Shown one piece after another: positions 1-63,837 of a stretch of DNA of 63,837 nt. The notes under the pieces were generated by a model. It ran no database searches. It was not told where the DNA came from and saw only the letters and a list, made by a program, of their open reading frames with translations. Source of the stretch: a virus; IMG/VR virus record IMGVR_UViG_3300032289_001441, positions 1-63,837 of that record. One strand, written 5' to 3'. The stretch's first letter is position 1. Each line of letters opens with the position of its first letter. A program made the translations under genes and the position numbers.

Positions 1-317
1 CCCTCCCTAAACTGAGCCCGCGAGCCTTCAAGCCGGATGTCGAAGACGAGCGAAGCAAAGACGGTGCATTCTTCGCATGGATTAGTTTGCGATACGACAA
101 TAGAGAATCTCGGACGAGCCTGACTGCCCAAGCCCCAACCAAACAAATACTTGTACGGCCGGTAAGTGTGGGGGCCGCTTGTGCAAGTGCCGAGATTCTG
201 CAAATCCACGCTATTCCAATCACTTGTCAGCCCACCGTAGCTGACTGGCCCAATCGTTGCCAAGCTGCACGTCGGCCGCTCGTGACACCAATATGTCCCG
301 CAACAAGGGCAGGCCAT
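1..317 (-). CDS. Cysteine-rich tail/adhesin protein, N-terminal part (partial at left edge)
   Basis: An ATG at 317 lies one base after the stop of the upstream gene (TAA-A-ATG), with GGAG eight bases before it. The frame is open to base 1 (105 codons). The N-terminus begins MACPCCGTYWCHERP and is rich in Cys. If the window is circular, the next codon (bases 2, 1 and 63837) leads in frame into the Ig-like adhesin at the right end, giving a product of about 917 residues. No family is recognised for this stretch alone. Position among tail genes suggests a virion protein. Confidence 0.6.
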   Translation of the reverse strand, partial: MACPCCGTYWCHERPTCSLATIGPVSYGGLTSDWNSVDLQNLGTCTSGPHTYRPYKYLFGWGLGSQARPRFSIVVSQTNPCEECTVFASLVFDIRLEGSRAQFRE

Positions 318-318
318 T

Positions 319-1092
319 TTAAATCTCCAAGGAAATGTAGGTGGCGGTGTGCGTGCCGATCATAATCGTTGCAGTCTGCGTCGTGCCCGCTGTCACGATC
401 GTTGCGGTCTGCGTGGCTGCGAGCGTGACTATCGTAGCCGTCTGGCTGTTTCCGCTCGCTTTGAATGTTAGCGTCTGGGGAGCGCTGGCCGTCTTTATCT
501 TCATGGTGGTGGTTGTGACATTGATTGAGCAGTTAGACGTATTCAGCGAGGCGCTGACACTTGCAATCACATCTACGTCGGACGCAGAAGGAACGTATGT
601 GATCGTCCTGTCTGCGCCTGCGCTGGCGTAAGTCAGCGTCTGCGTGTCTGCTGACGAAAGGAATGTGATGGTCTGTGTTGGCGCGCTTCCGATGAAAGTA
701 ATCGTCTGCGTAGCAGTCGAAAAGACCGCAGTTTTCGACGACATCTGGAATGATACGAGATACCACTGGGTGCCGTCTTTGGCGACGTTTACGATGCGAG
801 TCGTGGTCGTGCCCTTCGGCGCGGGCAGGCTGACAATCTTGTTGAGGACGCTGACAGTATTCGGCGAGGTCGTGACGCCGTAGAAGGTTACGGTCTTGAG
901 CGTATCGACGGGCCACTCGCCGGCAGCGGTGCAGACGCGAAAGACCTTCGGCGAAAAACTGGAACCGCCGTCCTCCAGCGCTGTCGGAATCCGGCTCACC
1001 GGCCCGCCGAAGGGGATGGAGTCCACCTTCGCGATCGTGCTTTTAAGCTTCTCGCGAAGACTCTCGCCGATGAGGTACTTGCCGTCAGCCAT
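319..1092 (-). CDS. Beta-rich virion protein with TQTITF-like repeats
   Basis: The 257-residue protein starts at the ATG of a TAATG overlap with the preceding tail gene; an upstream in-frame ATG at 1104 lies inside that gene and is less likely. The C-terminal two thirds carry many short repeats of the type TQTITF, TQTLTY and TQTATI, spaced about 8 to 15 residues apart, which suggests a repetitive beta structure as in fibres. It sits downstream of the tape measure, so a distal tail or fibre role is likely. No family is recognised. Confidence 0.7.
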   Translation of the reverse strand: MADGKYLIGESLREKLKSTIAKVDSIPFGGPVSRIPTALEDGGSSFSPKVFRVCTAAGEWPVDTLKTVTFYGVTTSPNTVSVLNKIVSLPAPKGTTTTRIVNVAKDGTQWYLVSFQMSSKTAVFSTATQTITFIGSAPTQTITFLSSADTQTLTYASAGADRTITYVPSASDVDVIASVSASLNTSNCSINVTTTTMKIKTASAPQTLTFKASGNSQTATIVTLAATQTATIVTAGTTQTATIMIGTHTATYISLEI

Positions 1093-2186
1093 TAGGAAAA
1101 CCACCGGATGCCGAAGTTGGCGAAGTTAGTGCCGAAAGCCATTTCGGGCTGGATGCAGATGCGGTTGATGAGAACTTTTTGACTGGCCGGGTACGCGCGA
1201 GTGTTTCGCGGCGTCCCGTCGTCGTTGAGCGCAACTGGCTGGGCGGACGGCCTCTGCGTCCATCCGCCTTGGGTTGCGGGAACTGTAACCATCGCCCTCG
1301 TCCTTTTGGTTTGAGTCCCAAAAGCGTAGGTTTGTGGAGTTCCGGCACTGTTGAGTTGCACTTTTCCGGTGTCGTCGTGCTGAAGCGTCAGCGCTTCAAC
1401 ATCAACTTCATTCGGAGATGACAGGCCGTAGTTGATGATATTAAACCCCGTCTGCGGCACCGCCATGTCCCAGCCAATCGCCTGAAACCCATCTCGCGTG
1501 ATCGTCCAGTGAGCCCGCACTGCGAACCCGAATGTGACCTTGAATCCGCGAAACGTCGTGTTTCCGAACTGCTCCACGACTGGCTGCGACGATATGCTTT
1601 GAAGCATACAGCAGTGAATGCCGACGCTCAGATTTGAGAACGTGAAGATGTCGCTGTTTATATACCCACAGTAGGCCAGGAGCTGACTCATGTCTGAATA
1701 CGAATACTGGTCGATATTGATGTTAACGACCGGCTCGAGGCGAGTCACTCCGTCAACGAGATCGCCTACGGGGTTGACCGCCGGAATCCACGACCCCGAC
1801 ACACCGCCCGACACAGGCGAGCCGCCCCACGCCGCGATCTCAGTCAGCGACGTTGTCATTGAGTAGAGGGCAGGCCGCTGGGCAGGCGGCTGCGAGCCTG
1901 GGTCTACGTTGCCTATGCCGGCGCTGGTGCGATACTGCGCCGTGACGATCCGCACCATCCGGCTCTCGCCGTCGGCTTTGACATCCAGGCTGACGCACGG
2001 GATCGGATTGGCCGAGCCGAGCGGGTCGCCGATGTTAACGCCGACTACGTCGGAGATAATGAACGACTCGTTTGGCGAGTTGAGCAGAATCTTCCACGTC
2101 CGCGTGGCCTGATCAGCGAGCGAACCGCCATCGGAGCTGCGGCTGAAAGACTTCCCCTGCGCGAGTTCGGAGACGAGCTTCGGCAT
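1092..2186 (-). CDS. Tail protein downstream of tape measure
   Basis: A 364-residue protein is joined to the genes on both sides by one-base TAATG overlaps, as expected for a translationally coupled tail operon. It has no transmembrane segment or clear catalytic motif and is rich in Ser, Thr, Gly and aromatic residues. Position directly after the tape measure is where distal-tail or baseplate hub proteins are encoded in siphoviruses. That role is inferred from order only. Confidence 0.7.
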   Translation of the reverse strand: MPKLVSELAQGKSFSRSSDGGSLADQATRTWKILLNSPNESFIISDVVGVNIGDPLGSANPIPCVSLDVKADGESRMVRIVTAQYRTSAGIGNVDPGSQPPAQRPALYSMTTSLTEIAAWGGSPVSGGVSGSWIPAVNPVGDLVDGVTRLEPVVNINIDQYSYSDMSQLLAYCGYINSDIFTFSNLSVGIHCCMLQSISSQPVVEQFGNTTFRGFKVTFGFAVRAHWTITRDGFQAIGWDMAVPQTGFNIINYGLSSPNEVDVEALTLQHDDTGKVQLNSAGTPQTYAFGTQTKRTRAMVTVPATQGGWTQRPSAQPVALNDDGTPRNTRAYPASQKVLINRICIQPEMAFGTNFANFGIRWFS

Positions 2187-5100
2187 TAGAGGAGGACTCC
2201 TGGGTTGTTGGCCTTGAGGTCGTTCCTGATTTCCTCAAGGTAGCCAGACTGCTTCCGCAACTCCGCCAAGTTCACGTCCTTCGCCGAATCGTCGCCTCTG
2301 ATGAGGCGGGTGAGTTCGCTGGCACCCTGACTCGTCGACACGTCGGAGACGTTCAGGGCGGCGCGGGATGGGCCTTGGAGGATTGCGTTCTGCCGCTCGT
2401 CTTGGAAGCCCTTGAGCATCGGGGCTACGGATTCCATCTGGTTCCGCATGGCTTGGCGGAGGAACTTGGTGGGGTCTTCGCCCTTGCCTCGCATTTCGGC
2501 TGCGCGGGCGTTGATGTCGGCCCCTGCGCCTTCGGCGAATTCCTTCTGGAATCGTTCGCGGTCGGTCATGCCCAGGTCGCGACCGCGGAGGGCGCGGTCG
2601 CGTTGGCTGCGGGTGTATTGCTCGTCGTCGATGGACTTGCGTTCGTCGCGAGTGCCGGCGTCGATGGCTGCCTCGTTCTCGCCGCGCATCCTGCGGTTCT
2701 CTCCCTGAATCCGTTTTCTCTCATCTATCTCCAAGTCTGTGAGTCCGCCCGTCGCCTCCTTCTCGGCCAGATCAGCCAAACGCTTGTCATTAGCCGCGAT
2801 TGCTTTGTTGTTCGCCGCGACGGCTGGGTCTCTCTCGATTTCCTTCCGCTTGTTGTCCAGATTGTCTTGTAGCTCCTGGGCACGCTGGCGGTCGCTGCGG
2901 AGCCGTGCATCGGCCTCGTCTCGCTCTCGGCGAGTCTTTTCGTTGGGGTTATTGATGTACCGCTGCTGTGCTTCGTTTGCCTGCCGCTCGCTGTCGGCCA
3001 TGATCTGGTTCGCCGCATCAATGCTGCGTTTGAACGTCGGGTCTTCGGCGGCTCGCTGACGACCCTTCTCAAGCTCCTTCTCGCGAGCCAAGATGCCGTT
3101 GTTGATGGCGTCAAGCTGCTTCCGCTCGGCGTCAGTCAACTGCCTCGCCATCATCTCTCGCTGCCGAAGCAGTTCGATCTCTCGCTTCGTCGCCGCGTCA
3201 AGTTCCGCGTTCTCGGCCTGATTGAGACCGCCGCCGATCCTGCTCTTTGCCTCAAGGTCTTGGCGGCGTTGAGTGATTGCCTCAAGTTCGCCGTTGATCG
3301 CCGCCATCTGCGGGTTCTGCTGAATCTCGCGACGGCGATTGTCCAAGTTGGCCTGGGCGTTTCCGAGCAATGCCCGGTCGTTGATCAGTCGCTGCTCGGC
3401 TGCATCCCTTGCCTCGCGGCCGCCAGCCCGCAGCGGGTTCTCCTCGAACGCTCGCTGTGCCGCATCCGCACCCTGCTCGGATCGCTGCAACGCCGAATCG
3501 CCGACCTTGCGAATGCGGGTAAGCGCGGCCTCGATGCCGGCGGCGGCCTCGGCGAGGGCTGCGGCGGCCTCGGAGGCTTTCTGGGAAAGCTCAAGGCTAG
3601 CTCCAGCGGCTCTGCTTGCTGCCTCTGCGGCCCTCAGGTCTGCTTCGGCCTTTTTGACGGCTGCGTCGGCGGCCGCTGTGTCGCCGCCTGCATCCCTGAC
3701 TTTTTGCAGCTCTGCCCTGGCGTCCCTGAGTTGCTGCTGCCGGTCGCCGACGCTGGCTGCGCTCTGCTCAACCCTCCGGCGAGCCACAAGCTCTGCATCG
3801 GCCGCAGCGCGGCCTCTCGCGATCAGGCCCGCTCGTTCGTTCCTAAACCGCTCGTTACCCTCCAGCGAAGCCGTAGCTTGGGTGAGGCGTTCCCCACCCA
3901 TCGACCGGCCGAGGCGCAGCTCCCTGGCTCTCGCTTCTGTTTCGGCCTGCTTGATGCGAACGGCGGCAACTTGCTGCTCGGCCTCTTTGACGATCGCCTC
4001 GCGCTGGGCTGGGTCTTCGATTTCCGTTGACATCTCTACAGCGCGGGCAAGTTTTGCGTCGGCGCTAGACAATTCAGCCGCCAGAGAATCAAGTTGCCTT
4101 TGGAATTCAGCGGCCCCAGGGACGCCGCGTTCGATCGCCTTTGCAACGTCCTCCTGGGCGGTTCGTATCGACCGCGCCGCGTCTTCAGACGCCACCGCCA
4201 CATTGATAGCAAGCGAGTCAATGGCTTTCTGGAAGGGCGCTTCCAGTTGCTCGAGGAGAGACTGGAGGCGTGCAATTGTTTCTGATGCCGTCGCGGCCGG
4301 CGCTGTCTGAATGCCAAGGAACGAATCTTGGGACGCCGGCCGAAGGCCGGCAATCATTCTCTCTATCGCATCCCTTTGGGATACAAGGGAGTCTCCTGCG
4401 CTTTCCGAAATCCTCCTTGCCCTGCCCTCTCTTTCCTGCTGCGTAAGCTCCCGTCCTCCTGGGCCGCTCCTGTTTGTAATGTTTCGCAGCGCCTCGTCGA
4501 AAAGAACCCTGCGAACGTCGGCTGGCGACTCGATTGGGCCAGTGCCCATCGGCCTTGACGCGACCGAGCTTCCAAGGAACCGTCGCGTTCTCTCCAGAAT
4601 CCCGCCAAAGCCCTGAGTTCCGAACTCGGCTCCAGGCAACTCAACGGGCCTGTTGCCGGCTGCCGTGCGGGCTCTCTTCTCTGCGGCGTCCGATTCTCGA
4701 ATGCTCTTCTGAAGCACCACAGAACGACCTGGGTCGGTCTCGGCTTCGAGTTGCTTCTGTAGTTTGTTTCTGTCAGCCCGCCCCCGTTGAATTTCTGGGT
4801 CTAGGTCGGCGATCCTGTTCTCTCTGACTTCTCGTTGCTTATTCCTAATGTTGGCAATCTCTCTACCGAAAGCCGCGCCGCCGTCAGCACCGGCAGAGCG
4901 AGTGCCTCGTGAAATAGAATCGCCAAGCGAAAGGAATGCTTGAGCAAGCTCCTCGACAAGCCCTTTCTGGCGGGCGAGGGCTTCATTGAGCGCCTTGGTT
5001 TGGTCTTCTGCTGAACGTCCGTTGTTTGCAAACTTGACTATGCCGACGGCAACCTGACCAGCCAAGACTGCACCAAGGCCGATGAATAACCCCGTCGTGC

Positions 5101-7345
5101 CGCCCAGCACGAATGCCAACTGCGTCACGTTGTTGCTGACAGCTCGCAACTTCTGGTCGATGCCGCCAGTTGAAGACATGAAGTCGTCGATGGCGAATGC
5201 GGCTTGATTGGCGGCGAGTGACAGATTGTCGAAACCGCCTCGTCCAACGTCGCCGGCACGCTGCATATCGCGACGGATGCGGCTGACGCTGCCGCCTCCG
5301 GCTTGAGACGTGGCATTCACAGCAGCGGCCCGCAAACGATCAATCCGCTGCCTTGTGGCTGGCTCATCACGAGTTCCAGCCGCCATTGCTTCTGCGATTG
5401 CGTTTCGCAGCGCATTAAATGCAGCCACCGCTGGGCCGCGCGCCGCCGCCTGCGTCCTTCCAAGAGCACCCTGCAAGGACGTTAACGCCGCAACTTCCCC
5501 TTGAAGGGCACGCTGATCAAGGCCCAGCCTGATTCCAGTGACTCCTTCGCCACCAAACGACGTAGCGAATTTCATCGCCGCCGACGCCCGCGAGGCATCC
5601 TGCGTCAGGAGAGTGAGACTGCGCCTCGCCGCCTCAATTTCGGCTGGAAGTGCGGCGGGAGCAGTCGACAGCCGCATGAAAGCCGCCTCGGCCTCGCGGA
5701 TGGCCGGTACGAACCTAGTCCGCAGGCCATCAGGCATGGTGTCGATCTGGCTTTTGAGCGACGTTATGCTGCCCTGAAGAACGGCGAGTTGGCGGCGCGG
5801 AGCCTCAATGTCCTGGCCCACCGCCGACGCGGCGGCTCGCCTTAGATTGTCTTCGTAATACCCAGCCCCGATGGGGGTTGAGCGCCCCTCGTTCGCCATT
5901 AAATCCGACTCGCCCTGATCCACTCGCAGGAAGCGCGATGCAGCCTCCGCGCGGAGCTGGGCGTCGGCCAACGCTTCTGTCCTCTGGCGGGCGTCCTCAA
6001 GCTGCTGGAGGTAGGCGCGGATGTCTTGCGAGCGCCCCTCGTTCGCCATCAAGTCTGATTCGCCCTGATCCACTTGCAGGAAGCGAGATGCTGCCTCCGC
6101 GCGGCGCTGGGCATCGGTCAGAGCCTCCGTCCTCAGACGAGCGTCTTCAAGCTGCTGAAGGTAGGCGCGGATGTCTTGCGAGCGCCCCTCGTTCGCCAAC
6201 AAGTTCGACTCGCCCTGATCGACTTGCAAGAACCGTGACGCCGCCTGCGCGCGGCGCTGGGCTTCGGCTAACGCCTCTGTCCTCAGACGAGCGTCCTCAA
6301 GCTGCTGGAGGTAGGCGCGGATGTCTTGCGAGCGCCCCTCGTTCGCCATCAAGTTCGACTCGCCCTGATCGACTTGCAAGAACCGTGACGCCGCCTGCGC
6401 GCGGCGCTGGGCGTCTGCCAAGGCTTCCGTCCTCTGGCGTGCATCCTCAAGCTGTTGCAGGTAGGCGCGGATGTCTTGCGAGCTGCCTTCGTTCGCAGAC
6501 TCTGCGGACAAGCGAACTCGCCGTTCGATCTCGTCGTTGAGACGCCGCTGAACGGCTAGCTGTGTCTCGTATGCCGATGTCGCTGCGGCAACATTTCCGT
6601 TGACGAGGAGCTTTTCGTTCTCAAGGGCCGCTGCCAATCGCTCTGTCTCTCTGGCGGCGGCAGCCTGTTGCTGCACCAACCCAGCAATGCCAGCCGACGC
6701 CATCGCCGCAGGTGCCATCTGAGCCGCTTCAGACTGGACGCTCGCAGATCGACGCATTTCAGCGGCCAGTTCGGGTCTCTGAAAGCGAAGCTCCTGCCCC
6801 GTCGCAAGGCCAGAGACCATCGCGCCCGCTTCTTTCATGCGGGACATTGCAGCGGTCGTAACCTCAACTTGACGAGCAACTCGCGAGAATTGATCGACAG
6901 ACGCAGTGCCTGTGCGGTTTATCGTATCGGCGAGCTTCTCGACCGATGCCTGGGCGCTTACTAGCGCCGGGTTGAACTCGCCTTGAACAGCCAGCGACAA
7001 CCGCCCGAACGATTTTGCCGACTCTGACAGAGGCTTATTGATCTGCTCCGAAGCAGAATACAAAGCCTGCATTCGCGTGACGGCAGACTGTAAGTCTGGG
7101 CCTTGAAAGCCCTTGAACTGGAGCTTCCTCGTCGAGATCGCCGCCAGCGCCCGCTCAAGCTTCTGCGCATCGGTGTATATACCCCGAAGCGAAGAAGACG
7201 AGCTAGCCTGGGCGCTTGACAGCGATCCCTGCATACTGCTCGCGAACTTCTGAACGTCTTTCGCGGCAGCGTTGAGCTTGCTCTGAAAGTCGGCCGTGTT
7301 CGCGGAGACGACTGCGCTGATTTTGCCGAGGTAGCCGTTTGCCAT
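2186..7345 (-). CDS. Tape measure protein
   Basis: At 1,719 residues this is the longest gene of the tail operon and follows the G/T chaperone genes, as in lambda-like tails. The N-terminus (GKISAVVSANTADFQSKL) resembles the start of many tape measure proteins. Most of the protein is Ala/Arg/Gln/Glu-rich and predicted helical or coiled coil. Four tandem 50-residue repeats (SQDIRAYLQQLEDAR...) occupy roughly residues 288-488. A glycine-rich hydrophobic stretch near residues 740-770 could be a membrane segment used in DNA entry. The ATG at 7345 follows an AAGGA site. The protein sets tail length and is a scaffold for tail tube assembly. Confidence 0.95.
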   Translation of the reverse strand: MANGYLGKISAVVSANTADFQSKLNAAAKDVQKFASSMQGSLSSAQASSSSSLRGIYTDAQKLERALAAISTRKLQFKGFQGPDLQSAVTRMQALYSASEQINKPLSESAKSFGRLSLAVQGEFNPALVSAQASVEKLADTINRTGTASVDQFSRVARQVEVTTAAMSRMKEAGAMVSGLATGQELRFQRPELAAEMRRSASVQSEAAQMAPAAMASAGIAGLVQQQAAAARETERLAAALENEKLLVNGNVAAATSAYETQLAVQRRLNDEIERRVRLSAESANEGSSQDIRAYLQQLEDARQRTEALADAQRRAQAASRFLQVDQGESNLMANEGRSQDIRAYLQQLEDARLRTEALAEAQRRAQAASRFLQVDQGESNLLANEGRSQDIRAYLQQLEDARLRTEALTDAQRRAEAASRFLQVDQGESDLMANEGRSQDIRAYLQQLEDARQRTEALADAQLRAEAASRFLRVDQGESDLMANEGRSTPIGAGYYEDNLRRAAASAVGQDIEAPRRQLAVLQGSITSLKSQIDTMPDGLRTRFVPAIREAEAAFMRLSTAPAALPAEIEAARRSLTLLTQDASRASAAMKFATSFGGEGVTGIRLGLDQRALQGEVAALTSLQGALGRTQAAARGPAVAAFNALRNAIAEAMAAGTRDEPATRQRIDRLRAAAVNATSQAGGGSVSRIRRDMQRAGDVGRGGFDNLSLAANQAAFAIDDFMSSTGGIDQKLRAVSNNVTQLAFVLGGTTGLFIGLGAVLAGQVAVGIVKFANNGRSAEDQTKALNEALARQKGLVEELAQAFLSLGDSISRGTRSAGADGGAAFGREIANIRNKQREVRENRIADLDPEIQRGRADRNKLQKQLEAETDPGRSVVLQKSIRESDAAEKRARTAAGNRPVELPGAEFGTQGFGGILERTRRFLGSSVASRPMGTGPIESPADVRRVLFDEALRNITNRSGPGGRELTQQEREGRARRISESAGDSLVSQRDAIERMIAGLRPASQDSFLGIQTAPAATASETIARLQSLLEQLEAPFQKAIDSLAINVAVASEDAARSIRTAQEDVAKAIERGVPGAAEFQRQLDSLAAELSSADAKLARAVEMSTEIEDPAQREAIVKEAEQQVAAVRIKQAETEARARELRLGRSMGGERLTQATASLEGNERFRNERAGLIARGRAAADAELVARRRVEQSAASVGDRQQQLRDARAELQKVRDAGGDTAAADAAVKKAEADLRAAEAASRAAGASLELSQKASEAAAALAEAAAGIEAALTRIRKVGDSALQRSEQGADAAQRAFEENPLRAGGREARDAAEQRLINDRALLGNAQANLDNRRREIQQNPQMAAINGELEAITQRRQDLEAKSRIGGGLNQAENAELDAATKREIELLRQREMMARQLTDAERKQLDAINNGILAREKELEKGRQRAAEDPTFKRSIDAANQIMADSERQANEAQQRYINNPNEKTRRERDEADARLRSDRQRAQELQDNLDNKRKEIERDPAVAANNKAIAANDKRLADLAEKEATGGLTDLEIDERKRIQGENRRMRGENEAAIDAGTRDERKSIDDEQYTRSQRDRALRGRDLGMTDRERFQKEFAEGAGADINARAAEMRGKGEDPTKFLRQAMRNQMESVAPMLKGFQDERQNAILQGPSRAALNVSDVSTSQGASELTRLIRGDDSAKDVNLAELRKQSGYLEEIRNDLKANNPGVLL
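5880..6479 (-). repeat. Four tandem 150-bp repeats inside the tape measure gene
   Basis: Units begin at 5880, 6030, 6180 and 6330 with GAGCGCCCCTCGTTCGCC; a degenerate fifth start lies at 6480. Each unit encodes 50 residues in frame. The units differ by scattered substitutions, so they are older than a recent slippage event or have been partly homogenised. Confidence 0.95.
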
Positions 7346-7349
7346 CGCT

Positions 7350-7673
7350 TCATCCTTGAATTGGCGTGTTCAACTTCATCAGCTCGGCCATCAACTGTTG
7401 CTGCGATTGCTCTGGCTTGACAACAGTCGGGATGAAAGCGGCCTCGTCTGGAATATCGTTCTTCTTGTAGTGCCCAGACGATGCCATGATCACCCTGCAC
7501 AGTCTCGCCGTCTGGCCCCAGGGGTCAGGCAGCGGCCACCGCTGATCAAATGCGTACCACTCGGCGATCTCCTTGCTGTCAACCTCCTGCAACAGCCTCT
7601 TGACGCTCATCCCCAGAGTTGCGGCTAGGCGGAAGTAGAAACGTCGCTCTGGCCGAGCGGCGAATCTTCCCCC
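7350..7673 (-). CDS. Tail assembly chaperone, T-like part of a G-T frameshift fusion
   Basis: The frame is open from the G-run at 7669-7673 to the stop at 7350 and encodes a region like the T domain of tail chaperones (RFYFRLAATLGMSVKRLL followed by an EWYAFDQRW segment). Homologous regions in many phages match this alignment from upstream of the internal ATG at 7610, which lacks a convincing ribosome site. It lies in the -1 frame relative to the G gene just upstream. It is therefore probably made only as a G-T fusion that chaperones the tape measure during tail assembly. The exact slip point is not proven. Confidence 0.75.
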   Translation of the reverse strand, partial: GGRFAARPERRFYFRLAATLGMSVKRLLQEVDSKEIAEWYAFDQRWPLPDPWGQTARLCRVIMASSGHYKKNDIPDEAAFIPTVVKPEQSQQQLMAELMKLNTPIQG

Positions 7674-8011
7674 AAGGCATCGACTGCCTCCTGAGTGAAG
7701 GCGTTCAGCTTCCAGCCAGCCTCGAAGAGGCGATTGATCACCACCGACGACTTCTTGCCGAGCACGTCGGCCTCGTCGTCACTGAAGAGCCGCTCGCCAT
7801 CCTCATCGCACAGGGCGAGCAGAAGGAAGCGAATGCGGAACGCCTTCATCTTCTGGTCGGCGTAGGACTCCTCGAAACGATCGCGGTCGGTGCCGGTGAG
7901 GACACGAAGAAACACGTCGCCCTTCCACTCAGGAACGGCGAACTTTTCCTTGCGAACGTCATCGACCGCCAGGATGCTTTTACGATCAAGTGCCATTTCA
8001 ATCTGCTCCAA
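7625..8011 (-). CDS. Tail assembly chaperone, G-like
   Basis: This 128-residue acidic protein lies between the tail tube genes and the tape measure and overlaps the T-like frame by about 50 bases. Its length, position and composition match the G chaperone of lambda-like phages. It would bind the tape measure and, as a G-T fusion, recruit tail tube subunits. The last 15 codons after the G-run differ from the frameshifted product. Confidence 0.8.
   Translation of the reverse strand: MEQIEMALDRKSILAVDDVRKEKFAVPEWKGDVFLRVLTGTDRDRFEESYADQKMKAFRIRFLLLALCDEDGERLFSDDEADVLGKKSSVVINRLFEAGWKLNAFTQEAVDALGEDSPLGQSDVSTSA
7669..7673 (-). other. Candidate -1 ribosomal frameshift site (GGGGG)
   Basis: In the coding strand the G gene reads TTG GGG GAA GAT. 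A one-base backward slip on the GGG codon keeps perfect P-site pairing and moves ribosomes into the open T frame. The site is not a classical XXXYYYZ heptamer, since GAA would re-pair as GGA, so the slip point is inferred from the open frame and from protein similarity just downstream. Confidence 0.5.
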
Positions 8012-8041
8012 AAAAGTTCTTTCGGTGCGGCATCCTGCCGA

Positions 8042-8407
8042 CTAAGTAGCTTGATAATCAGTCATAAGAAAGCGAAGCGAACCCCGCACTATTTCGCCCG
8101 CCTGCGCGGACACAGATGCGGATTCGCAGAGCACGCGGCGGCTGATGCTGTAGCCAACCGAGTTGAACGAGAGAATGCCGACTTGCCTCACGAACACCCA
8201 AGGGTCGGCGTTGCTTGACAGGAAGTCCACAGTTATGGTGCCGCCGGATTGTTCCCCGGTCGGCACCATAAACGTGTATCCCAGGCCGTCCGTGGCGGCG
8301 GTCATGTTCGTGACCTCTGCTGTCGGCATCTCCACAGAGATACCCGTCAGCTTGCCGTTGAAGCCCATGAAGGAGAACGTCGCGCCGTGTGCGGTGGCCC
8401 CGGCCAT
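8042..8407 (-). CDS. Tail tube-like structural protein (copy 2)
   Basis: A 121-residue protein that begins MAGATAHGATFSFMGFNG. It is beta-rich, has no Cys-rich or enzymatic motif and lies just upstream of the chaperone pair, the usual place for the major tail protein. It resembles the next gene in length, in the MAG start and in overall composition, so the two may be diverged paralogues. Confidence 0.65.
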   Translation of the reverse strand: MAGATAHGATFSFMGFNGKLTGISVEMPTAEVTNMTAATDGLGYTFMVPTGEQSGGTITVDFLSSNADPWVFVRQVGILSFNSVGYSISRRVLCESASVSAQAGEIVRGSLRFLMTDYQAT

Positions 8408-8427
8408 GTCGGGTCACCTCCAGGGCG

Positions 8428-8757
8428 TTAGGCCACCCGCCACGTCGCGTTGCCCTTGACGAGGTCGCCAACAGTGCCGCCGACGGACGAGGCCGTGAGG
8501 GTAGCGTTGCCGGTGAAGCTGACGGGGCCGGTGATGCTGATCGCTGCCGACTGCACCGTGATGACGTTCGCGGCGATGTAGTCGCAAGTGATTTCTCGCT
8601 GAACGAACGTCGGGACGTACTCGCGTCGGCTGCCCACGGCCTGACCGAGGTGCGAACCGTCGGCATTGTCGATCGTGTCGTTGACATTGAAGCTCGTGAT
8701 GGTGAGCGTCTGACCGCTGTAGGTCATCGACACGCCCATTGCTGCAATACCGGCCAT
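8428..8757 (-). CDS. Tail tube-like structural protein (copy 1)
   Basis: A 109-residue beta-rich protein begins MAGIAAMGVSMTYSGQ and follows the DUF3168-type connector. It is a candidate tail tube subunit; either it or its neighbour should be the major tail protein. No catalytic residues or membrane segments are seen. The assignment rests on order and composition. Confidence 0.65.
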   Translation of the reverse strand: MAGIAAMGVSMTYSGQTLTITSFNVNDTIDNADGSHLGQAVGSRREYVPTFVQREITCDYIAANVITVQSAAISITGPVSFTGNATLTASSVGGTVGDLVKGNATWRVA

Positions 8758-8781
8758 AGTGCGCCTCCTTGCGCTAAAGTC

Positions 8782-9207
8782 TTATTCAGTGGCCTCAGAC
8801 CACCGAATCTGAAATAGTTGTCGAACCTCGTATGCGGGGGGGAGCTGGGCTCCCACGACTGCCGGGTCTAGATAGTCATCCGTCTCCGACACGAGCCGTA
8901 TATCACTAATTGTACTGCCTGCGAGTGTGCCGGTGCGTCCATCCAAAGCGAGTCGTACCTCATCCGCAAGCTCGCGTGCCGCGTCGTAGTAGAGCGCCCA
9001 GGAAGCGACCTGAAGGTTGACCACAGGCTGATACAGCGGCCCCCCGAGGGTGGGCTCTCGGGTTATGTTGTTCCGCTTGTAGATGCAAAATGGCAGGACG
9101 GCCGTTTTCGGCACGGCGATCGGAAATACCTGAAAGCCGACCAGCCTCGCCACTGCGGGGGTTGTGACCAGCCTCTGAAAAACGTGCTTTTCTGGAGAGA
9201 TGATCAC
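8782..9207 (-). CDS. Tail completion protein, DUF3168-like
   Basis: The 141-residue protein has the family pattern of an N-terminal helix, a PFCIYKR strand, a VNLQVASWALYYDAAREL segment and a helix with ADEVRLAL. DUF3168 proteins (gp17-like) form the tail terminator ring between head connector and tail tube. It overlaps the upstream HK97 gp10-like gene by four bases. Confidence 0.85.
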   Translation of the reverse strand: MIISPEKHVFQRLVTTPAVARLVGFQVFPIAVPKTAVLPFCIYKRNNITREPTLGGPLYQPVVNLQVASWALYYDAARELADEVRLALDGRTGTLAGSTISDIRLVSETDDYLDPAVVGAQLPPAYEVRQLFQIRWSEATE

Positions 9208-9941
9208 TGCGTTAGCCTCGCCAGCGTGTTCTCAATGGCAGCCTTCAGCGTGTTAAATACGGCCCCCTGCTGCTCGTCGATGGTCTTTTGCATCGCGTGT
9301 TTCGCAGGCATCGGTGCGTAGTCTTCGCCGGGGTGCAGCGTCACGGGGTGCATCTCCCCGTTGGTGACGCCGAAGTCATGCGGGTAGCCCTTGCCCATGC
9401 CGGCCTGCCGCGTGGCCTCGTTGATGCTGCCCATCAGGAAGTAATAGCCCTTCGACATATTCGCGAACTGCTGATTGTTCGCCGACGAGTGCCGCCGCAT
9501 CTTCCCGTTGATCATCTGGTGGACATTGAGGTACGTTCGCCGTCCCTTCGTCCCAGGCTTTCGGCGGTCGGTACCGAACTCGACAAGCCATGCGTGATTG
9601 CCCGAACCGTCCTTTTCTGTAGCGCTGCCGGTGCCAGTCTGCCACGGGCCGACGATAGCTACCGCGGCTGAGTCGTAGGTCTTCGTCTTGATCCTGACCG
9701 ACTTTTTGAGATTGCCCGTGGCGTTGCCGACCTTGGAGCGATACCCCCGCCGAATGTGCTCGGCGGCCTTCCTTGCCGCATCCTCAAGGGCTTTCGGTTC
9801 TCCCATCTTTGTGGCAATCGCCTGCAATTGCTCCGCCAGCTCGCGGATGCCGGCCGTTTTGACCGTGACGAACCCCTCGGCAAGCGACTTTCCTGTTCTG
9901 CCTCCGAAATCCCTCGGCGATCCTTGGCCTTGAGTAATCAT
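9204..9941 (-). CDS. HK97 gp10-like tail/connector protein
   Basis: At 245 residues it is longer than the usual HK97 gp10 family member (about 120-160). The family pattern is seen in the middle: an amphipathic helix (ALEDAARKAAEHIRRGYRSK), a GNLKKSVRIKT strand, and later HAWLVEFGTDRRKPG. The C-terminus keeps the HPAKHAM-like end (APMPAKHAMQKTID). A roughly 60-residue insertion separates these parts. It works at the head-tail interface. Confidence 0.85.
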   Translation of the reverse strand: MITQGQGSPRDFGGRTGKSLAEGFVTVKTAGIRELAEQLQAIATKMGEPKALEDAARKAAEHIRRGYRSKVGNATGNLKKSVRIKTKTYDSAAVAIVGPWQTGTGSATEKDGSGNHAWLVEFGTDRRKPGTKGRRTYLNVHQMINGKMRRHSSANNQQFANMSKGYYFLMGSINEATRQAGMGKGYPHDFGVTNGEMHPVTLHPGEDYAPMPAKHAMQKTIDEQQGAVFNTLKAAIENTLARLTQ

Positions 9942-10258
9942 TTCGCTTCCTCCCTCGCCAGTATCTCATGAATCGAGCGAGCCTCTCGCTCAAGCACGCT
10001 GGAAATCTCCATCACGCGGCCACGCCACAGAAGGCGGTGCTGGTGCGTGATGCCGGGGAAGAATCGAATGCGAATGCGGTGAGTGACCAATGCGCCGGCC
10101 TGCTGGGCGGCGAAGTAGTCGGCCGCCCTGACGCCCATGATGCTGGCGTAGACCGTAGCCTCGTCCACCCAGGTCAGCGTCGTCTCGCCGAACGCGCTCT
10201 GCTGATCCACGGGCTTCTGGATCGTCACCCGCTCCCGCATGGTGCCTGAGTTGATCAT
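9938..10258 (-). CDS. Head-tail adaptor, SPP1 gp16 / phage head-tail joining family
   Basis: The 106-residue protein has the family signature MRERVTIQKP near the N-terminus, then TWVDEATVYASI and a THRIRIRF strand. These small beta-barrel proteins close the head exit channel. A four-base overlap couples it to the next gene. Confidence 0.88.
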   Translation of the reverse strand: MINSGTMRERVTIQKPVDQQSAFGETTLTWVDEATVYASIMGVRAADYFAAQQAGALVTHRIRIRFFPGITHQHRLLWRGRVMEISSVLEREARSIHEILAREEAK

Positions 10259-10261
10259 GGC

Positions 10262-10591
10262 TCACCCCATCCAGAGTGCGGTGTAAGTGCCTGATCCAGA
10301 GGGAGCCGATACCGTGATCGTCGCCGTGACCGGCAGGACGGCCAGCCGGCCCGCGGACACGTTAATGCTGCCGGCCAGCCGCAGGGCACTCGCGCCCGTG
10401 TTCTTCACGACCAACGTCGAGAGCGGAGTCGCGCCGACGATCTGCACCGACGCCGTGCCGACACTGCCATTGATCGTCTGTGCCGTCGTCAGGGCAGGGG
10501 AGAGGTGCTCCGAAAGGTTGCCGATGGTTAGCGAAGTCTCGTCGACATCGTGGTACACGGCGTCGATATCGATGCGGGCGCGAACGGTCAT
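10262..10591 (-). CDS. Small beta-rich structural protein
   Basis: A 109-residue protein is encoded between two head-tail connector genes and overlaps the upstream one by four bases. It is Thr/Val/Ala-rich and predicted to be all beta. No family is recognised. A virion role is inferred from location. Confidence 0.6.
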   Translation of the reverse strand: MTVRARIDIDAVYHDVDETSLTIGNLSEHLSPALTTAQTINGSVGTASVQIVGATPLSTLVVKNTGASALRLAGSINVSAGRLAVLPVTATITVSAPSGSGTYTALWMG

Positions 10592-11226
10592 CGGTAGACC
10601 CCCTGGCTGGCGGCGGCGAGTAGCGTTTCAAACGTCTGCGGCACAGACTGAGGAGCCCCAGTGACGGCCGGTTGTCTCGTGTCGAACCAATGGGCCACGA
10701 GCAAAAGAATGAGGTGCTTGACCACTGGTGGCGCGGACTGCCCGTCGTCGCCGTAGCCCGCCGAGTACCGCACTGTCACCGAGTTCTCGTCTCCTCGAGT
10801 CGCCGGCCACGAGCGAGCCCACTGCGGGTAGATGCGGCCTGGGAGGACGCTGGCGTCGATCTGGAAGTCTGTGGCGCTCGAGAGTGTGCCGTAGGTGCCG
10901 TCGCCAGTGCGGTAGGTCACCGTCACCGAACGATCCAGCATCGGCAGCCGAGGCAGAATGATCGCCCAGACGGGGAACAGATCGTACTTGACCTCCCAGA
11001 CGGTCGTGCAGATCGTGATGTCCAGAACATCCTCGACGTACTGGCGAGCCACCGCGATCAGCGACTGGATGTAGAGATCATCTGCCTCTGTATCGACGCG
11101 GCAGTGCTGCTTGGCGAACGCCAGACTGACCGGCTCCACGGCCGGCGAGGTGATTCGCCGAAGGCTACGATACGGCGTGATCGTCGGCGTCGGGTTCTGC
11201 GGCGTGCCGAAGATAATCGTGTCCAT
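10588..11226 (-). CDS. Head-tail connector, HK97 gp6 / phiE125 gp8-like
   Basis: The 212-residue protein has the typical order: EPVSLAFAKQHCRVD, a helix ADDLYIQSLIAVARQYVEDV, a TVWEVKYDLFP strand and a C-terminal VKHLILLLVAHWFDTRQP helix. Members form the ring that docks beneath the portal. It starts with ATG at 11226, one base inside the stop of the previous gene. Confidence 0.88.
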   Translation of the reverse strand: MDTIIFGTPQNPTPTITPYRSLRRITSPAVEPVSLAFAKQHCRVDTEADDLYIQSLIAVARQYVEDVLDITICTTVWEVKYDLFPVWAIILPRLPMLDRSVTVTYRTGDGTYGTLSSATDFQIDASVLPGRIYPQWARSWPATRGDENSVTVRYSAGYGDDGQSAPPVVKHLILLLVAHWFDTRQPAVTGAPQSVPQTFETLLAAASQGVYR

Positions 11227-11417
11227 TATCGCCTCTTCTTCTGTGCCGTCTTGGTCGTCATATCAGCCCGCTCGACGGCGGCCGGGGCGGCCTCGGCCGT
11301 CTCGACCTCCTGAATCAGCCCCCGGCGAATCAGGATGTCGCACATCCCAGGAGACCAGTCGTCGAAGACTTGCCCCTTCTCGTAGCAGTCGAAGCTCTGG
11401 AGGATGCGAATCTTCAC
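11226..11417 (-). CDS. Small protein of the head operon
   Basis: The start is a GTG at 11417 in a GTGA overlap with the glycosyltransferase stop; the longer frame upstream is only the shadow of that gene. The 63-residue product has an N-terminal KIRILQSFDCYEKGQVF beta segment resembling small SH3-like phage proteins found near connectors, and a charged C-terminal tail. Function is unknown. Confidence 0.65.
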   Translation of the reverse strand: MKIRILQSFDCYEKGQVFDDWSPGMCDILIRRGLIQEVETAEAAPAAVERADMTTKTAQKKRR

Positions 11418-12142
11418 TGGACGTGCCCCCAGGCGCTCTCCGGTGCCTTCTGCCCGTTTGTCCAATAATCGGTCGTGTGCTGCTGCACCTTGCCGCCCTC
11501 GACTGTCCTTGAGGGCCATGTAACCATCAGCTCGGCGTGTCCGACGCTGACGTGCGTGGCGAGCCCGAGCTTGTTACCGCAGGCCGCCCAGCTCTTCCAG
11601 AACGCGATGTCCTCGTCGATGTGGCCGCCCGTGAACTCGCCGTCGACGTTCGCCCTGGCAAGGAACCACGGCTTCTTCATCTTCTTGAGTGCGGCCGTGC
11701 GAAGGAACGTCAGACCGAAGTGCGCCGTCTCGACCGGCTGGACAACCTTCTGAAAGAAGTCGCCGTCCACCGTCGTCTTCTCGTCAACCTCGCTGCCGGC
11801 CAGGGCGAACATCACCGCATTGGCCTCCCGCTTGGTCTGGAGCGGCGCGATGGCGTCGTATCCAGAGTGCAGGAGCAACGCCAGCAACGCCTCGACCGTC
11901 TTCGAGCTGAAGACGGTGTCATAGTCGATGGTCAGGATGACATCGTTGTCGTCGATGACCTGTTCCATCGCCCGCTGAAGGCACTGGCCCCAGAAAGCAC
12001 CAGTCACCTTTACGGGGCTGATGCCGTGCGGGGCCAGAGCCGACGAGACACAGAAGAAATTGTCTGTGAATCCAAGTCGCGGGGTGCTCATCACCGCCGC
12101 GACTTTCATTTCCGCTTCGACGTTTCCGACTCGGACTAGCAT
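11414..12142 (-). CDS. Glycosyltransferase, GT-A fold, within head operon
   Basis: The 242-residue protein has a GT2-like layout: an N-terminal strand-helix, then VILTIDYDTVFS with a DxD motif that would bind the metal and nucleotide sugar, and GGHIDEDIAFWKSW near the C-terminus like an acidic catalytic loop. It has no membrane segment. It lies between the capsid decoration-like gene and a connector gene with a good AAGGAGC site, so it is expressed with the head. It may glycosylate a virion protein, but the acceptor is unknown. Confidence 0.75.
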   Translation of the reverse strand: MLVRVGNVEAEMKVAAVMSTPRLGFTDNFFCVSSALAPHGISPVKVTGAFWGQCLQRAMEQVIDDNDVILTIDYDTVFSSKTVEALLALLLHSGYDAIAPLQTKREANAVMFALAGSEVDEKTTVDGDFFQKVVQPVETAHFGLTFLRTAALKKMKKPWFLARANVDGEFTGGHIDEDIAFWKSWAACGNKLGLATHVSVGHAELMVTWPSRTVEGGKVQQHTTDYWTNGQKAPESAWGHVQ

Positions 12143-12218
12143 GGATCGCTCCTTGTATGGAGCGGGCGCGCATCCATGCGCCTTTGTCGGCCGTCATGGC
12201 CGTCCCGCAGTTCGGGAA

Positions 12219-12641
12219 TCAGCCTCGAATCCAGCCGATGCAACCAGCCTCGGTAGCAGTCGTCGGGGCATCGCCACGGGACAGCCGAGCCGCCACAACA
12301 GTGTTCACGCTGACCGCGGGGGTCGCCGTGACCTTGAGGTAACGCTTCTTGGCCTTCGTGTCGACATCCAGCTTCACGATGGCTGCCGACGCGGTGTCGG
12401 ACACAGCGGGGATCGTGAAGTCGGTGCCGCCGACGAAGCCGGAGACGTTCGAGTAGGCCGAGTTGTCGTCGGACTCCTCGATCTTCAGGACGCTGGCAAA
12501 CACCGTCGAGGCGTTGCTGGCCCGCAGGACAGTCACGCTGGCGTAGTCGTAGCCGAGCGTGTCAATCGTCAGGGTCACGGCACTCGAGCCGACCGAAGCC
12601 GGGACAGAGGCCACAACCTTTACATTCTGGGCGTGGATCAT
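12219..12641 (-). CDS. Capsid decoration-like protein
   Basis: A 140-residue beta-rich protein lies immediately downstream of the major capsid gene, where decoration or capsid-stabilising proteins are normally encoded. The sequence is rich in Ala, Val, Thr and Ser. An AAGGAAAGGA stretch precedes the ATG. The decoration role is inferred from location. Confidence 0.6.
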   Translation of the reverse strand: MIHAQNVKVVASVPASVGSSAVTLTIDTLGYDYASVTVLRASNASTVFASVLKIEESDDNSAYSNVSGFVGGTDFTIPAVSDTASAAIVKLDVDTKAKKRYLKVTATPAVSVNTVVAARLSRGDAPTTATEAGCIGWIRG

Positions 12642-12681
12642 GGTCTAGGGGTTCCTTTCCTTGAGGTTTTGGTTGTTAGGC

Positions 12682-14034
12682 TCACGAGGCCGCGGTCTTG
12701 AGGGCAATCACAGGGCCAGCGGTCGTGTTGTCGCCCAGCGAGTGATGGTTAATGTCGAAGCGGAGCGAGCCCTGGAGGAGGATCTGGTCGGTCGTTGCGT
12801 ACACTTGGTCGTACAGCTTGACCGAGAAGTCCCGGCGGCGAGCGTAGATGCTCGACAGACCGAGGTTCGCGAACAGCACCTTCACCTTGCTCGGGTCGGC
12901 ACCAAGCGTGCCGTCCATGACGTGGACGAGGTTCACCGGGTAGCCGAGGAACTGCTCGTTCACGCCGCCACCGACGGACTCCACGGTGTTGCCGCCAGCC
13001 GCGTAGCGGAGGCGAGCCATCGAGGCCGCGAAGCCGGCCGGCGAGATGTAGAACGCTGCACCCTGGCGGGCATACAGCGGCATCTTGCCGATGAGCTTGA
13101 TGAAGTCGGTCACGGTCAGGGACTCGAAGCCCGTCGCACCCGTGCCGGCGGTCTGGACGGACGCGGTGTGCGTGCCGTCGTTGATCTTCGGCACAACGCC
13201 GTGGATTCCGCCGAAGCTGGAGGTGCCGTCACCCAACCAGCCGCACATATCCTGCTTGAGCGCCAGCGAGGTGCTGAACTCAAGCGCGACTGCGTCAGCA
13301 ATCGACACGAGAGCGTCTTCGACGATCTCGCTCGACATCCGCGTTCCGACGGCCAGCTTCTTCGCGATGAGCTGCACGTTCGCGTAGGTCGGCTCGCTCT
13401 CGCTCACCGCGGTGCCTTCGCCCACGAAGTAAGCCGAGGTGCCCGTAACCCGCTTGGGGATCACGAGGGTGTCGCGGGTCATGGTGACCTTCTCGACGTT
13501 GCTCGCCGCGAAGGTGCCGTAGTTTTCGACGAGACGAATCACGCGGGCCGCGAACTCTTCCGGCACCAGAGCGCCACCCGACGAGTTGCTGTTCTCACCG
13601 AGGGCACGGCTCTCGACGCCGTGATCCTTGCACCAACGGAGGTCGTCGGCGTTCTTGAAGATGTGAGCCCGCAGCCAGCGACCGCAGCGGTAGGCACTCT
13701 CGACAGCCTCGGGGCCGTCGTTGAACGCCCGCAGGGTGGTGTGGTGAGGCTGGATCGAACGAATCTCGACCTTCTTCTCCTCGACCTTGGCGGCCACTTC
13801 GGCGACCGGGGCCGGGGCGGGAGCGGCCTTCTCGACCACCGCACGCAGCTCGGCTTCCTTGGCGGCGATCCGCTCCTCGAAGTCGAGGGAGGTCTTCAGG
13901 TCGTCGGCCTGATTGCCGAGCGAGACGAGTTCCTTGGTCTGTTCGGCCGAGCGATCCTCGATGCCGCCCAGTTCGGTCATCCGAGCGGCCACTGCCGCTG
14001 CACGTTCCTGGAGACGCTTGAGATTCGACGCCAT
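12682..14034 (-). CDS. HK97-type major capsid protein
   Basis: The start is ATG at 14034, with AAGGAG ten bases before it; the open frame continues upstream but without a ribosome site. The 450-residue precursor has an N-terminal coiled-coil delta/scaffold region (about residues 1-105, Ala/Glu-rich), then the HK97 fold beginning near SSGGALVPEEFAARV, with the E-loop and P-domain regions and the C-terminal LQGSLRFDI segment. The upstream S78 protease would remove the delta domain. It forms the icosahedral shell. Confidence 0.95.
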   Translation of the reverse strand: MASNLKRLQERAAAVAARMTELGGIEDRSAEQTKELVSLGNQADDLKTSLDFEERIAAKEAELRAVVEKAAPAPAPVAEVAAKVEEKKVEIRSIQPHHTTLRAFNDGPEAVESAYRCGRWLRAHIFKNADDLRWCKDHGVESRALGENSNSSGGALVPEEFAARVIRLVENYGTFAASNVEKVTMTRDTLVIPKRVTGTSAYFVGEGTAVSESEPTYANVQLIAKKLAVGTRMSSEIVEDALVSIADAVALEFSTSLALKQDMCGWLGDGTSSFGGIHGVVPKINDGTHTASVQTAGTGATGFESLTVTDFIKLIGKMPLYARQGAAFYISPAGFAASMARLRYAAGGNTVESVGGGVNEQFLGYPVNLVHVMDGTLGADPSKVKVLFANLGLSSIYARRRDFSVKLYDQVYATTDQILLQGSLRFDINHHSLGDNTTAGPVIALKTAAS

Positions 14035-14185
14035 GATTTGCCTGCTCCTTAGTTTGAGCCGGCCAATCGCGGTGTGCGGCGGCCGGCGGGTGTACCCGCT
14101 AGCGCGCCGCGCTCTTGAATCCTCAAGACGCTCGCACTGCCCCTCACGACATCCGTCGCGAGGCAATGTGTCTACCTGTAGACTA

Positions 14186-16462
14186 TCAACCCTTTGGAAT
14201 GCTGTGCAACTGAGTGCGCAGAATTGTCGCCTTCAAGTTGGCGAGCTTCACTGCGATCTCTTCTGCCTGCTTCGCTGCCCGCATGTCCTCGGCAGCCTTC
14301 TCATCAACAGCCGGAGCCGGCTCGGGCTTCTTTTCTTCGCTCATACGCTCCTCGGGGATGATCCACAGTTTGCAAACCGCATCGGCAGCGATCTCACCCT
14401 GCACGATGTAGCATCTGCCTTCCTCGCTCTCGAAGAAGACGCAGTTGCTGCACTTCTTGCCGCTCTCGGCGAACGGATTCTCCGTCATGTAGTGGGCGTC
14501 GTTCTGCGAGAACTGACCGTACTCTTCGGCGATGGCCTCATATGACTCAGCCAGGGCGAGGTTCGCGGGCGAGAGCATGGATTCGTACTCCTCGCCTTCG
14601 ACGATATCGCGGTTGTCCATCTCGTTTTCCATCTGGGCGACTTTCGCCTCAGAAAAACGCCACGCCGCATCTCCGCCCCAAAGCTGCCACGCCGTGTAAC
14701 CTGGGGTCTCAGCACCCTTCTTCGCCCAGTCAGGCCGCTTGTCGACCTTGTGCCGGCGGAACCACGCCCTCATCTCGCGAACGTGATCTGGCGTCAGTTC
14801 TTCGCGGGCTGCGATCTTGCCGGCGCGGGCAACCGTCTCCGGCTTGAGCCCATCGCCCGATCGGCCCGCCTCGTGCAGGGCGAGACCTCGCTTCGCGGCG
14901 GCAGCCATGCCCGCGGTGGGCTTCAGGCTGACTGCCCTCTCTTCGACTTCAACTTCGTGGCTCCGCTCTTTCGACGACTTCGGGTGGTCGGCGGGCAGCA
15001 GATCATTGTCGGTGACGTACTTCGCGTCCCTTGGCTTGCCGTTTCGGAGGAGATACAAGTAGGCGTTGACTCTCGCCATCGCCCAGGCGGCCCTGCTGAC
15101 GCCAGCCCGGTGGCTGGTCGAGTATGCCCCAGACCCGCGGCGGTAGACGGCCAGCAACTGACCCAGCGTCGTCCTTGACCACGAAGGCTTCTCGTCTTCC
15201 CGCATCGCAGCGTTGTGATCTCGAACTTTGTTCTGGAGGCCCGCTCGAGCCGCCTTCGACAAGGTGATCTTGCCTCCCGCGTTCTTCGCCGACCCCGGCT
15301 TGTTCTTGTCGCTGCCCTTGATCTGATCTTTCTTGGGCGCGGGGGTCGACTGCGACTTGTCACCAGCGGCACGCTCCTCTCCCATGTCGGCTTCGGCGGC
15401 GGGCTCGTCGACTTTCTCAAGCTCCGAGACCATCACGACCACAAGGTAGTCCTCGGGCTCGTCGTCGTCGAACGGAGTGATGACAGCCAGCGGAGAATCG
15501 GCCGTCGCCGTCTGTCCCTGGAGCGATCCGTCACGCATGACGTACTCGACCCGGCCCATGCCGCCGTCCCACGACACGAAATCGCCCTCTGACAGCTCAT
15601 TCGGGGCGGCTCGCTGCTCTGGAACCACCGTCGGCGTCGAGCGACGGGCAATCCACTTCTCGCCAGCGTCACCGCCAGCCAGTTGCCACTCAATCCAGGC
15701 CGGCGTGCCCGACCAGCCCGTCACTTTCGCCGCCAAACAGCGTTCGTAGACCTCGGCGAGGTACAAAACCTCCTCGACAGACACGATTTCGCGGTTCGCG
15801 AGCCTCTCGGCAACGCAAATCAAGCGAGAATCGACGTTTTCTGCCCTCTGGGCCAGCTTCAGGCCGCGCTTCGCCGCGTTCGCCATCGTCTGAATGGGCC
15901 GGTGGCTCTCGCCGAGGGCCATTTCGATGGCTCGACGGCTCACAACCACGCTAGATGTGTCATAAGCAGGCCGTACCACGGGGCCGACATCCTCGAGCAG
16001 GCCGATCGCACGCACTTCGCGCTTGCGAATGCCTCGCTGGGGGTCTGTAGACCACGAGTCTCCATTGTCTCGCTTGATTGCGAAGGCGAAACTTGACCCG
16101 ACGACTGTCCGATCCGAAACCCACGCGATCACGTCGCGGCCGATGGAGGTGTTTTCGTTCGGCATGATCTCATAACGAAGACCATAGGGGTCTTTCGTGA
16201 GCTTCATCGTGCCGTTTCCGGTGCGGCCCAGGAGCAGATTGCGGTCGTGGTTGAACACGCCGATGACATCCGGCCCCTCTGCGAGCACTTCGTCGAACGC
16301 ATTCGGGTGAATGGTCTCCACAAACCCACCCAGGTTGCGGCTCTCGGAGTTGAAGACGGCAGCGTAGCCCGCGATCACAGGCTTCCGCTCGCCGTTCCCC
16401 ATGTCGCGATACTCAATCGTCGCGTCCGATACTGTCGTGCGCCGCTCAATTTCGTTGGTCAT
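14186..16462 (-). CDS. HK97-type prohead protease fused to several accessory domains
   Basis: The 758-residue protein starts with an S78 protease domain (about 1-180): the NHD motif contains His72 and VGSSF contains Ser124. It then carries a helical module at about 193-271 ending in AWIEWQLAGGDAGEKW and a diverged second copy at about 519-604 ending in AWQLWGGDAAW; a small beta domain at about 290-345; a basic helical domain at about 400-497 ending NDLLPADHPKS; and a C-terminal Cys domain (C671, C674, C684, C697) resembling a HiPIP-like iron-sulfur fold. A Glu/Ala helical tail follows. Ordinary prohead proteases have about 200 residues. It overlaps the ferritin-like gene by four bases (ATGA). 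Confidence 0.85.
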   Translation of the reverse strand: MTNEIERRTTVSDATIEYRDMGNGERKPVIAGYAAVFNSESRNLGGFVETIHPNAFDEVLAEGPDVIGVFNHDRNLLLGRTGNGTMKLTKDPYGLRYEIMPNENTSIGRDVIAWVSDRTVVGSSFAFAIKRDNGDSWSTDPQRGIRKREVRAIGLLEDVGPVVRPAYDTSSVVVSRRAIEMALGESHRPIQTMANAAKRGLKLAQRAENVDSRLICVAERLANREIVSVEEVLYLAEVYERCLAAKVTGWSGTPAWIEWQLAGGDAGEKWIARRSTPTVVPEQRAAPNELSEGDFVSWDGGMGRVEYVMRDGSLQGQTATADSPLAVITPFDDDEPEDYLVVVMVSELEKVDEPAAEADMGEERAAGDKSQSTPAPKKDQIKGSDKNKPGSAKNAGGKITLSKAARAGLQNKVRDHNAAMREDEKPSWSRTTLGQLLAVYRRGSGAYSTSHRAGVSRAAWAMARVNAYLYLLRNGKPRDAKYVTDNDLLPADHPKSSKERSHEVEVEERAVSLKPTAGMAAAAKRGLALHEAGRSGDGLKPETVARAGKIAAREELTPDHVREMRAWFRRHKVDKRPDWAKKGAETPGYTAWQLWGGDAAWRFSEAKVAQMENEMDNRDIVEGEEYESMLSPANLALAESYEAIAEEYGQFSQNDAHYMTENPFAESGKKCSNCVFFESEEGRCYIVQGEIAADAVCKLWIIPEERMSEEKKPEPAPAVDEKAAEDMRAAKQAEEIAVKLANLKATILRTQLHSIPKG

Positions 16463-16932
16463 GCCGTCACCTGATTCGCGAGGTAGTTGTCCAAACCGAT
16501 CTGCTCGATCACACGCTGCTTTGCTTCGATCTCGGCAATCGCACCTTCGCTGCCCTCAAGCAACTTGGCGAAAATCACGGCCGTAATCTCGTCTCCAGCG
16601 GCACGGCAGGCAGCCACATTGGCCCGCTCGGCATCTGCCGCGGCAGTTTCAAGTGCAAGATTGGCGGCGAGGATGCCCTCGAAGTCGTGGCGAGGCCAAT
16701 CAGGCTGCTCGTGATCGAAGGCCGGCTGCTCGTCGTAGTATTCAAGCCGCGACTGCACCTCATACAGATGACGACGCTCCTCTTCGGCTTCGCCGCGGCT
16801 CGTGTCGGCCAGCTTGCCGTACCCCCAGCGGTCGAAGTGCTCTGCCAGCGACTGATAGTGTTCAATCGCGGTCATGTGCAGCCGAACGGAGGCTTGCAGG
16901 GCGTCGATCACGCCTTCAGGTGCTTGTGGCAT
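16459..16932 (-). CDS. Bacterioferritin-like protein with altered iron site
   Basis: The 157-residue protein aligns along its full length with bacterioferritin, from the first helix (AIEHYQSLAEHFDRWGYGKLA) to the last (IEQIGLDNYLANQ). By eye alignment with E. coli Bfr, Glu51 (E52), His54 (H55) and Glu94 (E95) are kept. Glu18 is His19, Glu127 is Ser128, His130 is Ala131 and the haem ligand Met52 is Arg53. A normal ferroxidase centre is therefore unlikely. It lies between portal and protease, overlapping the portal gene by 17 bases. It could be a virion component, a scaffold or a metal-binding protein. Confidence 0.85.
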   Translation of the reverse strand: MPQAPEGVIDALQASVRLHMTAIEHYQSLAEHFDRWGYGKLADTSRGEAEEERRHLYEVQSRLEYYDEQPAFDHEQPDWPRHDFEGILAANLALETAAADAERANVAACRAAGDEITAVIFAKLLEGSEGAIAEIEAKQRVIEQIGLDNYLANQVTA

Positions 16933-18562
16933 CGGTTGTCAGGTGCTTGTCGCACCAGCCCTCAGTGACTGTCTCGTACTTCTGACCGCTGCGATGACAC
17001 TCAAGCAAGAGTTCCCGCGAGCGGTTCACCCAATCTGAAACAAACTTGTCAATGTCTCGACCAGTGGCCTCTGCGGCCTCGCGAAGTTCTTCTCGCATCC
17101 TCTGGCTCGTCTGATCGAACCACGTCGCGATCTTCTCGGGCTTGCTGCGGCGCTCGAGCACGCCGTCGGCCTCGACTGCGGCGAGTCGGCGAAGATTCGT
17201 CTTGAAGAGCACCTCGGCACCGGCGAGCTGTCGGGCGTCCTCGGCAACCGCCGGAGCGTCGGCGGCGGCCGGATCGGGCGTAGCGTCGACATTGCTGGGC
17301 GGCGCGGGAGACGCTTCGGGCTGCGGCTTCTGACCCGTCGGGTTCTCGGCGGTGAAAGCCTCGAGCAACTGCATATTGACCTGAATAAAACGCTTCTTGC
17401 CAAGGTCGTCTGGCAGCGGGTTGTAGCCGATCTGGGCGCGGATTTCGTCGATGTCCAGGGCACCGAGGTTTGCCATCTCCCGCAGGAACTGCGACCGCGC
17501 GGCATAGTCGCCAACCATCAAGGCGTTCGTGTCGAACTGGCAGAAATACTGCTTGTCATCGACCACGAGATCACGCCGGCACGCCATTTCCCAACGGCGG
17601 CACCACGGGATCAGGCTGAACGTGACGAAGTCGATGGCCGACTGCTCCACCGTCGAGAACCGCACATTCGACAGGTCGCCGATCAAATGGCCTGGAACAC
17701 GGTAGGCTCGTGAGACCTCCTCGCACTGGTAGCGGCGGGTCTCAATGAGCTGACTAGTATCGTTGCGCTGCTCGATCTGCTTGCGGTGGAAGCCGAACGG
17801 CATGACGACGGTTTTGTATGAGTTCAGCGGGCCTTGGTGAGCGTCGTTCCACTGCTCTTTGAACCGTGCCAGCACCTCGGGCTTGTGCGGCTGATCGGTT
17901 TCGATGTAGGTGCCGGGTTGTCCGTTGTTCCCGAAGAACGCACCCGAGTGCAGCTCGGTTGCTCGGGCCAGACCGATCGCGTCTCGGGACAGGGTCGTTG
18001 GTACAAAGCCTGTCACTCCGTCTGACGAGAGCCACCTCAGATGAAAAATCTCGTCCTGGCGATACTCGGTGATCTCGATCTTGGGCTGAATCGGCGTCGT
18101 CGGTTCGGTGTAGTAATACCGGAGCTTGCCGTTGGTGAGCCGCTTGACCTCCATCCGCGACGGATGCAGGGGGATCAGCTCGGTCACGCCGCCCTGCCGG
18201 CCGCCCTTGATGTGAGCGTAGGCGTTGCCCCAGAGGAGGAGCCAGCTTTGCATCAGCTCGCGGAACTCGAAGCCCGTCATCCACGAGTTGGGTTGATAGC
18301 AGATCACCTCGTGCAGATGCTGCTCTTCGGCGATTTCCTTGCCGCCGCCGGGGAGCCTGCGGTAGACGTTGAACGGGAGGCTGGCGATCGACTCCGACAG
18401 CACCCGCACGCAGGCGAGGACGGCCGTGCATTCCAAGGCCGTCTCAGGCGAGACCGTGACGCCCGATGCGGTGCGTCGGGTATTGGAAATCTCCTCGAAA
18501 ATGCGGGAGAGATTGCCGCGAAGCTCAATCAGATCGGAGACTTCCTCGTCGATCTTGTCCAC
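16916..18562 (-). CDS. Portal protein, HK97 family
   Basis: The 548-residue protein has the family landmarks: SPETALECTAVLACVRVLSESIASLPFNVYRR near the N-terminus, WLLLWGNAYAHI, and FGFHRKQIEQRNDTSQLIETRRYQ and AYRVPGHLIGD in the middle. The C-terminal 130 residues are a Pro/Ala linker and a helical tail. It forms the dodecameric DNA channel. It starts with GTG one base after the terminase stop. Confidence 0.95.
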   Translation of the reverse strand: MDKIDEEVSDLIELRGNLSRIFEEISNTRRTASGVTVSPETALECTAVLACVRVLSESIASLPFNVYRRLPGGGKEIAEEQHLHEVICYQPNSWMTGFEFRELMQSWLLLWGNAYAHIKGGRQGGVTELIPLHPSRMEVKRLTNGKLRYYYTEPTTPIQPKIEITEYRQDEIFHLRWLSSDGVTGFVPTTLSRDAIGLARATELHSGAFFGNNGQPGTYIETDQPHKPEVLARFKEQWNDAHQGPLNSYKTVVMPFGFHRKQIEQRNDTSQLIETRRYQCEEVSRAYRVPGHLIGDLSNVRFSTVEQSAIDFVTFSLIPWCRRWEMACRRDLVVDDKQYFCQFDTNALMVGDYAARSQFLREMANLGALDIDEIRAQIGYNPLPDDLGKKRFIQVNMQLLEAFTAENPTGQKPQPEASPAPPSNVDATPDPAAADAPAVAEDARQLAGAEVLFKTNLRRLAAVEADGVLERRSKPEKIATWFDQTSQRMREELREAAEATGRDIDKFVSDWVNRSRELLLECHRSGQKYETVTEGWCDKHLTTDATST

Positions 18563-18563
18563 G

Positions 18564-20084
18564 CTAGAGCACCATGAGGGTTGGTTCGTCGGTGTTGCCG
18601 TGGTTCTCGCTGCTGGAGATACCGAGGGCCATGATCAGAGAGACCGCGCCGTCGATGCGGGCCGTCGAGTGTGAGTTCTTCTTTGTCGGCTTTATGTTCC
18701 CTGCATCGTCGATCTTGACTTGGACATTCGACATCTGCCACGCCAGGACTGGGTTGCCGGCGTGCCGGAGCTTTTTGCTGACGACGAGTGTCTCGAGCAA
18801 TTTCGAGGGAGCACTCATGCTGGCAAAACCCTGTCCAAACGGCTTAACGTCGATTCCCTCCGCTACCAGTTGCGTCGTCAGATGCACCGCATTCCAGCGG
18901 TCGATTGCAATACCGCGAACCGCATTCTTCTCGCAAAACGAGAGAATGTAATCGCGCACGGCGTCATAGTCAGTTATGTCACCATCCGTTAATTGTACCA
19001 AACCTGCGTCGGCCCACGCTTGATACGGCACTCGGTCTTCCTTCGACCGCTTGTGCGCGTTCTCCTCGGGGATGAAGAAGTGGGCGTGAAGGTCATACGT
19101 TCCATCGGCGTCAGGCCAGACCGCCACGAACGCCGTCGTGTCGAATGTGCTGGCGAGGTCAACGCCGCACCAGCATGGCCGCCCTGCCGTCGGCCGCAGC
19201 GGCGCGTTGTTGGCGTCCCAGGCACCGTGGCGAATCCACTTGGTTTCGGAACGCTGCCACTGGTCTAAATGCAAGGTTCTGAAAACGACCTCGTCGGCCG
19301 GCGACTCCTTCGCTTTCTGGGCAAATTGCTGGAAATACTCGGGTTTCAGCGTAATTCCATAATTCGGATTAGCCTTCTTCCACGTCTCCTCGATGAACGG
19401 ATCGTCCTCGGGGTCGGCGGCGTAGATGCACGGCAGGAACGAGTCGTCCTTCAGCACCCCGTCGCGAATCTTTACCGCCCGCTGCCAGTCCTTGTAGCAC
19501 GGGCCGTCCATGTCGGTGCCGGCCGTCGTGATGTAGATGGTGAGCGGCTGGCTCCTGGCACCAGTACCTGTTTCCAAGACATCGACCAGCTCGCGGTCTG
19601 GGAAGACATGATATTCGTCGACCAGCACGCAGCTCGGGTTGTAACCGTGTTTGGTGCCGGCCTCGCTCGAGATACAGAGCATCGTCGAGTTCTTCTCGGG
19701 GAACACGATGCTGTTGCGGTATATCTTGCACCGCTTCGCCAGCGACGGGCAGCTTTCGACGAACTGCTTCGCCGCGGTATGGAGAAGCGCCGCCTGCGAG
19801 CGGTCGCCGGCCGCGACGATCACCTCGGCCCCCTCGTCATCGCAGCAGAGCATATAAAGCCCAACCGCCGCGGAAATCGCTGACTTACCATTTTTGCGGG
19901 GCAAGGCGAGCAGGCTTGTTCGATATTGACGGAGCCCGTCGGGCTTCTTCGTGTTGAAAAGCTTGTCGAGGTACTCGTCCTGCCAGGGTTGCAGGACAAA
20001 CGGCTGCCCCGCAAAGTCGCCTCGACTGTGCTTCAGTAAGCCGATGAAATCGCGGATATCAACCACGCTTTGCGAGGAGAGCAT
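18564..20084 (-). CDS. terL: Terminase large subunit, HK97-type
   Basis: The 506-residue protein has the ATPase motifs of the packaging motor: a Walker A variant at PRKNGKSA and Walker B at SCVLVDEYHVF, followed by TTAGTDMDG as the coupling region. The C-terminal nuclease part includes GVDLASTFDTTAFV with the first metal-binding Asp, and AIDRWNA. It drives DNA packaging together with TerS, whose gene it overlaps by 26 bases. Confidence 0.96.
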   Translation of the reverse strand: MLSSQSVVDIRDFIGLLKHSRGDFAGQPFVLQPWQDEYLDKLFNTKKPDGLRQYRTSLLALPRKNGKSAISAAVGLYMLCCDDEGAEVIVAAGDRSQAALLHTAAKQFVESCPSLAKRCKIYRNSIVFPEKNSTMLCISSEAGTKHGYNPSCVLVDEYHVFPDRELVDVLETGTGARSQPLTIYITTAGTDMDGPCYKDWQRAVKIRDGVLKDDSFLPCIYAADPEDDPFIEETWKKANPNYGITLKPEYFQQFAQKAKESPADEVVFRTLHLDQWQRSETKWIRHGAWDANNAPLRPTAGRPCWCGVDLASTFDTTAFVAVWPDADGTYDLHAHFFIPEENAHKRSKEDRVPYQAWADAGLVQLTDGDITDYDAVRDYILSFCEKNAVRGIAIDRWNAVHLTTQLVAEGIDVKPFGQGFASMSAPSKLLETLVVSKKLRHAGNPVLAWQMSNVQVKIDDAGNIKPTKKNSHSTARIDGAVSLIMALGISSSENHGNTDEPTLMVL

Positions 20085-20538
20085 CCATCGGATCGACGAC
20101 GACCTTCACGGCTCCGTAGCCGAGTCGGGTGCGATCGCCTGGGGTCAGGCCGAGGACGGTCTCGAGATGCCGAAGCGCCTCGCCGCACTCTTTTGCCTGC
20201 ATCGCCATAGCCACTGGCCGAGAGAAACGGATTGACCCGTCGGGTGCCAGAACCTCGACGTAGGCCGAATCCAACGCCTGGAGCTGCTGCGAGGCGTATT
20301 CCCACATGACGTAGGTCGTCGCGTATCGGGTGATGACGTGTTCGTCAGACTCGGCCAGGGTGCCCATGCCCTCCAGCCAGCTCACAACGCGGGAGAAAAT
20401 CTCCTGCGCTCGAGGCTTCAGCCACTCAGGGGCCGTGATCGGCGTAGCCGGGGCCGCGCCGAGTTCCTCGCGGTTCTTGGCGTGCTTCGATCCTCGCATC
20501 GCGAGGATGTGCTTCGGTGTTGGCGGGCGACCCTTCAT
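20059..20538 (-). CDS. terS: Terminase small subunit, P27 family
   Basis: The 159-residue protein has the P27 family start (KGRPPTPKHILAMRGSKHAKNR), the PEWLKPRAQEIFSRVV helix and the C-terminal LGLTPGDRTRLG segment. It recognises the packaging start site and loads TerL. It is the first gene of the late minus-strand operon; the site it binds is likely in or near this gene or in the following intergenic region. Confidence 0.93.
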   Translation of the reverse strand: MKGRPPTPKHILAMRGSKHAKNREELGAAPATPITAPEWLKPRAQEIFSRVVSWLEGMGTLAESDEHVITRYATTYVMWEYASQQLQALDSAYVEVLAPDGSIRFSRPVAMAMQAKECGEALRHLETVLGLTPGDRTRLGYGAVKVVVDPMDALLAKRG

Positions 20539-20597
20539 GCCTACAAGCCTATCGACAGGCTACTGGGCCACGCAAAGGAGTCGAAAACCGCTGGACT

Positions 20598-20622
20598 GCT
20601 GGCCGGCGAACAGCCGGCCAGC
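20598..20622. other. Perfect 10-bp inverted repeat
   Basis: GCTGGCCGGC, a GAACA spacer and GCCGGCCAGC form a perfect stem. No T-run follows on either strand, so it is not a typical intrinsic terminator. It could be an RNA structure, an operator or part of a packaging site. Confidence 0.7.
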
Positions 20623-20790
20623 GAAAGGGTCAGTTTTGTCCGCGTGCCTTCCTCCTTGGACATGCGGTCTGCCCTGCGCGACCCTCGGGCAGGGCACCCC
20701 CCATCGGTAGGGGTAACGCTGAAGCCCCTCTCGGCTGGTCGAAAAAATCAAGGCTGCGCGCCCATTCTTCCGACACTCATGGTATACCTA

Positions 20791-20818
20791 TTGTGTCCGC
20801 GGAAAGGGATGCTAGGAT
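20791..20818 (+). promoter_or_regulatory. Promoter for the GP88-like gene
   Basis: TTGTGT and TAGGAT are separated by 16 bases. The GGGATGCTAGGATA context matches the promoter at 22439 and resembles the one at 28675. It lies 59 bases before the start codon. Confidence 0.6.
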
Positions 20819-20877
20819 ATGTGGCGTGTGGCCGATTGTCGGTCACAGTTTTTCAACACGAAAAGAGGATTGAAACT

Positions 20878-21777
20878 ATGAAAACCGCAACCCGTAAGGC
20901 TTCCCCCCGTGCAATCCAGATTATCCGCGAAAACGGTTATATCGTGCGGATAATCGATAAAAACTATGCTACCGTCGAAGGTGGTCGGCTGCCCCATAGG
21001 GTTGGCGTCAAGAGGCTGTTGGGGGATGGTGACGCAAACCCGAAAACCGCGAAAAATAAGGTTGCAACCCGTGGCCTATCCCTATTTCCCCACCGCGGGA
21101 TCGGGTTTGGCAACGTGTGCCAGTTTGCGAAAAACTGTGTTGCAACGTGTCTGGCACATCAGGGGCAGGGTAGCGTCCCGAGTGTCGCGGGCGCGCGTGT
21201 GGCGAAAACTGTGCTATATCACATCGCGAAGGATTGGTTTTTGAAGAAGCTTCACCGGGAATTGGATAGTTTTCGTCGCAGCCGGCCGGAAGACGTGACG
21301 GTAGGTGTGCGCTTGAATATGTTTTCGGATATTCCGTGGGAGGAGCATGGTGTGATCGATACGCACCCTCTTGTAAGTTTTTACGATTACTCGAAAGACC
21401 CAAGCAGATTCGGTCTTATCCGCCCAAATTATTGGGTAACATTCTCGCACGATGGATTGAACACGGAAGACAGCATCCGAGTTTTGCGCGCGGGTGGGAA
21501 TGTGTCGGTCGTGTGGCACACTACCGAACCCGATCTTATGGCAACCTATGGGAATTCGGCCGCATGCGGGAAAGCCGCACATCGTCAACTTCTCCCATCG
21601 TCTTGGAACGGATTTGAAGTCATCGACGGCGGGGAAACGGATTGGAGGTGGGAAGACCCGCGCGGGGTTGTGGTGGGGTTGCGGCTGTTGGCGAAAACGT
21701 ATGCCAGCCGCAATCGTGCGATACGGTCTGGATTCTCGCCGGCCGTCGATATCAAACTGCCGATACTGGGCCGATAG
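20878..21777 (+). CDS. Phage GP88-like protein
   Basis: The ATG at 20878 follows AAGAGGA; the long open frame upstream overlaps terS and the promoter and is not used. The 299-residue protein has a Cys cluster (NVCQFAKNCVATCLAH) followed by LRLNMFSDIPWEE-like and SFYDYSKDP segments and then a VVWHTTEP strand. This order matches the GP88 family found in many actinophages and other phages, whose function is unknown. It is the first gene of the plus-strand early block and has its own promoter. Confidence 0.75.
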   Translation: MKTATRKASPRAIQIIRENGYIVRIIDKNYATVEGGRLPHRVGVKRLLGDGDANPKTAKNKVATRGLSLFPHRGIGFGNVCQFAKNCVATCLAHQGQGSVPSVAGARVAKTVLYHIAKDWFLKKLHRELDSFRRSRPEDVTVGVRLNMFSDIPWEEHGVIDTHPLVSFYDYSKDPSRFGLIRPNYWVTFSHDGLNTEDSIRVLRAGGNVSVVWHTTEPDLMATYGNSAACGKAAHRQLLPSSWNGFEVIDGGETDWRWEDPRGVVVGLRLLAKTYASRNRAIRSGFSPAVDIKLPILGR

Positions 21778-21802
21778 GCTACTGGCAAACACCTCCGGCC
21801 GC

Positions 21803-22021
21803 GGGGCTGCCAGCGGCCGGAGGTGACCAGCACACACGCACACACACACGCTCGAACCTCAGGGGCTGCCAGCGGCCGGAGGTGACCAGCACACACGCAC
21901 ACACACACGCTCGAACCTCAGGGGCTGCCAGCGGCCGGAGGTGACCAGCACACCAGCACACCAGCACACACACACACACGCTCGAACCTCAGGGGCTGCC
22001 AGCGGCCGGAGGTGACCAGCA
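21803..22021 (+). repeat. 59-bp tandem repeats with CA-rich centre
   Basis: Units start with GGGGCTGCCAGCGGCCGGAG at 21803, 21862, 21921 and 21992. The first two periods are exactly 59 bases. The third is 71 because of an added ACCAGCACACC-type insertion, and the last copy is truncated. Each full unit runs GGGGCTGCC, a GC-rich part with GGAGGTGACCAG, a CA-run and GCTCGAACCTCA. Confidence 0.95.
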
Positions 22022-22023
22022 TA

Positions 22024-22120
22024 GCCCCGACCGTGGAAACGAGCACCAACCCCGACCGTGGAAACGATACGATATCCCCGACCGTGGAAACGAGCACCAA
22101 CCCCGACCGTGGAAACGATA
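22024..22120 (+). repeat. Four direct copies of the 18-bp leader box
   Basis: CCCCGACCGTGGAAACGA occurs four times with 7-8 bases between copies: two intervals are the same GCACCAA and one is TACGATAT. The last copy ends just before the next start codon. The same box appears singly, with variations, in most leaders further right. Confidence 0.95.
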
Positions 22121-22124
22121 GACC

Positions 22125-22409
22125 ATGAAAATCGAAACTGACGAATGGCTCCCCGTGATCGATGCCGGCAAGCTTGCCGGGTTGGATAAAACAACCGCGC
22201 TGCGCCTCGCGCGATCACTTGGGATCGTGCATACGTTTTTCGGCGTGAACATCATGCGAAAAGCAGACGTTGCAAAACTCGAAACCAACCGCCGCCGGCC
22301 TGGAAATCCCAACTGGATCGAATCGTGGGACGGCGCAGCCGCCGATGGTTCGCGAGGCGGTGAGGCTGCAAAAAAGGCCCGTACAGCGAAACGAGCACCC
22401 CGACCGTAA
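22125..22409 (+). CDS. Small HTH DNA-binding protein
   Basis: A 94-residue protein has an N-terminal helix-turn-helix of the excisionase/MerR-like type (IDAGKLAGLDKTTALRLARS followed by a wing and RKADVAKLE). The C-terminal third is basic (KKARTAKRAPRP). It could regulate the early block, since it is its second gene and is preceded by four leader boxes. That role is inferred. Confidence 0.65.
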   Translation: MKIETDEWLPVIDAGKLAGLDKTTALRLARSLGIVHTFFGVNIMRKADVAKLETNRRRPGNPNWIESWDGAAADGSRGGEAAKKARTAKRAPRP

Positions 22410-22438
22410 GAAACTTTCCACCCCAAAAGATTTTAGGG

Positions 22439-22466
22439 TTGACACAACAAAAGACGATGCTAGGAT
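22439..22466 (+). promoter_or_regulatory. Strong promoter, TTGACA-N16-TAGGAT
   Basis: A consensus -35 is followed after 16 bases by TAGGAT within GACGATGCTAGGATA. It drives the gene at 22530 and probably the operon beyond. Confidence 0.75.
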
Positions 22467-22477
22467 AACACACAACA

Positions 22478-22529
22478 CGGGAGGCACGTTGCCCCCCGAT
22501 CATGGAAACCCCCAACGAGGAAACGAGAC
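22478..22529 (+). promoter_or_regulatory. Start-associated leader, unit 1
   Basis: A hairpin CGGGAGGCA-CGT-TGCCCCCCG (22478-22498, one A/C mismatch) is followed by ATGGAAACC and by GAGGAAACGAGAC directly before the ATG at 22530. Confidence 0.8.
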
Positions 22530-22769
22530 ATGACGGCTAAAAGCGACTCGCTTGTGCTGGAGAAGATGCGGCGCGGAATGGTGCTCTCGCAAAACAGTCA
22601 GGGAAACTACTGGCTCTTCGACGGCGGCGAGGTTGCCTGCCGCGTTACCGTCGATGCGGCCGAGCGTCTGATCGTCGCCATGAAAATCGTTCGCGACTAC
22701 AAAAACAGCGGCGCGTTCGGCATCAACTGGATGCCGGCCACGCAGCCCGATAGCACCGGCACCAACTGA
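22530..22769 (+). CDS. Hypothetical early protein
   Basis: A 79-residue protein. It has a beta-rich centre (GNYWLFDGGEVACRVTVDAAERLIVAM) and no recognised domain. Its leader carries promoter, hairpin and both boxes. Confidence 0.7.
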   Translation: MTAKSDSLVLEKMRRGMVLSQNSQGNYWLFDGGEVACRVTVDAAERLIVAMKIVRDYKNSGAFGINWMPATQPDSTGTN

Positions 22770-22770
22770 A

Positions 22771-22820
22771 CCCCGACCGTCGAAACGATTCCACCCACAA
22801 CCCCTAAGAGGAAACGAGAC
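22771..22820 (+). promoter_or_regulatory. Start-associated leader, unit 2 (no hairpin)
   Basis: Box 1 is CCCCGACCGTCGAAACGA, where GTGG is changed to GTCG, so it lacks GGA. Box 2 is AGAGGAAACGAGAC ending at the ATG. Confidence 0.75.
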
Positions 22821-23018
22821 ATGACCAAGCTGGAGCGCGAACTACTGAAAGAATGCGAGACGATTGCCGCGGCCGATGGGCTGCGACTTGCCGATGTTCT
22901 CCGCGACTGTCACCGATTCTGGTGCGGTGCTGGTCGCAGCCTCAAGCCGCGGGGCTGGGCTGCCCGTGCCGCGGCGGCGGCTCGACTCGTCTCTCGGTTC
23001 AATTCGATAACTGCCTGA
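22821..23018 (+). CDS. Hypothetical early protein
   Basis: A 65-residue, mostly helical, basic protein (C-terminus WAARAAAAARLVSRFNS). No family is recognised. Confidence 0.65.
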   Translation: MTKLERELLKECETIAAADGLRLADVLRDCHRFWCGAGRSLKPRGWAARAAAAARLVSRFNSITA

Positions 23019-23030
23019 CCGCAAACACAC

Positions 23031-23071
23031 CCGTCCCTGGAAACCCAAACCCCCACCGAGGAAACGATCCC
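23031..23071 (+). promoter_or_regulatory. Start-associated leader, unit 3 (no hairpin)
   Basis: CCGTCCCTGGAAACCC is followed by CCGAGGAAACGATCCC and ATG. Confidence 0.7.
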
Positions 23072-23323
23072 ATGATCATCGAAAACATCGACGACACATA
23101 CCCCGCCCAGTTTCGCATGGCCGGCACGGGCGAGATCATCGTGCCCGAGAGCGACGGCGGCACGGCCACGCTCCTGCGACAAATCCGCTGCATTCTCGAC
23201 GGCCACGGCACCCTGGATTTCTGCCCGACCACGGGCGAGTTGATCATTCGCACGGGGCTCGACGTTCAGATGGGCGGCGAGTTGGTGCCGATGGGTGATG
23301 ACAGCGACAGCGACGATGATTAG
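23072..23323 (+). CDS. Hypothetical acidic early protein
   Basis: The ATG at 23072 follows the leader box; the longer frame overlaps the previous gene. The 83-residue product is beta-rich and ends in an Asp/Ser tail (GDDSDSDDD). No family is recognised. Confidence 0.65.
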   Translation: MIIENIDDTYPAQFRMAGTGEIIVPESDGGTATLLRQIRCILDGHGTLDFCPTTGELIIRTGLDVQMGGELVPMGDDSDSDDD

Positions 23324-23346
23324 ACTACCGCGCGACACAACGGCCA

Positions 23347-23404
23347 CCGGCACGTTGCCGGCGGCACCCCCGACCGAGAGAACCCCGACAGAGGAAACGA
23401 GACG
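23347..23404 (+). promoter_or_regulatory. Start-associated leader, unit 4
   Basis: Hairpin CCGGCA-CGT-TGCCGG (23347-23361), box 1 CCGACCGAGAGAACC, box 2 AGAGGAAACGAGACG before the ATG. Confidence 0.85.
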
Positions 23405-23638
23405 ATGAAACACGACATCCGACCCGGCGACCGCGTGGCCTACTCTGCCAAATTCCTCCGCTCTATCGGCTGCCGGACCGGCCCGATGCCGTTCGCCCGC
23501 GGGCGGGTGATCGCGTTGCGGCATTACGCCGGCGCGACGTTGGCGACGGTGGCGTGGAACGATCCCGTGATGCCCGACAGCGTGAACGTCGCCAATGTGA
23601 TTGCCGTCGCTGATATCGGCCTGGAATGCGTTGAATAG
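23405..23638 (+). CDS. Hypothetical early protein, SH3-like
   Basis: A 77-residue protein has the pattern of a small beta-barrel (RPGDRVAYSAKFLRSIG, ARGRVIAL, LATVAWND, VNVANVIAV), similar in shape to KOW/SH3-type domains. Function is unknown. Confidence 0.65.
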   Translation: MKHDIRPGDRVAYSAKFLRSIGCRTGPMPFARGRVIALRHYAGATLATVAWNDPVMPDSVNVANVIAVADIGLECVE

Positions 23639-23656
23639 ACCCCTGCTCAAGACAAA

Positions 23657-23724
23657 CCCCGCCGGCGCGTTGCCGGCGGGGCCGACCGTGGAAACGAGAG
23701 AACCCCCCAAGAGGAAACGATCCC
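23657..23724 (+). promoter_or_regulatory. Start-associated leader, unit 5
   Basis: Perfect 10-bp stem CCCCGCCGGC/GCCGGCGGGG with GCGTT loop (23657-23681), box 1 CCGACCGTGGAAACGAG, box 2 AAGAGGAAACGATCCC. Confidence 0.9.
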
Positions 23725-24927
23725 ATGAACACTGCAACCTTGAACGCTATTTCTCACAGCGATCTGCCCGCCGCGATGGCAGCCGTCGCCCGGTTTGCCG
23801 CCGGCAAGAGGTGCCCGCGGCCGATCCTGCAAAACGTGATGCTCTCGACCGGCGTGGCCGGCACGATGGTCGCAGCCACCGATCTGGAAACGCTGTGTGT
23901 TGTCCACATGCCCGGTGGCAGCGGCGACGGCAAGACGCTCCTGCCCGCCAGCATGGCGAAGCAGATCGCGAAGGAGAAGTGCTGCACGGTCGAATGCGAC
24001 GATGCCGGCGAAGACTCGACCGTGTCTGCCTGCGGCGTGACCGCGGCGGCCGGGGATACGCTGGAGTTTCCGCATTGCTGGCCCCTCGACCCGGCGGCTC
24101 CCGCCGTCCGCATTCCGTTTGAGGTTGTCGATCAGATCGACGGCGCGTGCTCGCCGGCCACCGATACGGAATCGTCCCGATACGCTCTCGGCGGGGTGCT
24201 GCTCGAAACCTCCGGCGATGACAAGCTCTATGCAATCGGCACGGATGGTCGCCGCCTTCACGCTCTGGGAGCCGCTGCCACGGTCGATGCACCGCTGATG
24301 GCAGTTGTCAGGCCCGGTGCCGTCGCGGGCTTCCTGAAGGCAGTGCGGGCCGTTGCCGCGGAAGTCTACGGGTTGAAGGGCAAAGCCCTTGCCGGCCGCC
24401 TGGAAGGGGATGCCGTGGAAATCCGCGCCGCCGCTAACACGGTGGAGTTCAAGTGGTATTCCCGCGGCTATACCGTCACGGTGAAAAGCCTCCCGGTCGA
24501 AGGCCGGTTCCCGAGGTGGCGGGATGTTTTCCCCGCGGGGTGCTGCGATGCCCCGGCCATCCGCATGGATGCCGGCGAAGCGGCGAAGCAGTTGAAGCAG
24601 GCAAAGGCTGCGACAAACGAGCAATGCCGCGGGGTGTTGTTCGCAGCCGGCCGCATGACCGCGGGGACAGTCGATGCCGGCCAGTATTCCGCGTGGATCG
24701 CGGGCGGCATGGGCGGCATGGGCGAATGCCAGCCGGTCAAACTCGACCCCGTTTATGTGCTCGCCGGCATCGCAGCCATCGATGCCGTCAAGGCTCCCGA
24801 CCAGTATCTGATCCATGTCAGAGACGGTCAGTCTGCCTGCTACATGCGGGCAGCCGGCGGCCACGATGCAAACGAGAAGGGGCAGGCCGGCCTGACGGTT
24901 GTGATCATGCCCCTTGCCGCCGATTGA
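23725..24927 (+). CDS. dnaN: DNA polymerase III beta sliding clamp homologue
   Basis: The 400-residue protein has beta-clamp landmarks: KRCPRPILQNVML and ATDLETLCVV in the first domain, LLPASMAKQIAKE, and RYALGGVLLETSGDDKLYAIGTDGRRLH in the second. The third domain is diverged but ends in a clamp-like strand (LTVVIMPL). A clamp tethers polymerase and other enzymes to DNA. No polymerase gene is recognised in this window, so it may capture the host replicase or recruit nucleases and helicases. It has unit 5 as leader. Confidence 0.88.
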   Translation: MNTATLNAISHSDLPAAMAAVARFAAGKRCPRPILQNVMLSTGVAGTMVAATDLETLCVVHMPGGSGDGKTLLPASMAKQIAKEKCCTVECDDAGEDSTVSACGVTAAAGDTLEFPHCWPLDPAAPAVRIPFEVVDQIDGACSPATDTESSRYALGGVLLETSGDDKLYAIGTDGRRLHALGAAATVDAPLMAVVRPGAVAGFLKAVRAVAAEVYGLKGKALAGRLEGDAVEIRAAANTVEFKWYSRGYTVTVKSLPVEGRFPRWRDVFPAGCCDAPAIRMDAGEAAKQLKQAKAATNEQCRGVLFAAGRMTAGTVDAGQYSAWIAGGMGGMGECQPVKLDPVYVLAGIAAIDAVKAPDQYLIHVRDGQSACYMRAAGGHDANEKGQAGLTVVIMPLAAD

Positions 24928-24947
24928 TTGCCCCCGAGTAAGACAAA

Positions 24948-25021
24948 CCCCGCCGGCACGTTGCCGGCGGGGTGGCCCCCGTGGATGGAAACCTAAACCC
25001 CTAGAACGAGGAAACGAGACG
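24948..25021 (+). promoter_or_regulatory. Start-associated leader, unit 6
   Basis: Perfect 11-bp stem CCCCGCCGGCA/TGCCGGCGGGG with CGT loop (24948-24972), then GTGGATGGAAACC and CGAGGAAACGAGACG. Confidence 0.9.
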
Positions 25022-25315
25022 ATGACTAAGACAACCAACAAACCCGCCCCCCGCAAGTTCACGCCGGCCACCGGCATCGGCTTCGACCTCACGGTCGAGG
25101 ACAGCGGCTACGGTCTGAAAAACGAGCCGGCAGTTGTGCTCTGCCTGCACACGATCTACGGCACCCGCGTGTATGGGCCGTTCGTGAACATTGCCGCCGC
25201 CCAGGCGTGGATCGGCAGCGATGCAGACGAGACGCTGGTCGTGTGCTACGGGTCGAGCCGCGACTGGTCGCTTCACGCCACAACGATGGAGGTGGACGGA
25301 CACTACCGCGACTGA
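25022..25315 (+). CDS. Hypothetical early protein
   Basis: A 97-residue protein starting MTKTTNKPAPRKF; the start is fixed by the leader box. It is mixed alpha/beta, with GTRVYGPFVNIAAAQAWIGS resembling the conserved part of small phage proteins that follow a strand-helix pattern. Function is unknown. Confidence 0.65.
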   Translation: MTKTTNKPAPRKFTPATGIGFDLTVEDSGYGLKNEPAVVLCLHTIYGTRVYGPFVNIAAAQAWIGSDADETLVVCYGSSRDWSLHATTMEVDGHYRD

Positions 25316-25327
25316 CCGGCGGCGGCG

Positions 25328-25398
25328 GGGGGTGGCCGGCGCGTTGCCGGCCACCCCGAGCGAGAGAACCTAAACCCCTGGAATGAGGAAACGAGACG
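25328..25398 (+). promoter_or_regulatory. Start-associated leader, unit 7
   Basis: Perfect 12-bp stem GGGGTGGCCGGC/GCCGGCCACCCC with GCGTT loop (25328-25356), then CGAGCGAGAGAACC and TGAGGAAACGAGACG. The extra TGG/CCA pairs, absent from other units, indicate compensatory change. Confidence 0.9.
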
Positions 25399-25698
25399 AT
25401 GCCTGCAACACACCGAAAGAGCCGCCGCGATTATCCAGACGGCATTCTGGCGATCTATGACAACGGTGGCAGAACCGTAGACCGCTACTGCGTTGTGTAC
25501 GCTCCGTTCGCACTGGACGGGCGAACCTACTACCCAACTCTTCACATGAACGCCACGCCGACGCACCCCGCCGGCTACGGCATCCACGGCGAGTACGAGC
25601 GACGGCCGCGGCGGCTCCCAGGCGACCGCGTGATCTCGCTCGACGCGCTCCCCGAGGAGTGCCGGCGATGCGTCGAGGATGATCTGCGAGCCGACTGA
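25399..25698 (+). CDS. Hypothetical early protein
   Basis: A 99-residue protein. It is beta-rich in the middle (RYCVVYAPFALDGRTYYPTL) with a C-terminal helix of Glu/Cys/Arg. No family is recognised. Confidence 0.65.
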   Translation: MPATHRKSRRDYPDGILAIYDNGGRTVDRYCVVYAPFALDGRTYYPTLHMNATPTHPAGYGIHGEYERRPRRLPGDRVISLDALPEECRRCVEDDLRAD

Positions 25699-25713
25699 CG
25701 GCCGCCCCTGGAA

Positions 25714-25801
25714 CCGCCGGTGCCCGTGACCGGCGGCGAGGGGGATGCCGGCATCGTGCCTGCCCCGACCGAGAGAACCCGAGAACAAAGGAACCCCGAC
25801 T
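25714..25801 (+). promoter_or_regulatory. Start-associated leader, unit 8 (diverged)
   Basis: Stem CCGCCGGT/ACCGGCGG with a 7-base loop (25714-25736); box 1 CCCCGACCGAGAGAACCC and a diverged box 2 AAAGGAACCCCGACT. Confidence 0.75.
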
Positions 25802-26221
25802 ATGGCAACGAAGAAGGCAGCGACAGAGAAGAAGGAATTCCGCGTCAGTCGCATCTGGACGGTGGAATACCGCTCCTATGCATTCGTCAAGGCGTCGAAC
25901 GCCGAGGAGGCCGCGAAGCTGGCCCTGGATGACGATGACTACAGCGATCAGGAGTCGCTCGATGGCAGCGACGGCCCGACCGAGATCGACGAGATCGTGG
26001 AGATCATGCCGGATGGCGGCGAGATCGAGCACGACATTCCGGTGGCAGACGAGGCCGAATACGCGGACGTGGCCTGGAGAGTCGAGGATATCAAGGAGCG
26101 CATGCCCGACTGGAGCAACAAGCGGTGCGCGAAGTGGCTTGAAATGAATGCGGACGCGATTCAAGTCGCGATGATCGATGCCGGCGGCGACGAGATCGAA
26201 CGAAGCCTGCCCCGCGAGTGA
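25802..26221 (+). CDS. Hypothetical acidic early protein
   Basis: The ATG at 25802 is chosen from the leader. The 139-residue product starts MATKKAATEKKEF, has a VEYRSYAFVKASNAEEAAKLAL segment, an acidic centre and a C-terminal helical part (MPDWSNKRCAKWLEMNADAI). Function is unknown. Confidence 0.65.
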   Translation: MATKKAATEKKEFRVSRIWTVEYRSYAFVKASNAEEAAKLALDDDDYSDQESLDGSDGPTEIDEIVEIMPDGGEIEHDIPVADEAEYADVAWRVEDIKERMPDWSNKRCAKWLEMNADAIQVAMIDAGGDEIERSLPRE

Positions 26222-26230
26222 TGACAAACC

Positions 26231-26296
26231 CCGGCCGGCGGCACGTTGCCCCGGCCGGCGAAACGAGACGAACCCTGGAACGAGAGGAACTGAATC
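26231..26296 (+). promoter_or_regulatory. Start-associated leader, unit 9
   Basis: Stem CCGGCCGG-(bulged C)-GGCA, loop CGT, TGCC-CCGGCCGG (26231-26258), then CGAAACGAGACG and CGAGAGGAACTGAATC. The hairpin is identical to that of unit 10. Confidence 0.85.
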
Positions 26297-26620
26297 ATGG
26301 CCGAGGCCCTGAAACTGATCTGCACGTTGAAGACGCACATAGTCGGCCCCGAGGGCGACTTTATCCCAGCCGGCACCCCCGTGCAGGTGATCGGATGGGA
26401 TGACGATGGCAAGAGCATCGAAGTACGCACGACGGCGCACGTTTATGTGGATGGCTGGGCTGGGATGTATGACGCGATTGAGGCTGGCGAGTCAACCGGA
26501 TTGATCGGCAGCGGCCTGTATGTGCCGGTGCCACCGGAGGCTCTCGTCTACAGCGAAGACACTCACATGACGTTGCTGAACGAACGCAAGAAGGCACGGC
26601 GCGAAGCCTGGGCCGACTGA
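26297..26620 (+). CDS. Hypothetical early protein
   Basis: A 107-residue protein with an SH3-like N-terminal part (VGPEGDFIPAGTPVQVIGWDDD) and a helical, basic C-terminus (LLNERKKARREAWAD). Function is unknown. Confidence 0.65.
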   Translation: MAEALKLICTLKTHIVGPEGDFIPAGTPVQVIGWDDDGKSIEVRTTAHVYVDGWAGMYDAIEAGESTGLIGSGLYVPVPPEALVYSEDTHMTLLNERKKARREAWAD

Positions 26621-26629
26621 CTGACAGCC

Positions 26630-26689
26630 CCGGCCGGCGGCACGTTGCCCCGGCCGGCGAAACGATACCCCCGCAAGAGGAAACGACAG
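26630..26689 (+). promoter_or_regulatory. Start-associated leader, unit 10
   Basis: Same hairpin as unit 9 (26630-26657), then CGAAACGATACC and AAGAGGAAACGACAG before ATG. Confidence 0.85.
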
Positions 26690-26935
26690 ATGAACCCGAC
26701 CATGAAACTGACCCCGACCGCCGGCCTCGCCACGCTCATGTGGTTCGCGCCGGCCCCGGCACCCAACGATATCGCCGCGATCATGCTCTCTCGCATTGTC
26801 GAGGCCCATGAGGCCGCGATGGAGGCGAACGATCTGCTAGCCGCGGGCGTGATCAGCACCGACCGCTACGAGCGGGCTGCGAATGATCGTGATGATGCTA
26901 TCGATGCCGCTGCGGAATTTCTGGGAGCACGATAG
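26690..26935 (+). CDS. Hypothetical helical early protein
   Basis: An 81-residue protein, mainly helical and Ala-rich, with ANDIAAIM-like and RYERAANDRDDAIDAAAEFL segments. No family is recognised. Confidence 0.65.
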   Translation: MNPTMKLTPTAGLATLMWFAPAPAPNDIAAIMLSRIVEAHEAAMEANDLLAAGVISTDRYERAANDRDDAIDAAAEFLGAR

Positions 26936-26952
26936 CCCCTGGTGAAGACAAT

Positions 26953-27015
26953 CGGGGCCGGCGCGTTGCCGGCCCCGTGGATGGAAACGAGAACCCCGTA
27001 GATAGGAACCAGACA
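26953..27015 (+). promoter_or_regulatory. Start-associated leader, unit 11
   Basis: Perfect 10-bp stem CGGGGCCGGC/GCCGGCCCCG with GCGTT loop (26953-26977), then GTGGATGGAAACGAG and GATAGGAACCAGACA. Confidence 0.88.
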
Positions 27016-27303
27016 ATGACAACCAAGAAACGGATAACGAAAGCGGAGCGAGCTAACCGCGACGGCATGATGCGGAAAATCGAGTGGTCGCGGATTCTCG
27101 TCCTGCGATGGTTGATTGAGGCTGGCTGGAGCAATCGCCGGCTGGCGAATACCTGGGCGACACTGGAGAGCGAGACAGCCCGCCTCGTCATCTCGCATTC
27201 GGTGCCGGATCACAATTGGTGCTGCGAAGTCGAGGTGGCTGGGATCGTGAAGGAGACGATGCTGGCGATCACGTTCACGCCTTGGGATGAGGTGGCCCGA
27301 TGA
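27016..27303 (+). CDS. Hypothetical early protein
   Basis: A 95-residue protein with basic N-terminus (MTTKKRITKAERANRDG) and a helix resembling a DNA-binding helix (VLRWLIEAGWSNRRLANTW). ATGA overlap couples it to the next gene, which itself lacks a leader element. Confidence 0.65.
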   Translation: MTTKKRITKAERANRDGMMRKIEWSRILVLRWLIEAGWSNRRLANTWATLESETARLVISHSVPDHNWCCEVEVAGIVKETMLAITFTPWDEVAR

Positions 27304-27494
27304 AACCCATGCTGCCCTGGTGGAGTTGCTCCGCGCTGATCCTTGACGGTGAAGACGAGATCGATCTGGACGTTGACGTTCAGGCGGCAGATGCCGAGGC
27401 GGCCGAATACGATGCCCGAGAGCAGTGGATAGATCATGGGCACAATCCCGAGAAGGTGCGGGTGCGGATTATTGAGTGGAGGGTCGAGGAATGA
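27300..27494 (+). CDS. Hypothetical early protein
   Basis: A 64-residue acidic protein translated by coupling (ATGA overlaps on both sides). Pattern: an EIDLDVDVQAADAEAAEYDAR segment and a basic end. Function is unknown. Confidence 0.6.
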   Translation: MKPMLPWWSCSALILDGEDEIDLDVDVQAADAEAAEYDAREQWIDHGHNPEKVRVRIIEWRVEE

Positions 27495-27745
27495 GAAACG
27501 CGAACGGCCACGATCTCTATGTAAGCGATGCCACCTACGCGATCTCGCCACTGGTGCCGCGGGTGCTCCTGCGGTGCGAGCGGTGCGGGTGCCTGGGGGT
27601 CGGCATCATCGAAACGCAGGGGGACCGCGACTATGCGGCGACGATGGATCGCGAGTTCGATACGGGCGAGTGGTGGCACTTCGATGCGCTGCGGATCATC
27701 GGGTCGGCAGCCGCGGAGTGTACGGGCGCACACCACAATAAGTAG
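27491..27745 (+). CDS. Hypothetical zinc-binding early protein
   Basis: An 84-residue protein with CERCGC near residue 29 (C-x2-C-x-C) and a second Cys and two His near the end. The start is in an ATGA overlap. A single zinc ribbon is possible. Function is unknown. Confidence 0.6.
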   Translation: MRNANGHDLYVSDATYAISPLVPRVLLRCERCGCLGVGIIETQGDRDYAATMDREFDTGEWWHFDALRIIGSAAAECTGAHHNK

Positions 27746-27781
27746 ACTACCGCGACAGACAATGGTCTGCATTTTGTAGGG

Positions 27782-27810
27782 TTGACACACAGTCGGACAT
27801 AGCCGATAAT
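27782..27810 (+). promoter_or_regulatory. Promoter, TTGACA-N17-GATAAT
   Basis: Near-consensus sigma70-type promoter in the gap before the gene at 27874. The bases before it (TAGGG) are shared with the promoter at 22439. Confidence 0.75.
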
Positions 27811-27873
27811 GATTGCACATGCGGAGGCACTGTGCCGATGCTGGACTCGAGTCCAACGATGGAGGATAGAGCG

Positions 27874-28056
27874 ATGAAGAAGAACAACACGCAGGAATAT
27901 CGTGGCTACAAAATCGTGCGGCTGCCTCGACGCTGGGTTGTGCTGAACAAATGCGACAGTCAAGTGGCTGCCTTTAGCACACTCTCAGCCGCCAAGGCCC
28001 AAATCGATCGGTTTGTTGACCCTACTGATGCCAGCGACTACGGATGCCCGATCTGA
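27874..28056 (+). CDS. Hypothetical early protein
   Basis: The start is the ATG after GGAGGATAGAGCG; other in-frame ATGs lie too near the promoter. The 60-residue product has a pattern of strand-strand-helix (YRGYKIVRLPRRWVVLNK... FSTLSAAKAQIDRF) typical of small phage proteins. Function is unknown. Confidence 0.65.
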   Translation: MKKNNTQEYRGYKIVRLPRRWVVLNKCDSQVAAFSTLSAAKAQIDRFVDPTDASDYGCPI

Positions 28057-28065
28057 CCGGCCATC

Positions 28066-28121
28066 GCCCGCTGGCAACTGGGCCAGCGGGCAACACGAAA
28101 ACGAGACACAAGGGCACACAG
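28066..28121 (+). promoter_or_regulatory. Start-associated leader, unit 12 (different stem)
   Basis: Perfect 10-bp stem GCCCGCTGGC/GCCAGCGGGC (28066-28091) with a 6-base loop, followed by GAAAACGAGACACAAGGGC. Structure is kept but stem and loop sequences differ from other units. Confidence 0.75.
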
Positions 28122-28331
28122 ATGAGCAAGGTTCTCAGCGACTTGGCGAAGCGGCACCCCGAGAAGATCGACAGCATCGATCGCGACGATACCGGGTGGA
28201 TCATCAACCTGACCGATGCCTGGGTCGAGGACAGCGACCCCGCCCAGGCGAGCCATATGATTTTCGAGGACACGGTCGCCCAGTGCGTTGCCGCCTTCCG
28301 TTCCATCCGCAAAGCAAGGAAAGGCGAGTGA
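28122..28331 (+). CDS. Hypothetical early protein
   Basis: A 69-residue protein (MSKVLSDLAKRHPEK...). The core GWIINLTDAWVEDSD is beta, and the C-terminus is a basic helix. Function is unknown. Confidence 0.65.
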   Translation: MSKVLSDLAKRHPEKIDSIDRDDTGWIINLTDAWVEDSDPAQASHMIFEDTVAQCVAAFRSIRKARKGE

Positions 28332-28334
28332 CGC

Positions 28335-28649
28335 ATGACCGGCTACCAACTCTCCCCCAGGATCACGCTCCACCCCGGCGACCGCTTCCGCGTGGCCGGC
28401 GGCCCGTACTACCGGCTGGCATCCGGCGAGAAGGTGCCACTCGCCGCCCGTGGCGTGTTCACGCTGCTGGCGGTCGATGCCGGCCGGCGTGGCAGGGTGC
28501 AGCTACTGGCCTACGGTGCCGGAGGCTTCGCGGTGATCCACGTTGCCGGCCGGCGGCGGTCGCGGGTTCCTGGGCTCGTCTGCCGGCCTTACCGGGTACG
28601 GAGGGTGGGTGCTCAGAAAAATCCGCGAGGCCGGAGAAAATCCGCTTGA
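28335..28649 (+). CDS. Hypothetical basic early protein
   Basis: A 104-residue protein, strongly basic at the C-terminus (RRVGAQKNPRGRRKSA). The N-terminal half looks like a small beta-barrel (HPGDRFRVAGGPYYRLASGE). A nucleic-acid-binding role is possible but not shown. Confidence 0.65.
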   Translation: MTGYQLSPRITLHPGDRFRVAGGPYYRLASGEKVPLAARGVFTLLAVDAGRRGRVQLLAYGAGGFAVIHVAGRRRSRVPGLVCRPYRVRRVGAQKNPRGRRKSA

Positions 28650-28674
28650 CTACTGGTGGAGAGTTTGTTTAGGA

Positions 28675-28702
28675 TTGACCCGCGACGAGACGATACTAGA
28701 AG
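28675..28702 (+). promoter_or_regulatory. Promoter, TTGACC-N16-TAGAAG
   Basis: The GACGATACTAGAA context parallels GACGATGCTAGGA at 22453. It overlaps the start of the leader hairpin at 28702. Confidence 0.6.
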
Positions 28703-28757
28703 GGGCACGTTGCCCCGGCCGTGGAAACGAGAAACCCCCGACAGAGGAAACGCGACG
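28702..28757 (+). promoter_or_regulatory. Start-associated leader, unit 13
   Basis: Stem GGGGCA-CGT-TGCCCC (28702-28716), box 1 CCGTGGAAACGAG, box 2 AGAGGAAACGCGACG before ATG. Confidence 0.88.
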
Positions 28758-29084
28758 ATGAAGACCGTGAAATACACCATGTCCGACCATCTTTTCGAGC
28801 TGCACGACAACCTAGTGATCAACTACCCAGGCCGGCTGGCACCCGTCGCCACAGTGACCGCGATGGCAGCCGTGGCGAACGTGGCTCGCCGGTTCCGGCT
28901 GCGGTCGGTGGCCCGCTACATGGCGGCCTGGGCCTACGACATTGCCGATGTGCCGATGAAGGCGGATGCGTTCGATGCCCATGAGCGGCTCATGCCTTGG
29001 GCATGGCACAAGAGCCGGCCTGCCCTGCGTTGGTGGGTCTATGCCGAGAAGGCCCGCGCGGTGCTGGCGACGATTCAAGGCTGA
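28758..29084 (+). CDS. Hypothetical helical early protein
   Basis: A 108-residue protein made mainly of helices (VTAMAAVANVARRFRLRSVARYMAAW is split over two of them). No family is recognised. The start is set by the leader; the longer frame covers the promoter. Confidence 0.65.
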   Translation: MKTVKYTMSDHLFELHDNLVINYPGRLAPVATVTAMAAVANVARRFRLRSVARYMAAWAYDIADVPMKADAFDAHERLMPWAWHKSRPALRWWVYAEKARAVLATIQG

Positions 29085-29086
29085 TC

Positions 29087-29146
29087 CCCGCCGGCACGTT
29101 GCCGGCGGGCGGGACACGAGAAACCCCCGAACGAGGATACGAGACG
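29087..29146 (+). promoter_or_regulatory. Start-associated leader, unit 14
   Basis: Perfect 10-bp stem CCCGCCGGCA/TGCCGGCGGG with CGT loop (29087-29109), then CACGAGAAACC and CGAGGATACGAGACG. Confidence 0.85.
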
Positions 29147-29506
29147 ATGAGCCGAATGAAAAATGCGATCATTGCCTGTTGGGATGCGGACGCGATCCCC
29201 GTCCCAGGTGGCACCGTGAAGAAGTGGCGGGCGGCGGGCCATGCGGCCCCGACAATCCGAGTGCCCGTGACTGGCTACAACGGGCAGACGATCATGCTCC
29301 GCGCCATGCGGCACCGTGATGCCAGTGCGATGGCTATGCGGCTGGAGGGGTCGAGCGACGGCCGCCGGCTATGTCGCGAACTGACTGCCCTGCGGAAGTA
29401 TCGGTACATGGCTTTGCCATGCCGATGCGGTGCCTGCGGTGTTCGCGGGCAGCGGCACTTCTTTGTGAATACCGGGGCGGAGACGCTCTGCGTGAATTGT
29501 GGGTGA
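29147..29506 (+). CDS. Hypothetical early protein with C-terminal zinc ribbon
   Basis: A 119-residue protein. The C-terminus has CRCGACG and CVNCG separated by about 21 residues, a likely zinc ribbon. The N-terminal part contains AIPVPGGTVKKWRAAGH, resembling a short DNA-recognition helix. Function is unknown. Confidence 0.65.
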   Translation: MSRMKNAIIACWDADAIPVPGGTVKKWRAAGHAAPTIRVPVTGYNGQTIMLRAMRHRDASAMAMRLEGSSDGRRLCRELTALRKYRYMALPCRCGACGVRGQRHFFVNTGAETLCVNCG

Positions 29507-29508
29507 TC

Positions 29509-29590
29509 CCCGCCGGCACGTTGCCGGCGGGCGGGACAGATACGAAACTACACTACCCCCGGCCGGGGGAAACCTAAGAGGAGAGCGACG
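29509..29590 (+). promoter_or_regulatory. Start-associated leader, unit 15 (two hairpins)
   Basis: Hairpin 29509-29531 repeats the stem of unit 14. A second palindrome CCCCCGGCCGGGGG lies at 29556-29569 and is followed by AAACCTAAGAGGAGAGCGACG. Confidence 0.8.
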
Positions 29591-30535
29591 ATGAAGACGG
29601 CAACAAAAAAGGTGACCTACACGGCGACATTTCAGGAGAGCATCGCGGGCGCGGTGCTGGTGAACGTGGCTCGCAATCGGCGGCGGCTCGACCTGGGCAA
29701 TCTGCCGTCTGGCGTGATTGACTATCTCAGCCTGAAGAAGTCGGGCAGCGGGTGCTGGGTTTTCGATATCGATGGGCATCAGAAGTTTGATGATCTCGTC
29801 GCCTGCGCCGAGGTGACCGAAAAGAAGCAGGGCAAGAAGAAAGCACCCCGTCGAGCTACCGCGACATTTACCGTCGAGTCTTACAACGTCGAGCAGATTG
29901 AGCCGGCCGAGCAACTGCCGAATACATGGGGCGACGGTGCGAAGTGGGGCGTGAGCGACTGGTATGAGGAGTTAGAGACTGCAATCGCCGCTGCCCTCGT
30001 CCGCGGCAAGAGCTATGCCTGGACGACCGGATGGTATTCATCCAAGAAGGAAATCATGTCGGCTCGCATCTCGCAGCGTGGCGGCGAGATCACCGTCGAG
30101 GTGAGCGTCAGCGATGACTTCGATACCGAGGGTCGCGGCGAGCGGACGATCAAGTTCACCAAGCGGCTCGACCGCATCCGCGAGGCACTTGATGCCGCGG
30201 CAGATGCCGCCGAGAGCGACCGCCACGAAAACCAGTGCTATCACGGGTTCAGCGTAGGCCAAAAAGGTGCCTGGGAATTCACTCTAATCCTGCCCAATGG
30301 CGACGGATATCTGATGGACTCGCCGCCGGGAGACAACTATCACCGCTGGGGCTGGCAGGAAGTCGAGGACGGTGAGGATCGGCCGGCAGAGATTTCTGCC
30401 GATGACGCTGCGAGCCTCCTGGCGGCCGCGCACAGTTTCATCGACGGCGAAGTGTCAAGCCGGAAGCAGTGGGCAGTGGTCTGCGGCGGCGGCGAGTGGA
30501 CGATCCGGGCATGGGAGGACGAATCCGATGCCTGA
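29591..30535 (+). CDS. Hypothetical early protein, 314 residues
   Basis: One of the largest unknown proteins of the block. It starts MKTATKKVTYTATFQESIAG and has a basic linker (EKKQGKKKAPRRA) near residue 80, a middle beta-rich part and a helical DRIREALDAAADAAE segment. Trp-rich segments occur throughout. No family is recognised. The last eight bases overlap the next gene. Confidence 0.7.
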   Translation: MKTATKKVTYTATFQESIAGAVLVNVARNRRRLDLGNLPSGVIDYLSLKKSGSGCWVFDIDGHQKFDDLVACAEVTEKKQGKKKAPRRATATFTVESYNVEQIEPAEQLPNTWGDGAKWGVSDWYEELETAIAAALVRGKSYAWTTGWYSSKKEIMSARISQRGGEITVEVSVSDDFDTEGRGERTIKFTKRLDRIREALDAAADAAESDRHENQCYHGFSVGQKGAWEFTLILPNGDGYLMDSPPGDNYHRWGWQEVEDGEDRPAEISADDAASLLAAAHSFIDGEVSSRKQWAVVCGGGEWTIRAWEDESDA

Positions 30536-30818
30536 CTTCAACATCGAATCGCACTGGTGCTGCTCGACCGCTCGCCACTGGCAGGCAATCATCGACGGGC
30601 ACCGAGTCGCCTGGGAACCCCTGCCGCCGTCCGCGAATGTCGGCTACGGGTTTGTGTGCGACTGCAAGGGGTACAAGTTCAGGAAAACGTGCCGGCACGT
30701 TAAGGCGGCAGAGTCGATGCGATGCGGATGGCAGGCATTCGTCCACGGCGGCGAGCAGGTCGATGGTCGATGCCCGCGATGCGGCGGCGAGGTGACGGCA
30801 GAGAGCTATGCGGTCTGA
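30528..30818 (+). CDS. SWIM-type zinc-finger protein
   Basis: The 96-residue protein has a CDCKGYKFRKTCRHV motif matching the SWIM pattern CxC...CxH, and a second CPRCGG ribbon near the end. SWIM domains bind DNA or protein. The start overlaps the preceding gene. Confidence 0.7.
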   Translation: MPDFNIESHWCCSTARHWQAIIDGHRVAWEPLPPSANVGYGFVCDCKGYKFRKTCRHVKAAESMRCGWQAFVHGGEQVDGRCPRCGGEVTAESYAV

Positions 30819-30825
30819 TTGGGAT

Positions 30826-30882
30826 GGCAGCCAGCGCGGCTGCCCCCTGGAACGTGGAAACCTAGAGACGAGGAGAACGACG
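30826..30882 (+). promoter_or_regulatory. Start-associated leader, unit 16
   Basis: Stem GGCAGCC/GGCTGCC with AGCGC loop (30826-30844), then CGTGGAAACC and GACGAGGAGAACGACG before ATG. Confidence 0.75.
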
Positions 30883-31038
30883 ATGGCAAAGAAGAAGGCA
30901 GCGAAGAAGGCGACAACGAGCGGCAAAGCGGCAGACGTTCTGCCGGGGATGCCGGGTAAGTTTGTGGTGATGAGCATGAGTGGTAAGCAGAATGAGGCAA
31001 TCGCCGCAGCGATGCGGAAGATGCTTGGCGGCGGTTGA
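30883..31038 (+). CDS. Small basic protein
   Basis: A 51-residue protein with a Lys/Ala-rich N-terminus (MAKKKAAKKATTSGKAAD), resembling the tails of histone-like proteins, and a short helix (NEAIAAAMRKML). It may bind nucleic acid. The start is set by the leader box. Confidence 0.6.
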   Translation: MAKKKAAKKATTSGKAADVLPGMPGKFVVMSMSGKQNEAIAAAMRKMLGGG

Positions 31039-31068
31039 GCCGACCCCCCGCTCCCCCCGCACGGCGAA

Positions 31069-31139
31069 ACGCTGGCGGGGATTGCGGCGGGCCAGCGTGG
31101 CCCCGAGCGTGGAAACCATAGAAGACTAGGAGAGCGACG
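31069..31139 (+). promoter_or_regulatory. Start-associated leader, unit 17
   Basis: Stem ACGCTGGC/GCCAGCGT with a 14-base loop (31069-31098), box 1 CCCCGAGCGTGGAAACC, then CTAGGAGAGCGACG. Confidence 0.75.
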
Positions 31140-31409
31140 ATGACAGCGACGGCGAAAATCACACTGCGGATCGACAGCAACATCCAAGGCGATGCCCGCG
31201 TGGAGCTATGGGAGGTGTGCTGCGGGTCATACCCCGTGATCGAGATGAGCGACGACAGCGACATCGACTTCGATGCCTGGGAGGTCAAGCAGATCGACGG
31301 CACCAGCGGCGAGCGGTATCGCGACGAGCAGGAGACGCTCTGCCACTGCATCTACCGCATGGGCTATCTGATCGACGGATACGGCAGCGACGAGTGGATC
31401 ATTCAGTAA
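31140..31409 (+). CDS. Hypothetical acidic early protein
   Basis: An 89-residue acidic protein with alternating strand pattern and several Cys (VCCGSYP, CHCIYRMG). Function is unknown. Confidence 0.65.
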   Translation: MTATAKITLRIDSNIQGDARVELWEVCCGSYPVIEMSDDSDIDFDAWEVKQIDGTSGERYRDEQETLCHCIYRMGYLIDGYGSDEWIIQ

Positions 31410-31426
31410 CAGAACCAATTCCCCCA

Positions 31427-31462
31427 GCCGGCCCCGGCCGGCGAAACCTAAGGAGCATGACG
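31427..31462 (+). promoter_or_regulatory. Start-associated leader, unit 18 (short)
   Basis: GCCGGCCCCGGCCGGC can form a short stem (31427-31442), followed by GAAACCTAAGGAGCATGACG. Confidence 0.65.
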
Positions 31463-31708
31463 ATGACGACAACAATCAAGCTGACGAACCGCTGGCAGAC
31501 GATCTGCACGGTCGGCTACACGGGCGGCGTGAGCCGCGACGAAAACCGCTCCGCTCACGGTGGCGTTTGCCACTGCCAAGCGAGGCGGGCGAAGGACGGC
31601 ACGATCATGGGCAGAAAAGTGAACAGCAACGGCAGGCACGAGGAGGTCGGCGAGCCGTTCGCGATTGACGAAGATCGCGTGCGGCACTGGGCAGCGATTG
31701 GCGGCTGA
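31463..31708 (+). CDS. Hypothetical early protein
   Basis: An 81-residue protein. The start at 31463 is chosen because AAGGAG lies nine bases before it; the ATG at 31457 is too close. It has a Cys/His cluster (HGGVCHCQARR) and a C-terminal DEDRVRHWAAIGG. Function is unknown. Confidence 0.6.
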   Translation: MTTTIKLTNRWQTICTVGYTGGVSRDENRSAHGGVCHCQARRAKDGTIMGRKVNSNGRHEEVGEPFAIDEDRVRHWAAIGG

Positions 31709-31768
31709 CCCCCGCCCCGTGGAAACCTTTACCCGATTACCCCATGCCGCCCCGAGCGGCGAAGCGAG

Positions 31769-32341
31769 ATGACCATGCCATACTCGACTCATGTCTCCGA
31801 ACTCCGCACAGCGCGGCTGCGGCCATACGTCGCAGCCGCCTGGGCGGAGGCCGGAAGCTATTCGACGGATGACCTCGCGGCCATCGTCGGCCGTGCCGGT
31901 CGCCGGCAGAGCCTGCGAGCCGAGGCCGCCTGGAAGTTTGCGGACGAGGCGGCGACTGAGGCCGAGGAGCGGGATGCCGCCGACGCCGAGAAAGCCGAAC
32001 GAGAGGCAGCGGAGCTGGCTGAATATCTCGCGAGGAGGGCGGCAGTCGATGCCGCCCGCCGGGGGGCCGAGGCCGCCTGCGCCGCCGCAGGCTGGACGAT
32101 GACTTGGAGGCATGGCAGTGCCGGTGGCTCGATGTATTTCTGGATCGTTGGCCCTGGCGACGACGACGAGCGGATGAGCCTGCGGATCAGCGACCACATA
32201 GCCCCCGGCGGGGCAGGGTGGAGCGACGAACGGCAGGAGCGTCACGCCGAGCCCGATCTGAACATTGTGATTCGCCGCGGAGCGGGCGGCGAGTACACGC
32301 ACGATTTGACCCCGCTCGTGGAAACGATTGGCAGCAACTAA
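31769..32341 (+). CDS. Hypothetical protein with Ala/Glu-rich coiled coil
   Basis: A 190-residue protein (start ATG at 31769; ATG at 31775 also possible). An N-terminal helical domain (LRPYVAAAWAEAGSYSTDDLAAIVGRAG) resembles a degenerate HTH, followed by a coiled coil of Ala, Glu and Arg (about 50-105) and a C-terminal beta region. Its leader has GTGGAAACC but no hairpin. Function is unknown. Confidence 0.6.
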   Translation: MTMPYSTHVSELRTARLRPYVAAAWAEAGSYSTDDLAAIVGRAGRRQSLRAEAAWKFADEAATEAEERDAADAEKAEREAAELAEYLARRAAVDAARRGAEAACAAAGWTMTWRHGSAGGSMYFWIVGPGDDDERMSLRISDHIAPGGAGWSDERQERHAEPDLNIVIRRGAGGEYTHDLTPLVETIGSN

Positions 32342-32345
32342 CCCA

Positions 32346-32381
32346 GCCGGCCCCGGCCGGCGAAACATCAGGAGCACGACG
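32346..32381 (+). promoter_or_regulatory. Start-associated leader, unit 19 (short)
   Basis: Same short stem as unit 18 (32346-32361), then CGAAACATCAGGAGCACGACG. Confidence 0.65.
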
Positions 32382-32576
32382 ATGAGAAACTTGAACATCA
32401 CTATCAGCGCGGAGGAGGAGGAGGCATTGCGGCGGTCGATTGCCGGCCTCGTCGCGGACGAGCGGCAACGGTTCTTCGGCCGGAAGCGGCAGAGCAAGAT
32501 GGAGCAGGCAGCCGAGCGTCTCTACGAGAAGATTTTTGAGCGCAGCCCGTGCGGATCTTCGCAGCCAGTCAAATAA
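32382..32576 (+). CDS. Small helical protein
   Basis: A 64-residue protein (MRNLNITISAEEEEALRRS...), mixed charge, mainly helical. The N-terminal strand plus helix resembles a ribbon-helix-helix start but is too short to assign. Confidence 0.55.
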   Translation: MRNLNITISAEEEEALRRSIAGLVADERQRFFGRKRQSKMEQAAERLYEKIFERSPCGSSQPVK

Positions 32577-32603
32577 CCCCCGACCAACGAAACGAACACA
32601 ACC

Positions 32604-32960
32604 ATGATGGGAATAAACATCAACGACAAGACGCAGCCCTTCACCGCTCAGATTCTGAGCGGCGAGAAGACGGTCGAGACGCGGCGAACCAACTCGCTGC
32701 ACCCCTATGTGGGGCAGCGGGTAGGCATCGTCCGCACCGGCCGTGGCAAGGCGACAATGGTCGGCTACGCGACCATTGGCGAGCCGATCCGCTACGAGCA
32801 CCAGAAGCAGTTTGCGGCCGACTACGCTCGCCACCGGGTGGCGGCGGGCTCCCCGCATGACTGCGGCACCGATGGCAAGTTTGGCTACATCCTGATCGAT
32901 GTTGAGGCGACTACCCCCAGGCCGGTGACGAGCCGCGGGATCGTGGCGAGAAGAATCTGA
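32604..32960 (+). CDS. ASCH-domain protein
   Basis: The 118-residue protein matches the ASCH/PUA-like pattern: KTQPFTAQILSGEKTVETRR, then HPYVGQRVGIVRTGRGKA and ATMVGYATIGEP. ASCH domains bind RNA or modified nucleotides. Two adjacent ATG codons (32604 and 32607) are possible starts. Function in the phage is unknown. Confidence 0.8.
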   Translation: MMGININDKTQPFTAQILSGEKTVETRRTNSLHPYVGQRVGIVRTGRGKATMVGYATIGEPIRYEHQKQFAADYARHRVAAGSPHDCGTDGKFGYILIDVEATTPRPVTSRGIVARRI

Positions 32961-32961
32961 C

Positions 32962-33060
32962 AGAGCACAAAAAACTTTTTGTGCGACCACAAAAAACATT
33001 TTCCCAGCGACAGCAAAAACACGGCGAAAACAAGTTTTCTGAGATTGGCACGCTGTGTGC
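32962..33060. other. AT-rich island with inverted repeat
   Basis: A 9-bp inverted repeat (GCACAAAAA/TTTTTGTGC, 32965-32984) is followed by several A-runs, in contrast to the GC-rich surroundings. It lies between ASCH and the next leader and could be a terminator, an operator or a replication-origin element. No protein was located on it. Confidence 0.45.
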
Positions 33061-33069
33061 AATAGCAAC

Positions 33070-33125
33070 ACCCGACCGAGCAAACGATAACCCTAACCCT
33101 AACCCCTAGTACGAGGAAACGAGAC
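33070..33125 (+). promoter_or_regulatory. Start-associated leader, unit 20 (no hairpin)
   Basis: CACCCGACCGAGCAAACGA is followed by two CCCTAA repeats and then ACGAGGAAACGAGAC before ATG. Confidence 0.75.
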
Positions 33126-33746
33126 ATGACCACGAAGACAAAGAAGCACGGCGTGATCGTCACGATTGGCGGCAAGCACAACACGAAGACGGTCTGGAAC
33201 CGCGGCCACCGGATGATCACCTACCGCAGGCAGCCGAGGCGTATCCGGTTCAGGTCGAAGATGGTGAACGACAAGAATCAGCACCTCTGCGGAGGCTGGG
33301 GATTCGCCGGCCTGGAGGACAACAACCTGTGGATCGAGCGGCAGCTTATCGCCGGCCGGAAGCCGTTCGGTGTGATGTTCTTCTGGGGGCCGGAACTCGA
33401 GCACGGCGAGCACATCGCCTGCGCCGAGCGTCTGCGAGCCGCCGGCCTCGTTGTCCGCGAGGGGGCTGGGTTCGTTAAGGGCACGAGGATCGTGGAAGCC
33501 TGCCACGACATTCGCGTGGCCGACATCGGCGACATGGGCGAGTTGCTCGCCGATTACGTCAAGGCACTCATCCCAGAGTACGAGGACGATCTTCGCGACG
33601 AGTTCAAGCGATACGGTGGCCGGCGGCTACGCTCCTTCATGGGCAAGCGTTGGGATACCGAGCATAACCCGCTGTGGCTGACCGGCCTCATCCTGGGCTA
33701 CCCCGTCGAAAACACGATCAGTTGCTATCACGAAGCGGTTTCGTGA
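33126..33746 (+). CDS. Hypothetical early protein, 206 residues
   Basis: It starts MTTKTKKHGVIVTIGG with a basic N-terminal region (RMITYRRQPRRIRFRSK). The centre contains FFWGPELEHGEHIACAERLR and the C-terminus WDTEHNPLWLTGLILGYPVENT. The conserved-looking Trp and His residues suggest a folded enzyme or binding domain, but no family is recognised. Confidence 0.7.
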   Translation: MTTKTKKHGVIVTIGGKHNTKTVWNRGHRMITYRRQPRRIRFRSKMVNDKNQHLCGGWGFAGLEDNNLWIERQLIAGRKPFGVMFFWGPELEHGEHIACAERLRAAGLVVREGAGFVKGTRIVEACHDIRVADIGDMGELLADYVKALIPEYEDDLRDEFKRYGGRRLRSFMGKRWDTEHNPLWLTGLILGYPVENTISCYHEAVS

Positions 33747-33816
33747 TCCACCCGCGCTCGAGGGCCGCCGCCACCCCCGAGCGTGATAACCCCGAGCGGC
33801 GAAAGCAGAGGAGACG

Positions 33817-34197
33817 ATGACAAAAGAAGGATTCAGGATCGACAAGAAGAAGAGAATGTCGAAGAAGGCAGTCTGTGCCTACTTCGGCGAGCGCGGGATG
33901 CCGGTATCCCCCGCCGAGGTGGCCTTCCACGCGGTCGGCACGTTCACGAGCAGGAAGTGGGATCACGAGCACGGCGGTCGCTCGACCGATGAGCTGGAGA
34001 CGATCCCCGCCCTGGCCGTGATCATCAAGGAGCGTCCGAAAGGCATCTGCGACTGGGGCGATACGGACGATGGCCGGATGGATGTCTATGCTCTGAACGA
34101 CATCTACGGCGAATGCCAGGATGACGTTCCGGCACCGAAGTACGCGATCGCTGCGGCGAAGAGGGCGGCCCGACCGACGAAACGAGGTGCGACATGA
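33817..34197 (+). CDS. Hypothetical early protein
   Basis: A 126-residue protein with a basic N-terminus and a C-terminal Ala/Lys helix. Its leader has CGAGCGTGATAACCCCGAGCGGCGAAAGC and AGAGGAGACG, a degenerate form of the repeated element. ATGA overlap with the next gene. Function is unknown. Confidence 0.6.
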   Translation: MTKEGFRIDKKKRMSKKAVCAYFGERGMPVSPAEVAFHAVGTFTSRKWDHEHGGRSTDELETIPALAVIIKERPKGICDWGDTDDGRMDVYALNDIYGECQDDVPAPKYAIAAAKRAARPTKRGAT

Positions 34198-34475
34198 AAA
34201 AAGACGACCGCGTGATGCGGGACTATGTGATGGGTGGCAACTACGTTGGCACAGTCGCGACGATCTGCTCCCTCCGAGAAAACGGGTGGAGCGTCGAAGA
34301 GATTGCAGCCCAGATGCCAATCATCGGCAAGACCTGTGGCAACGAGGCAATACGAGCGGCCGGCTTGAACGGCGGGCCTCGAGTTAGTTCGCTCTACGAG
34401 CACATGAACCTGTTCGGAGAGCAATTGTGCGAGAGACTGCGTGAACTGCGGACGATGGACATTTCCACCAACTAA
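34194..34475 (+). CDS. Small HTH-like protein
   Basis: A 93-residue protein with ICSLRENGWSVEEIAAQMP, like the first helices of a resolvase/homeodomain-type HTH, and CGNEAIRAAGLNG after it. It is translationally coupled to the gene before it. A DNA-binding role is likely but weakly supported. Confidence 0.6.
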   Translation: MKKDDRVMRDYVMGGNYVGTVATICSLRENGWSVEEIAAQMPIIGKTCGNEAIRAAGLNGGPRVSSLYEHMNLFGEQLCERLRELRTMDISTN

Positions 34476-34488
34476 GGAGACCCCGACC

Positions 34489-34665
34489 GTGAGAAACCGA
34501 ATCACGCCCTACGAGGCCGGCTGGCTGACATTCTTGGTCAGCTCCGGCATCGCCAGCGAGGCCGACTGCCGCGCCGCGATGAATCGCGTGGCCCAGGAAG
34601 CCCTCGACGAGATCAATCGCCTGCGGGCGAAAAAGAGGGCTGGAAAACGTCGCAAGGATCGATAG
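34489..34665 (+). CDS. Small protein (GTG start)
   Basis: The start is GTG at 34489 with AAGGAGA at 34474, within a leader containing CCCCGACCGTGAGAAACC. The 58-residue product is helical and basic at the C-terminus (RAKKRAGKRRKDR). The stop codon overlaps an AGGCTACT motif. Confidence 0.55.
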   Translation: MRNRITPYEAGWLTFLVSSGIASEADCRAAMNRVAQEALDEINRLRAKKRAGKRRKDR

Positions 34666-34693
34666 GCTACTAGCCGATAGTAAATAGGCTACC
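34664..34693 (+). promoter_or_regulatory. Two AGGCTAC motifs
   Basis: AGGCTACT at 34664 and AGGCTACC at 34686, 22 bases apart, each preceded by AT or GAT. They lie between two genes at the end of the leader-rich block. Confidence 0.5.
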
Positions 34694-34727
34694 AAGGAAG
34701 ATTAACCACGAAGAAAGGAGGCTCAGA

Positions 34728-35039
34728 ATGAGCCATGCAGCAGGAGATACGGTTTGGGTAGGCACGTCTCATGTCGGATACGACGGGCTCTCTCGCGGCC
34801 ATGTGCTGCGAGCGGACGTTGTCGCCGTCATCGACGGGTCGGTGATGATCAGATACCCCGCCAGCGGAACGATCCGAGCGGTCGAGAAGACAGCCGAGAC
34901 AATCTGCGACAGTGAGTCGGACGCCTGGGCGGCAGTGGCTCGCGAGCTGACTCAGGCCCGCGACCGCGTGCAGGCTGGAATCGATGAGGCGACCGCCAGG
35001 GCGGCCGGCAGTCGCGTCGGGGAGGCCGTGCCAGCATGA
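34728..35039 (+). CDS. Hypothetical protein, SH3-like N-terminus
   Basis: A 103-residue protein with an AAAGGAGG site. The N-terminal half is a beta-barrel-like pattern (GDTVWVGTSHVGY, VLRADVVAVIDGSVMIRY) and the C-terminal half a helix. ATGA overlap with a small downstream gene. Confidence 0.6.
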   Translation: MSHAAGDTVWVGTSHVGYDGLSRGHVLRADVVAVIDGSVMIRYPASGTIRAVEKTAETICDSESDAWAAVARELTQARDRVQAGIDEATARAAGSRVGEAVPA

Positions 35040-35182
35040 ACCCCCGAGCGTGGAAATGGGTCATGGATGACCTGATCCGCACGCTCGTGCTCGTCAGACT
35101 CGGGCAATTGCTCGGGTCTGAGAGCACGGCGGCGCGGGCCGTCCACGATCTCGTCGAGGCTGTTTTTTCGATTGTCAGATGA
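35036..35182 (+). CDS. Short coupled helical protein
   Basis: A 48-residue product (MNPRAWKWVMDDLIRTLVLV...) starts in an ATGA overlap with the preceding gene. It is helical and moderately hydrophobic. Function is unknown. Confidence 0.45.
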   Translation: MNPRAWKWVMDDLIRTLVLVRLGQLLGSESTAARAVHDLVEAVFSIVR

Positions 35183-35238
35183 TGGGATGGACGCATAGAA
35201 TGACAACCCTACCCGAGCATGGAAACGAGAGGATCACG

Positions 35239-35628
35239 ATGAAATACGTTCTGAGCGACATTGCCGGCGAAAACTTCCGGCTGGCCGATGGGATGTGGAG
35301 CGAGGAGATCGACCTCGCGGAGCGGTTCTCGTTCGACGCCGCCCAGGTGCGGATCGAGGAACTGGCCGCGGATGGCGTTCACTGCAAAGCCGTCGAGACG
35401 CACGGCAGGAAGCGGAAGACATCCGAGTCGATCGTCAACCGCGTCACCAAGGCGCTCGACAAACTCGAGCGCCAGTGGGAGGGAAAAACAATCGGCATCG
35501 GCTACGAGGTCGATGTCGAGGTTGGGCAGATCATCCTGACCCTGGAGCCCGATGGAGAGCCCGAGCTTTCCTTGAACATCAGCGTAGACATCTCCGGCGT
35601 TTTCGTCGGGGTCGGAGACGAGAACTAA
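35239..35628 (+). CDS. Hypothetical early protein
   Basis: A 129-residue protein; the start follows CGAGCATGGAAACGAGAGGATCACG, a leader lacking a hairpin. It has an N-terminal strand region (MKYVLSDIAGENFRLADGMW), a basic middle helix and a C-terminal beta region. TAATG overlap couples it to the next gene. Confidence 0.65.
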   Translation: MKYVLSDIAGENFRLADGMWSEEIDLAERFSFDAAQVRIEELAADGVHCKAVETHGRKRKTSESIVNRVTKALDKLERQWEGKTIGIGYEVDVEVGQIILTLEPDGEPELSLNISVDISGVFVGVGDEN

Positions 35629-35918
35629 TGGCAACCATCGAGATCAAAGAATATCTGACAATCCAGCAGGCCATGAAAGCTCTCGGATGCCCCCGGCGAA
35701 CGCTAGCCAGGGCGGTGTCGCGGGCGGAGGCGGCCGGCAAAAAGATCGTCGAGGAGTTCCTGGGCAAGCCGGTGATCCACAAGTCGAAGATCGCCGTGCT
35801 CAAGGAGTTCTACTACCCCTACGGCTCGCCGGCCCACCAGAAGATGGTGAAGCAGTGGGGGGCAGCCGGTGGCGCGCAGAAGCGAGTCAACCGGGAGAAG
35901 GCCGAGCGGCGTCGTTAA
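35628..35918 (+). CDS. Helix-turn-helix protein
   Basis: A 96-residue protein with LTIQQAMKALGCPRRTLARAVSRAEAAGKKIVEEF and HKSKIAVLKEF in excisionase/MerR-like order, followed by a basic helix (QKRVNREKAERRR). It ends the plus-strand block and faces the HNH gene on the other strand. A regulator of the block is a plausible role. Confidence 0.65.
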   Translation: MATIEIKEYLTIQQAMKALGCPRRTLARAVSRAEAAGKKIVEEFLGKPVIHKSKIAVLKEFYYPYGSPAHQKMVKQWGAAGGAQKRVNREKAERRR

Positions 35919-35927
35919 AGGCTGCCT

Positions 35928-36215
35928 TTAGCATGAGTCCCTCGCCGTCCGTTTGCTATGGCATGGCTTGCATAACGTCCTGAGATTCGACAGCGCGTCT
36001 GTGCCACCCTTCGACTTCTCCACGATATGGTCGATGTCGGGGCTGCCCGTGACGAGCAGCCCGCACAACTGGCAGATGCCCATGTCGCGAGCGATCACGG
36101 CCAGCCGGGTTCGCCGCCACGCCGCGGTGCAGTAGCCGCGGGCTGCCGCCGTCGGCCGCTCCTGCCCCCGTGCAGGGGAACGATCAGGACGGTAGGTCGG
36201 TATTCTTTTCGGCAC
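35928..36215 (-). CDS. HNH endonuclease
   Basis: The 95-residue protein has CQLCG, the DIDHIVEKSKGGTDALSNLRTLC core with the metal-binding His and Asn, and CHSKRT. The N-terminal AWRRTRLAVIARD is typical of small phage HNH proteins. In many HK97-like phages such a protein assists terminase at cos; here it lies 15 kb from the terminase genes. Confidence 0.88.
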   Translation of the reverse strand: MPKRIPTYRPDRSPARGQERPTAAARGYCTAAWRRTRLAVIARDMGICQLCGLLVTGSPDIDHIVEKSKGGTDALSNLRTLCKPCHSKRTARDSC

Positions 36216-36528
36216 GAGCCTGCTCCTGCCACCCGAGCATAAGAACCTGATGGGCTTGGCGGCGCTTCCACCACTCGACTATCGCCTTGACGATCAGTTG
36301 GGCGAGCACGCTGATTAGGATCGCGGCGATGACTGAGCCGTACTGATCCCTAGCCCGTAGGCGTAAACGAGCGGAGAGCACCTCGTCCATGCGGTCGGGC
36401 GGCGCGTCGGTTGGGAACTCTTCGACTGCCCATTCGACGAGACGGTCGCGGAGGGCAGGGTGCGCTGAGAGGCGAATGCCTCCTGCACGCGAGACGTAGG
36501 TCTTCAGCGTTTCGTATCTGGCGGGCAT
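36184..36528 (-). CDS. Membrane protein near the lysis genes
   Basis: The ATG at 36528 follows AAGGACGG. The 114-residue product has a soluble N-terminal region and one hydrophobic segment (VIAAILISVLAQLIVKAIVEWW) near residues 65-88 with a basic tail. It overlaps its neighbours. A spanin or holin-like role is possible by location only. Confidence 0.6.
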   Translation of the reverse strand: MPARYETLKTYVSRAGGIRLSAHPALRDRLVEWAVEEFPTDAPPDRMDEVLSARLRLRARDQYGSVIAAILISVLAQLIVKAIVEWWKRRQAHQVLMLGWQEQARAEKNTDLPS

Positions 36529-36785
36529 GTGCCGTCCTTGCATGGCGCGGAGGACGACGTGACTTTTCCCGTTCCGTTACAGACGGGGCACTTGGAAGTG
36601 ACTCGAGAATCGCCGACGACTCCCGTTCCGCGGCAATTACTACAGTCGGTTTTGATCGCGGGGGCAGGCTTGGCCTGGGCCAGGAGCGAGTATCTGCCGG
36701 CCACCGCAACGAATGGCCGAAGGTCTTCGGAGGCGCTCGAGCAGCCAGAGAGCAGGGCGGCGAGCATGAGGATGCACTTATACAT
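36504..36785 (-). CDS. Lipoprotein with DnaJ-type Cys repeats
   Basis: The start is ATG at 36785, overlapping the peptidase stop. A lipobox (LAALLSGC) gives a short mature lipoprotein. It carries two CxxCxGxG motifs (CSNCRGTG and CPVCNGTG) like the DnaJ zinc centre, and two more Cys near the C-terminus. The 93-residue size and position beside a peptidase fit an outer-membrane lysis factor. An o-spanin is a possible alternative, but the Cys motifs are unusual for that. Confidence 0.65.
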   Translation of the reverse strand: MYKCILMLAALLSGCSSASEDLRPFVAVAGRYSLLAQAKPAPAIKTDCSNCRGTGVVGDSRVTSKCPVCNGTGKVTSSSAPCKDGTCPPDTKR

Positions 36786-37782
36786 TGCCAGTGGCTCCGT
36801 ATGAGGCGATCTGACGGCGAGGCCAACCCGCAACGCTAGAGAGCGCGATGATGCTGCCGCATCGGTCAATCGTGTCCGCGAGTGCCCAGTAGCTGCCCTC
36901 TGGGATCAGAACATCTTCCATGCCGAACACGCGGCGATCGCCCGAGTTCCAGACAGCCCATTGATTGTTCCACAAGACAAGGGCTTGACCCCATTTGCGG
37001 ATGGTCTCAGGCCGATCGTCATATCCGAGCCAGTGTTGCGCATGAGCCCAGCGGCCGACCTGACGCGCTACTCCAAACTCTCCGCGGACACGCTCGAATG
37101 CCATGCCCGAGCAGTTGAAAATTCCCATGCCCGACGCCAGGAAATCGCGCACCTGTTCACGTCCCTTCAAGAACGTGGCCGTCCTTGCAACGTGCCGCTT
37201 TGTCTCGGCTGCGATGTTCGCTGGAGGTGGTGATGCGCCGTACATCGTGTGCGTGCGATCGGTGTATTGAGTCAGGTCGATCTTCAACTCTGGGTACGGT
37301 TTGCGAACAAGGAAACCGCGCTCGCAGGCGACCTTCGCCGCTTCACTGCAAACCCAGCCGTCGCTTGAGTAGCCCCTCCACCACCACAGACTCTCCTGGG
37401 CGATCGGCCATTCCTTGACGCCTGCGGCCGGCATCTCTGGAGTGCCCTCGACCCTCCCCGTAGCCTCGTCTGGCAGCCCGCTCGCAACCTCGCAGGCGAT
37501 CGTCACGGCGAGTGCTCGCGATGCGGCGGCAGCCACGCAGTCTCCGGTGAGCTGGGCGGCACCTGGGAAGCAGCCGGGAAAAACTCGCTCGACAGTCGGG
37601 AACAGGAGCGTCAGCTTGCCAGCACCGACATTCTCAAGCCCCCAGTCATAGGCAACATTCGCTCCGTTGGGGTCGCCGCCGTAGCGGAGAACGTAATCGG
37701 CGAATACCTCGTCTGCACGAGGGTCTACTCGAGCGCCTTGAACGCCGCGGTTGTATGCGTCAAGCGGGTCGAACTCAGCCAT
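36778..37782 (-). CDS. Papain-like cysteine peptidase, putative lysis or entry enzyme
   Basis: The 334-residue protein has a Cys-His-Asn layout like C1-type papain folds: Cys82 in QLTGDCVAAAAS, His247 in AHAQHWLGYD and Asn273 in LWNNQWAVWNSG. No signal peptide is seen. It lies in a group with a lipoprotein and membrane proteins, so it is a candidate endolysin or virion-associated peptidase. The assignment is by motif layout and context. Confidence 0.65.
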   Translation of the reverse strand: MAEFDPLDAYNRGVQGARVDPRADEVFADYVLRYGGDPNGANVAYDWGLENVGAGKLTLLFPTVERVFPGCFPGAAQLTGDCVAAAASRALAVTIACEVASGLPDEATGRVEGTPEMPAAGVKEWPIAQESLWWWRGYSSDGWVCSEAAKVACERGFLVRKPYPELKIDLTQYTDRTHTMYGASPPPANIAAETKRHVARTATFLKGREQVRDFLASGMGIFNCSGMAFERVRGEFGVARQVGRWAHAQHWLGYDDRPETIRKWGQALVLWNNQWAVWNSGDRRVFGMEDVLIPEGSYWALADTIDRCGSIIALSSVAGWPRRQIASYGATGNV

Positions 37783-38269
37783 CAGTGCCCACCTTGAAAA
37801 CGTAGGTGAGCACGTTGCACGCCGCAGTCAGCTTGGCGCGGGTATCCTTGTCGATCGCCTTCACGTCAGCCCCGGCGGCACTCAAGAACACGGCGTCGAT
37901 CGCCTTGTCCAGGCCGGGGTACTTGCCGACGTTCTTTTTCTGGATGGCAAGCTGAAGCGAGCCGGCATGGAACACGGTGAACTTGTCGGTGTCGCCGATG
38001 ATCGGTGTCGATCGCTCGCCGTCCTGCGTGAGAACGAACCGAGTCGCGTCGTAGAACGCAGAGAGGTACTCACGGTCGCCAACCAGCATCTTGGGCAGGA
38101 TCGCCTTCAGTTCAGTCGCCCAGGCGAGCTGCTCGGTAGTCGGCTTCTCGGCGACAGCGACGGCCGCCGCCGGCTGCGGCATCTGAGGCCACTTCATGCC
38201 CAGCTCACCGCCACGCCACGCGAAAAACAGGATGATTCCGGCCACGATGTGCCTCGCTTCAAGTCTCAC
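37775..38269 (-). CDS. Membrane-anchored hypothetical protein
   Basis: A 164-residue protein with one N-terminal hydrophobic segment (IVAGIILFFAW) and a Pro/Ala linker (PQMPQPAAAVAVAEKP) before a helical soluble domain. It overlaps the peptidase gene by eight bases. It may be part of the lysis set. Confidence 0.6.
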   Translation of the reverse strand: MRLEARHIVAGIILFFAWRGGELGMKWPQMPQPAAAVAVAEKPTTEQLAWATELKAILPKMLVGDREYLSAFYDATRFVLTQDGERSTPIIGDTDKFTVFHAGSLQLAIQKKNVGKYPGLDKAIDAVFLSAAGADVKAIDKDTRAKLTAACNVLTYVFKVGTDG

Positions 38270-38538
38270 TTGTCGCTCCCGGCCACCAGGGCCAGCGTCA
38301 GGGTGTCAATGGCGGCCCTCTGTGGGCTCTTCTCGTCGCCCAGCAGGCCCGTGCTGTTCAGCCGGGTGCGAACCAGGGCAAGGTTTGAAATGGCTTCCTG
38401 ATAGCTCACAGACTCGCCCAGCGAGGGGACGGCCACCGCGGGCAGGCTGCCCCAGACCGACTTGACCACGGCGACGATCTTGGGCCACGCCACAACGACG
38501 GCCGCGATGATCGCGGCACCAATTTGCTCGTATGTCAT
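38266..38538 (-). CDS. Small membrane protein
   Basis: A 90-residue protein with an N-terminal hydrophobic segment (IGAAIIAAVVVAWPKIVAVV) and a helical remainder. ATGA overlap with its downstream neighbour. A holin-like role is possible on size and location, but there is only one clear membrane segment. Confidence 0.55.
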   Translation of the reverse strand: MTYEQIGAAIIAAVVVAWPKIVAVVKSVWGSLPAVAVPSLGESVSYQEAISNLALVRTRLNSTGLLGDEKSPQRAAIDTLTLALVAGSDK

Positions 38539-38828
38539 TTGATTTCCTGTGCGACGAGTGCGAACCAGTTAACGAGGGCCAAACCCTCGGGTGTTTTGAT
38601 GACGGCTTCGATCAGCCCAAGCACGTCGTTGTCTTTGTTGGTAGGAGTCTTGTCGGCAGCCAGCCGGAGGGCGGCGATGATCGCAACGGCCTTTTCGGCG
38701 GGCGTCTTCGCGACGGAGATGGCCTCTAGCTTCGCGAGCAGGGGAGCCCACTGAGCCAGGAGCGCGATCTTCCCCACGATGGATAACGCACCGTAGGCAT
38801 CGCCGAACTTCTCTTCACTTGCGTCCAT
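38535..38828 (-). CDS. Hypothetical helical protein
   Basis: A 97-residue, Ala/Leu-rich helical protein with ATGA overlap to the next gene. The hydrophobic stretches are moderate. No family is recognised. Confidence 0.55.
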   Translation of the reverse strand: MDASEEKFGDAYGALSIVGKIALLAQWAPLLAKLEAISVAKTPAEKAVAIIAALRLAADKTPTNKDNDVLGLIEAVIKTPEGLALVNWFALVAQEIK

Positions 38829-38997
38829 TGCGATTCCGCTCCAGAAACTCTTGGTAAGCCCGACTAGCCGTCCGCCCCTCGCTCGTCAGCTTGCCGCGAG
38901 AGTACGGTTGATCGCGAACCAAGGCCATCAACGGAGTCGAGTCGTTGCCGCGGCGACTCTCGAACTCACGCTTGTCGATGTCCTCTTCGTCGGTCAT
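38815..38997 (-). CDS. Small charged protein
   Basis: A 60-residue protein (MTDEEDIDKREFESRRG...). It overlaps both neighbours. No family is recognised. Confidence 0.5.
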   Translation of the reverse strand: MTDEEDIDKREFESRRGNDSTPLMALVRDQPYSRGKLTSEGRTASRAYQEFLERNRNGRK

Positions 38998-39188
38998 CAG
39001 TCACCATGAACCATGAAATTCACGCCGTCGTAGGCGTCGTCGAATACCGCCCTGGCAAACTCGCGAGCCTCAGTCTTGCCGATCTTTCGCCCGAACGTCC
39101 AAATCTCGTCATCGACGATTTCGTCGCCTTTGCTGATCGTCAGCCGCGCCTCTGTCGGAGCAATCACGAGCCGTACTTCTGCCAGCAT
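38997..39188 (-). CDS. Hypothetical protein
   Basis: A 63-residue beta-alpha protein with an AAGGAGA site nine bases before the ATG. The start lies within the end of the upstream HTH gene (80-base overlap). No family is recognised. Confidence 0.55.
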   Translation of the reverse strand: MLAEVRLVIAPTEARLTISKGDEIVDDEIWTFGRKIGKTEAREFARAVFDDAYDGVNFMVHGD

Positions 39189-39462
39189 CGTTGTCTCCTT
39201 GGGTAGGTAGTTTCATTCTACCAAGACGCAGCTCCCTCTCGGCGGGATGCCAGCCAGCGCGAATCTTCGCGCATTCCAAACGAATCTGAGCCTCGGTCGG
39301 CAAAAAGCACTCCGGTGCCGTCCGCTCGGGCAGCGACAGAATCACGGTCGCCGCCGCCAGCTCGTCAGCCGTGAAGTCCAGCTCGACGCATATTTCCTCG
39401 AGCGTCGAGTCGCCCTTCCATAGACGCCGCAAACTGCGCTTCTGGTTTGCGGTCAACTTCAT
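39109..39462 (-). CDS. HTH-like protein with W-x-PAER motif
   Basis: A 117-residue protein. The N-terminal half (QKRSLRRLWKGDSTLEEICVEL) looks like a GcrA-type HTH; the middle has IRAGWHPAERELRLGR, shared with the protein at 41785..42120. It likely binds DNA. The last 25 codons overlap the next gene and may be dispensable. Confidence 0.6.
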   Translation of the reverse strand: MKLTANQKRSLRRLWKGDSTLEEICVELDFTADELAAATVILSLPERTAPECFLPTEAQIRLECAKIRAGWHPAERELRLGRMKLPTQGDNDAGRSTARDCSDRGAADDQQRRRNRR

Positions 39463-40331
39463 GGGAGAATCGCGATGTACCTCGAGCCTGGATTCAGAAA
39501 AAGCTGGTAGCCGGCCTGCTGCATCGCCTTGTGGTGGAAGACGTGCTCGCAGTCGCCGCCCTCGTAGACGCCGGCTAGATACGCCTCTCTGCGGTATAGG
39601 CAGAGTCCGCCGAACGCCGAATTCATCGGGATCGGGTCGCTCCCTACCGGCGGCATGAGCGCGTGAAACCAGTTGTGAGCGCGGCTATCTTCCCACCAGT
39701 TAAGACGGGAAGCCCAGCTATCGTAGGCCGCGATTCCAAACGGCCCCTTACCATTGCCTTCATCCCGCATGAACAGCGAGTGGCTCGCCATCGCCCCAGG
39801 CTCCCGCCTGTGAAACGATTCGCCAAGCATCTCGCAGAACCACCCGAGGCTGTTGAGCACGCCGTCGACACTGAAGCCGCCATGTGGATCGGTGTCCAGC
39901 ACCATGACGTAGCCGGCATCGGCCGCGTTTCTCCGCACCCACTCCTGGCACTTTGTGCGGCATTTCGCCAGCCGCACAGTCCTCTCAGGTTCAAAACCCC
40001 TTGAGTCCTCGCCTCCGAGCGTATCGTGCTCGACAGTCACCCACTGCCGGATGGCGAAGTGGTCAAGCACCTTTGCCGTCTCATCCGTCGAATCATTCTC
40101 ATAAATGTAGAACGAGCAGTCGCGCCACAAGCCGGCCAGCTCGTCGACAAGGCGGAGCGTATTGGTTAGGTAAGGCATCGCGTTACGGCAGATGCTGACC
40201 ACTGCCAGCTTCTGCCGGCGGGCCTCGACGCGACCGTATTCGACGTGTTCCTTGTATGACTTGACGTAATCGACATCCCAGAAATCCTCTGGCCGGCGAA
40301 CCGTCATGCCGGGTCGGTATCGAAAGCTCAC
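39459..40331 (-). CDS. Glycosyltransferase, GT2-like
   Basis: The start is a GTG in a GTGA overlap with the previous gene. The 290-residue protein has a nucleotide-sugar region (VVSICRNAMPYL, FYIYENDSTDETAKVL) and a DxD at VMVLDTDPHGG. It is followed by a second glycosyltransferase and a methyltransferase in the same operon. The acceptor is unknown; cell-surface glycan, virion protein and DNA are possible. Confidence 0.75.
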   Translation of the reverse strand: MSFRYRPGMTVRRPEDFWDVDYVKSYKEHVEYGRVEARRQKLAVVSICRNAMPYLTNTLRLVDELAGLWRDCSFYIYENDSTDETAKVLDHFAIRQWVTVEHDTLGGEDSRGFEPERTVRLAKCRTKCQEWVRRNAADAGYVMVLDTDPHGGFSVDGVLNSLGWFCEMLGESFHRREPGAMASHSLFMRDEGNGKGPFGIAAYDSWASRLNWWEDSRAHNWFHALMPPVGSDPIPMNSAFGGLCLYRREAYLAGVYEGGDCEHVFHHKAMQQAGYQLFLNPGSRYIAILP

Positions 40332-40945
40332 TTGAGCGCCTCCAGCATGGCGGCCTTGCGGTCGGGGAAACAGGTGGCGTGGAAAAAGCGACAGTCCGCA
40401 AAACCCCTGGCGTCTCTGCGGTGCGGGTTCCATTCATACGGCAGTTGCGCCCAGGCCCGGCCCGCGGGCACCTCGACGGTCGTGGCGTCGGGGTCGCCGC
40501 CGAGGGCTGCGATGAGAGCCGCCTGCTCCCACCAGCCGCTCGAGCGGCGGAACCCTGTCAGAGGCCAGAGGGACAGGAGCAGCTCCTCAGATTCCTTGCG
40601 AGCGATCCACACGCCGCAGTTTGGGACGGCACCGTCTTCGGTGTGATGAACGACAAGGCCCATCGGGGCGTCGGCGGGCAAGTCGTCAGCGATGTCCCGA
40701 CCGTAATCAAGAATCACAACGTCGGCGTCAAGCCAGAGCACCGTGTCATAGCCGGCAGAGAAGAGCGAGACGATCAGCGGCACCTTCCCCCAGGATGGCG
40801 GCCTGTTCATCGTAGAAAACTGATCGCCCGACGGAACGAACAAGTCATACCCGTGCGTCTGTGCGTACCACGCGAATGTCGGCAGCGATATGTCCAGCAG
40901 TTCGGCCATCGGCCCCATCCCGAACGTACAGAGTGCCTTCTTCAT
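40328..40945 (-). CDS. Glycosyltransferase, GT-A fold
   Basis: The ATG at 40945 is in an ATGA overlap. The 205-residue protein begins KKALCTFGMGPMAELLDIS and has TVLWLDADVVIL with a DxD motif, then PNCGVWIARKESEE and FADCRFFHATCFPD near the end. This resembles GT8/GT34-type enzymes that retain the anomeric state. It is coupled to its neighbours and probably acts in the same pathway. Confidence 0.75.
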   Translation of the reverse strand: MKKALCTFGMGPMAELLDISLPTFAWYAQTHGYDLFVPSGDQFSTMNRPPSWGKVPLIVSLFSAGYDTVLWLDADVVILDYGRDIADDLPADAPMGLVVHHTEDGAVPNCGVWIARKESEELLLSLWPLTGFRRSSGWWEQAALIAALGGDPDATTVEVPAGRAWAQLPYEWNPHRRDARGFADCRFFHATCFPDRKAAMLEALK

Positions 40946-41463
40946 TGCTTCCACCCCATGAATAAGACGCGACCCTTGCCATCGGCGTCGGTCGCCGTGT
41001 GCGCGAACTTCGCCGCAATCGCCTGCTGCATCTCTGGCGGGAGCTGCTCGTAGTCGTGGATCGCTAGGCCGCTCGCGATCTCGGCGCAACCCAGGTACTC
41101 GAAGAAGGCCGCCGGCCCGTGGACAGCGTCGTGGAAAACGAAGTCGAACTGCCCCGGCAGGCAGGAGGACAGGAATTCGCCGGCACTGGCCGCCACCGGC
41201 TTGATGTTCGTGAGTCCGAGCGTGGCCCAGTAGGTTGCTCGCATCGCCTCCGAGACCGTGTCGCACAGATCGACGGCGGTGATCGTCGAGCCGGGGGCCG
41301 CCCAGGCCATCGCCGCGGCCGATCGGCCCTCGTGGCTGCCGAGTTCAAGGATTTGCCACGCCTGCCCTTCGACGGCCTCGCAGAGCATCCGAATATGCTT
41401 TCGATCGGTCGTCATCGGGTGCGAGTCGTCTAGGGAATCGACGAATTCACGCCAGCCTGTCAT
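40942..41463 (-). CDS. SAM-dependent methyltransferase, class I
   Basis: The 173-residue protein has ILELGSHEGRSAAAMAWAAPG (the SAM-binding loop), TITAVDLCD (acidic end of the second strand) and FDFVFHDAVHG. Start ATG at 41463 overlaps the nuclease stop (ATGA). It is coupled to two glycosyltransferase genes, which suggests methylation of a sugar product. Confidence 0.75.
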   Translation of the reverse strand: MTGWREFVDSLDDSHPMTTDRKHIRMLCEAVEGQAWQILELGSHEGRSAAAMAWAAPGSTITAVDLCDTVSEAMRATYWATLGLTNIKPVAASAGEFLSSCLPGQFDFVFHDAVHGPAAFFEYLGCAEIASGLAIHDYEQLPPEMQQAIAAKFAHTATDADGKGRVLFMGWKQ

Positions 41464-41753
41464 GGAAGAGTCTCCAGAAATGCCTTTGCCTCGGCCGCCG
41501 ATGTCACGACGGCCACTGGGCATCCTGCCGATGCGAGTTCCCGCATCCGGTGATTCTGGATTTTCGTCGGCTCTTCGCCTGGGCGTTTGCACTCAAGCCA
41601 GACGGCGCGGCCATCCTTGATCATCAGCACGTCGGGCACGCCCGACATGGTGAATGCGTTGCCGTGGAACTTCGTGACCCAGAAGCCCGAGGCGCGTCCC
41701 TGCGCCATAACATTGGCAACTATGGTTCGCTCCAGGGGAGCTTTCCGTTGCAT
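41460..41753 (-). CDS. VRR-NUC domain nuclease
   Basis: The 97-residue protein has the VRR-NUC layout: GVPDVLMIKDGRAVWLECK, with PD...(E)xK residues, and then a QNHRMRELASAG helix. Such stand-alone modules cut branched or structured DNA. It lies next to glycosyltransferase genes but is likely to act in replication or recombination. Confidence 0.88.
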   Translation of the reverse strand: MQRKAPLERTIVANVMAQGRASGFWVTKFHGNAFTMSGVPDVLMIKDGRAVWLECKRPGEEPTKIQNHRMRELASAGCPVAVVTSAAEAKAFLETLP

Positions 41754-41784
41754 TCTCTGATTGTCTTACACGGTAGTCCCGTGG

Positions 41785-42120
41785 TCAAGAAGAAAAGACA
41801 TACTGCTCGCGATGAAAGTAGAAGTGGGGAACCTCGAAAGGCTTGTGGCGGCAGCCTACCCGTCTGGCCTCGCGCTCTGCGGGCGTCCAAGTCGCCTGGA
41901 TGGCGGCTGTCGCTTCGGCTATTTCTTCCAAAGTCGGGTCGGGGGTCTCAGTGACGCGAGGTGCGTTGAATCGCGGCGGCCGGCGTCCGAGTGCGTGCTT
42001 ACGGGCGAGGTTAAACAGGTGGCCGCGTGTGCAGCCGAGTTCGGCACAAATCTGATCGCTCCGCATCTCGCTCTTCCAAAGTCGGACGAGGTGTTTCAGG
42101 TCGATTGGGGGGCAGTGCAT
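41785..42120 (-). CDS. HTH-like protein with W-x-PAER motif
   Basis: The start is taken as ATG at 42120, with AAGG ten bases upstream; ATG at 42129 is an alternative. The 111-residue protein has IDLKHLVRLWKSEMRSDQICAELGCTRGHLFNLARKHAL, a GcrA/resolvase-like HTH, and AIQATWTPAEREARR. It is paralogous to the protein at 39109..39462 in the C-terminal half. Confidence 0.65.
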   Translation of the reverse strand: MHCPPIDLKHLVRLWKSEMRSDQICAELGCTRGHLFNLARKHALGRRPPRFNAPRVTETPDPTLEEIAEATAAIQATWTPAEREARRVGCRHKPFEVPHFYFHREQYVFSS

Positions 42121-42145
42121 GCGATTCATCCTTGAGAACGAGGGG

Positions 42146-42763
42146 TTACGAAACAGAGTCATCCAGGGCGGCCTTGTACATATAGCTTTCGTCGCGAGAT
42201 ACATCCCATTCGCCGCTCTCGCAGCGATAAATCTCTGACTGCCCCCGGTATCCACGATCCCGCGGATTTGGGTTGCCGCCGACGAAGTAAGCATCCTTCC
42301 ATGCGATTCTGTTTGTCGGCAACGCGCAGAGGTTGCCGTTGTCCAGTGCGAGCACATGAGCACACTTGTTCTGCTCCGGCCGCAGGACGAACCCAGGCTT
42401 CTCTGCCGAGTCGGGCAGCCAGTCGACGGTGAAGAGATAAGCCCCAGGCTGCGAGCCGCTGCGTGTGTATGCAATGCACCTGTGGTCTCGCAAGTAGTCG
42501 AACACATGGACTATCGGGCGGCTCGAGAAGCAGTCCCATAGCTGGCAGTCGCCCAGCGGCATCTCGACCGCATCGGGACGCAGGGCGATGGCGTGGATCG
42601 GGACGCCACGGTAATGGGCACCGCTGATCATCATGCAGTGGAACCCAAGGGCACGTCCGCCGACGCTCTGAATCGCGAATGCGTAAGCCTCTTCGACGCC
42701 GCTTGAGTCGGCGATATGGGGGAGTCTTACCCAGCATCGGAGCGTTGGGATGTCGGCGTTCAC
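42146..42763 (-). CDS. Hypothetical protein
   Basis: The start is GTG in a GTGA overlap. The 205-residue protein is beta-rich with many aromatic residues and a conserved-looking FDYLRDHRCIAYTRSG segment. No family is recognised. Confidence 0.6.
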   Translation of the reverse strand: MNADIPTLRCWVRLPHIADSSGVEEAYAFAIQSVGGRALGFHCMMISGAHYRGVPIHAIALRPDAVEMPLGDCQLWDCFSSRPIVHVFDYLRDHRCIAYTRSGSQPGAYLFTVDWLPDSAEKPGFVLRPEQNKCAHVLALDNGNLCALPTNRIAWKDAYFVGGNPNPRDRGYRGQSEIYRCESGEWDVSRDESYMYKAALDDSVS

Positions 42764-43263
42764 TTGAGTCGCTCCAGAAGCTTGCGGAGCGTGGCGGATC
42801 GGTCGCTCCACAATCCGGCAAATGACTGACGGCCATCGCACGCGACATTAAGACTCGCTTCAACGTCACACGCCGACACAGCCATCGTGATCGCCTCCCG
42901 CTCCTCGTCGGTCAGCGTACACTCTTTCTGCACACTACCCTCGCTGGGTGTCGTGTCCCGATTCGTATTAGTGTTCGCGCGTTTCTCGTCGCTTTTCTCA
43001 TATGACTGGCTCTCCCATTCCGGCCGCAGCCTGACGAGCAGCGATCGCATTACGCCGTAGACGCTCATGCTGGCGATTCTGCCGTCCTCGACCACACACT
43101 CGATCGCATCGATCTCCGCCTCGGACATGGCTTCATCCATCGTCACGGTCACGTTGCCGTCGCAGACAGAGAGCGTGGCGTCTTGGTCTGCAAGGCGGCG
43201 GATGGCATCGCGGAGGCGGGCGATTTCAGCTACGGCATCTTTCAGCATCTCGCGATTAGTCAT
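42760..43263 (-). CDS. Hypothetical protein
   Basis: A 167-residue acidic protein with an N-terminal coiled coil (MLKDAVAEIARLRDAIRRL) and a Ser/Thr/Asn-rich linker near the middle. It overlaps both neighbours by four bases. No family is recognised. Confidence 0.6.
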   Translation of the reverse strand: MTNREMLKDAVAEIARLRDAIRRLADQDATLSVCDGNVTVTMDEAMSEAEIDAIECVVEDGRIASMSVYGVMRSLLVRLRPEWESQSYEKSDEKRANTNTNRDTTPSEGSVQKECTLTDEEREAITMAVSACDVEASLNVACDGRQSFAGLWSDRSATLRKLLERLK

Positions 43264-43487
43264 TTTCCACTTTCCAGAATGGCACGGTCAGCCTCTTCGG
43301 CAGAGAACGACGACTTCGCGTACTTCAGATCGACGACGTTGGGGTAGTGCCGCATGAGTCGCTTCGCCTCGTCACGAACCGCCTTCGGGATTCGCTTGAT
43401 GCCGTTCTCGATGTACGGCGTCGACAGACGGAAGAGAAACTCTCTCACGTTAATGACGGCACGAGTGCGTTCGTAGGGGAGCGTCAT
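43260..43487 (-). CDS. BPSL0761-like protein
   Basis: The 75-residue protein begins MTLPYERTRAVINVREFLF and ends with a KAVRDEAKRLMRHYPN helix. This is the pattern of the BPSL0761 family, which is common in proteobacteria and phages and has no known function. Confidence 0.75.
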   Translation of the reverse strand: MTLPYERTRAVINVREFLFRLSTPYIENGIKRIPKAVRDEAKRLMRHYPNVVDLKYAKSSFSAEEADRAILESGK

Positions 43488-43708
43488 CGACCTTTCTCCA
43501 TCTCAATGAGACGCTCATCAAGAGACTTGTTCACGTCTCTCAGCGCCTCAATCAGCACTCGCTGCTGCTGGTTTTCTTTGACCAACGCATGGAGCCGGTT
43601 CTCGCGATGCACATAGGTGCCGCGGTGCCGCTCAAGCTCGGCACGCAGTTCGCGAATCTCGCGGCGGTTGAATAGCCAGTCAAGAACCTGACCAATCAGA
43701 TCGTTCAT
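43484..43708 (-). CDS. Small coiled-coil protein
   Basis: A 74-residue protein with a hydrophobic N-terminus (MNDLIGQVLDWLF) and a long coiled coil of Arg, Glu and Leu. ATGA overlap with the next gene. Function is unknown. Confidence 0.55.
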   Translation of the reverse strand: MNDLIGQVLDWLFNRREIRELRAELERHRGTYVHRENRLHALVKENQQQRVLIEALRDVNKSLDERLIEMEKGR

Positions 43709-43757
43709 GTTCGCTCCCAGGCGTTGACGGTCTCGCTGTGTGCTCCCTCGCGAGCTA

Positions 43758-43787
43758 GGGGCGGCGGCAGACGAGAACCGCCGCCCC
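43758..43787. terminator. GC hairpin after the secreted-protein gene
   Basis: Perfect 10-bp stem GGGGCGGCGG/CCGCCGCCCC with a 10-base loop. It lies just after the stop at 43806 on the minus strand. No T-run follows, so termination is possible but not certain. Confidence 0.5.
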
Positions 43788-43805
43788 CAGCGTGGCGAAG
43801 ACGTA

Positions 43806-44132
43806 TCAGTTGCTCGTGTAACGAAGGACGGCGAACCAGCCGCGGCGAGTCGGCGAGTAGCTCACGCCGCGCTCGACGATGCGGTAACGACCGCGGACAG
43901 CTTCGGAGTAAAAGCACGCATTCTTCTCCGCAGCCTCGGGGCTGACCGTCGAGAAACCGATACCCTCCCGGCGACCGCCGAGGACGCGGCAGTGCTTGAG
44001 CTGACCCGTGCGGGCACACTCATCGGCCGTCGCCTGGGCGCTGACCACGGTGGTCGTCGTCACGATGACGTTCTCGGCCGAGGCGATCGTCGTGGAGCAG
44101 GCGATGGCGAACGCAAGAAAAAAGGAACGCAT
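43806..44132 (-). CDS. Secreted Cys-containing protein with own promoter
   Basis: The ATG at 44132 follows CAAGGAGG. The 108-residue precursor has a signal peptide (MRSFFLAFAIACSTTIASA, likely cleaved before EN). The mature part has GIGFSTVSPEAAEKNAC and RRGWFAVLRY segments, which remind me of small secreted proteins of planctomycetes. It has its own promoter and hairpin, so it is probably a separate unit and may be a lysogenic-conversion gene. Function is unknown. Confidence 0.65.
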   Translation of the reverse strand: MRSFFLAFAIACSTTIASAENVIVTTTTVVSAQATADECARTGQLKHCRVLGGRREGIGFSTVSPEAAEKNACFYSEAVRGRYRIVERGVSYSPTRRGWFAVLRYTSN

Positions 44133-44174
44133 GGGAATCCTCCTTGAAATGAAACGGGAAACAAACCGGCCGGC

Positions 44175-44203
44175 ATTGTCTGGCGCGGTAGCCTGACTGT
44201 CAA
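44175..44203 (-). promoter_or_regulatory. Promoter, TTGACA-N17-GACAAT
   Basis: Near-consensus promoter on the minus strand, 43 bases before the secreted-protein start. An AGGCTACC motif lies in the spacer. Confidence 0.7.
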
Positions 44204-44205
44204 GG

Positions 44206-44412
44206 CTAATCAATGCCTTCGACGAACTTGCGCATCTCCGTCGCGTAGACCTCGACTGACTCTGCTAGCAGATAAGAAGCAGTCGCCAGCCCGTGGGCAT
44301 CAACTTGCTGCGCAGCCTTCGCAGTCGCCTTAATCGCCGGAATCGTCGTAGACAACATTCTCTCGATGTTCATCATCCGCATCGCGATGAGGATTTTGTC
44401 TTCGGGGGTCAT
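44206..44412 (-). CDS. Small helical protein
   Basis: A 68-residue protein (MTPEDKILIAMRMMN...) starting in an ATGA overlap with the acetyltransferase gene. It is helical, with a hydrophobic centre. No family is recognised. Confidence 0.55.
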   Translation of the reverse strand: MTPEDKILIAMRMMNIERMLSTTIPAIKATAKAAQQVDAHGLATASYLLAESVEVYATEMRKFVEGID

Positions 44413-44816
44413 GCCTTGTGCGCCTCTCGCCACGTCCCATCGGGCATCCGGTCGAAGGTCGCATAGAGAATCCCCAGGCGGTTTGCGAGCGATACCATCG
44501 TCGGCCGGAACACGGCGACGTACTCGTGGTCGCGGAAAACGCCCTCCGTCCGCAGGCCGGCGGTGCAGAGCGTAGCCACTCCGCGGCGGCGGTAGGCCGG
44601 CGAGACGAACGCCTCGAGCGTCGGTATCTCGTTCCACATCTCGCTCCTGGCCCAGCCAATGATTTCGCCTTGATCTAGGCAGATGGCGATCGTGCCGGTC
44701 ACGGTGCCGGCGAGCAGTGCCCGTTGGAAATCGGACTCCGGCCGAGTCAGGTGATCGGCGATGAATCGCCGCTCTGAGGATCGCAGATGGTCGGTCTTGA
44801 GAACGAAGAGTTCCAT
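44409..44816 (-). CDS. GNAT acetyltransferase
   Basis: The 135-residue protein has the GNAT acetyl-CoA loop (LEAFVSPAYRRRGVATLC). It starts in a TAATG overlap with phoH. The substrate is unknown; a small molecule, protein N-terminus or sugar are all possible. Confidence 0.75.
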   Translation of the reverse strand: MELFVLKTDHLRSSERRFIADHLTRPESDFQRALLAGTVTGTIAICLDQGEIIGWARSEMWNEIPTLEAFVSPAYRRRGVATLCTAGLRTEGVFRDHEYVAVFRPTMVSLANRLGILYATFDRMPDGTWREAHKA

Positions 44817-45490
44817 TACTTCTCAAGCTCCCGCAGCACGCTCTCGATAATCGGGTTGCGGACGATGTCGCAGCCCTTGAACTCGATGACCCCGACGCCC
44901 TTTAGTCCCGAGAGCCGCTGCATCACGTCGATGAGTCGTCGCTCGCTCCTGGGGAGGTCGGACTGATCGGCATCGCCAGTGATGATGATCTGGCTGCCCT
45001 GGCCCATGCGGGTGAGGAACAGCTTGAGCTGCCCGAAGGTTGCGTTCTGGGCCTCATCGAAGATCATCACTGACTTGTTGAACGTCCTGCCGCGGAGATA
45101 TGCCAGCGGCGCGATCTTGACCGCCCCGCTGATCCGGTCGCGGGTATGGCCGCGTTTGCCGGCGATCCTCTCGAGCGCGTCGAAAAAGGGCACGAGATAC
45201 GGGCCGACTTTCTCCTCCGCACTACCCGGCAAGTAGCCGAGCTGCTCAGTCGCCACGCTCGGCCGCGTGATCACGATATTCTCCACCTTCCCGTCAACGA
45301 GCTGCTGCACGGCGTAGCCGCTGGCGAGGTGTGTTTTCCCCGTGCCGGCTGGGCCGAGCACGAACGTGATCACGCTCCTGCCGATCACCTCGAGCGCGTG
45401 GGCCTGGGCCTTCGTGCGTGCGGAGTAGCCCTCCGGCGGCGGCGGCGGTGCGGGCTTCTTTTTGGCTTGGCGTTCGCGCTTGCGGGTCAA
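44816..45490 (-). CDS. phoH: PhoH-like ATPase
   Basis: The start is TTG at 45490 in a TTGA overlap with the upstream gene and follows AAGGA; the longer ATG frame is a shadow. The 224-residue protein has Walker A (GPAGTGKT) and Walker B (VMIFDEAQN) and the ITGDADQSDLPR sensor region. PhoH proteins are common in phages and are proposed RNA helicases or ATPases linked to phosphate stress. Confidence 0.88.
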   Translation of the reverse strand: MTRKRERQAKKKPAPPPPPEGYSARTKAQAHALEVIGRSVITFVLGPAGTGKTHLASGYAVQQLVDGKVENIVITRPSVATEQLGYLPGSAEEKVGPYLVPFFDALERIAGKRGHTRDRISGAVKIAPLAYLRGRTFNKSVMIFDEAQNATFGQLKLFLTRMGQGSQIIITGDADQSDLPRSERRLIDVMQRLSGLKGVGVIEFKGCDIVRNPIIESVLRELEK

Positions 45491-45747
45491 GGTGCAGTCC
45501 TTATGAAGATGGGGCCGTTCTCGCCGACATACGCTCCGAGCGTGTTGAAGGACAGGAACTCGTCGGCCTCCTCGTGCGACATCCCGTCGCGGTCGACGAG
45601 TACCTCGATGCACTTGTCGTAGTCGTAGACGGCGACGTGTGCGTGATGATGGTTCAGCGTGTAGCCGATGAATGCGTCCTCAAGCCCGTCAGCCAGGAGG
45701 GCTTCTGGGTTGATCTCGCCGAGAGCTTCGAGCAGTTCTTCGTTCAC
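45487..45747 (-). CDS. Hypothetical protein
   Basis: An 86-residue acidic protein that starts with GTG in a GTGA overlap. It contains GYTLNHHHAHVAVYDYDKCIEVL and a helix (SHEEADEFLSFNT). No family is recognised. Confidence 0.55.
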   Translation of the reverse strand: MNEELLEALGEINPEALLADGLEDAFIGYTLNHHHAHVAVYDYDKCIEVLVDRDGMSHEEADEFLSFNTLGAYVGENGPIFIRTAP

Positions 45748-45836
45748 TTCACGATCCTGAATTCAGAACATCCGCACTTCGGGCACGGGCCGTTCGACTG
45801 CTTCGGTTCGTTGCAGCGGTTGCAGAAGCGGGTCAT
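45744..45836 (-). CDS. 30-residue zinc-ribbon peptide
   Basis: A short frame beginning MTRFCNRCNEPKQ and ending with CPKCGC then a strand. Two CxxC pairs make a minimal zinc ribbon. It has no stop overlap at its start but couples by GTGA to the next gene. It may be a real mini-protein. Confidence 0.5.
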   Translation of the reverse strand: MTRFCNRCNEPKQSNGPCPKCGCSEFRIVK

Positions 45837-46078
45837 GGGGACTGCCATTCGTAAACGGCGTAATCCAAACTCAGGTCGCTAAGAAAATCATCGCCTGGGT
45901 AGCTGCTCCTGAATCCAACAAGGCCGTACTGACCTTTGCTCGTTCGCACCGCGCCCAAAAGGTCTTCAATTGCAATGACCGGCTCACGGCTCCCATCAAG
46001 CGGGCCGCCGTAGAACTCAGGGATAGCAAACAAGGTGCTTGACGAAGGTTCTAGGCGTAGGTGCGCTGTTAGGCTCAT
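45833..46078 (-). CDS. Hypothetical protein
   Basis: The ATG at 46078 is in an ATGA overlap. The 81-residue product has a beta region (PEFYGGPLDGSREPVIAIEDL) that resembles small phage proteins with a GGPLDG turn. Function is unknown. Confidence 0.55.
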   Translation of the reverse strand: MSLTAHLRLEPSSSTLFAIPEFYGGPLDGSREPVIAIEDLLGAVRTSKGQYGLVGFRSSYPGDDFLSDLSLDYAVYEWQSP

Positions 46079-46290
46079 TGCCGCTGCCTCCACTCAAGCC
46101 AATCGGCCGCCTTCTCGAGCCACGCCGCGGCTCGCCGCAGAGCCTCTGGATTTTCGCTGTAGTCGTGGTCATCCTCAGTCGGCGGAATTGAGTCGAACCG
46201 AACGTCGACATACGGTGCCGCCCCCTCTTCGTCGCGGCAGATCAGAGCGAAACGCTCGTCGTCGATGTCGATGGGGTCTGGTGCGTTCAT
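46075..46290 (-). CDS. Hypothetical acidic protein
   Basis: A 71-residue protein with an acidic N-terminus and a C-terminal helix (ALRRAAAWLEKAADWLEWRQ). ATGA overlaps on both sides. Function is unknown. Confidence 0.55.
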   Translation of the reverse strand: MNAPDPIDIDDERFALICRDEEGAAPYVDVRFDSIPPTEDDHDYSENPEALRRAAAWLEKAADWLEWRQRQ

Positions 46291-46403
46291 TCGTCATCTC
46301 CCGTCATGTAGGGCAGGAGGCTGAAGTAACAGACGGCCCCGACGGCAACGAGCAGAGTCGTGACGTTGAGCCAGATGCTCATGTGTGATTCGATGGGTGT
46401 CAT
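46287..46403 (-). CDS. 38-residue membrane protein
   Basis: The short frame starts in a TGATG overlap and ends in an ATGA overlap, so it is well placed for coupled translation. Its centre (WLNVTTLLVAVGAVCYFSLL) is a likely single membrane helix. No family is recognised. Confidence 0.5.
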   Translation of the reverse strand: MTPIESHMSIWLNVTTLLVAVGAVCYFSLLPYMTGDDE

Positions 46404-46645
46404 CACTCACCATTCAGGAAGCCGAGCCATGTTCGGGCCGGCTTCCGCAGCTCGGCGACTTCGGCGAGCAGGCTGTTGATCGCCGTCTCGGCGTTCTCAA
46501 GCCGAACAGTCAACGCAGCGACTGACTTCGTCAGCGCGACAACCATGCGGTCGGTCGATTCACCCTCCTCGCGGAGTTCGTGAATCGCCTGGGCGATGCC
46601 GGCGATGGTCTTCTCAACGCTGCACTCGGGATTCCTCTTTGCCAC
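46403..46645 (-). CDS. Hypothetical coiled-coil protein
   Basis: The GTG at 46645 follows a strong AAGGAGG; the ATG at 46699 in the same frame overlaps csrA and lacks a site. The 80-residue product is mostly coiled coil (VRLENAETAINSLLAEVAELRK). Function is unknown. Confidence 0.6.
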   Translation of the reverse strand: MAKRNPECSVEKTIAGIAQAIHELREEGESTDRMVVALTKSVAALTVRLENAETAINSLLAEVAELRKPARTWLGFLNGE

Positions 46646-46695
46646 TAGAAAACCTCCTTGCTTGAAGAAACGAACCAGAACAGAAAGCCGGTCAT

Positions 46696-46884
46696 TCACG
46701 ACGCGGCCTCCTCCGTTTTCGGAGGAGCACGGTAGATCAGTTCCTCGCGGATGATCTTGACGTGCTTGGGTGCGTCGATGACGAGCCTGACCGTCTTGCC
46801 GACGACAGACTCGACCGTGATCTCGATACGCGGCCGATCAAGAATGAGCTTCTGACCGGGCCTACGAGTAAGACAGAGAGCCAT
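46696..46884 (-). CDS. csrA: CsrA-family RNA-binding regulator
   Basis: The 62-residue protein begins MALCLTRRPGQKLIL and continues with VRLVIDAPKHVKIIREEL, matching CsrA/RsmA along its length. The conserved Arg of the RNA-binding face (Arg44 of E. coli CsrA) is Arg46 here, and the LTRR and APK-V segments are kept. CsrA dimers bind GGA motifs in leaders and block or alter translation. The start is preceded by AAAGGA. The GAGGAAACG and GTGGAAACG boxes of the plus-strand leaders are possible targets. Confidence 0.93.
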   Translation of the reverse strand: MALCLTRRPGQKLILDRPRIEITVESVVGKTVRLVIDAPKHVKIIREELIYRAPPKTEEAAS

Positions 46885-46912
46885 GTGGGGAATCCTTTCC
46901 GCTGTGGTGCCC

Positions 46913-46920
46913 AGTAGCCT
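46913..46920 (-). promoter_or_regulatory. AGGCTACT motif upstream of csrA
   Basis: On the minus strand AGGCTACT follows and overlaps the stop of the preceding gene, 29 bases before the csrA start. It is one of seven copies found between genes. Confidence 0.4.
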
Positions 46921-47398
46921 AACGAGTGGTGCCACTAGCGTCCAGATGTTTTCTGCACGCTTCTTTGACTGTCGGCCGCGGGTGACTTTCAGCCGCCCAC
47001 TTTAGGTAGTCCAGGCCACGCGGCTGCCGCTCCACCTCGGGCAGCGTGAGGCCGGCGAACCGACCGTCTCGCAGCACGAACGTGCGATCCTGCGGCTTCA
47101 GGTGCCCCTTGACCGCCTTGACCCACTGGCCCGTGCCGCAGAACACGCACGACAGATACCAGTCACCGCCGTCCTCGTGCAGGATGTCGTGGCACTGGGT
47201 GTTGCACGCGGCGTCCGCGCAGTCGTAGGTGTGATCGATCATGCCGATGGGGAGGATCGCTCGGGCAGGCAATTCCCCTATAAAGAAAGGCTTTTCCTCA
47301 GGCTCCTTTTCTGGAGCGGCCTGCGGCGCGCCTGTCCGCTTTGGGCCACACCGTTTTCTGGTCGGCTCATCGGGAGAGATGTCGAATAACAGGCTCAT
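46919..47398 (-). CDS. Zinc-binding protein with DUF3820-like C-terminus
   Basis: The ATG at 47398 is in an ATGA overlap and follows an ACAAGGAGG site. The 159-residue protein has a Pro/Lys-rich linker, a Cys/His cluster (CADAACNTQCHDILHED, CVFCG) and a C-terminal FVLRDGRFAGLTLPEVERQPRG-YLKW pattern like DUF3820/exonuclease-associated modules. It may act in DNA processing. No catalytic DEDD set is seen. Confidence 0.6.
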   Translation of the reverse strand: MSLLFDISPDEPTRKRCGPKRTGAPQAAPEKEPEEKPFFIGELPARAILPIGMIDHTYDCADAACNTQCHDILHEDGGDWYLSCVFCGTGQWVKAVKGHLKPQDRTFVLRDGRFAGLTLPEVERQPRGLDYLKWAAESHPRPTVKEACRKHLDASGTTR

Positions 47399-47679
47399 AG
47401 GGAAGCAACCTCCTTGTCCACGATGGCTGGAAAGCCGTCGTCCATCCAAGCGTTAAAGCCAAGCCCATAGACCCGACGAGAGACGAAAACGCCGTAGCCA
47501 ATGAGCATCTCTGCCGTGGGCAATGGCCCAGCCTTCGATACTATTTTTGGCGGCAATGCGCCGACAATAACGTCGCAGCGGCGCACAATCCACATCTCGC
47601 CATACTGCTGCACTGTGTAGACGCCAGCGGGGTCAACCTCGCACCCCACAAACGTCATCGGAGGGTGTTTATTGCTCAT
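47395..47679 (-). CDS. Hypothetical protein
   Basis: A 94-residue protein with beta strands (DPAGVYTVQQYGEMWIVRRC). It follows the UvrD-like gene with a four-base overlap. No family is recognised. Confidence 0.6.
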   Translation of the reverse strand: MSNKHPPMTFVGCEVDPAGVYTVQQYGEMWIVRRCDVIVGALPPKIVSKAGPLPTAEMLIGYGVFVSRRVYGLGFNAWMDDGFPAIVDKEVASL

Positions 47680-49331
47680 ATCGGGAACTCCATGCGGTAC
47701 TTTTCTCGGGGGTCGTGGGCCACGATCAACTTCTGCTTCGCCCTGGTTACGGCGACGTACTCGATGCGGCGTTCTTCATCGTGCCGCTCCTGGCTGTTTT
47801 CCTCGCTTTCGCGGATTCGGCGGCCGACGCTGGAGAGGACGATCACTTTGGTCGCCTCCTGCCCCTTGACCGAATGAACCGTGCCGATTTTGACCTTCGG
47901 ATTCGACACATGCTCAAGGCCGTATCGCTTGGCGGCAGAGGCCCACTTCGTCCCACCGTCGGGCAGGCCGCTCCAGGCACCAGACGTGATCGCATCGCGG
48001 AGCTGCTCGGTGGCCCCGACCGCCGGCAAGTCCTCGGGAAACAGGATGTCGAAGCGATCCCGCAGCCCCTTGTTCCACTGGCTCTTCGACCCTCGCATGA
48101 GCCACGTCCGTCCATCCGATGTCTTACTCGGCAGGATATCAATGGCCTGCGTCCACTCCTCGGCAGTAGCCCCCATGCCGTGCTGGAGCTTCCAGAGGGC
48201 CGCCATGCCCAGATCGCGGTTGTAGGAGCCCTGCTTGGCCTTCACACGCCGGAACGGGACGCCAACGTCGTCAAGGATCGCGGCGATCCGACCGACGTGC
48301 CTGTTTGTCCTGGCGATCACCAGCGTCTCCTCCCGCGGGTCGATGTCGGCGAGGTCATCCTCGAAGTTCTCGCTTTCCTCGACGTAACCGTCGTGATCGG
48401 CCGGCGCGATCCCCCGATCCCAGTAGTCGTGGCCCAGCCGCTGGAGGCACCGCTCGCCCAGCTCGAGGATCGGCTTCGCACAGCGGTAGCTCTTCGGCAT
48501 GACCTTCTGATTCTTCCCGACATCCCACGACATGAAATACTTGCTCGACGCCCCCGCCCACGAATACAGCACCTGAAACGGATCACCGACCGCCCAGGCC
48601 CACTTGCAGGCGTCTCCCGTCAGCAGCCGCTGGCAGGCCATGTCCAACAACTTGCTGGCATCCTGGGCCTCGTCAAAAATCCACCCGACAACCGTATCCG
48701 GCACCAGCCCCTCGGGGGCCACCAACTCAGGCCCGGTGCTCGGGTAGTTCCTGACCCCGACGAACCGGCAGAGCATATCGGTGAAGTCGGTCTTTCCATC
48801 CAACCGCTTCGCCGCCTCGTACATCTCGATCCGCTTGATCACGTCCTCTGCCCCAGGAGCGTCTGGAGACTGATCTGCCTCGACGATCTGCCGCAGGGGC
48901 ACGACCATGCTTCTGGCGAATGACCAGTAATTGAGCGCAGCGGCCGCCACAGGGTCGCCGATGTACAGAGCCACTCCACCGTCGTCCTCATCGATTGAAC
49001 ACTGCACATCGCTTCCCAAAGCCTCAGAGACCCATTTGTCGTCCTCTTTGCCGCCGCCCAGCACTTCACCCTTCTGAATGCCCAACTGTTTGTAGGCCAC
49101 GCTGTGGGCCGTCCTGAACCAGCCGTGGCGCTCAAGGTCGCCCTGCTTCATCCCCCAGGCCGACGCCGCGCGACTCGCGGCCTCCGACCTCGCAGCCCGC
49201 GTGAAGCTAGAGAATCCAATGGCGAATGGGTTGCCTGAGACCTCTGGGCGATCTAGAGCCTTCTCGGCGATGTCCAGCATCATCCGAGTTTTGCCCGTTC
49301 CAGCCCCTCCGATGACTCTTGCTACCTGCAT
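47676..49331 (-). CDS. UvrD/Rep-family SF1 helicase
   Basis: The 551-residue protein has Walker A at GGAGTGKT, motif II DEAQD, the IGTVHSVKGQEATKVIVL motif V and VAVTRAKQKL motif VI. Spacing suits a short SF1A helicase. It follows ACAAGGAGG. It would unwind DNA in replication or recombination beside the primase and SNF2 genes. Confidence 0.92.
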   Translation of the reverse strand: MQVARVIGGAGTGKTRMMLDIAEKALDRPEVSGNPFAIGFSSFTRAARSEAASRAASAWGMKQGDLERHGWFRTAHSVAYKQLGIQKGEVLGGGKEDDKWVSEALGSDVQCSIDEDDGGVALYIGDPVAAAALNYWSFARSMVVPLRQIVEADQSPDAPGAEDVIKRIEMYEAAKRLDGKTDFTDMLCRFVGVRNYPSTGPELVAPEGLVPDTVVGWIFDEAQDASKLLDMACQRLLTGDACKWAWAVGDPFQVLYSWAGASSKYFMSWDVGKNQKVMPKSYRCAKPILELGERCLQRLGHDYWDRGIAPADHDGYVEESENFEDDLADIDPREETLVIARTNRHVGRIAAILDDVGVPFRRVKAKQGSYNRDLGMAALWKLQHGMGATAEEWTQAIDILPSKTSDGRTWLMRGSKSQWNKGLRDRFDILFPEDLPAVGATEQLRDAITSGAWSGLPDGGTKWASAAKRYGLEHVSNPKVKIGTVHSVKGQEATKVIVLSSVGRRIRESEENSQERHDEERRIEYVAVTRAKQKLIVAHDPREKYRMEFPI

Positions 49332-49384
49332 GACGCAAAACCTCCTTGTTGTAAATACCTGAAAACAAACACGTTATGAACACT

Positions 49385-49406
49385 GACGCCGAATCGGCGT
49401 CTTTTT
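49385..49406 (+). terminator. Intrinsic terminator, plus strand
   Basis: GACGCCG-AAT-CGGCGTC (49385-49401) is followed by TTTTT. It lies between the UvrD-like and primase genes, which are on the other strand, where it could also act as a weak hairpin. It would stop antisense transcription. Confidence 0.7.
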
Positions 49407-51262
49407 CAGAATTCCGCGTCAGTCGTAAGTCCTTGTGTAGAAACGAGTTGCGACTCAAGACGCAGAATACGGACTTCCTGAGAGGTTTTTTCACCCTCGA
49501 CCCCTATCGCAACCCCCGTATTAAGGGCGAATTCCCCGTCAGCCGCCGTTGCCCCTTCGGCAAGCGACTGAACAGCCTCAACCCACTCAGGAGAAAAGAC
49601 GGTGAACGAGTGCCGCACCGTCCCGAATGAGTGCCGCCGCTCGGGGATATCGCCAGCCTGCATCTTTGTGCAGATCAGATGCCTCATCCTAATCCGCTCG
49701 CCGGCCTGCACGTCGTGCGTGCGTCCGATGTCCTCCCAGACCTTAGTCCACTTGAACCAGAGTTCATCCGGCTTCACCCAGCACGGGCGACCTGACACGT
49801 TCGGCTCCGGCTTATCCTCGTCCCGCGGCTGGGTCGCCTTCCCGAACGTCTCCAGAAGGTAGGCAGCCAGAGTGGCGAACCGGAGGCTCGAGGCTCCGAC
49901 ATGGATGTCGGCTTCCTTGTCCGCCTGCTTCTTGTCCACAAGCTTCTCGACGAGGCCACGAATCTTGGGCTTGCTCTTGCCGCCCTCCTGCCCCCTCCAG
50001 ACCCGCTCCCACTCGCCGCGGTCTCCGTCAAGTATCACCCGGCGAGTTGCTGAGAAGACCTTGTTCGCCACCTTCGTGGCCGACCGGAATTCGTCGAACG
50101 CGAACGTCACCTTGCCCTTGCAAGGCGTGTCCTTCCACTGGCTGACGCAGAGAACGATCTCGGGCGGGTCAGATTGAATCATCTGAATCTCCCAGCACCC
50201 TGGGAGCCACTCGCCCTCAGACCAGCCATCGACAGGCTTCCACTCAAGCCCCTGCATCGCGTATCCGCTGACGGGCTTCTTTACATCCCCTGCGGCAGAC
50301 TTCTCGCCGATCTTCTTCGCGGTCTCCTCGATGTCAGCTTTTTTCTTTGGCACGATCTCGCCGGCCTGCTCCAGCTCGCGGCGATATGAGACGCACGAGT
50401 GGACGATGCTCCACACCTCTTCGCGAGACTTCGGAGGCTTGCACCTCTGCAAGTTCGTGTTCCAGACGAGGCCGAAGATGTCTTCCTGTTCGTCGTCATC
50501 CTCGTAGTAGTCGTTCCGCATCACCATCTTCGTGGCGAGGGCTAGCAGGGTTGGATGCCGATACCCTTCACCAACGTCACCGTGGATGACTTGCCGCGAC
50601 GATCTCGCCTTGGCGCTCGGCCTACCCTTCACCTGACCGCTGACAATTGAGCGGGCCAAATCCTCGGGCACCCGCGCAAGCTCCACCTCGTCGATTCGGA
50701 GCGTCGGCTTCCACTTGTATTGCACGCCCTTCCAGTGCCACGAGCACGGGATCACGCTCTGCGAAGCCTTCTTGCCGACGCCGAGCCGAACCTCGAGGCC
50801 GTTCGGATACACGACCGCCTTTTCGATCTGGCTGAACCGATCATCCCAAAGGAAGAGCCGGTGCTCAGATCGGCCTGACGAATAAGTCGGAGTCGCGATC
50901 CTCGTCAGACCGATCTGCTCGGCATACTGCTGCGCGGCTGGATCGTCCCATTCGATGTCGATGATGCCCGTTGTCGGCCCCAGGACGAGGCCGATGTTGA
51001 ACGGCACGCCGTCGCGATCGTACTCATCAAGCCAAGCCGCAACGTCATCCTCTGTCCTGGCAACTCGATGCTGCCATCCATCTCCGCCGGCTGGGTGTTT
51101 CCCGCACTGCTTCTTCACGGCACCTTCGATATGGTGACCATCTTTGCCGCAAGTGCAGAACCCATCCGGCGTGATGCCGTGAAGCTTCGCCACCCGGCCG
51201 CCTACTGCAATCATCGCACAGGCTTCCTTGAACACCGCGTTCACGTCGAACTCAAAGGCCAT
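49406..51262 (-). CDS. Prim-Pol type primase-polymerase
   Basis: The ATG at 51262 overlaps the HNH stop and follows GAGGTG. The 618-residue protein has the bifunctional Prim-Pol pattern: a Cys/His-rich N-terminal part, WLDEYDRDGVPFNIGLVLG, GIIDIEWDDPAAQQYAE (catalytic acidic residues) and SSGRSEHRLFLW, then an NGLEVRLGVGKK segment. The C-terminal half is helical and unassigned, without clear helicase motifs. It is likely the replication initiator primase. Confidence 0.8.
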   Translation of the reverse strand: MAFEFDVNAVFKEACAMIAVGGRVAKLHGITPDGFCTCGKDGHHIEGAVKKQCGKHPAGGDGWQHRVARTEDDVAAWLDEYDRDGVPFNIGLVLGPTTGIIDIEWDDPAAQQYAEQIGLTRIATPTYSSGRSEHRLFLWDDRFSQIEKAVVYPNGLEVRLGVGKKASQSVIPCSWHWKGVQYKWKPTLRIDEVELARVPEDLARSIVSGQVKGRPSAKARSSRQVIHGDVGEGYRHPTLLALATKMVMRNDYYEDDDEQEDIFGLVWNTNLQRCKPPKSREEVWSIVHSCVSYRRELEQAGEIVPKKKADIEETAKKIGEKSAAGDVKKPVSGYAMQGLEWKPVDGWSEGEWLPGCWEIQMIQSDPPEIVLCVSQWKDTPCKGKVTFAFDEFRSATKVANKVFSATRRVILDGDRGEWERVWRGQEGGKSKPKIRGLVEKLVDKKQADKEADIHVGASSLRFATLAAYLLETFGKATQPRDEDKPEPNVSGRPCWVKPDELWFKWTKVWEDIGRTHDVQAGERIRMRHLICTKMQAGDIPERRHSFGTVRHSFTVFSPEWVEAVQSLAEGATAADGEFALNTGVAIGVEGEKTSQEVRILRLESQLVSTQGLTTDAEF

Positions 51263-52100
51263 TCTGCACCTCGCTTTCGACCAAGGCAAAGCCTTCGGCG
51301 GGAGTCATGTGCCATCCACAAAACTGAATCGCCGTTGGCTTTAAAGAGAATTCGTCCCGAGGGTCTGCGAACTCCCAGGTCTCGTCGGGGCACCAACCGT
51401 AGCCGATATCGTCGTCTGCGCGATTCAGCCAGCCGTCAAGCTTGAAACCACCTGGACTACCCTTGTACCTGTCGTTGACAACTGCACCGTAAAACATCCA
51501 CGGCGAACCGATGATGATTGCGGTTGGTTCTCTGTATCCAAGAACTACCGCGTCCCTCAGACGAATCTTTTGCTCTAGGCTAAAGGAGCCGCGGTCGCAG
51601 TTTGGAAGAATTACGACGTTAACTGTGCCAACGGTGAGATAGTTAAACATTTCGCATCTGAAATCGATGCGAAGAATGGAGACATTGCTAGACTCGCCAC
51701 CCCCAATCTCGCTGACCTCTTTAGTTGCGTAATCGCTTTTTGATGTCGCGAGGTATTCCACCGAAAAGCAGCAGTGACGAAACACCTCGCCCCAGTCGGC
51801 GTGAAGCTGGCTCTTGTAGGCCACGCCCCGGCGAACAACCTGATCTTTGTCGCCGCCGATATCCTCAAAAGCCGATTTGGGCAGAAACTCCTTCGCTTTT
51901 TTACCGGCGTTGCATTTTCTACACGCCGTCACAAAGTTGTCGGGGTTGTCTTCGCCGCCTTTAGAGAACGGATCGCCGTGATCAACCTCAAGATCAGCCC
52001 CGTCCTTCCTGGCCCATCCGCAGTAGACGCAGCGAAAGTCGTCCCTCTGGAATACCATCCAGCGAATGCCGGCTGGGATGTTTTTTCTTTTCCTATCCAC
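51252..52100 (-). CDS. HNH nuclease with unknown C-terminal domain
   Basis: The start is GTG at 52100 with AAGGAGG seven bases before it; the ATG frame upstream is spurious. The first 70 residues are an HNH module (CVYCGWA, DLEVDHGDPFSKGGEDNPDN, CRKCNAGKK). The remaining 210 residues are beta-rich, with VNVVILPNCDRGSFS and AIIIGSPWMFYGAVV segments, and match no family known to me. It could be a homing-type nuclease or a targeted one. Confidence 0.75.
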   Translation of the reverse strand: MDRKRKNIPAGIRWMVFQRDDFRCVYCGWARKDGADLEVDHGDPFSKGGEDNPDNFVTACRKCNAGKKAKEFLPKSAFEDIGGDKDQVVRRGVAYKSQLHADWGEVFRHCCFSVEYLATSKSDYATKEVSEIGGGESSNVSILRIDFRCEMFNYLTVGTVNVVILPNCDRGSFSLEQKIRLRDAVVLGYREPTAIIIGSPWMFYGAVVNDRYKGSPGGFKLDGWLNRADDDIGYGWCPDETWEFADPRDEFSLKPTAIQFCGWHMTPAEGFALVESEVQNGL

Positions 52101-52134
52101 AAAGAACCTCCTTGTTATCGTTGTTGAAAGAACC

Positions 52135-52170
52135 CCCCGCGGAGCCGCCATCGCTGACGGCCCCGCGGGG
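52135..52170. terminator. GC hairpin between the HNH and conserved early genes
   Basis: Stem CCCCGCGG/CCGCGGGG with an inner GCCG/CGGC stem. It is followed by TTTAA on the plus strand and by GGTTCTTT on the minus strand, so it may be a bidirectional terminator. The flanking stretch 52101-52318 has no supported gene. Confidence 0.5.
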
Positions 52171-52318
52171 TTTAAGTTCGCCATCGCAGGCCCGCGAGAG
52201 TTGGCACGGGTGATCTGCGACGACTTCCTCGAGTTACATAGCCACGTCGAGGCATAGGCTGCCGGCACGCAGGGCGATGTAGACCGGCGTGTCTCGCCGC
52301 CGGCCCGACGGCAAAGAA

Positions 52319-53101
52319 CTACTCGTCGCCCAGGTCGGCAGCGTTCACAGTGGCCCCGGCGGGAGGCGCGTTGAACATCGCGGTCAGCGGGCCGTGGTAG
52401 ACCTTCAGAGCGATGTCGCCCTGCTCTTCGCTGATCGTGCCGACGGTGCGGAAGACGATCTGCGAGTAGGGCTGGCCTCCAGAGTTCTTGACCTTCTGGA
52501 GCTTGAGGCCCACGACGCACTCGTACATGAACGACGGCAACTGCTTCTTCCTGGGCAGCCAGTTACCGAGCGAACCGGGGCCGACGGTCACGAGGATCGG
52601 CCATGTCTCGCCTTCGCGGAGAATCGCGAGCACGCGGCTCTCCTTGACCTTGCGAGACCGCCCGCCTGTCTTGCCGCTCCCCCAGCCGAACTCAGGGCCG
52701 GTGGACAGGGCCGCCCAGTCGTAGCGACGGTCGCCGATCCGATACTTCTCGAGCGCCTTCGGGTCGCAATCCCCGAGATCATCAGAGACGCGGTAGCCGA
52801 TGATCAGATCGTGAGACACGATCACCGGACGCATCTCGGACGGGTCATCCTTCGGCCACAGGGTGCCACGCTTTCCCTCGGCAACGAGCAGGCCGACGAT
52901 CTCGTCGGTCGTCTCGATGTTGCCTTGGTTGTCGATCGACCAGATCGTGCCGCCGCCGGCCGGCGTCGGCACCTTGACGAGGTCTTGCTCACGCATCGGC
53001 TCGCCTTCCAGATTGGCCTGGATGATCCGCGCCTGCCGAGAGTTCGGCGAGAGCGCGGGGTAGTCGATGTGCTTCACATCCGTCGAAATTGCTGTGCTCA
53101 T
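52319..53101 (-). CDS. Conserved early phage protein, possibly single-strand DNA binding
   Basis: A 260-residue protein. The N-terminus (DYPALSPNSRQARIIQANLEGEP) and the middle (TWPILVTVGPGSLGNWLPRKKQLPSFMYECVVGLKLQKVKNSGG) resemble a class of phage proteins that often lie beside recombination genes and act like single-stranded DNA-binding proteins. It lies in a replication cluster. A hairpin precedes it. The role is inferred. Confidence 0.55.
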   Translation of the reverse strand: MSTAISTDVKHIDYPALSPNSRQARIIQANLEGEPMREQDLVKVPTPAGGGTIWSIDNQGNIETTDEIVGLLVAEGKRGTLWPKDDPSEMRPVIVSHDLIIGYRVSDDLGDCDPKALEKYRIGDRRYDWAALSTGPEFGWGSGKTGGRSRKVKESRVLAILREGETWPILVTVGPGSLGNWLPRKKQLPSFMYECVVGLKLQKVKNSGGQPYSQIVFRTVGTISEEQGDIALKVYHGPLTAMFNAPPAGATVNAADLGDE

Positions 53102-53137
53102 GGTTTTCTCCTAGAGCGGTTATCGATCCATCAACAC

Positions 53138-53164
53138 GCCGCCCAGGCAACACGCCCAGGCGGC
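53138..53164 (-). promoter_or_regulatory. Leader hairpin on the minus strand
   Basis: On the minus strand GCCGCCTGGGC and GCCTGGGCGGC pair with two G-U contacts around a GTGTT loop. This shape resembles the plus-strand leader hairpins. The ATG of the downstream gene lies 35 bases after it. Confidence 0.5.
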
Positions 53165-53172
53165 AACGCTTG

Positions 53173-53460
53173 TCACCAGCCTTCGCGGTCAAGCCGCGTG
53201 ATGCAGTCCTCTTCCATCCGCCCGCCCTCTTCGGCCGTGATTACCCCGTTCTCGACACGGGCATCGATCGTCCGCATCGCCCGCTGGTAGCCGGCGTTGC
53301 CGGGGGAGTAGCGAGGGCAAGAGTTCTGCTGGATCAAGACATCCCCGTCGGGCAGCGGCAGCGTGTATGACGAGACCTTGAAGCCACCCTCCCACTCGAT
53401 CGTGGTGCATGTGCCGCCGTTGGGGAGGAACTCAACGTGTCGCGAGATGACCTTGCTCAT
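53173..53460 (-). CDS. Hypothetical protein
   Basis: A 95-residue protein with beta N-terminal part (FLPNGGTCTTIEWEGGFKVSSY) and a helical C-terminus. It overlaps the upstream gene by four bases. No family is recognised. Confidence 0.6.
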   Translation of the reverse strand: MSKVISRHVEFLPNGGTCTTIEWEGGFKVSSYTLPLPDGDVLIQQNSCPRYSPGNAGYQRAMRTIDARVENGVITAEEGGRMEEDCITRLDREGW

Positions 53461-53915
53461 GCGTCACCTCTGACAGTGAGGTGACGAAGGACAGGGTGGA
53501 CGTACTCGCTAACGACCCCGGCGAACGGCGTTCCTTCCGCCCACGGCTGGCGGGCATCCTTGCCCGCAGCCTTGTGCATCTCCTTGAGCACAGACTTCAA
53601 TTGGCTCGTGTTGACGCCAATGAGCTGCTTTTCCATCCCTGCTGCCCTTGCCGCAGCCAAGACAGCATCCTTGTTCTCAGCCGTGGCGGAAATGGAGTGC
53701 TCCCACTCCACCCGCCAACTCCTTCCAGCGACCCGAACTCCGTCGAGCCTCCCGGCCGTCATCTCCTCGACGGCGACTCCTGCAAGCGACTCCCGTCGCT
53801 TCTTCAGTTCCTTCACCGTCAGCTCGGCCGCGTCGATTTCGCGGTCGATCTGGGCGATTTTTTCAAGCGCGGTCGAGAGCGCGCTGTCTTGTTCGGTAGC
53901 TTGTGCAAATGACAT
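53457..53915 (-). CDS. Coiled-coil protein common in phage replication modules
   Basis: The ATG at 53915 follows AAAGGA. The 152-residue protein has a long N-terminal coiled coil (IAQIDREIDAAELTVKELKKRRESLA), then DGVRVAGRSWRVEWEHS and an AAGMEKQLIGVNTSQLKSVLKEM segment. This layout is widespread next to phage replication genes, without a known function. It overlaps the end of the helicase gene by about 50 bases. Confidence 0.65.
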   Translation of the reverse strand: MSFAQATEQDSALSTALEKIAQIDREIDAAELTVKELKKRRESLAGVAVEEMTAGRLDGVRVAGRSWRVEWEHSISATAENKDAVLAAARAAGMEKQLIGVNTSQLKSVLKEMHKAAGKDARQPWAEGTPFAGVVSEYVHPVLRHLTVRGDA

Positions 53916-55251
53916 CAATCACGTCCTTTCGATTGGAAAGTGCTTCATACACGCGGCCGTCGGCCGTTGTCTTGCCGTGTAGCTGTGCAACGAGACTAAA
54001 AAACCGCGTGCTTCGTTCCTGGCCCGGTCGGTGGAGTCGGGCGATGGCTTGCAGCCACTCGGAGAGCGAATGGCCGAGGCTATAGAAGCAGCCCACGCTG
54101 GCGCGAGTGAGGTCAATGCCGATTCCGCCTGACTGAATCTGAGCAACCAGTACGGCGGTCTTCCCGGCCTGCCACTCGGCAAGGTTGTCCACTTTACCCG
54201 ATAGCTCACTCACCGTGCGACCCAGTTGATCGCAAACGTGGAGCACGCTGTCGATGTCTGATCGGAATCGGCAGAACACGACCAGCGGCTCGTCCGCGGG
54301 CATATCCTCGAGCATCTCCGCGAACGCGGCCCGCTTCGACGGCGTCTCGTCGATCTGCCTCGCGGCGACGGTATCGTCGAGACGCATGAACCCGCTGGTG
54401 GCCTGGAGCATTCGCAGGAGGCCGACCATCGCGTTCTGCGGCGTGATGAAACCTCCGTCGACCTCGGCACAGAAGTCCTTCTCCAACTGGGTGTAGACCT
54501 TGCCTTCTTTGACCGTCATTTCGACCGGAACTTCGACGTGATGGATAGGCGGCAAATCAAGGACATCTTCGCTCTTCCGTTGGAACGTCGTGGCCGCGAC
54601 TCTGGCCGCAAATTGTTCCTTGTTGCGCCAGCCGATGACCATGCCGGGGATCGCTGGATTCGTGATCGCGTAGGTTGCCTTGAAGAGGGTATACGTCGTA
54701 CCGAAGGTGGTACATTCCGGCGATTCGACGGCTCTCCAAGTCCCGTAGGCGTCAAGCGGCGACTGAGCCAGGAGCGTGCCCGACAGTCCAATCCGCTTCG
54801 CGGTCGGGTTCTTTTTCCCCATCTTCGCCGCCCACTTGCTCGCGGCCCCCGACGGCGACTTGAGTCGGTGAACCTCGTCCCAGACGAAGCAGTCCCAGGA
54901 AACCTTTTCGATTTCCTTGATACGCCAAAGACTCTCGTAGTTGCCGACGATGATCACTGGAGACGTATCGGCCATCGCGGCAATGATCTGCCGGCCTTTG
55001 TCGGCCGAGGTGCCGCGGTCAAGCAGGACGATCCGAATCTCTGGCAGCCACATCGACACCTGTTTTGCCCAGGCAGGGATCACGGCCTTCGGGCAGCCGA
55101 CCAAGATGCGCCGAAACGAGCCGGCGAGCATCGCCAGCTTGATGATCTCGAGCGCCACGCGGGTCTTGCCGCAGCCCATTCCGAGCCACAGAAGAGCGTC
55201 ACGGCGACCGCTCGCCCACTCAATCGCTTCCTTCTGATGTGTCCAGAGCAT
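53863..55251 (-). CDS. SNF2-family helicase/translocase
   Basis: The 462-residue protein has the SF2 motifs in SNF2 order: GMGCGKT (motif I), FVWDEVHRLKSPSG (motif II), IGLSGTLL (III) and ATSGFMRL, ARLHRPGQ (VI). It is short, as in phage-encoded SNF2 proteins that unwind DNA in replication or recombination. It has its own promoter. Confidence 0.92.
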   Translation of the reverse strand: MLWTHQKEAIEWASGRRDALLWLGMGCGKTRVALEIIKLAMLAGSFRRILVGCPKAVIPAWAKQVSMWLPEIRIVLLDRGTSADKGRQIIAAMADTSPVIIVGNYESLWRIKEIEKVSWDCFVWDEVHRLKSPSGAASKWAAKMGKKNPTAKRIGLSGTLLAQSPLDAYGTWRAVESPECTTFGTTYTLFKATYAITNPAIPGMVIGWRNKEQFAARVAATTFQRKSEDVLDLPPIHHVEVPVEMTVKEGKVYTQLEKDFCAEVDGGFITPQNAMVGLLRMLQATSGFMRLDDTVAARQIDETPSKRAAFAEMLEDMPADEPLVVFCRFRSDIDSVLHVCDQLGRTVSELSGKVDNLAEWQAGKTAVLVAQIQSGGIGIDLTRASVGCFYSLGHSLSEWLQAIARLHRPGQERSTRFFSLVAQLHGKTTADGRVYEALSNRKDVIDVICTSYRTRQRALDRA

Positions 55252-55278
55252 CCTGCTGCACTCCTTTGCGTGGGCAGG

Positions 55279-55307
55279 ATATTAGGCTACTAAAGAAGAT
55301 CGGTCAA
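55279..55307 (-). promoter_or_regulatory. Promoter, TTGACC-N17-TAATAT
   Basis: Minus strand, 28 bases before the SNF2 start. An AGGCTACT motif (read AGTAGCCT on this strand) abuts the -10 box, so a regulator bound there could block it. Confidence 0.75.
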
Positions 55308-55843
55308 GCGAGGTTTCGGTGCCGACCTTTTTTTGTGCCGGCCGTTTGCAGCCGGCGGGCTAGAGACACGTTTGCTTCGCAGGCTGATCGCGAGAAAATC
55401 CAGCATCGGCTGCGGTTGTTTCTCGCGTTGGTGAGAATCCTCGCCACGATCTTCCCCTGCTGCGCCATTCTGGGCGGGAACGTCCAGTGGACGTTCATAA
55501 TCTCCGCGGCCTCGCCGGTCGAGATGGCATCGCCGAATGCGATCTGGTGCTTGAGCGCGGCCAGTGCCTTGACCATCGGCGGCCGTAGGTCAACGCCGGC
55601 ACGAGGCCGCTTGCCTGAGCCGCCATGCTTGAGCTGCTCGGAATATTCCTCCCAGTCAGCCTCGCACTCGGCAAGCGAGTAGACCGTGAAGACCCGCTCG
55701 GGGTCGCTGACTACCGGGGATGCCAGGGTGCGGGTCGTCAGGAGTCCCTTTGCCACCATTCTGGCCGGGGTCGTCCAATGCACGCCGAGGAGGCACGCGG
55801 CCTCCCAGGAGCCGATTGCTTGATCGATCTGCTTCTTTGCCAT
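55304..55843 (-). CDS. Tandem HTH protein, candidate excisionase or regulator
   Basis: A 179-residue protein contains two winged HTH domains of the same type: GSWEAACLLGVHWTTPARMVAKGLL with a FTVYSLAECEADWEEY wing/helix, and ISTGEAAEIMNVHWTFPPRMAQQGKI with CWIFSRSACEAN. The two are about 40% alike by eye. It lies close to the integrase on the opposite strand. It may direct excision or control the lysogeny decision. Confidence 0.65.
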   Translation of the reverse strand: MAKKQIDQAIGSWEAACLLGVHWTTPARMVAKGLLTTRTLASPVVSDPERVFTVYSLAECEADWEEYSEQLKHGGSGKRPRAGVDLRPPMVKALAALKHQIAFGDAISTGEAAEIMNVHWTFPPRMAQQGKIVARILTNARNNRSRCWIFSRSACEANVSLARRLQTAGTKKGRHRNLA

Positions 55844-56047
55844 GCTGTCTGCTTTCCGGCGGGCTGGCCGCCGATGAAGAATACCCGCGTGGCCCGCCCA
55901 AAAGCCAAATCTCGCCTAGTCGTCACGGCTCCCCTTGACGAGTGGAGGATAGGGGATTTGAATATAGGCGTCTGACACCCCTGCATGGTGCCAGACCGGA
56001 GGGCAAAAAGCCAGCCGCCACAGATAGACACATGGAGGTGCCTGCTG
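55844..56047. other. Divergent intergenic region near the integrase
   Basis: This 204-base gap holds a weak plus-strand promoter candidate (55935-55964: TTGACG and TGAATA with 18 bases between) and GC-rich inverted repeats near 55858-55905. No gene is supported. It is a candidate place for operators. Confidence 0.4.
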
Positions 56048-56251
56048 ATGCCCCGCTACAAGGTTATTTGCGAATGGTCGGACGCTGGGATCGAGGATGC
56101 CGACGAGATCGTCGTGGTGACGCCCACGCCTGCCCAGGCCGTGGAGAAGGCCCGCGAGAAGTGGCTTCGAACAATCGGCTCACGGTGGCCTCACTGCCGC
56201 CTAACAAGCGCTTTTGTCCTGACGCCGGAAAAGTTTTCGGAACTCTCATAA
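56048..56251 (+). CDS. Hypothetical protein upstream of the integrase
   Basis: The ATG at 56048 follows GGAGGTG. The 67-residue protein has an N-terminal strand (MPRYKVICEWSDAGIEDADEIVVVTPTPAQAVEKA) and helix and is similar in shape to small phage proteins. It is followed by a strong terminator. Function is unknown. Confidence 0.6.
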   Translation: MPRYKVICEWSDAGIEDADEIVVVTPTPAQAVEKAREKWLRTIGSRWPHCRLTSAFVLTPEKFSELS

Positions 56252-56270
56252 GGGAAACTCTCTTTCCCAA

Positions 56271-56306
56271 CGCGCCCCCCCAAGGGGGGGCGCGTGTTCT
56301 TTTTTT
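56271..56306 (+). terminator. Intrinsic terminator
   Basis: An 11-base arm CGCGCCCCCCC and its exact complement GGGGGGGCGCG flank AA (loop opens to CAAG), followed by TGTTCTTTTTTT. It separates the 67-residue gene from the integrase. Confidence 0.92.
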
Positions 56307-56347
56307 CTCGCATGGAAGTGGTACTCCTTTTGAAGGAGAGACACCCC

Positions 56348-57202
56348 ATGCTCTTGCACCACGTCCTGCGTGATCTCTACGCGCCGCTGACAGGCGTCAG
56401 CGACCGCACGATCACCCTATACGGATACACACTGCGATCGTGGGGCGAGGTGCTCGGGCGACCGCCAGAAACCACCGATCTCGATGAGTTGTCGGTAGCC
56501 CGGTTTCTGGCCCGCCGCGTTCGCGAGATGTCGGCTGCCACGGCAGCCAAGGATCGCGCCCAAATTCGCGCTCTCTGGGAGTTCTGCGCCCGCAGAAAGA
56601 TCTGCGACACTTGGCCGCAAGTGCCCCGCATCATCGTCCCCGAGCGAATCCCCGAGGCATGGCTGACCGACGAGATGAAGTCGATCATAACTTCCGCCGC
56701 CCAGGAGCAGGGCCGCATCGGCGGCTTCCCCGCGGCGGCGGTGTGGAAGGGAATTTTACTGCTGTGCTACGACACGGGCGAACGGATAGCGTCGGTCGTC
56801 GATGTGCGCGCATCCGACGTGCGTGGCTGCAACGTGATCTTCCGCGCCGAGGAGAGGAAGGGCAGGCGCCGCGACATCATGCGCGAGATCAGCGTGGAGT
56901 GCGCCGATGCGCTCCTGGCGATTCGCCGTGGCCCCGACGACACGGCGATTCCTTGGGATCGGCACCGCACATGTCTCTGGCGAATATTGAAGATCATCCT
57001 TCAGCGAGCTGGACTGCCCAGCGATCGGCGGTGCAAATTTCATCGCATCCGCAAGACCACCGCCTCCTACTACGAGGCGGCCGGCGGCTCTGCGCAACGA
57101 CTACTTGACCACTCAAGCCCCGCGGTGACGAAAAAATACCTCGACCCGCGAATCGTCAGCCCAGGCGTGCCTGCACCGAGCGTCCTGCCCCGCGTGGTCT
57201 AG
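56348..57202 (+). CDS. int: Tyrosine recombinase (integrase)
   Basis: The ATG at 56348 follows AAGGAGA; the frame continues upstream through the terminator and is not used there. The 284-residue protein has a core-binding N-terminal domain and the full catalytic set: R146 (TGERIAS), K171 (EERKGRR), H232 and R235 (FHRIRK), H255 (LLDHSS) and Y264 (KKYLDP). It would integrate the phage genome into the host chromosome. An attP site could not be identified by eye. Confidence 0.92.
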   Translation: MLLHHVLRDLYAPLTGVSDRTITLYGYTLRSWGEVLGRPPETTDLDELSVARFLARRVREMSAATAAKDRAQIRALWEFCARRKICDTWPQVPRIIVPERIPEAWLTDEMKSIITSAAQEQGRIGGFPAAAVWKGILLLCYDTGERIASVVDVRASDVRGCNVIFRAEERKGRRRDIMREISVECADALLAIRRGPDDTAIPWDRHRTCLWRILKIILQRAGLPSDRRCKFHRIRKTTASYYEAAGGSAQRLLDHSSPAVTKKYLDPRIVSPGVPAPSVLPRVV

Positions 57203-57315
57203 GCATCGGAGTTCCACTCGTCCGACATATCTCCGAGTGTCTCCGCAGCGAACATGAGGGCTTGGGCGACGATCGCGATTGCTATTGCGATGGCTGCGAG
57301 AAGTTTCGAGATCAA
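57199..57315 (-). CDS. 38-residue membrane peptide
   Basis: A TTG start in a TTGA overlap with the fibre gene opens a short frame with one hydrophobic helix (LLAAIAIAIAIVAQALMFAA) and an acidic tail. It ends opposite the integrase stop. It could be a holin-like peptide or simply a small membrane protein. Confidence 0.4.
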   Translation of the reverse strand: MISKLLAAIAIAIAIVAQALMFAAETLGDMSDEWNSDA

Positions 57316-57581
57316 GCTCCAACCTCGATGTAAACGCCGTCAGCGAACTGGTAAATCCGCGAGCTATCAGACGCAAGATAAAGCAGGCTCGCCAGCCCGA
57401 CTGCCGGGAACGACGCCGTGCTGGCGAATCTAGCAATCGAAGAAAAAGTCGCCACCGCACCAGCACCGGATCGATAAAACAGACGACCGTCGGCTTGGTT
57501 CACGGCGATGACGCCGTTCCCGAGCGAACTGGGCGTGTTTCCAGCCGTGTTGCTGTACGGATTGCGAACGACGTTTGCCAC
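57312..57581 (-). CDS. Tail fibre-associated protein, paralogue of 61111..61401
   Basis: An 89-residue protein. The N-terminus has NGVIAVNQADGRLFYRSG and the C-terminus ASLLYLASDSSRIYQFADG. The same two segments occur in the protein at 61111..61401 (YGEPAWNAADGRLYIGN and GTLYIATDTSRVFRFDSSG). It follows a fibre gene. Confidence 0.7.
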   Translation of the reverse strand: MANVVRNPYSNTAGNTPSSLGNGVIAVNQADGRLFYRSGAGAVATFSSIARFASTASFPAVGLASLLYLASDSSRIYQFADGVYIEVGA

Positions 57582-57583
57582 GG

Positions 57584-58291
57584 TCAGAACGTCCCAGAGT
57601 CGATCGTGATATTGTCGATGCTGCCGCCCGTGATGTTCACGTTATTCGCGGCCTGAGTCGCCATGCCGCCGAGGCCGAGGTTCGTGCGAGCGGCGGCTAC
57701 GTCGGCGAGATCAGAGAGGTTCGACGCCTTGGCGAGCTTGCCGCCGATGCTCGCCGAGATCGTCGTGGAGAAGCTGGCGTCACTCCCTAAAGCGGTCGCG
57801 AGTTCTGCCAGTGTGTTGAGGGCTTCCGGTGCCCCGTTTACGAGGTTCGCCACTGCCGTCATGACGAACGAGGTGTTCGCTATCTTCGTGGATGAGTCGC
57901 CCGCCGTCACGTTGGGGGTCGTGGGCGATCCGGTAAGGCCCGGAGATGCCAGCGGCGCATATGTGCTGCTCGCAGAAGCCTGCGAGAGATAGGTGCTGCT
58001 CGCAGATGAGATCGTCAGGTATGTTGATCCAGCGGTAGCGGTGGTCAGGTAGTTCGCGAGTTGCGACGACACGTCCACGGCAGCGACCGCCGAGGTGACA
58101 TAGCTCTTCGTAGCGAACGTCCCGTCGCCGCCTATGACGATTACGCTTGTTGCATTCCCGTCTTGGCCCAGACCCTTGCCATACATCAGGTTGCCGTCCA
58201 CCTCATTGAACGCAAGCTCACCGTTGAGGAGCGTAGCTGGCGCCCCCGGCTGGCCGCTAACCCGCCTCTTAATTCTGATTCGATTCGCCAC
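57584..58291 (-). CDS. Tail fibre protein
   Basis: The 235-residue protein has an N-terminal IRIKRRVSG...LLNGELAFNEVDGNLMYGKG segment shared with fibre-associated neighbours, a low-complexity Ser/Thr/Ala repeat region (STYLTISSASSTYLSQASASSTYAP is one stretch in pieces), and a C-terminal KASNLSDLADVAAARTNLG segment found in many phage fibres. Confidence 0.8.
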   Translation of the reverse strand: MANRIRIKRRVSGQPGAPATLLNGELAFNEVDGNLMYGKGLGQDGNATSVIVIGGDGTFATKSYVTSAVAAVDVSSQLANYLTTATAGSTYLTISSASSTYLSQASASSTYAPLASPGLTGSPTTPNVTAGDSSTKIANTSFVMTAVANLVNGAPEALNTLAELATALGSDASFSTTISASIGGKLAKASNLSDLADVAAARTNLGLGGMATQAANNVNITGGSIDNITIDSGTF

Positions 58292-58303
58292 GATGCTTGC
58301 TCC

Positions 58304-58594
58304 TTAAAAGTTGCCAGCGTCGACAACCACGTCACGCTCTGGGTAGTTTTGCCACTTGCCGCCGCTGCCGTATCGAAGGAGGTCGCCCTCCGCGACGTTG
58401 CTCAACTGCACGTCACTCGCCGCTGATAGCGCGTTGCCGGGAGGGCCGATCACGCCTTGCGGCCCCTGTGGCCCGATGCCGCCGCCTGCCGTGGCCTCGA
58501 CGACTGACGATCCGACGGTCGCGGAGATGCCCCCCGAGGCGGCGACGGTCGCCGTGATCGGCTGCGAGTTGACTGTCGCGGTGATGTTGCTCAT
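58304..58594 (-). CDS. Short fibre protein with collagen-like segment
   Basis: The start is the ATG at 58594 in an ATGA overlap. The 96-residue product is Ala/Thr-rich, with a short Gly-X-Y segment (GPQGPQGVIGPPG) near the middle. Such segments trimerise fibre proteins. Confidence 0.65.
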   Translation of the reverse strand: MSNITATVNSQPITATVAASGGISATVGSSVVEATAGGGIGPQGPQGVIGPPGNALSAASDVQLSNVAEGDLLRYGSGGKWQNYPERDVVVDAGNF

Positions 58595-58914
58595 GCGTAG
58601 ACCTCTACGGTTCCACTGAGGGCCGTTCGCTGCACGCTGCCGGGAGCAGTCCAGTCGAGTTGCCACCCGTATGTGCCAGCCGCGAGCGAGGCAGTCTGCG
58701 TGTCGGTGAGACTCACGGAGACTTGCCCTGCGGCGGCGTCTGCCAAGGTGGTCGTGAAGGGAATCACGGTCGCTCCGGTGACGAGACTCGTCACGTTGGC
58801 TGAGACTGAGTAGGAAGCCAGCGACACGTTGAAGTCGATGAGAGTCGAGAAGTCGCCGCTCTTTTTGAATGCCAGATTCATCGTTCCCGGCAGCAGGCTG
58901 AATGTGTTAGTCAC
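58591..58914 (-). CDS. Baseplate/fibre protein, BppU-like
   Basis: A 107-residue protein starts with GTG in a GTGA overlap. Its pattern (FNVSLASYSVSANVTSLVTG, GQVSVSLTDTQTASLAAGTYGWQLDW) resembles the N-terminal domain of BppU-type baseplate upper proteins, which connect receptor-binding proteins to the tail. Confidence 0.65.
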   Translation of the reverse strand: MTNTFSLLPGTMNLAFKKSGDFSTLIDFNVSLASYSVSANVTSLVTGATVIPFTTTLADAAAGQVSVSLTDTQTASLAAGTYGWQLDWTAPGSVQRTALSGTVEVYA

Positions 58915-59075
58915 TGCACTCCCTCCTCCAGTTGCTCGATCTCTCGCCTCCGCTCAACGGCCATCCGCACCACCGCGTGCGCCTCTGCCAACGCTCGCGG
59001 CAACACGCTCGCAGCACGCCACAGGCAGTAGCTGCCGATGGTGGAGCAGATCAGGAGTTCAAGGAGGTGTTTCAT
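58911..59075 (-). CDS. Small membrane-like protein
   Basis: The short frame starts in a TAATG overlap and ends in a GTGA overlap. The 54-residue product has a hydrophobic N-terminus (MKHLLELLICSTIGSYCLW) and a charged C-terminus. No family is recognised. Confidence 0.5.
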   Translation of the reverse strand: MKHLLELLICSTIGSYCLWRAASVLPRALAEAHAVVRMAVERRREIEQLEEGVQ

Positions 59076-61102
59076 TACTCAGCCCACACGGTCACGCCGC
59101 CGTTTAGTTGATGATCGCCTGCGCTATTGCAAGATTTTCGCCATCTGACCTTTTGCCCAGCAGAAATGCTGGCCGTGACATTAAAGCTGCCTCGCCCAAT
59201 AAACAGCGTAGAAACGACAGAACTAAGTGCGTTGTTCCAAATCTGGATTTCCATAAGGTCATCAGTGTCGCCCGAGTTGTCGGTGGTGCTTCCAGACGCT
59301 CGGAAGGTGGCGGTTGCCAGTGCCTCAAAAACGAACGGGAAAATTTCGTTGCAACCATTGCGGGATATTGCCGACCCGCGAGTGAATTTGGATGCGGCGG
59401 TACCTGAGCCAGTCCAGTTCGCAGTGTCGCTGCCGCTAATCGCAAGCAGAACGCTGTTCGGCGTTCCCGTCGCCGTGCCACTATACGTTCCCGTGCCAAC
59501 CGCACTCACGCCAGCAACTCTCACCGTGTATGCCGTGCCGTTAGTCAAGCCGGTCAGCGTGTAGCTAGTGCTTGTGCTCCCGGTGGACACAGTTTGAGCC
59601 GAGCCGCCTGACGGCGTGTATTCCACGGTGTATCCGCTGATAGCAGACGTGCCGGGTGCAGACGGTGCCGTCCACGCGAGCGATAGCTGTGCGTTGCCTG
59701 CCGTGGCCGTGAGAGATGTCGGTGCGTTGGGAGGTGTTCCAGCAATCGGCGTGACGCTGCTACTTGCAGCCGTGTATGTGCCAGTGCCATTGCTGTTCAT
59801 CCCTGCCACTCGGAACACATACGCGGTTCCATTCGTCAATCCCGTCACCACTTGGCTTGCAGTAGTAGACGCGGTGCGGCTGAACGTCGTCCAAGTTGAT
59901 CCAGAGTTGCTGCTGAACTGTACGGAGTAATCGGTGATCGCGCTGCCGCCGTTGTATGACGGTGCCGTCCATGTCAGCGACACCTGTGCGTTGCCGCCAG
60001 TCGCTGCCAGCGAAGTCGGGGCAGACATTGGCCCAACGTCAGGGAACGCCGCTGTCGGGACTGTGATTGTCGCGCTCGTGTACGAGCGATTGTTGCCGAC
60101 GGTCCATCGAAACTCGTCTATAAAACCGTTCAGCGACGTGCCTCCGGCTTGTGAGCCGATCCAAACGGAGCTTGGATTTGCTACCCAACTGGTGCTATCT
60201 GTCACCGTCCCGACCAGAGTGCCATCGATATACAGACGATTCGTTGAGCCGGTTCGGCTGACAGCAATGTGCTGAAAGGTGTTTGCCGAGAACGACAGCG
60301 AGCCAAACTGGACGGGCCAATTCGTGTTTGCGCCGCCCATCCACAATTGACCGCTGCCTGACAGATTTATGCCCAGCATGAGGTAGCCGTTTGCGTTGAC
60401 ATTTCCTCCGATGATCCAGCCCTGCGCTGTAGCGGATGCAAGATTCTGCCACCACTCTATGCAGAAATCACCGCTCATGTTCAGGGCAGAGCTTCCAGCG
60501 ACGGCGATGTATTGTCCACTTCCGGCAATGCTGAACGATCCGCTGCCGTACTTCTTGGTCGAAGTGCTGACGCTCGCTCCGCTCGCCGTGACAGTGCGAG
60601 CGTAGGACGAGGAATCAGCCAGCGAGTCGGCACGGAGCAACAGTTGGACGCTACCAAACAGCGGATCGCCCGCTGTGGGCGTGACCGCACTTGATGCAGC
60701 CGTATACGCCCCCACGCCTACACCGTTGACCGCAGCCACGCGGAAACGCACTGCCTGTCCGTTGCTCAGTCCCGTGACGGTCGCGGTAGTTGCCGTCGAT
60801 GCCGCCGCCGTAAACGTGGTCCACGTCGCTCCGTTGTCGGTGCTGAACTGCTCCCGGTAGTCCGTGATAGGTGCCTGTGCGATCACGCCAGTCGGAGCAG
60901 TCCATGAGAGCGATGCCTGCGCGTTGCCTTCGGTTACGGTGAGTCCGGTGGGTGCAGGCGGCACGAACAATGCACGCAGCACAGCGTCCTCGCCGCCACT
61001 CGCAGCAAGTTCCCAGACATTATTGCCCGCGTATGTGTAGCTTCGCCCGTTTTGCGTGCTGGTCGCGCCGATTGACGGGTTGCTCGGGAATGAGAATGGC
61101 AT
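59075..61102 (-). CDS. Adhesin-like tail protein with FN3 and LamG domains
   Basis: The 675-residue protein has three fibronectin type III domains (each with a PxxLxxTxGNAQxSLxWTAP motif and a TGLTNGTAY loop), a LamG/concanavalin-like domain between the first and second (about 150-350), and a C-terminal beta domain ending WRKSCNSAGDHQLNGG. It would bind host surface sugars or proteins. It is coupled to the next gene by TAATG. Confidence 0.82.
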   Translation of the reverse strand: MPFSFPSNPSIGATSTQNGRSYTYAGNNVWELAASGGEDAVLRALFVPPAPTGLTVTEGNAQASLSWTAPTGVIAQAPITDYREQFSTDNGATWTTFTAAASTATTATVTGLSNGQAVRFRVAAVNGVGVGAYTAASSAVTPTAGDPLFGSVQLLLRADSLADSSSYARTVTASGASVSTSTKKYGSGSFSIAGSGQYIAVAGSSALNMSGDFCIEWWQNLASATAQGWIIGGNVNANGYLMLGINLSGSGQLWMGGANTNWPVQFGSLSFSANTFQHIAVSRTGSTNRLYIDGTLVGTVTDSTSWVANPSSVWIGSQAGGTSLNGFIDEFRWTVGNNRSYTSATITVPTAAFPDVGPMSAPTSLAATGGNAQVSLTWTAPSYNGGSAITDYSVQFSSNSGSTWTTFSRTASTTASQVVTGLTNGTAYVFRVAGMNSNGTGTYTAASSSVTPIAGTPPNAPTSLTATAGNAQLSLAWTAPSAPGTSAISGYTVEYTPSGGSAQTVSTGSTSTSYTLTGLTNGTAYTVRVAGVSAVGTGTYSGTATGTPNSVLLAISGSDTANWTGSGTAASKFTRGSAISRNGCNEIFPFVFEALATATFRASGSTTDNSGDTDDLMEIQIWNNALSSVVSTLFIGRGSFNVTASISAGQKVRWRKSCNSAGDHQLNGGVTVWAE

Positions 61103-61110
61103 GATGACCT

Positions 61111-61401
61111 CTAGTTACCGATCTCGACATAGACTCCAGACGAATCGAACCGAAACACTCGACTCGTGTCAGTTGCGATGTACAGCGTGCCGCTGGCCCC
61201 GACTTCGGGGAACCCCGCCGTGGTCGCTGCTTCGACGATGTTCGCGGAGCCGCCGCCACCGGAGCCGACGGCCACCGGCTGGTTTGATGCGTTGCCGATG
61301 TACAAACGCCCGTCTGCGGCATTCCACGCCGGTTCCCCGTAGCTCAACGTGGGAGTTGAGCCAGCGACGTTCGAGCGTTTTACTTTTACGATTTTTGGCA
61401 T
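61111..61401 (-). CDS. Tail fibre-associated protein
   Basis: A 96-residue protein (MPKIVKVKRSNVAGSTPTLS...). It has the YGEPAWNAADGRLYIGN segment and a C-terminal GTLYIATDTSRVFRFDSSGVYVEI segment (given here in pieces), and is a paralogue of 57312..57581. It follows the large Ig-like adhesin. Confidence 0.72.
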   Translation of the reverse strand: MPKIVKVKRSNVAGSTPTLSYGEPAWNAADGRLYIGNASNQPVAVGSGGGGSANIVEAATTAGFPEVGASGTLYIATDTSRVFRFDSSGVYVEIGN

Positions 61402-63837
61402 CAGGGCACCGTAAGAGTTGCGGCGTTGCTGTTCACGGTCGTGTAGCTGGCCTTGCTAAAGACCGCTCGATACCTCTTGCCGCTATCGGCAGAAACAGGC
61501 GTGAGCGAGAGCGGGCTGCTGACGGCCCCGCTGATGTCAGTCCATGTCGCACCGCCGTCAGACGACTGCTGCCACTGGATGGCAGGAGAGCCGAATGTCG
61601 TCGTGGCGGACGAAGAGAACGTCGCGGAGAGGATACCGCCAGTGTCGATGAGCGACCCTCCGATCGACGCGGATTGGGTCGAAGATGGGCTTCCTGCTTC
61701 AAGCAGTACCTTTTGGGAGGCAGAGACAGGCAAACTCCCGAGTTCGTTAGCGGCGGTCATCGAAAACGTGCGAGTCGTCCACGACAACCCTTGGTCGTCC
61801 GACGTGTAGATGGTTCTGTTGTTTGCTGTGCCGGTCGGCACATACATTACACGAGAGCCGCTGACGAAGAATCTGCCGCTAGTCTGACCTTGGGCGACTA
61901 AGTAAATCGATGCGGATTGACGCAACGCCCAGCTCGCCCCCGCGTCGTTGCTCGTGTAAAAGCCAAGGCTACCCGCCGCCACAAGTCGCGAGCCGACGAC
62001 TGCGACCGCCATGTCGTAACTGCTCCCCGGCAAATCGCACGCCGTCACAGTCGGAGTTGTTGCGTTCGCGTTCGCGTAAGACAGAAGAAAAATGGAGCGT
62101 GAGTTTGTATACTCGCCGTAAACGGCAAAGTAATTCTCAGCCAGAGCGTCAAAGCGAGTCAGACCGAACGAACCGCTTGCACCAGTAGAAAAAATGTTTG
62201 TAACTACAGGCTGACCCAAACCAATTCGCGTTCTAATATTATGCCCAATGACGTTGCCGTCGATCGTGTAGTCAGCATACGAGACGATCCTGTTGCCAGA
62301 CTGCGCCAGTAGCGACTCGGACTCGCCGCCCCAGCATTGAGTCCACGTCACACCGTCGGCTGAAGACGCCGAGCCTGTGCTTGTGTACGCCGTGTTGACT
62401 ATCAGAAACCCAGAACCCGGCACTGAGATCACGCTAATGTAACGATTGTTGTTACTACTAGCCCCATAAAAAACTTGACTACTTCGCGGCGTCCACGTCA
62501 CGCCGTCAGTGCTGGTAGCATACTGCGTCCCTGACGATGGAACTGGCAGGCGATTGGTCAGGTAGACGCCGTCGTAGTAAGCCACACGCGACCAGCGTGC
62601 CGCCACGGGCAGTGCGAAATTCTGCCTAGTCCAGTTAATTCCGTCGCTTGAGGTGGCGATGTAGTCGCCACCGTAGTCGGCGTTGTTTGGAGTGGCAAAC
62701 CATTTGCCGCCAACAAAGCTTATGCCTTCCCACGAACCAGTCGGCAGGCTGAACGCGGTTGACGAGAACTGCGACACGCTCGCCGTCGTATTGCTGGGCT
62801 GCTGCGACACGGTTATGACATCTGTGGGTACAGTCAGAGTGGCTGCATTCGACCGCACCGTGTTCCAGCCAGACTTTGTGAACTTCGCCCGATACCTCTT
62901 CCCGGTGTCGCTGCTCGTCAATCCGGTCAACGCCAGCGATGAGCCTGTCTGACCGCTCAAGTCTGAGTAGTTCGATCCGCCGTCGGTCGAGATTTCCCAC
63001 TGGATAGTCGGTGCCCCTGCGGGCGACGAGGCCGCAGACGTGAAGGAGGCAGAGTAATTAGGGGTGGTGCCCGCGACCGGCTGGCCGGTCTGGCTGGATG
63101 GCTGAGTCGTGACGCTGATCGGTGCCACTGCGAGAGTCGCCGCGTTGCTCGTGGCGTCTGAGTAGCCGCTCGAAGACACGATGCAGCGATACCGATAGCC
63201 GTTGTATCCGGTCTCGGTGATGCCAGAGAGCGCGTAGCTGGCCGAGGTCGCTCCAGTGATGTTCGTCCAGTTCGTGCCGTCTGGCGACGACTGCCACTGA
63301 TAGGACAACCCAGTGCCGGGTGTCGTGGCCGAGACGGCGAAAGTAGCTGACGTGCCGTTCGTGAGAGAGACGTTCTGCGGCTGGACGATGATCGAGATCG
63401 ACGCAGAGATAGTCAGCGTAGCCTCGCCGCTGGTCAGCGTTGCCGTCGGAGTCAGTTCCACGACCACCGCCGGGAGCCAGCCATTGACCGCAGTACCTCC
63501 GGTTCCGGCAGAGCCGCTGGTGATAATCACGCGATACTTGTCGCCGTTGTTCGCTGCGAAGCTCAAGTCTGCGAGCGAAAGGGTCGCCGAGAGTCCAGTG
63601 GCAATGTTCGTCCACGATCCCGCACCGCCCGCCTGCCTCTGCCACTGATAGAGGAGTTCTGCGTTTTGGGTTGCAGACGCCGTGACGCTAAAAGTCGCTG
63701 CACCAGCCACCGCCGTCTGGTTGCTTGGCTGCACCGAGATCGTGATCGTCGGAGTCGTCCAGTCTTCGATCGACGTTCGACGCCACTGATCCGCACCGCT
63801 TGCTACATAGAGATAGTCTGAGTCGTAGCTGAGTGCC
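61401..63837 (-). CDS. Ig-like and Asp-box propeller adhesin (partial at right edge)
   Basis: The frame is open to the window end, so the 5' end lies beyond it; the GTG at 63734 is internal. The visible 811 residues hold a YDSDYLYVASGADQWRR motif, three Ig-like domains (each with YQW or IQW), a propeller-like region of about 370 residues with five Asp-box sequences (SSDGINWT, STDGVTWT, SADGVTWT, SNDAGASW, SDDQGLSW), and a fourth Ig-like domain. It is probably the C-terminal part of the gene at 1..317. A host-binding role is likely. Confidence 0.82.
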   Translation of the reverse strand, partial: ALSYDSDYLYVASGADQWRRTSIEDWTTPTITISVQPSNQTAVAGAATFSVTASATQNAELLYQWQRQAGGAGSWTNIATGLSATLSLADLSFAANNGDKYRVIITSGSAGTGGTAVNGWLPAVVVELTPTATLTSGEATLTISASISIIVQPQNVSLTNGTSATFAVSATTPGTGLSYQWQSSPDGTNWTNITGATSASYALSGITETGYNGYRYRCIVSSSGYSDATSNAATLAVAPISVTTQPSSQTGQPVAGTTPNYSASFTSAASSPAGAPTIQWEISTDGGSNYSDLSGQTGSSLALTGLTSSDTGKRYRAKFTKSGWNTVRSNAATLTVPTDVITVSQQPSNTTASVSQFSSTAFSLPTGSWEGISFVGGKWFATPNNADYGGDYIATSSDGINWTRQNFALPVAARWSRVAYYDGVYLTNRLPVPSSGTQYATSTDGVTWTPRSSQVFYGASSNNNRYISVISVPGSGFLIVNTAYTSTGSASSADGVTWTQCWGGESESLLAQSGNRIVSYADYTIDGNVIGHNIRTRIGLGQPVVTNIFSTGASGSFGLTRFDALAENYFAVYGEYTNSRSIFLLSYANANATTPTVTACDLPGSSYDMAVAVVGSRLVAAGSLGFYTSNDAGASWALRQSASIYLVAQGQTSGRFFVSGSRVMYVPTGTANNRTIYTSDDQGLSWTTRTFSMTAANELGSLPVSASQKVLLEAGSPSSTQSASIGGSLIDTGGILSATFSSSATTTFGSPAIQWQQSSDGGATWTDISGAVSSPLSLTPVSADSGKRYRAVFSKASYTTVNSNAATLTVP

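Follow-up and report, generated by a model that had tools for sequence, protein, structure and literature searches.

The window, a 63,837-nt stretch covering positions 1 to 63,837 of IMG/VR virus record IMGVR_UViG_3300032289_001441, contains a block of mostly small plus-strand genes (22.0–35.3 kb) preceded by a repeated leader. In the initial annotation, leaders were described from position 22478 onward at about 20 genes. The leaders are real, but they begin earlier, with four motif copies at 22025–22117, and are more numerous: 48 motif copies were detected in the block by PWM, with at least one copy at 26 of the 35 block genes. The features are as follows.

22025–22117, +: four exact tandem motif copies (CCCCGACCGTGGAAACGA), spacing 25, 26, 25, before small HTH-like gene 22125–22409
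22439–22466, +: sigma-70-like promoter TTGACA-16-TAGGAT, just upstream of leader
22478–22498, +: leader hairpin CGGGAGGC-ACGTT-GCCCCCCG in predicted 5'UTR
22494–22525, +: two motif copies (22494, 22509; spacing 15), gene 22530; GAGG SD in second copy
22771–22816, +: two motif copies, spacing 29, gene 22821
23029–23066, +: two motif copies, spacing 21, gene 23072
23343–23399, +: hairpin (23343–23365) and two motif copies (23368, 23383; spacing 15), gene 23405
23657–23719, +: hairpin CCCCGCCGGC-GCGTT-GCCGGCGGGG (23657–23681) and two motif copies (23680, 23703; spacing 23), sliding-clamp-like gene 23725
24947–25016, +: hairpin (24947–24973) and two motif copies (24977, 25000; spacing 23), gene 25022
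25330–25393, +: hairpin GGGTGGCCGGC-GCGTT-GCCGGCCACCC and two motif copies (25354, 25377; spacing 23), gene 25399
25763–25810, +: two motif copies, spacing 31, the second spanning ATG at 25802 (CCCCGACT-ATG-GCAACG)
26230–26265, +: hairpin merged with single motif copy (26249), gene 26297
26628–26685, +: hairpin and two motif copies (26648, 26669; spacing 21), gene 26690
26953–27010, +: hairpin (26953–26977) and two motif copies (26973, 26994; spacing 21), gene 27016
28646–28675, +: sigma-70-like promoter TTGACT-18-TAGGAT, upstream of gene 28758 leader
28702–28752, +: 5'UTR hairpin GGGGC-ACGTT-GCCCC and two motif copies (28713, 28736; spacing 23), gene 28758
29087–29141, +: hairpin and single motif copy, gene 29147
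29509–29573, +: hairpin and single motif copy, gene 29591
30846–30862, +: single motif copy, gene 30883
31055–31117, +: long leader class (motif, structured spacer, motif; spacing 46), gene 31140
31432–31448, +: motif copy fused to GCCGGC hairpin, gene 31463
31711–31766, +: two motif copies, spacing 39, gene 31769
32310–32367, +: two motif copies, spacing 41, gene 32382; first copy inside 3' end of upstream gene
32578–32594, +: single motif copy, ASCH-domain gene 32604
33070–33121, +: two motif copies, spacing 35, gene 33126
33749–33820, +: leader, two motif copies, spacing 15; 98.6% identity to related phage L161 over 72 nt, both flanking genes differing
34168–34184, +: motif copy within 3' end of one gene, before gene 34194; L161 homology starts and L162 homology stops here
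34481–34497, +: motif spanning GTG start codon of 58-aa gene 34489–34665
34489–34665, +: gene of 58-aa basic helical protein
35211–35227, +: single motif copy, gene 35239, downstream of promoter-like site 35172–35201

The motif and its position at gene starts

On the plus strand of 22.0–35.3 kb, GGAAACGA occurs 18 times (dinucleotide shuffles: mean 0.66, maximum 5), GAGGAAACGA nine times (mean 0.06, maximum 1), GTGGAAAC and CCCCGACCG ten times each (mean 0.27, maximum 4 and mean 0.31, maximum 3, respectively), and the hairpin loop word GCRCGTTGCC 11 times (mean 0.06, maximum 1). None of these words was found on the minus strand of the block, and neither GGAAACGA nor GAGGAAACGA in the remaining ~50 kb of the window, as expected from the earlier description of the leader as limited to this block. 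Unbiased EM applied to 75-nt upstream regions recovered CCCCGACCGAGGAAACGA with an LLR of 226 vs. at most 75.5 in shuffled sets; the motifs are thus far stronger in the real block than in the shuffled control. The two boxes previously described in each leader do correspond to two motif sites, but they are not different elements: both are copies of a single 17-nt motif, CCCCGAnCG(T/A)GGAAACG.

The motif is conserved in related phages, with 726 copies on the leader strand vs. 17 on the opposite strand of 28 related loci. The reversed motif scored above 10 six times in 325 kb. A strand bias of this kind is equally expected from an oriented DNA site bound during transcription. The host of this uncultured phage group is probably a member of the Planctomycetes. 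The exact consensus CCCGAMCGTGGAAACGA was present in 0 of 392 genomes of Planctomycetota, the presumed host phylum; the motif is phage-specific, and a host RBS convention was ruled out because the consensus is missing from these genomes. No Rfam family matched the window above the gathering threshold, and BLAST of the block against named phages gave no match.

The leader is start-associated, as originally proposed: the start-proximal motif copy holds the Shine-Dalgarno (SD) sequence or spans the start codon. An ATG lies within 13 nt of 214 motif copies, and the SD core is present in 47% of these vs. 3% of the remaining copies. Motif units folded no better than shuffles. Pairing between motif copies was rejected, with neither added folding stability nor base-pair-like covariation. 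In the centroid structures of four folded leaders, the hairpin was paired, and the SD and motif copies were largely single-stranded. An upstream ORF starting from the GTG in the motif was unsupported, as GAG, GTA, TAG or GGC often occupies this position and the spacings fall in all three frames. Some motif copies sit within coding ends or start codons, a location which is not needed by a simple RNA operator.

Among the 198 leaders that have exactly two copies, the distance from start to start is odd in 190, with around 20 distinct lengths between 15 and 59 nt. No parity was detected in hairpin-to-motif and motif-to-ATG distances. Two-periodic spacer composition as the source of odd spacing was not found over all spacers, and short spacers had a weak A bias only. 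A two-nucleotide ruler setting the copy-to-copy spacing is rather unlikely, and we know of no precedent for a binding mode with such a step. The odd-spacing rule is not predicted by a translation-initiation model.

Upstream hairpin and promoters

The block contains 11 upstream hairpins with the loop RCGTT; other leaders have hairpins with different loops, e.g., near 31426–31441. Stem positions 1–9 are paired in 69–93% of cases, with many compensatory types, compared to ~40% for the same loop word elsewhere. This covariation supports the upstream hairpin as a structure.

At some leaders a sigma-70-like promoter directly precedes the unit, and other phages likewise have leaders downstream of promoters similar to that at 28646–28675. 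Of the 67 leader-strand promoter-like sites, 34 are followed by a motif within 70 nt; with 34 matches per ~300 leader units, such sites are found at a minority of leaders. Because the unit directly follows the promoter, the hairpin at those leaders is located in the 5'UTR and is not a terminator. Leader hairpins have no T tract on the plus strand, and none was among the entries of a plus-strand terminator scan. We also rejected each leader as a promoter for a phage RNA polymerase or sigma factor; no such protein was present among those scanned, which represented part of the ORFs.

Cassette junctions and candidate partners

Leaders are conserved between phages even with different genes on either side, and they are where homology breaks cluster, in agreement with the suggestion that they mark cassettes. 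Among DNA matches of the block, 90 of 168 were leader-only, and 63% of match ends fell in or near intergenic DNA vs. 18% expected, match counts across related phages being non-independent. The long leader at 31055–31117 has leader-only matches in at least 11 related phages. Comparison of three phages over 33.7–34.5 kb revealed one gene swapped exactly between two leaders. Homologous genes in different phages can have leaders of different length, and homologues of the HTH-like gene 22125 in L094 and L118/L162 also stand behind arrays of 4–5 motif copies.

The 58-aa protein (34489–34665), with two helices and a basic tail, was found encoded on 33 contigs, all of them motif-rich, and could be a candidate partner of the leader. 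Co-occurrence of this protein with the motif is expected of any core gene of the lineage. The product of gene 28335 is a predicted small beta-barrel with no significant fold match.

Interpretation and known systems

Start-associated repeats have, to our knowledge, been known in actinobacteriophages since 2011, with their function unsolved. The leader belongs to this known class and differs in sequence, layout, and hairpin. As initially noted, it resembles the start-associated sequences (SAS) and extended SAS (ESAS) of cluster K mycobacteriophages: many small non-structural genes carry a short asymmetric repeat at their RBS, in a single orientation, with conservation beyond SD pairing and a second upstream feature at a subset of genes. 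The 13-bp SAS consensus, GGGATAGGAGCCC, is different from the motif described here. In ESAS, the upstream element is an imperfect inverted repeat of 17 bp for which RNA pairing was considered unlikely, whereas here a covarying hairpin and a second motif copy are present, and unlike the Adephagia ESAS, which contains a SigA-like promoter, most leaders have no recognisable promoter.

In Microbacterium phages of cluster EF, a 13-bp motif (GGGAAAGGACCCC) resembles SAS and has a weak partner upstream, and in those of cluster EC an oriented 18-bp motif lies in small intergenic regions, 21–30 bp before the starts (PMC7302621). The EF, EC, EI, and EG motifs have other sequences and ~5–12 copies per genome vs. 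48 in the block, and neither a spacing rule for paired copies nor covarying hairpins nor a role at cassette junctions is described for them in the sections of that report used here (PMC7302621). Promoter early stem-loops (PeSLs) of T4-type phages, promoter-terminator composites (Arbiol 2010, Comeau 2014, as cited in PMC4503421), are likewise repeated regulatory stem-loop units at gene-shuffling sites in hyperplastic regions. Every PeSL unit has an early promoter and its stem-loop is the terminator, whereas here promoters occur at a minority of leaders, the hairpin lies in the 5'UTR without a T tract, and an SD-bearing motif is central.

We give about an even chance to the leader being an SAS-like translation-initiation module of one uncultured phage lineage, doubling as a cassette-exchange junction. 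In such a module, a hairpin with an RCGUU loop would be followed by two single-stranded copies of the linear 17-nt motif CCCCGANCGUGGAAACG, the second supplying the SD or overlapping the start codon. A putative sequence-specific shared factor would bind the copies beside the SD and exert common control of translation initiation at the RNA level. Leaders occupy the first 5'UTR downstream of a promoter as well as positions between block genes; every small gene would therefore have a start site of its own, marked by a shared recognition element. No DNA between the rapidly replaced genes is better conserved than the leaders, and they would therefore also provide homology for cassette exchange, and recombination may be the origin of the homology breaks.

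An oriented DNA operator, at which a phage DNA-binding protein on each duplex copy would block or tune block transcription, is unlikely. Its model is the stoperators of cluster A mycobacteriophages, which the immunity repressor binds as duplex DNA and at which transcription is stopped; stoperators too are asymmetric, oriented with transcription, and present in many copies per genome (PMC9283540, PMC4351075). Strict orientation of the motif with transcription, copies just downstream of promoters, tandem arrays of 3–5 copies before gene 22125 and its close homologues, and excisionase-like HTH genes at both block ends are consistent with it. Unlike stoperators, the copies here overlap SDs or start codons within a hairpin-bearing leader; an operator needs neither this specialisation of the start-proximal copy nor a covarying hairpin, and the copies precede most genes, not promoters alone. 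Rather improbable is a recombination linker without a regulatory role, i.e., intergenic sequence spreading passively or actively and retained as cassette-exchange homology: it agrees with leader-only matches and breakpoints, variable leader length at homologous genes, and motif copies within coding tails of unrelated genes, but homology alone needs no constraint on the motif, SD placement, inter-copy spacing or hairpin pairing despite changing sequence. Similarly improbable is a hairpin acting in mRNA processing or stability, protecting or creating 5' ends, with the motif mainly an unstructured strong ribosome-binding region; the hairpins in 5'UTRs after promoters and between genes and the largely single-stranded downstream region fit, but the conserved 17-nt two-copy motif and hairpin-free, motif-only leaders are left unexplained.

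For the preferred translation-initiation module, the presence of the same leader before most fast-changing small genes suggests a common start switch. With the spacing rule, there is a precise quantitative criterion that any mechanism has to satisfy; if odd spacing is a functional constraint and not a few inherited founder lengths, it would indicate an RNA or DNA binding mode with no precedent known to us. These phages provide an independent case of start-associated repeats, in a different presumed host phylum and with far more copies. They offer an internal comparison of upstream and SD copies and a hairpin with structural support; which parts survive gene replacement can be read from dozens of mosaic relatives. 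The old question of translational switch, transcription site or recombination linker thus becomes testable by simple reporters.

Phage genome and the shared motif

The window is the 63.8-kb IMG/VR record of a tailed phage, with the portal, protease and major head protein encoded, like the terminase, on the minus strand. The block comprises about 35 small plus-strand genes at 22.1-35.9 kb, and nearly all of those scanned had no Pfam match, with two exceptions.

18564-20084, minus strand, terminase
23725 (start), plus strand, sliding-clamp-like gene
32604 (start), plus strand, ASCH gene

Terminase relatives at 63-99% identity were common in IMG/VR, and the best match among named phages was about 44%. 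A Planctomycetaceae MAG contains a terminase with 68% identity to that of the window and carries the leader motif on another contig; therefore, the host is probably a planctomycete, judging from MAG binning, a weak basis. A 150-bp tandem repeat (four copies, 5880-6496) lies within a 1719-aa minus-strand gene (2186-7345). A hairpin followed by a T run (20827-20852), possibly an attenuator, separates a promoter-like site from the GP88-family gene at 20878; the related locus L158 has a similar hairpin upstream of a gene.

The boxes described in the initial annotation are genuine and exceed chance by far. GGAAACGA occurred 18 times on the plus strand of the block (mean of 0.66 in shuffles) and was found neither on its minus strand nor in the other 50.5 kb of the window. 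EM motif discovery in upstream regions gave an LLR of 226, with shuffles staying at or below 75.5. When a position weight matrix was derived from 28 loci with leaders (325 kb), the upstream box 1 and the start-proximal box 2 turned out to be one 17-nt motif, CCCCGAnCG(T/A)GGAAACG. Non-overlapping copies scoring >10 in these loci numbered 726 on the leader strand, 17 on the other strand (mostly reverse sides of hairpins or coding sequence) and 6 in reversed sequence. The window block held 48 copies vs. a mean of 0.5 with column-permuted matrices; the training data include the window, and the weight of evidence lies with the strand and permutation controls. The exact consensus (CCCGAMCGTGGAAACGA) was absent from all 392 genomes of the presumed host phylum.

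Three placements were distinguished. Upstream copies usually read GTGG; start-proximal copies, about 21-22 nt before the ATG, often have A at position 10, giving GAGG; and other copies extend across the start codon (CCCCGACC-ATG-GCAACG; 25794 and 34481 in the window). An SD core was present in 47% of start-proximal copies vs. 3% of the others. Since its position relative to the start codon varies, the motif is more than an SD.

Hairpins, promoters and spacing

Hairpin loops were chosen as occurrences of the word RCGTTG close to a motif, regardless of the stem. The 58 distinct leader hairpins showed 69-93% pairing across stem positions 1-9, with G-C, C-G, A-T and G-T types at one and the same position; the word outside leaders gave about 40%, and shifted controls were mostly lower than the leader hairpins. 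The energy z-score of the whole unit was clear in two leaders (-2.8 and -2.2) and not in two others. No T tract accompanies the hairpin on the plus strand.

In the window, genes 22530 and 28758 have leaders that directly follow a sigma-70-like promoter. Of the 67 promoter-like sites that the loci carry on the leader strand, 34 had a motif no more than 70 nt downstream, and a hairpin often stood in between. If the promoter predictions are right, at least these leaders would therefore be 5'UTRs; for most leaders no promoter could be recognised, and these would be intercistronic.

Start-to-start spacing of neighbouring copies up to 60 nt apart was odd in 266 of 299 cases. Leaders with exactly two copies gave 190 odd and 8 even distances, and the rule fitted arrays of three or more poorly (76 odd, 25 even). 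It held after similar units were collapsed (111/129 or 55/60 odd) and in seven contigs outside the original set (58 odd, 10 even), and spacing differences between homologous genes were almost only even numbers. Parity was absent from hairpin-to-motif (27 odd, 28 even) and motif-to-ATG distances (109 odd, 105 even). A search for base pairing between copies found none, and no clear two-periodic composition was detected. The spacing more likely reflects a few founder lengths, odd by accident, inherited and shuffled, with hairpin spacers shifting by whole base pairs; short spacers show a separate weak consensus for each length. A true two-nucleotide constraint is less likely. One spacer, at 33086-33105, is a telomere-like run, ATAACCCTAACCCTAACC.

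Leaders at proposed cassette junctions

In blastn comparisons of the block with its relatives, 90 of 168 matches, which are not independent of each other, had at least 80% of their length in intergenic leaders, intergenic DNA making up 16% of the block. Of 332 match ends, 209 fell in intergenic DNA or no more than 5 nt away from it, vs. 18% expected. Homologous genes were often preceded by leaders of different length in different phages. Leader 33749-33820 is the clearest single case: it is 98.6% identical to that of related locus L161, where the following gene differs and homology returns at the next motif copy (34169), and in locus L162 that gene is shared with the window and homology ends at the same copy.

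Motif copies were also seen at the 3' end of the coding sequence in unrelated genes (window 34168-34184 and 22377-22414), giving RPAKR-like C-terminal tails in several phages. Upstream of gene 35628 homologues in loci L099, L009, L140, L106, L104 and L153, the coding sequence contains proline-rich repeats (PAWQP, CCTGCGTGGCAACCG) that look like the motif at the DNA level; these may be a coincidence or coding sequence that captured motif copies. Directly upstream of a four-copy motif array, a 59-bp unit (GGGGCTGCCAGCGGCCGGAGGTGACCAGCACAC...) is repeated 3.5 times (21803-22021), partly in common with locus L094.

Candidate partners and proposed mode of action

Gene 34489 encodes a 58-aa protein, and each of the 33 viral contigs in which this protein was found holds 4-34 same-strand motif copies and no more than 2 on the opposite strand; this is co-occurrence in one lineage and not proof of a functional link. 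Small HTH-like genes at both block ends (22125-22409 and 35628-35918, the latter resembling recombination directionality factors) are candidate DNA-binding partners. Gene 28335-28649 encodes a conserved basic protein, predicted to be a small beta-barrel (pLDDT 86), for which the PDB gave no significant match; its homologue in several relatives starts inside a motif copy.

In being tied to translation starts, oriented and confined to non-structural genes, the element behaves as start-associated sequences do. It falls outside the cluster K SAS/ESAS family, since consensus and upstream feature differ. With the promoter early stem-loops (PeSLs) of T4-type phages it has the junction role in common but lacks their promoter-terminator build. 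The leader may be a pure linker, or the motif may have a DNA role like that of cluster A stoperators. Control at the RNA level fits most facts: a putative factor would bind the motif copies next to the SD.
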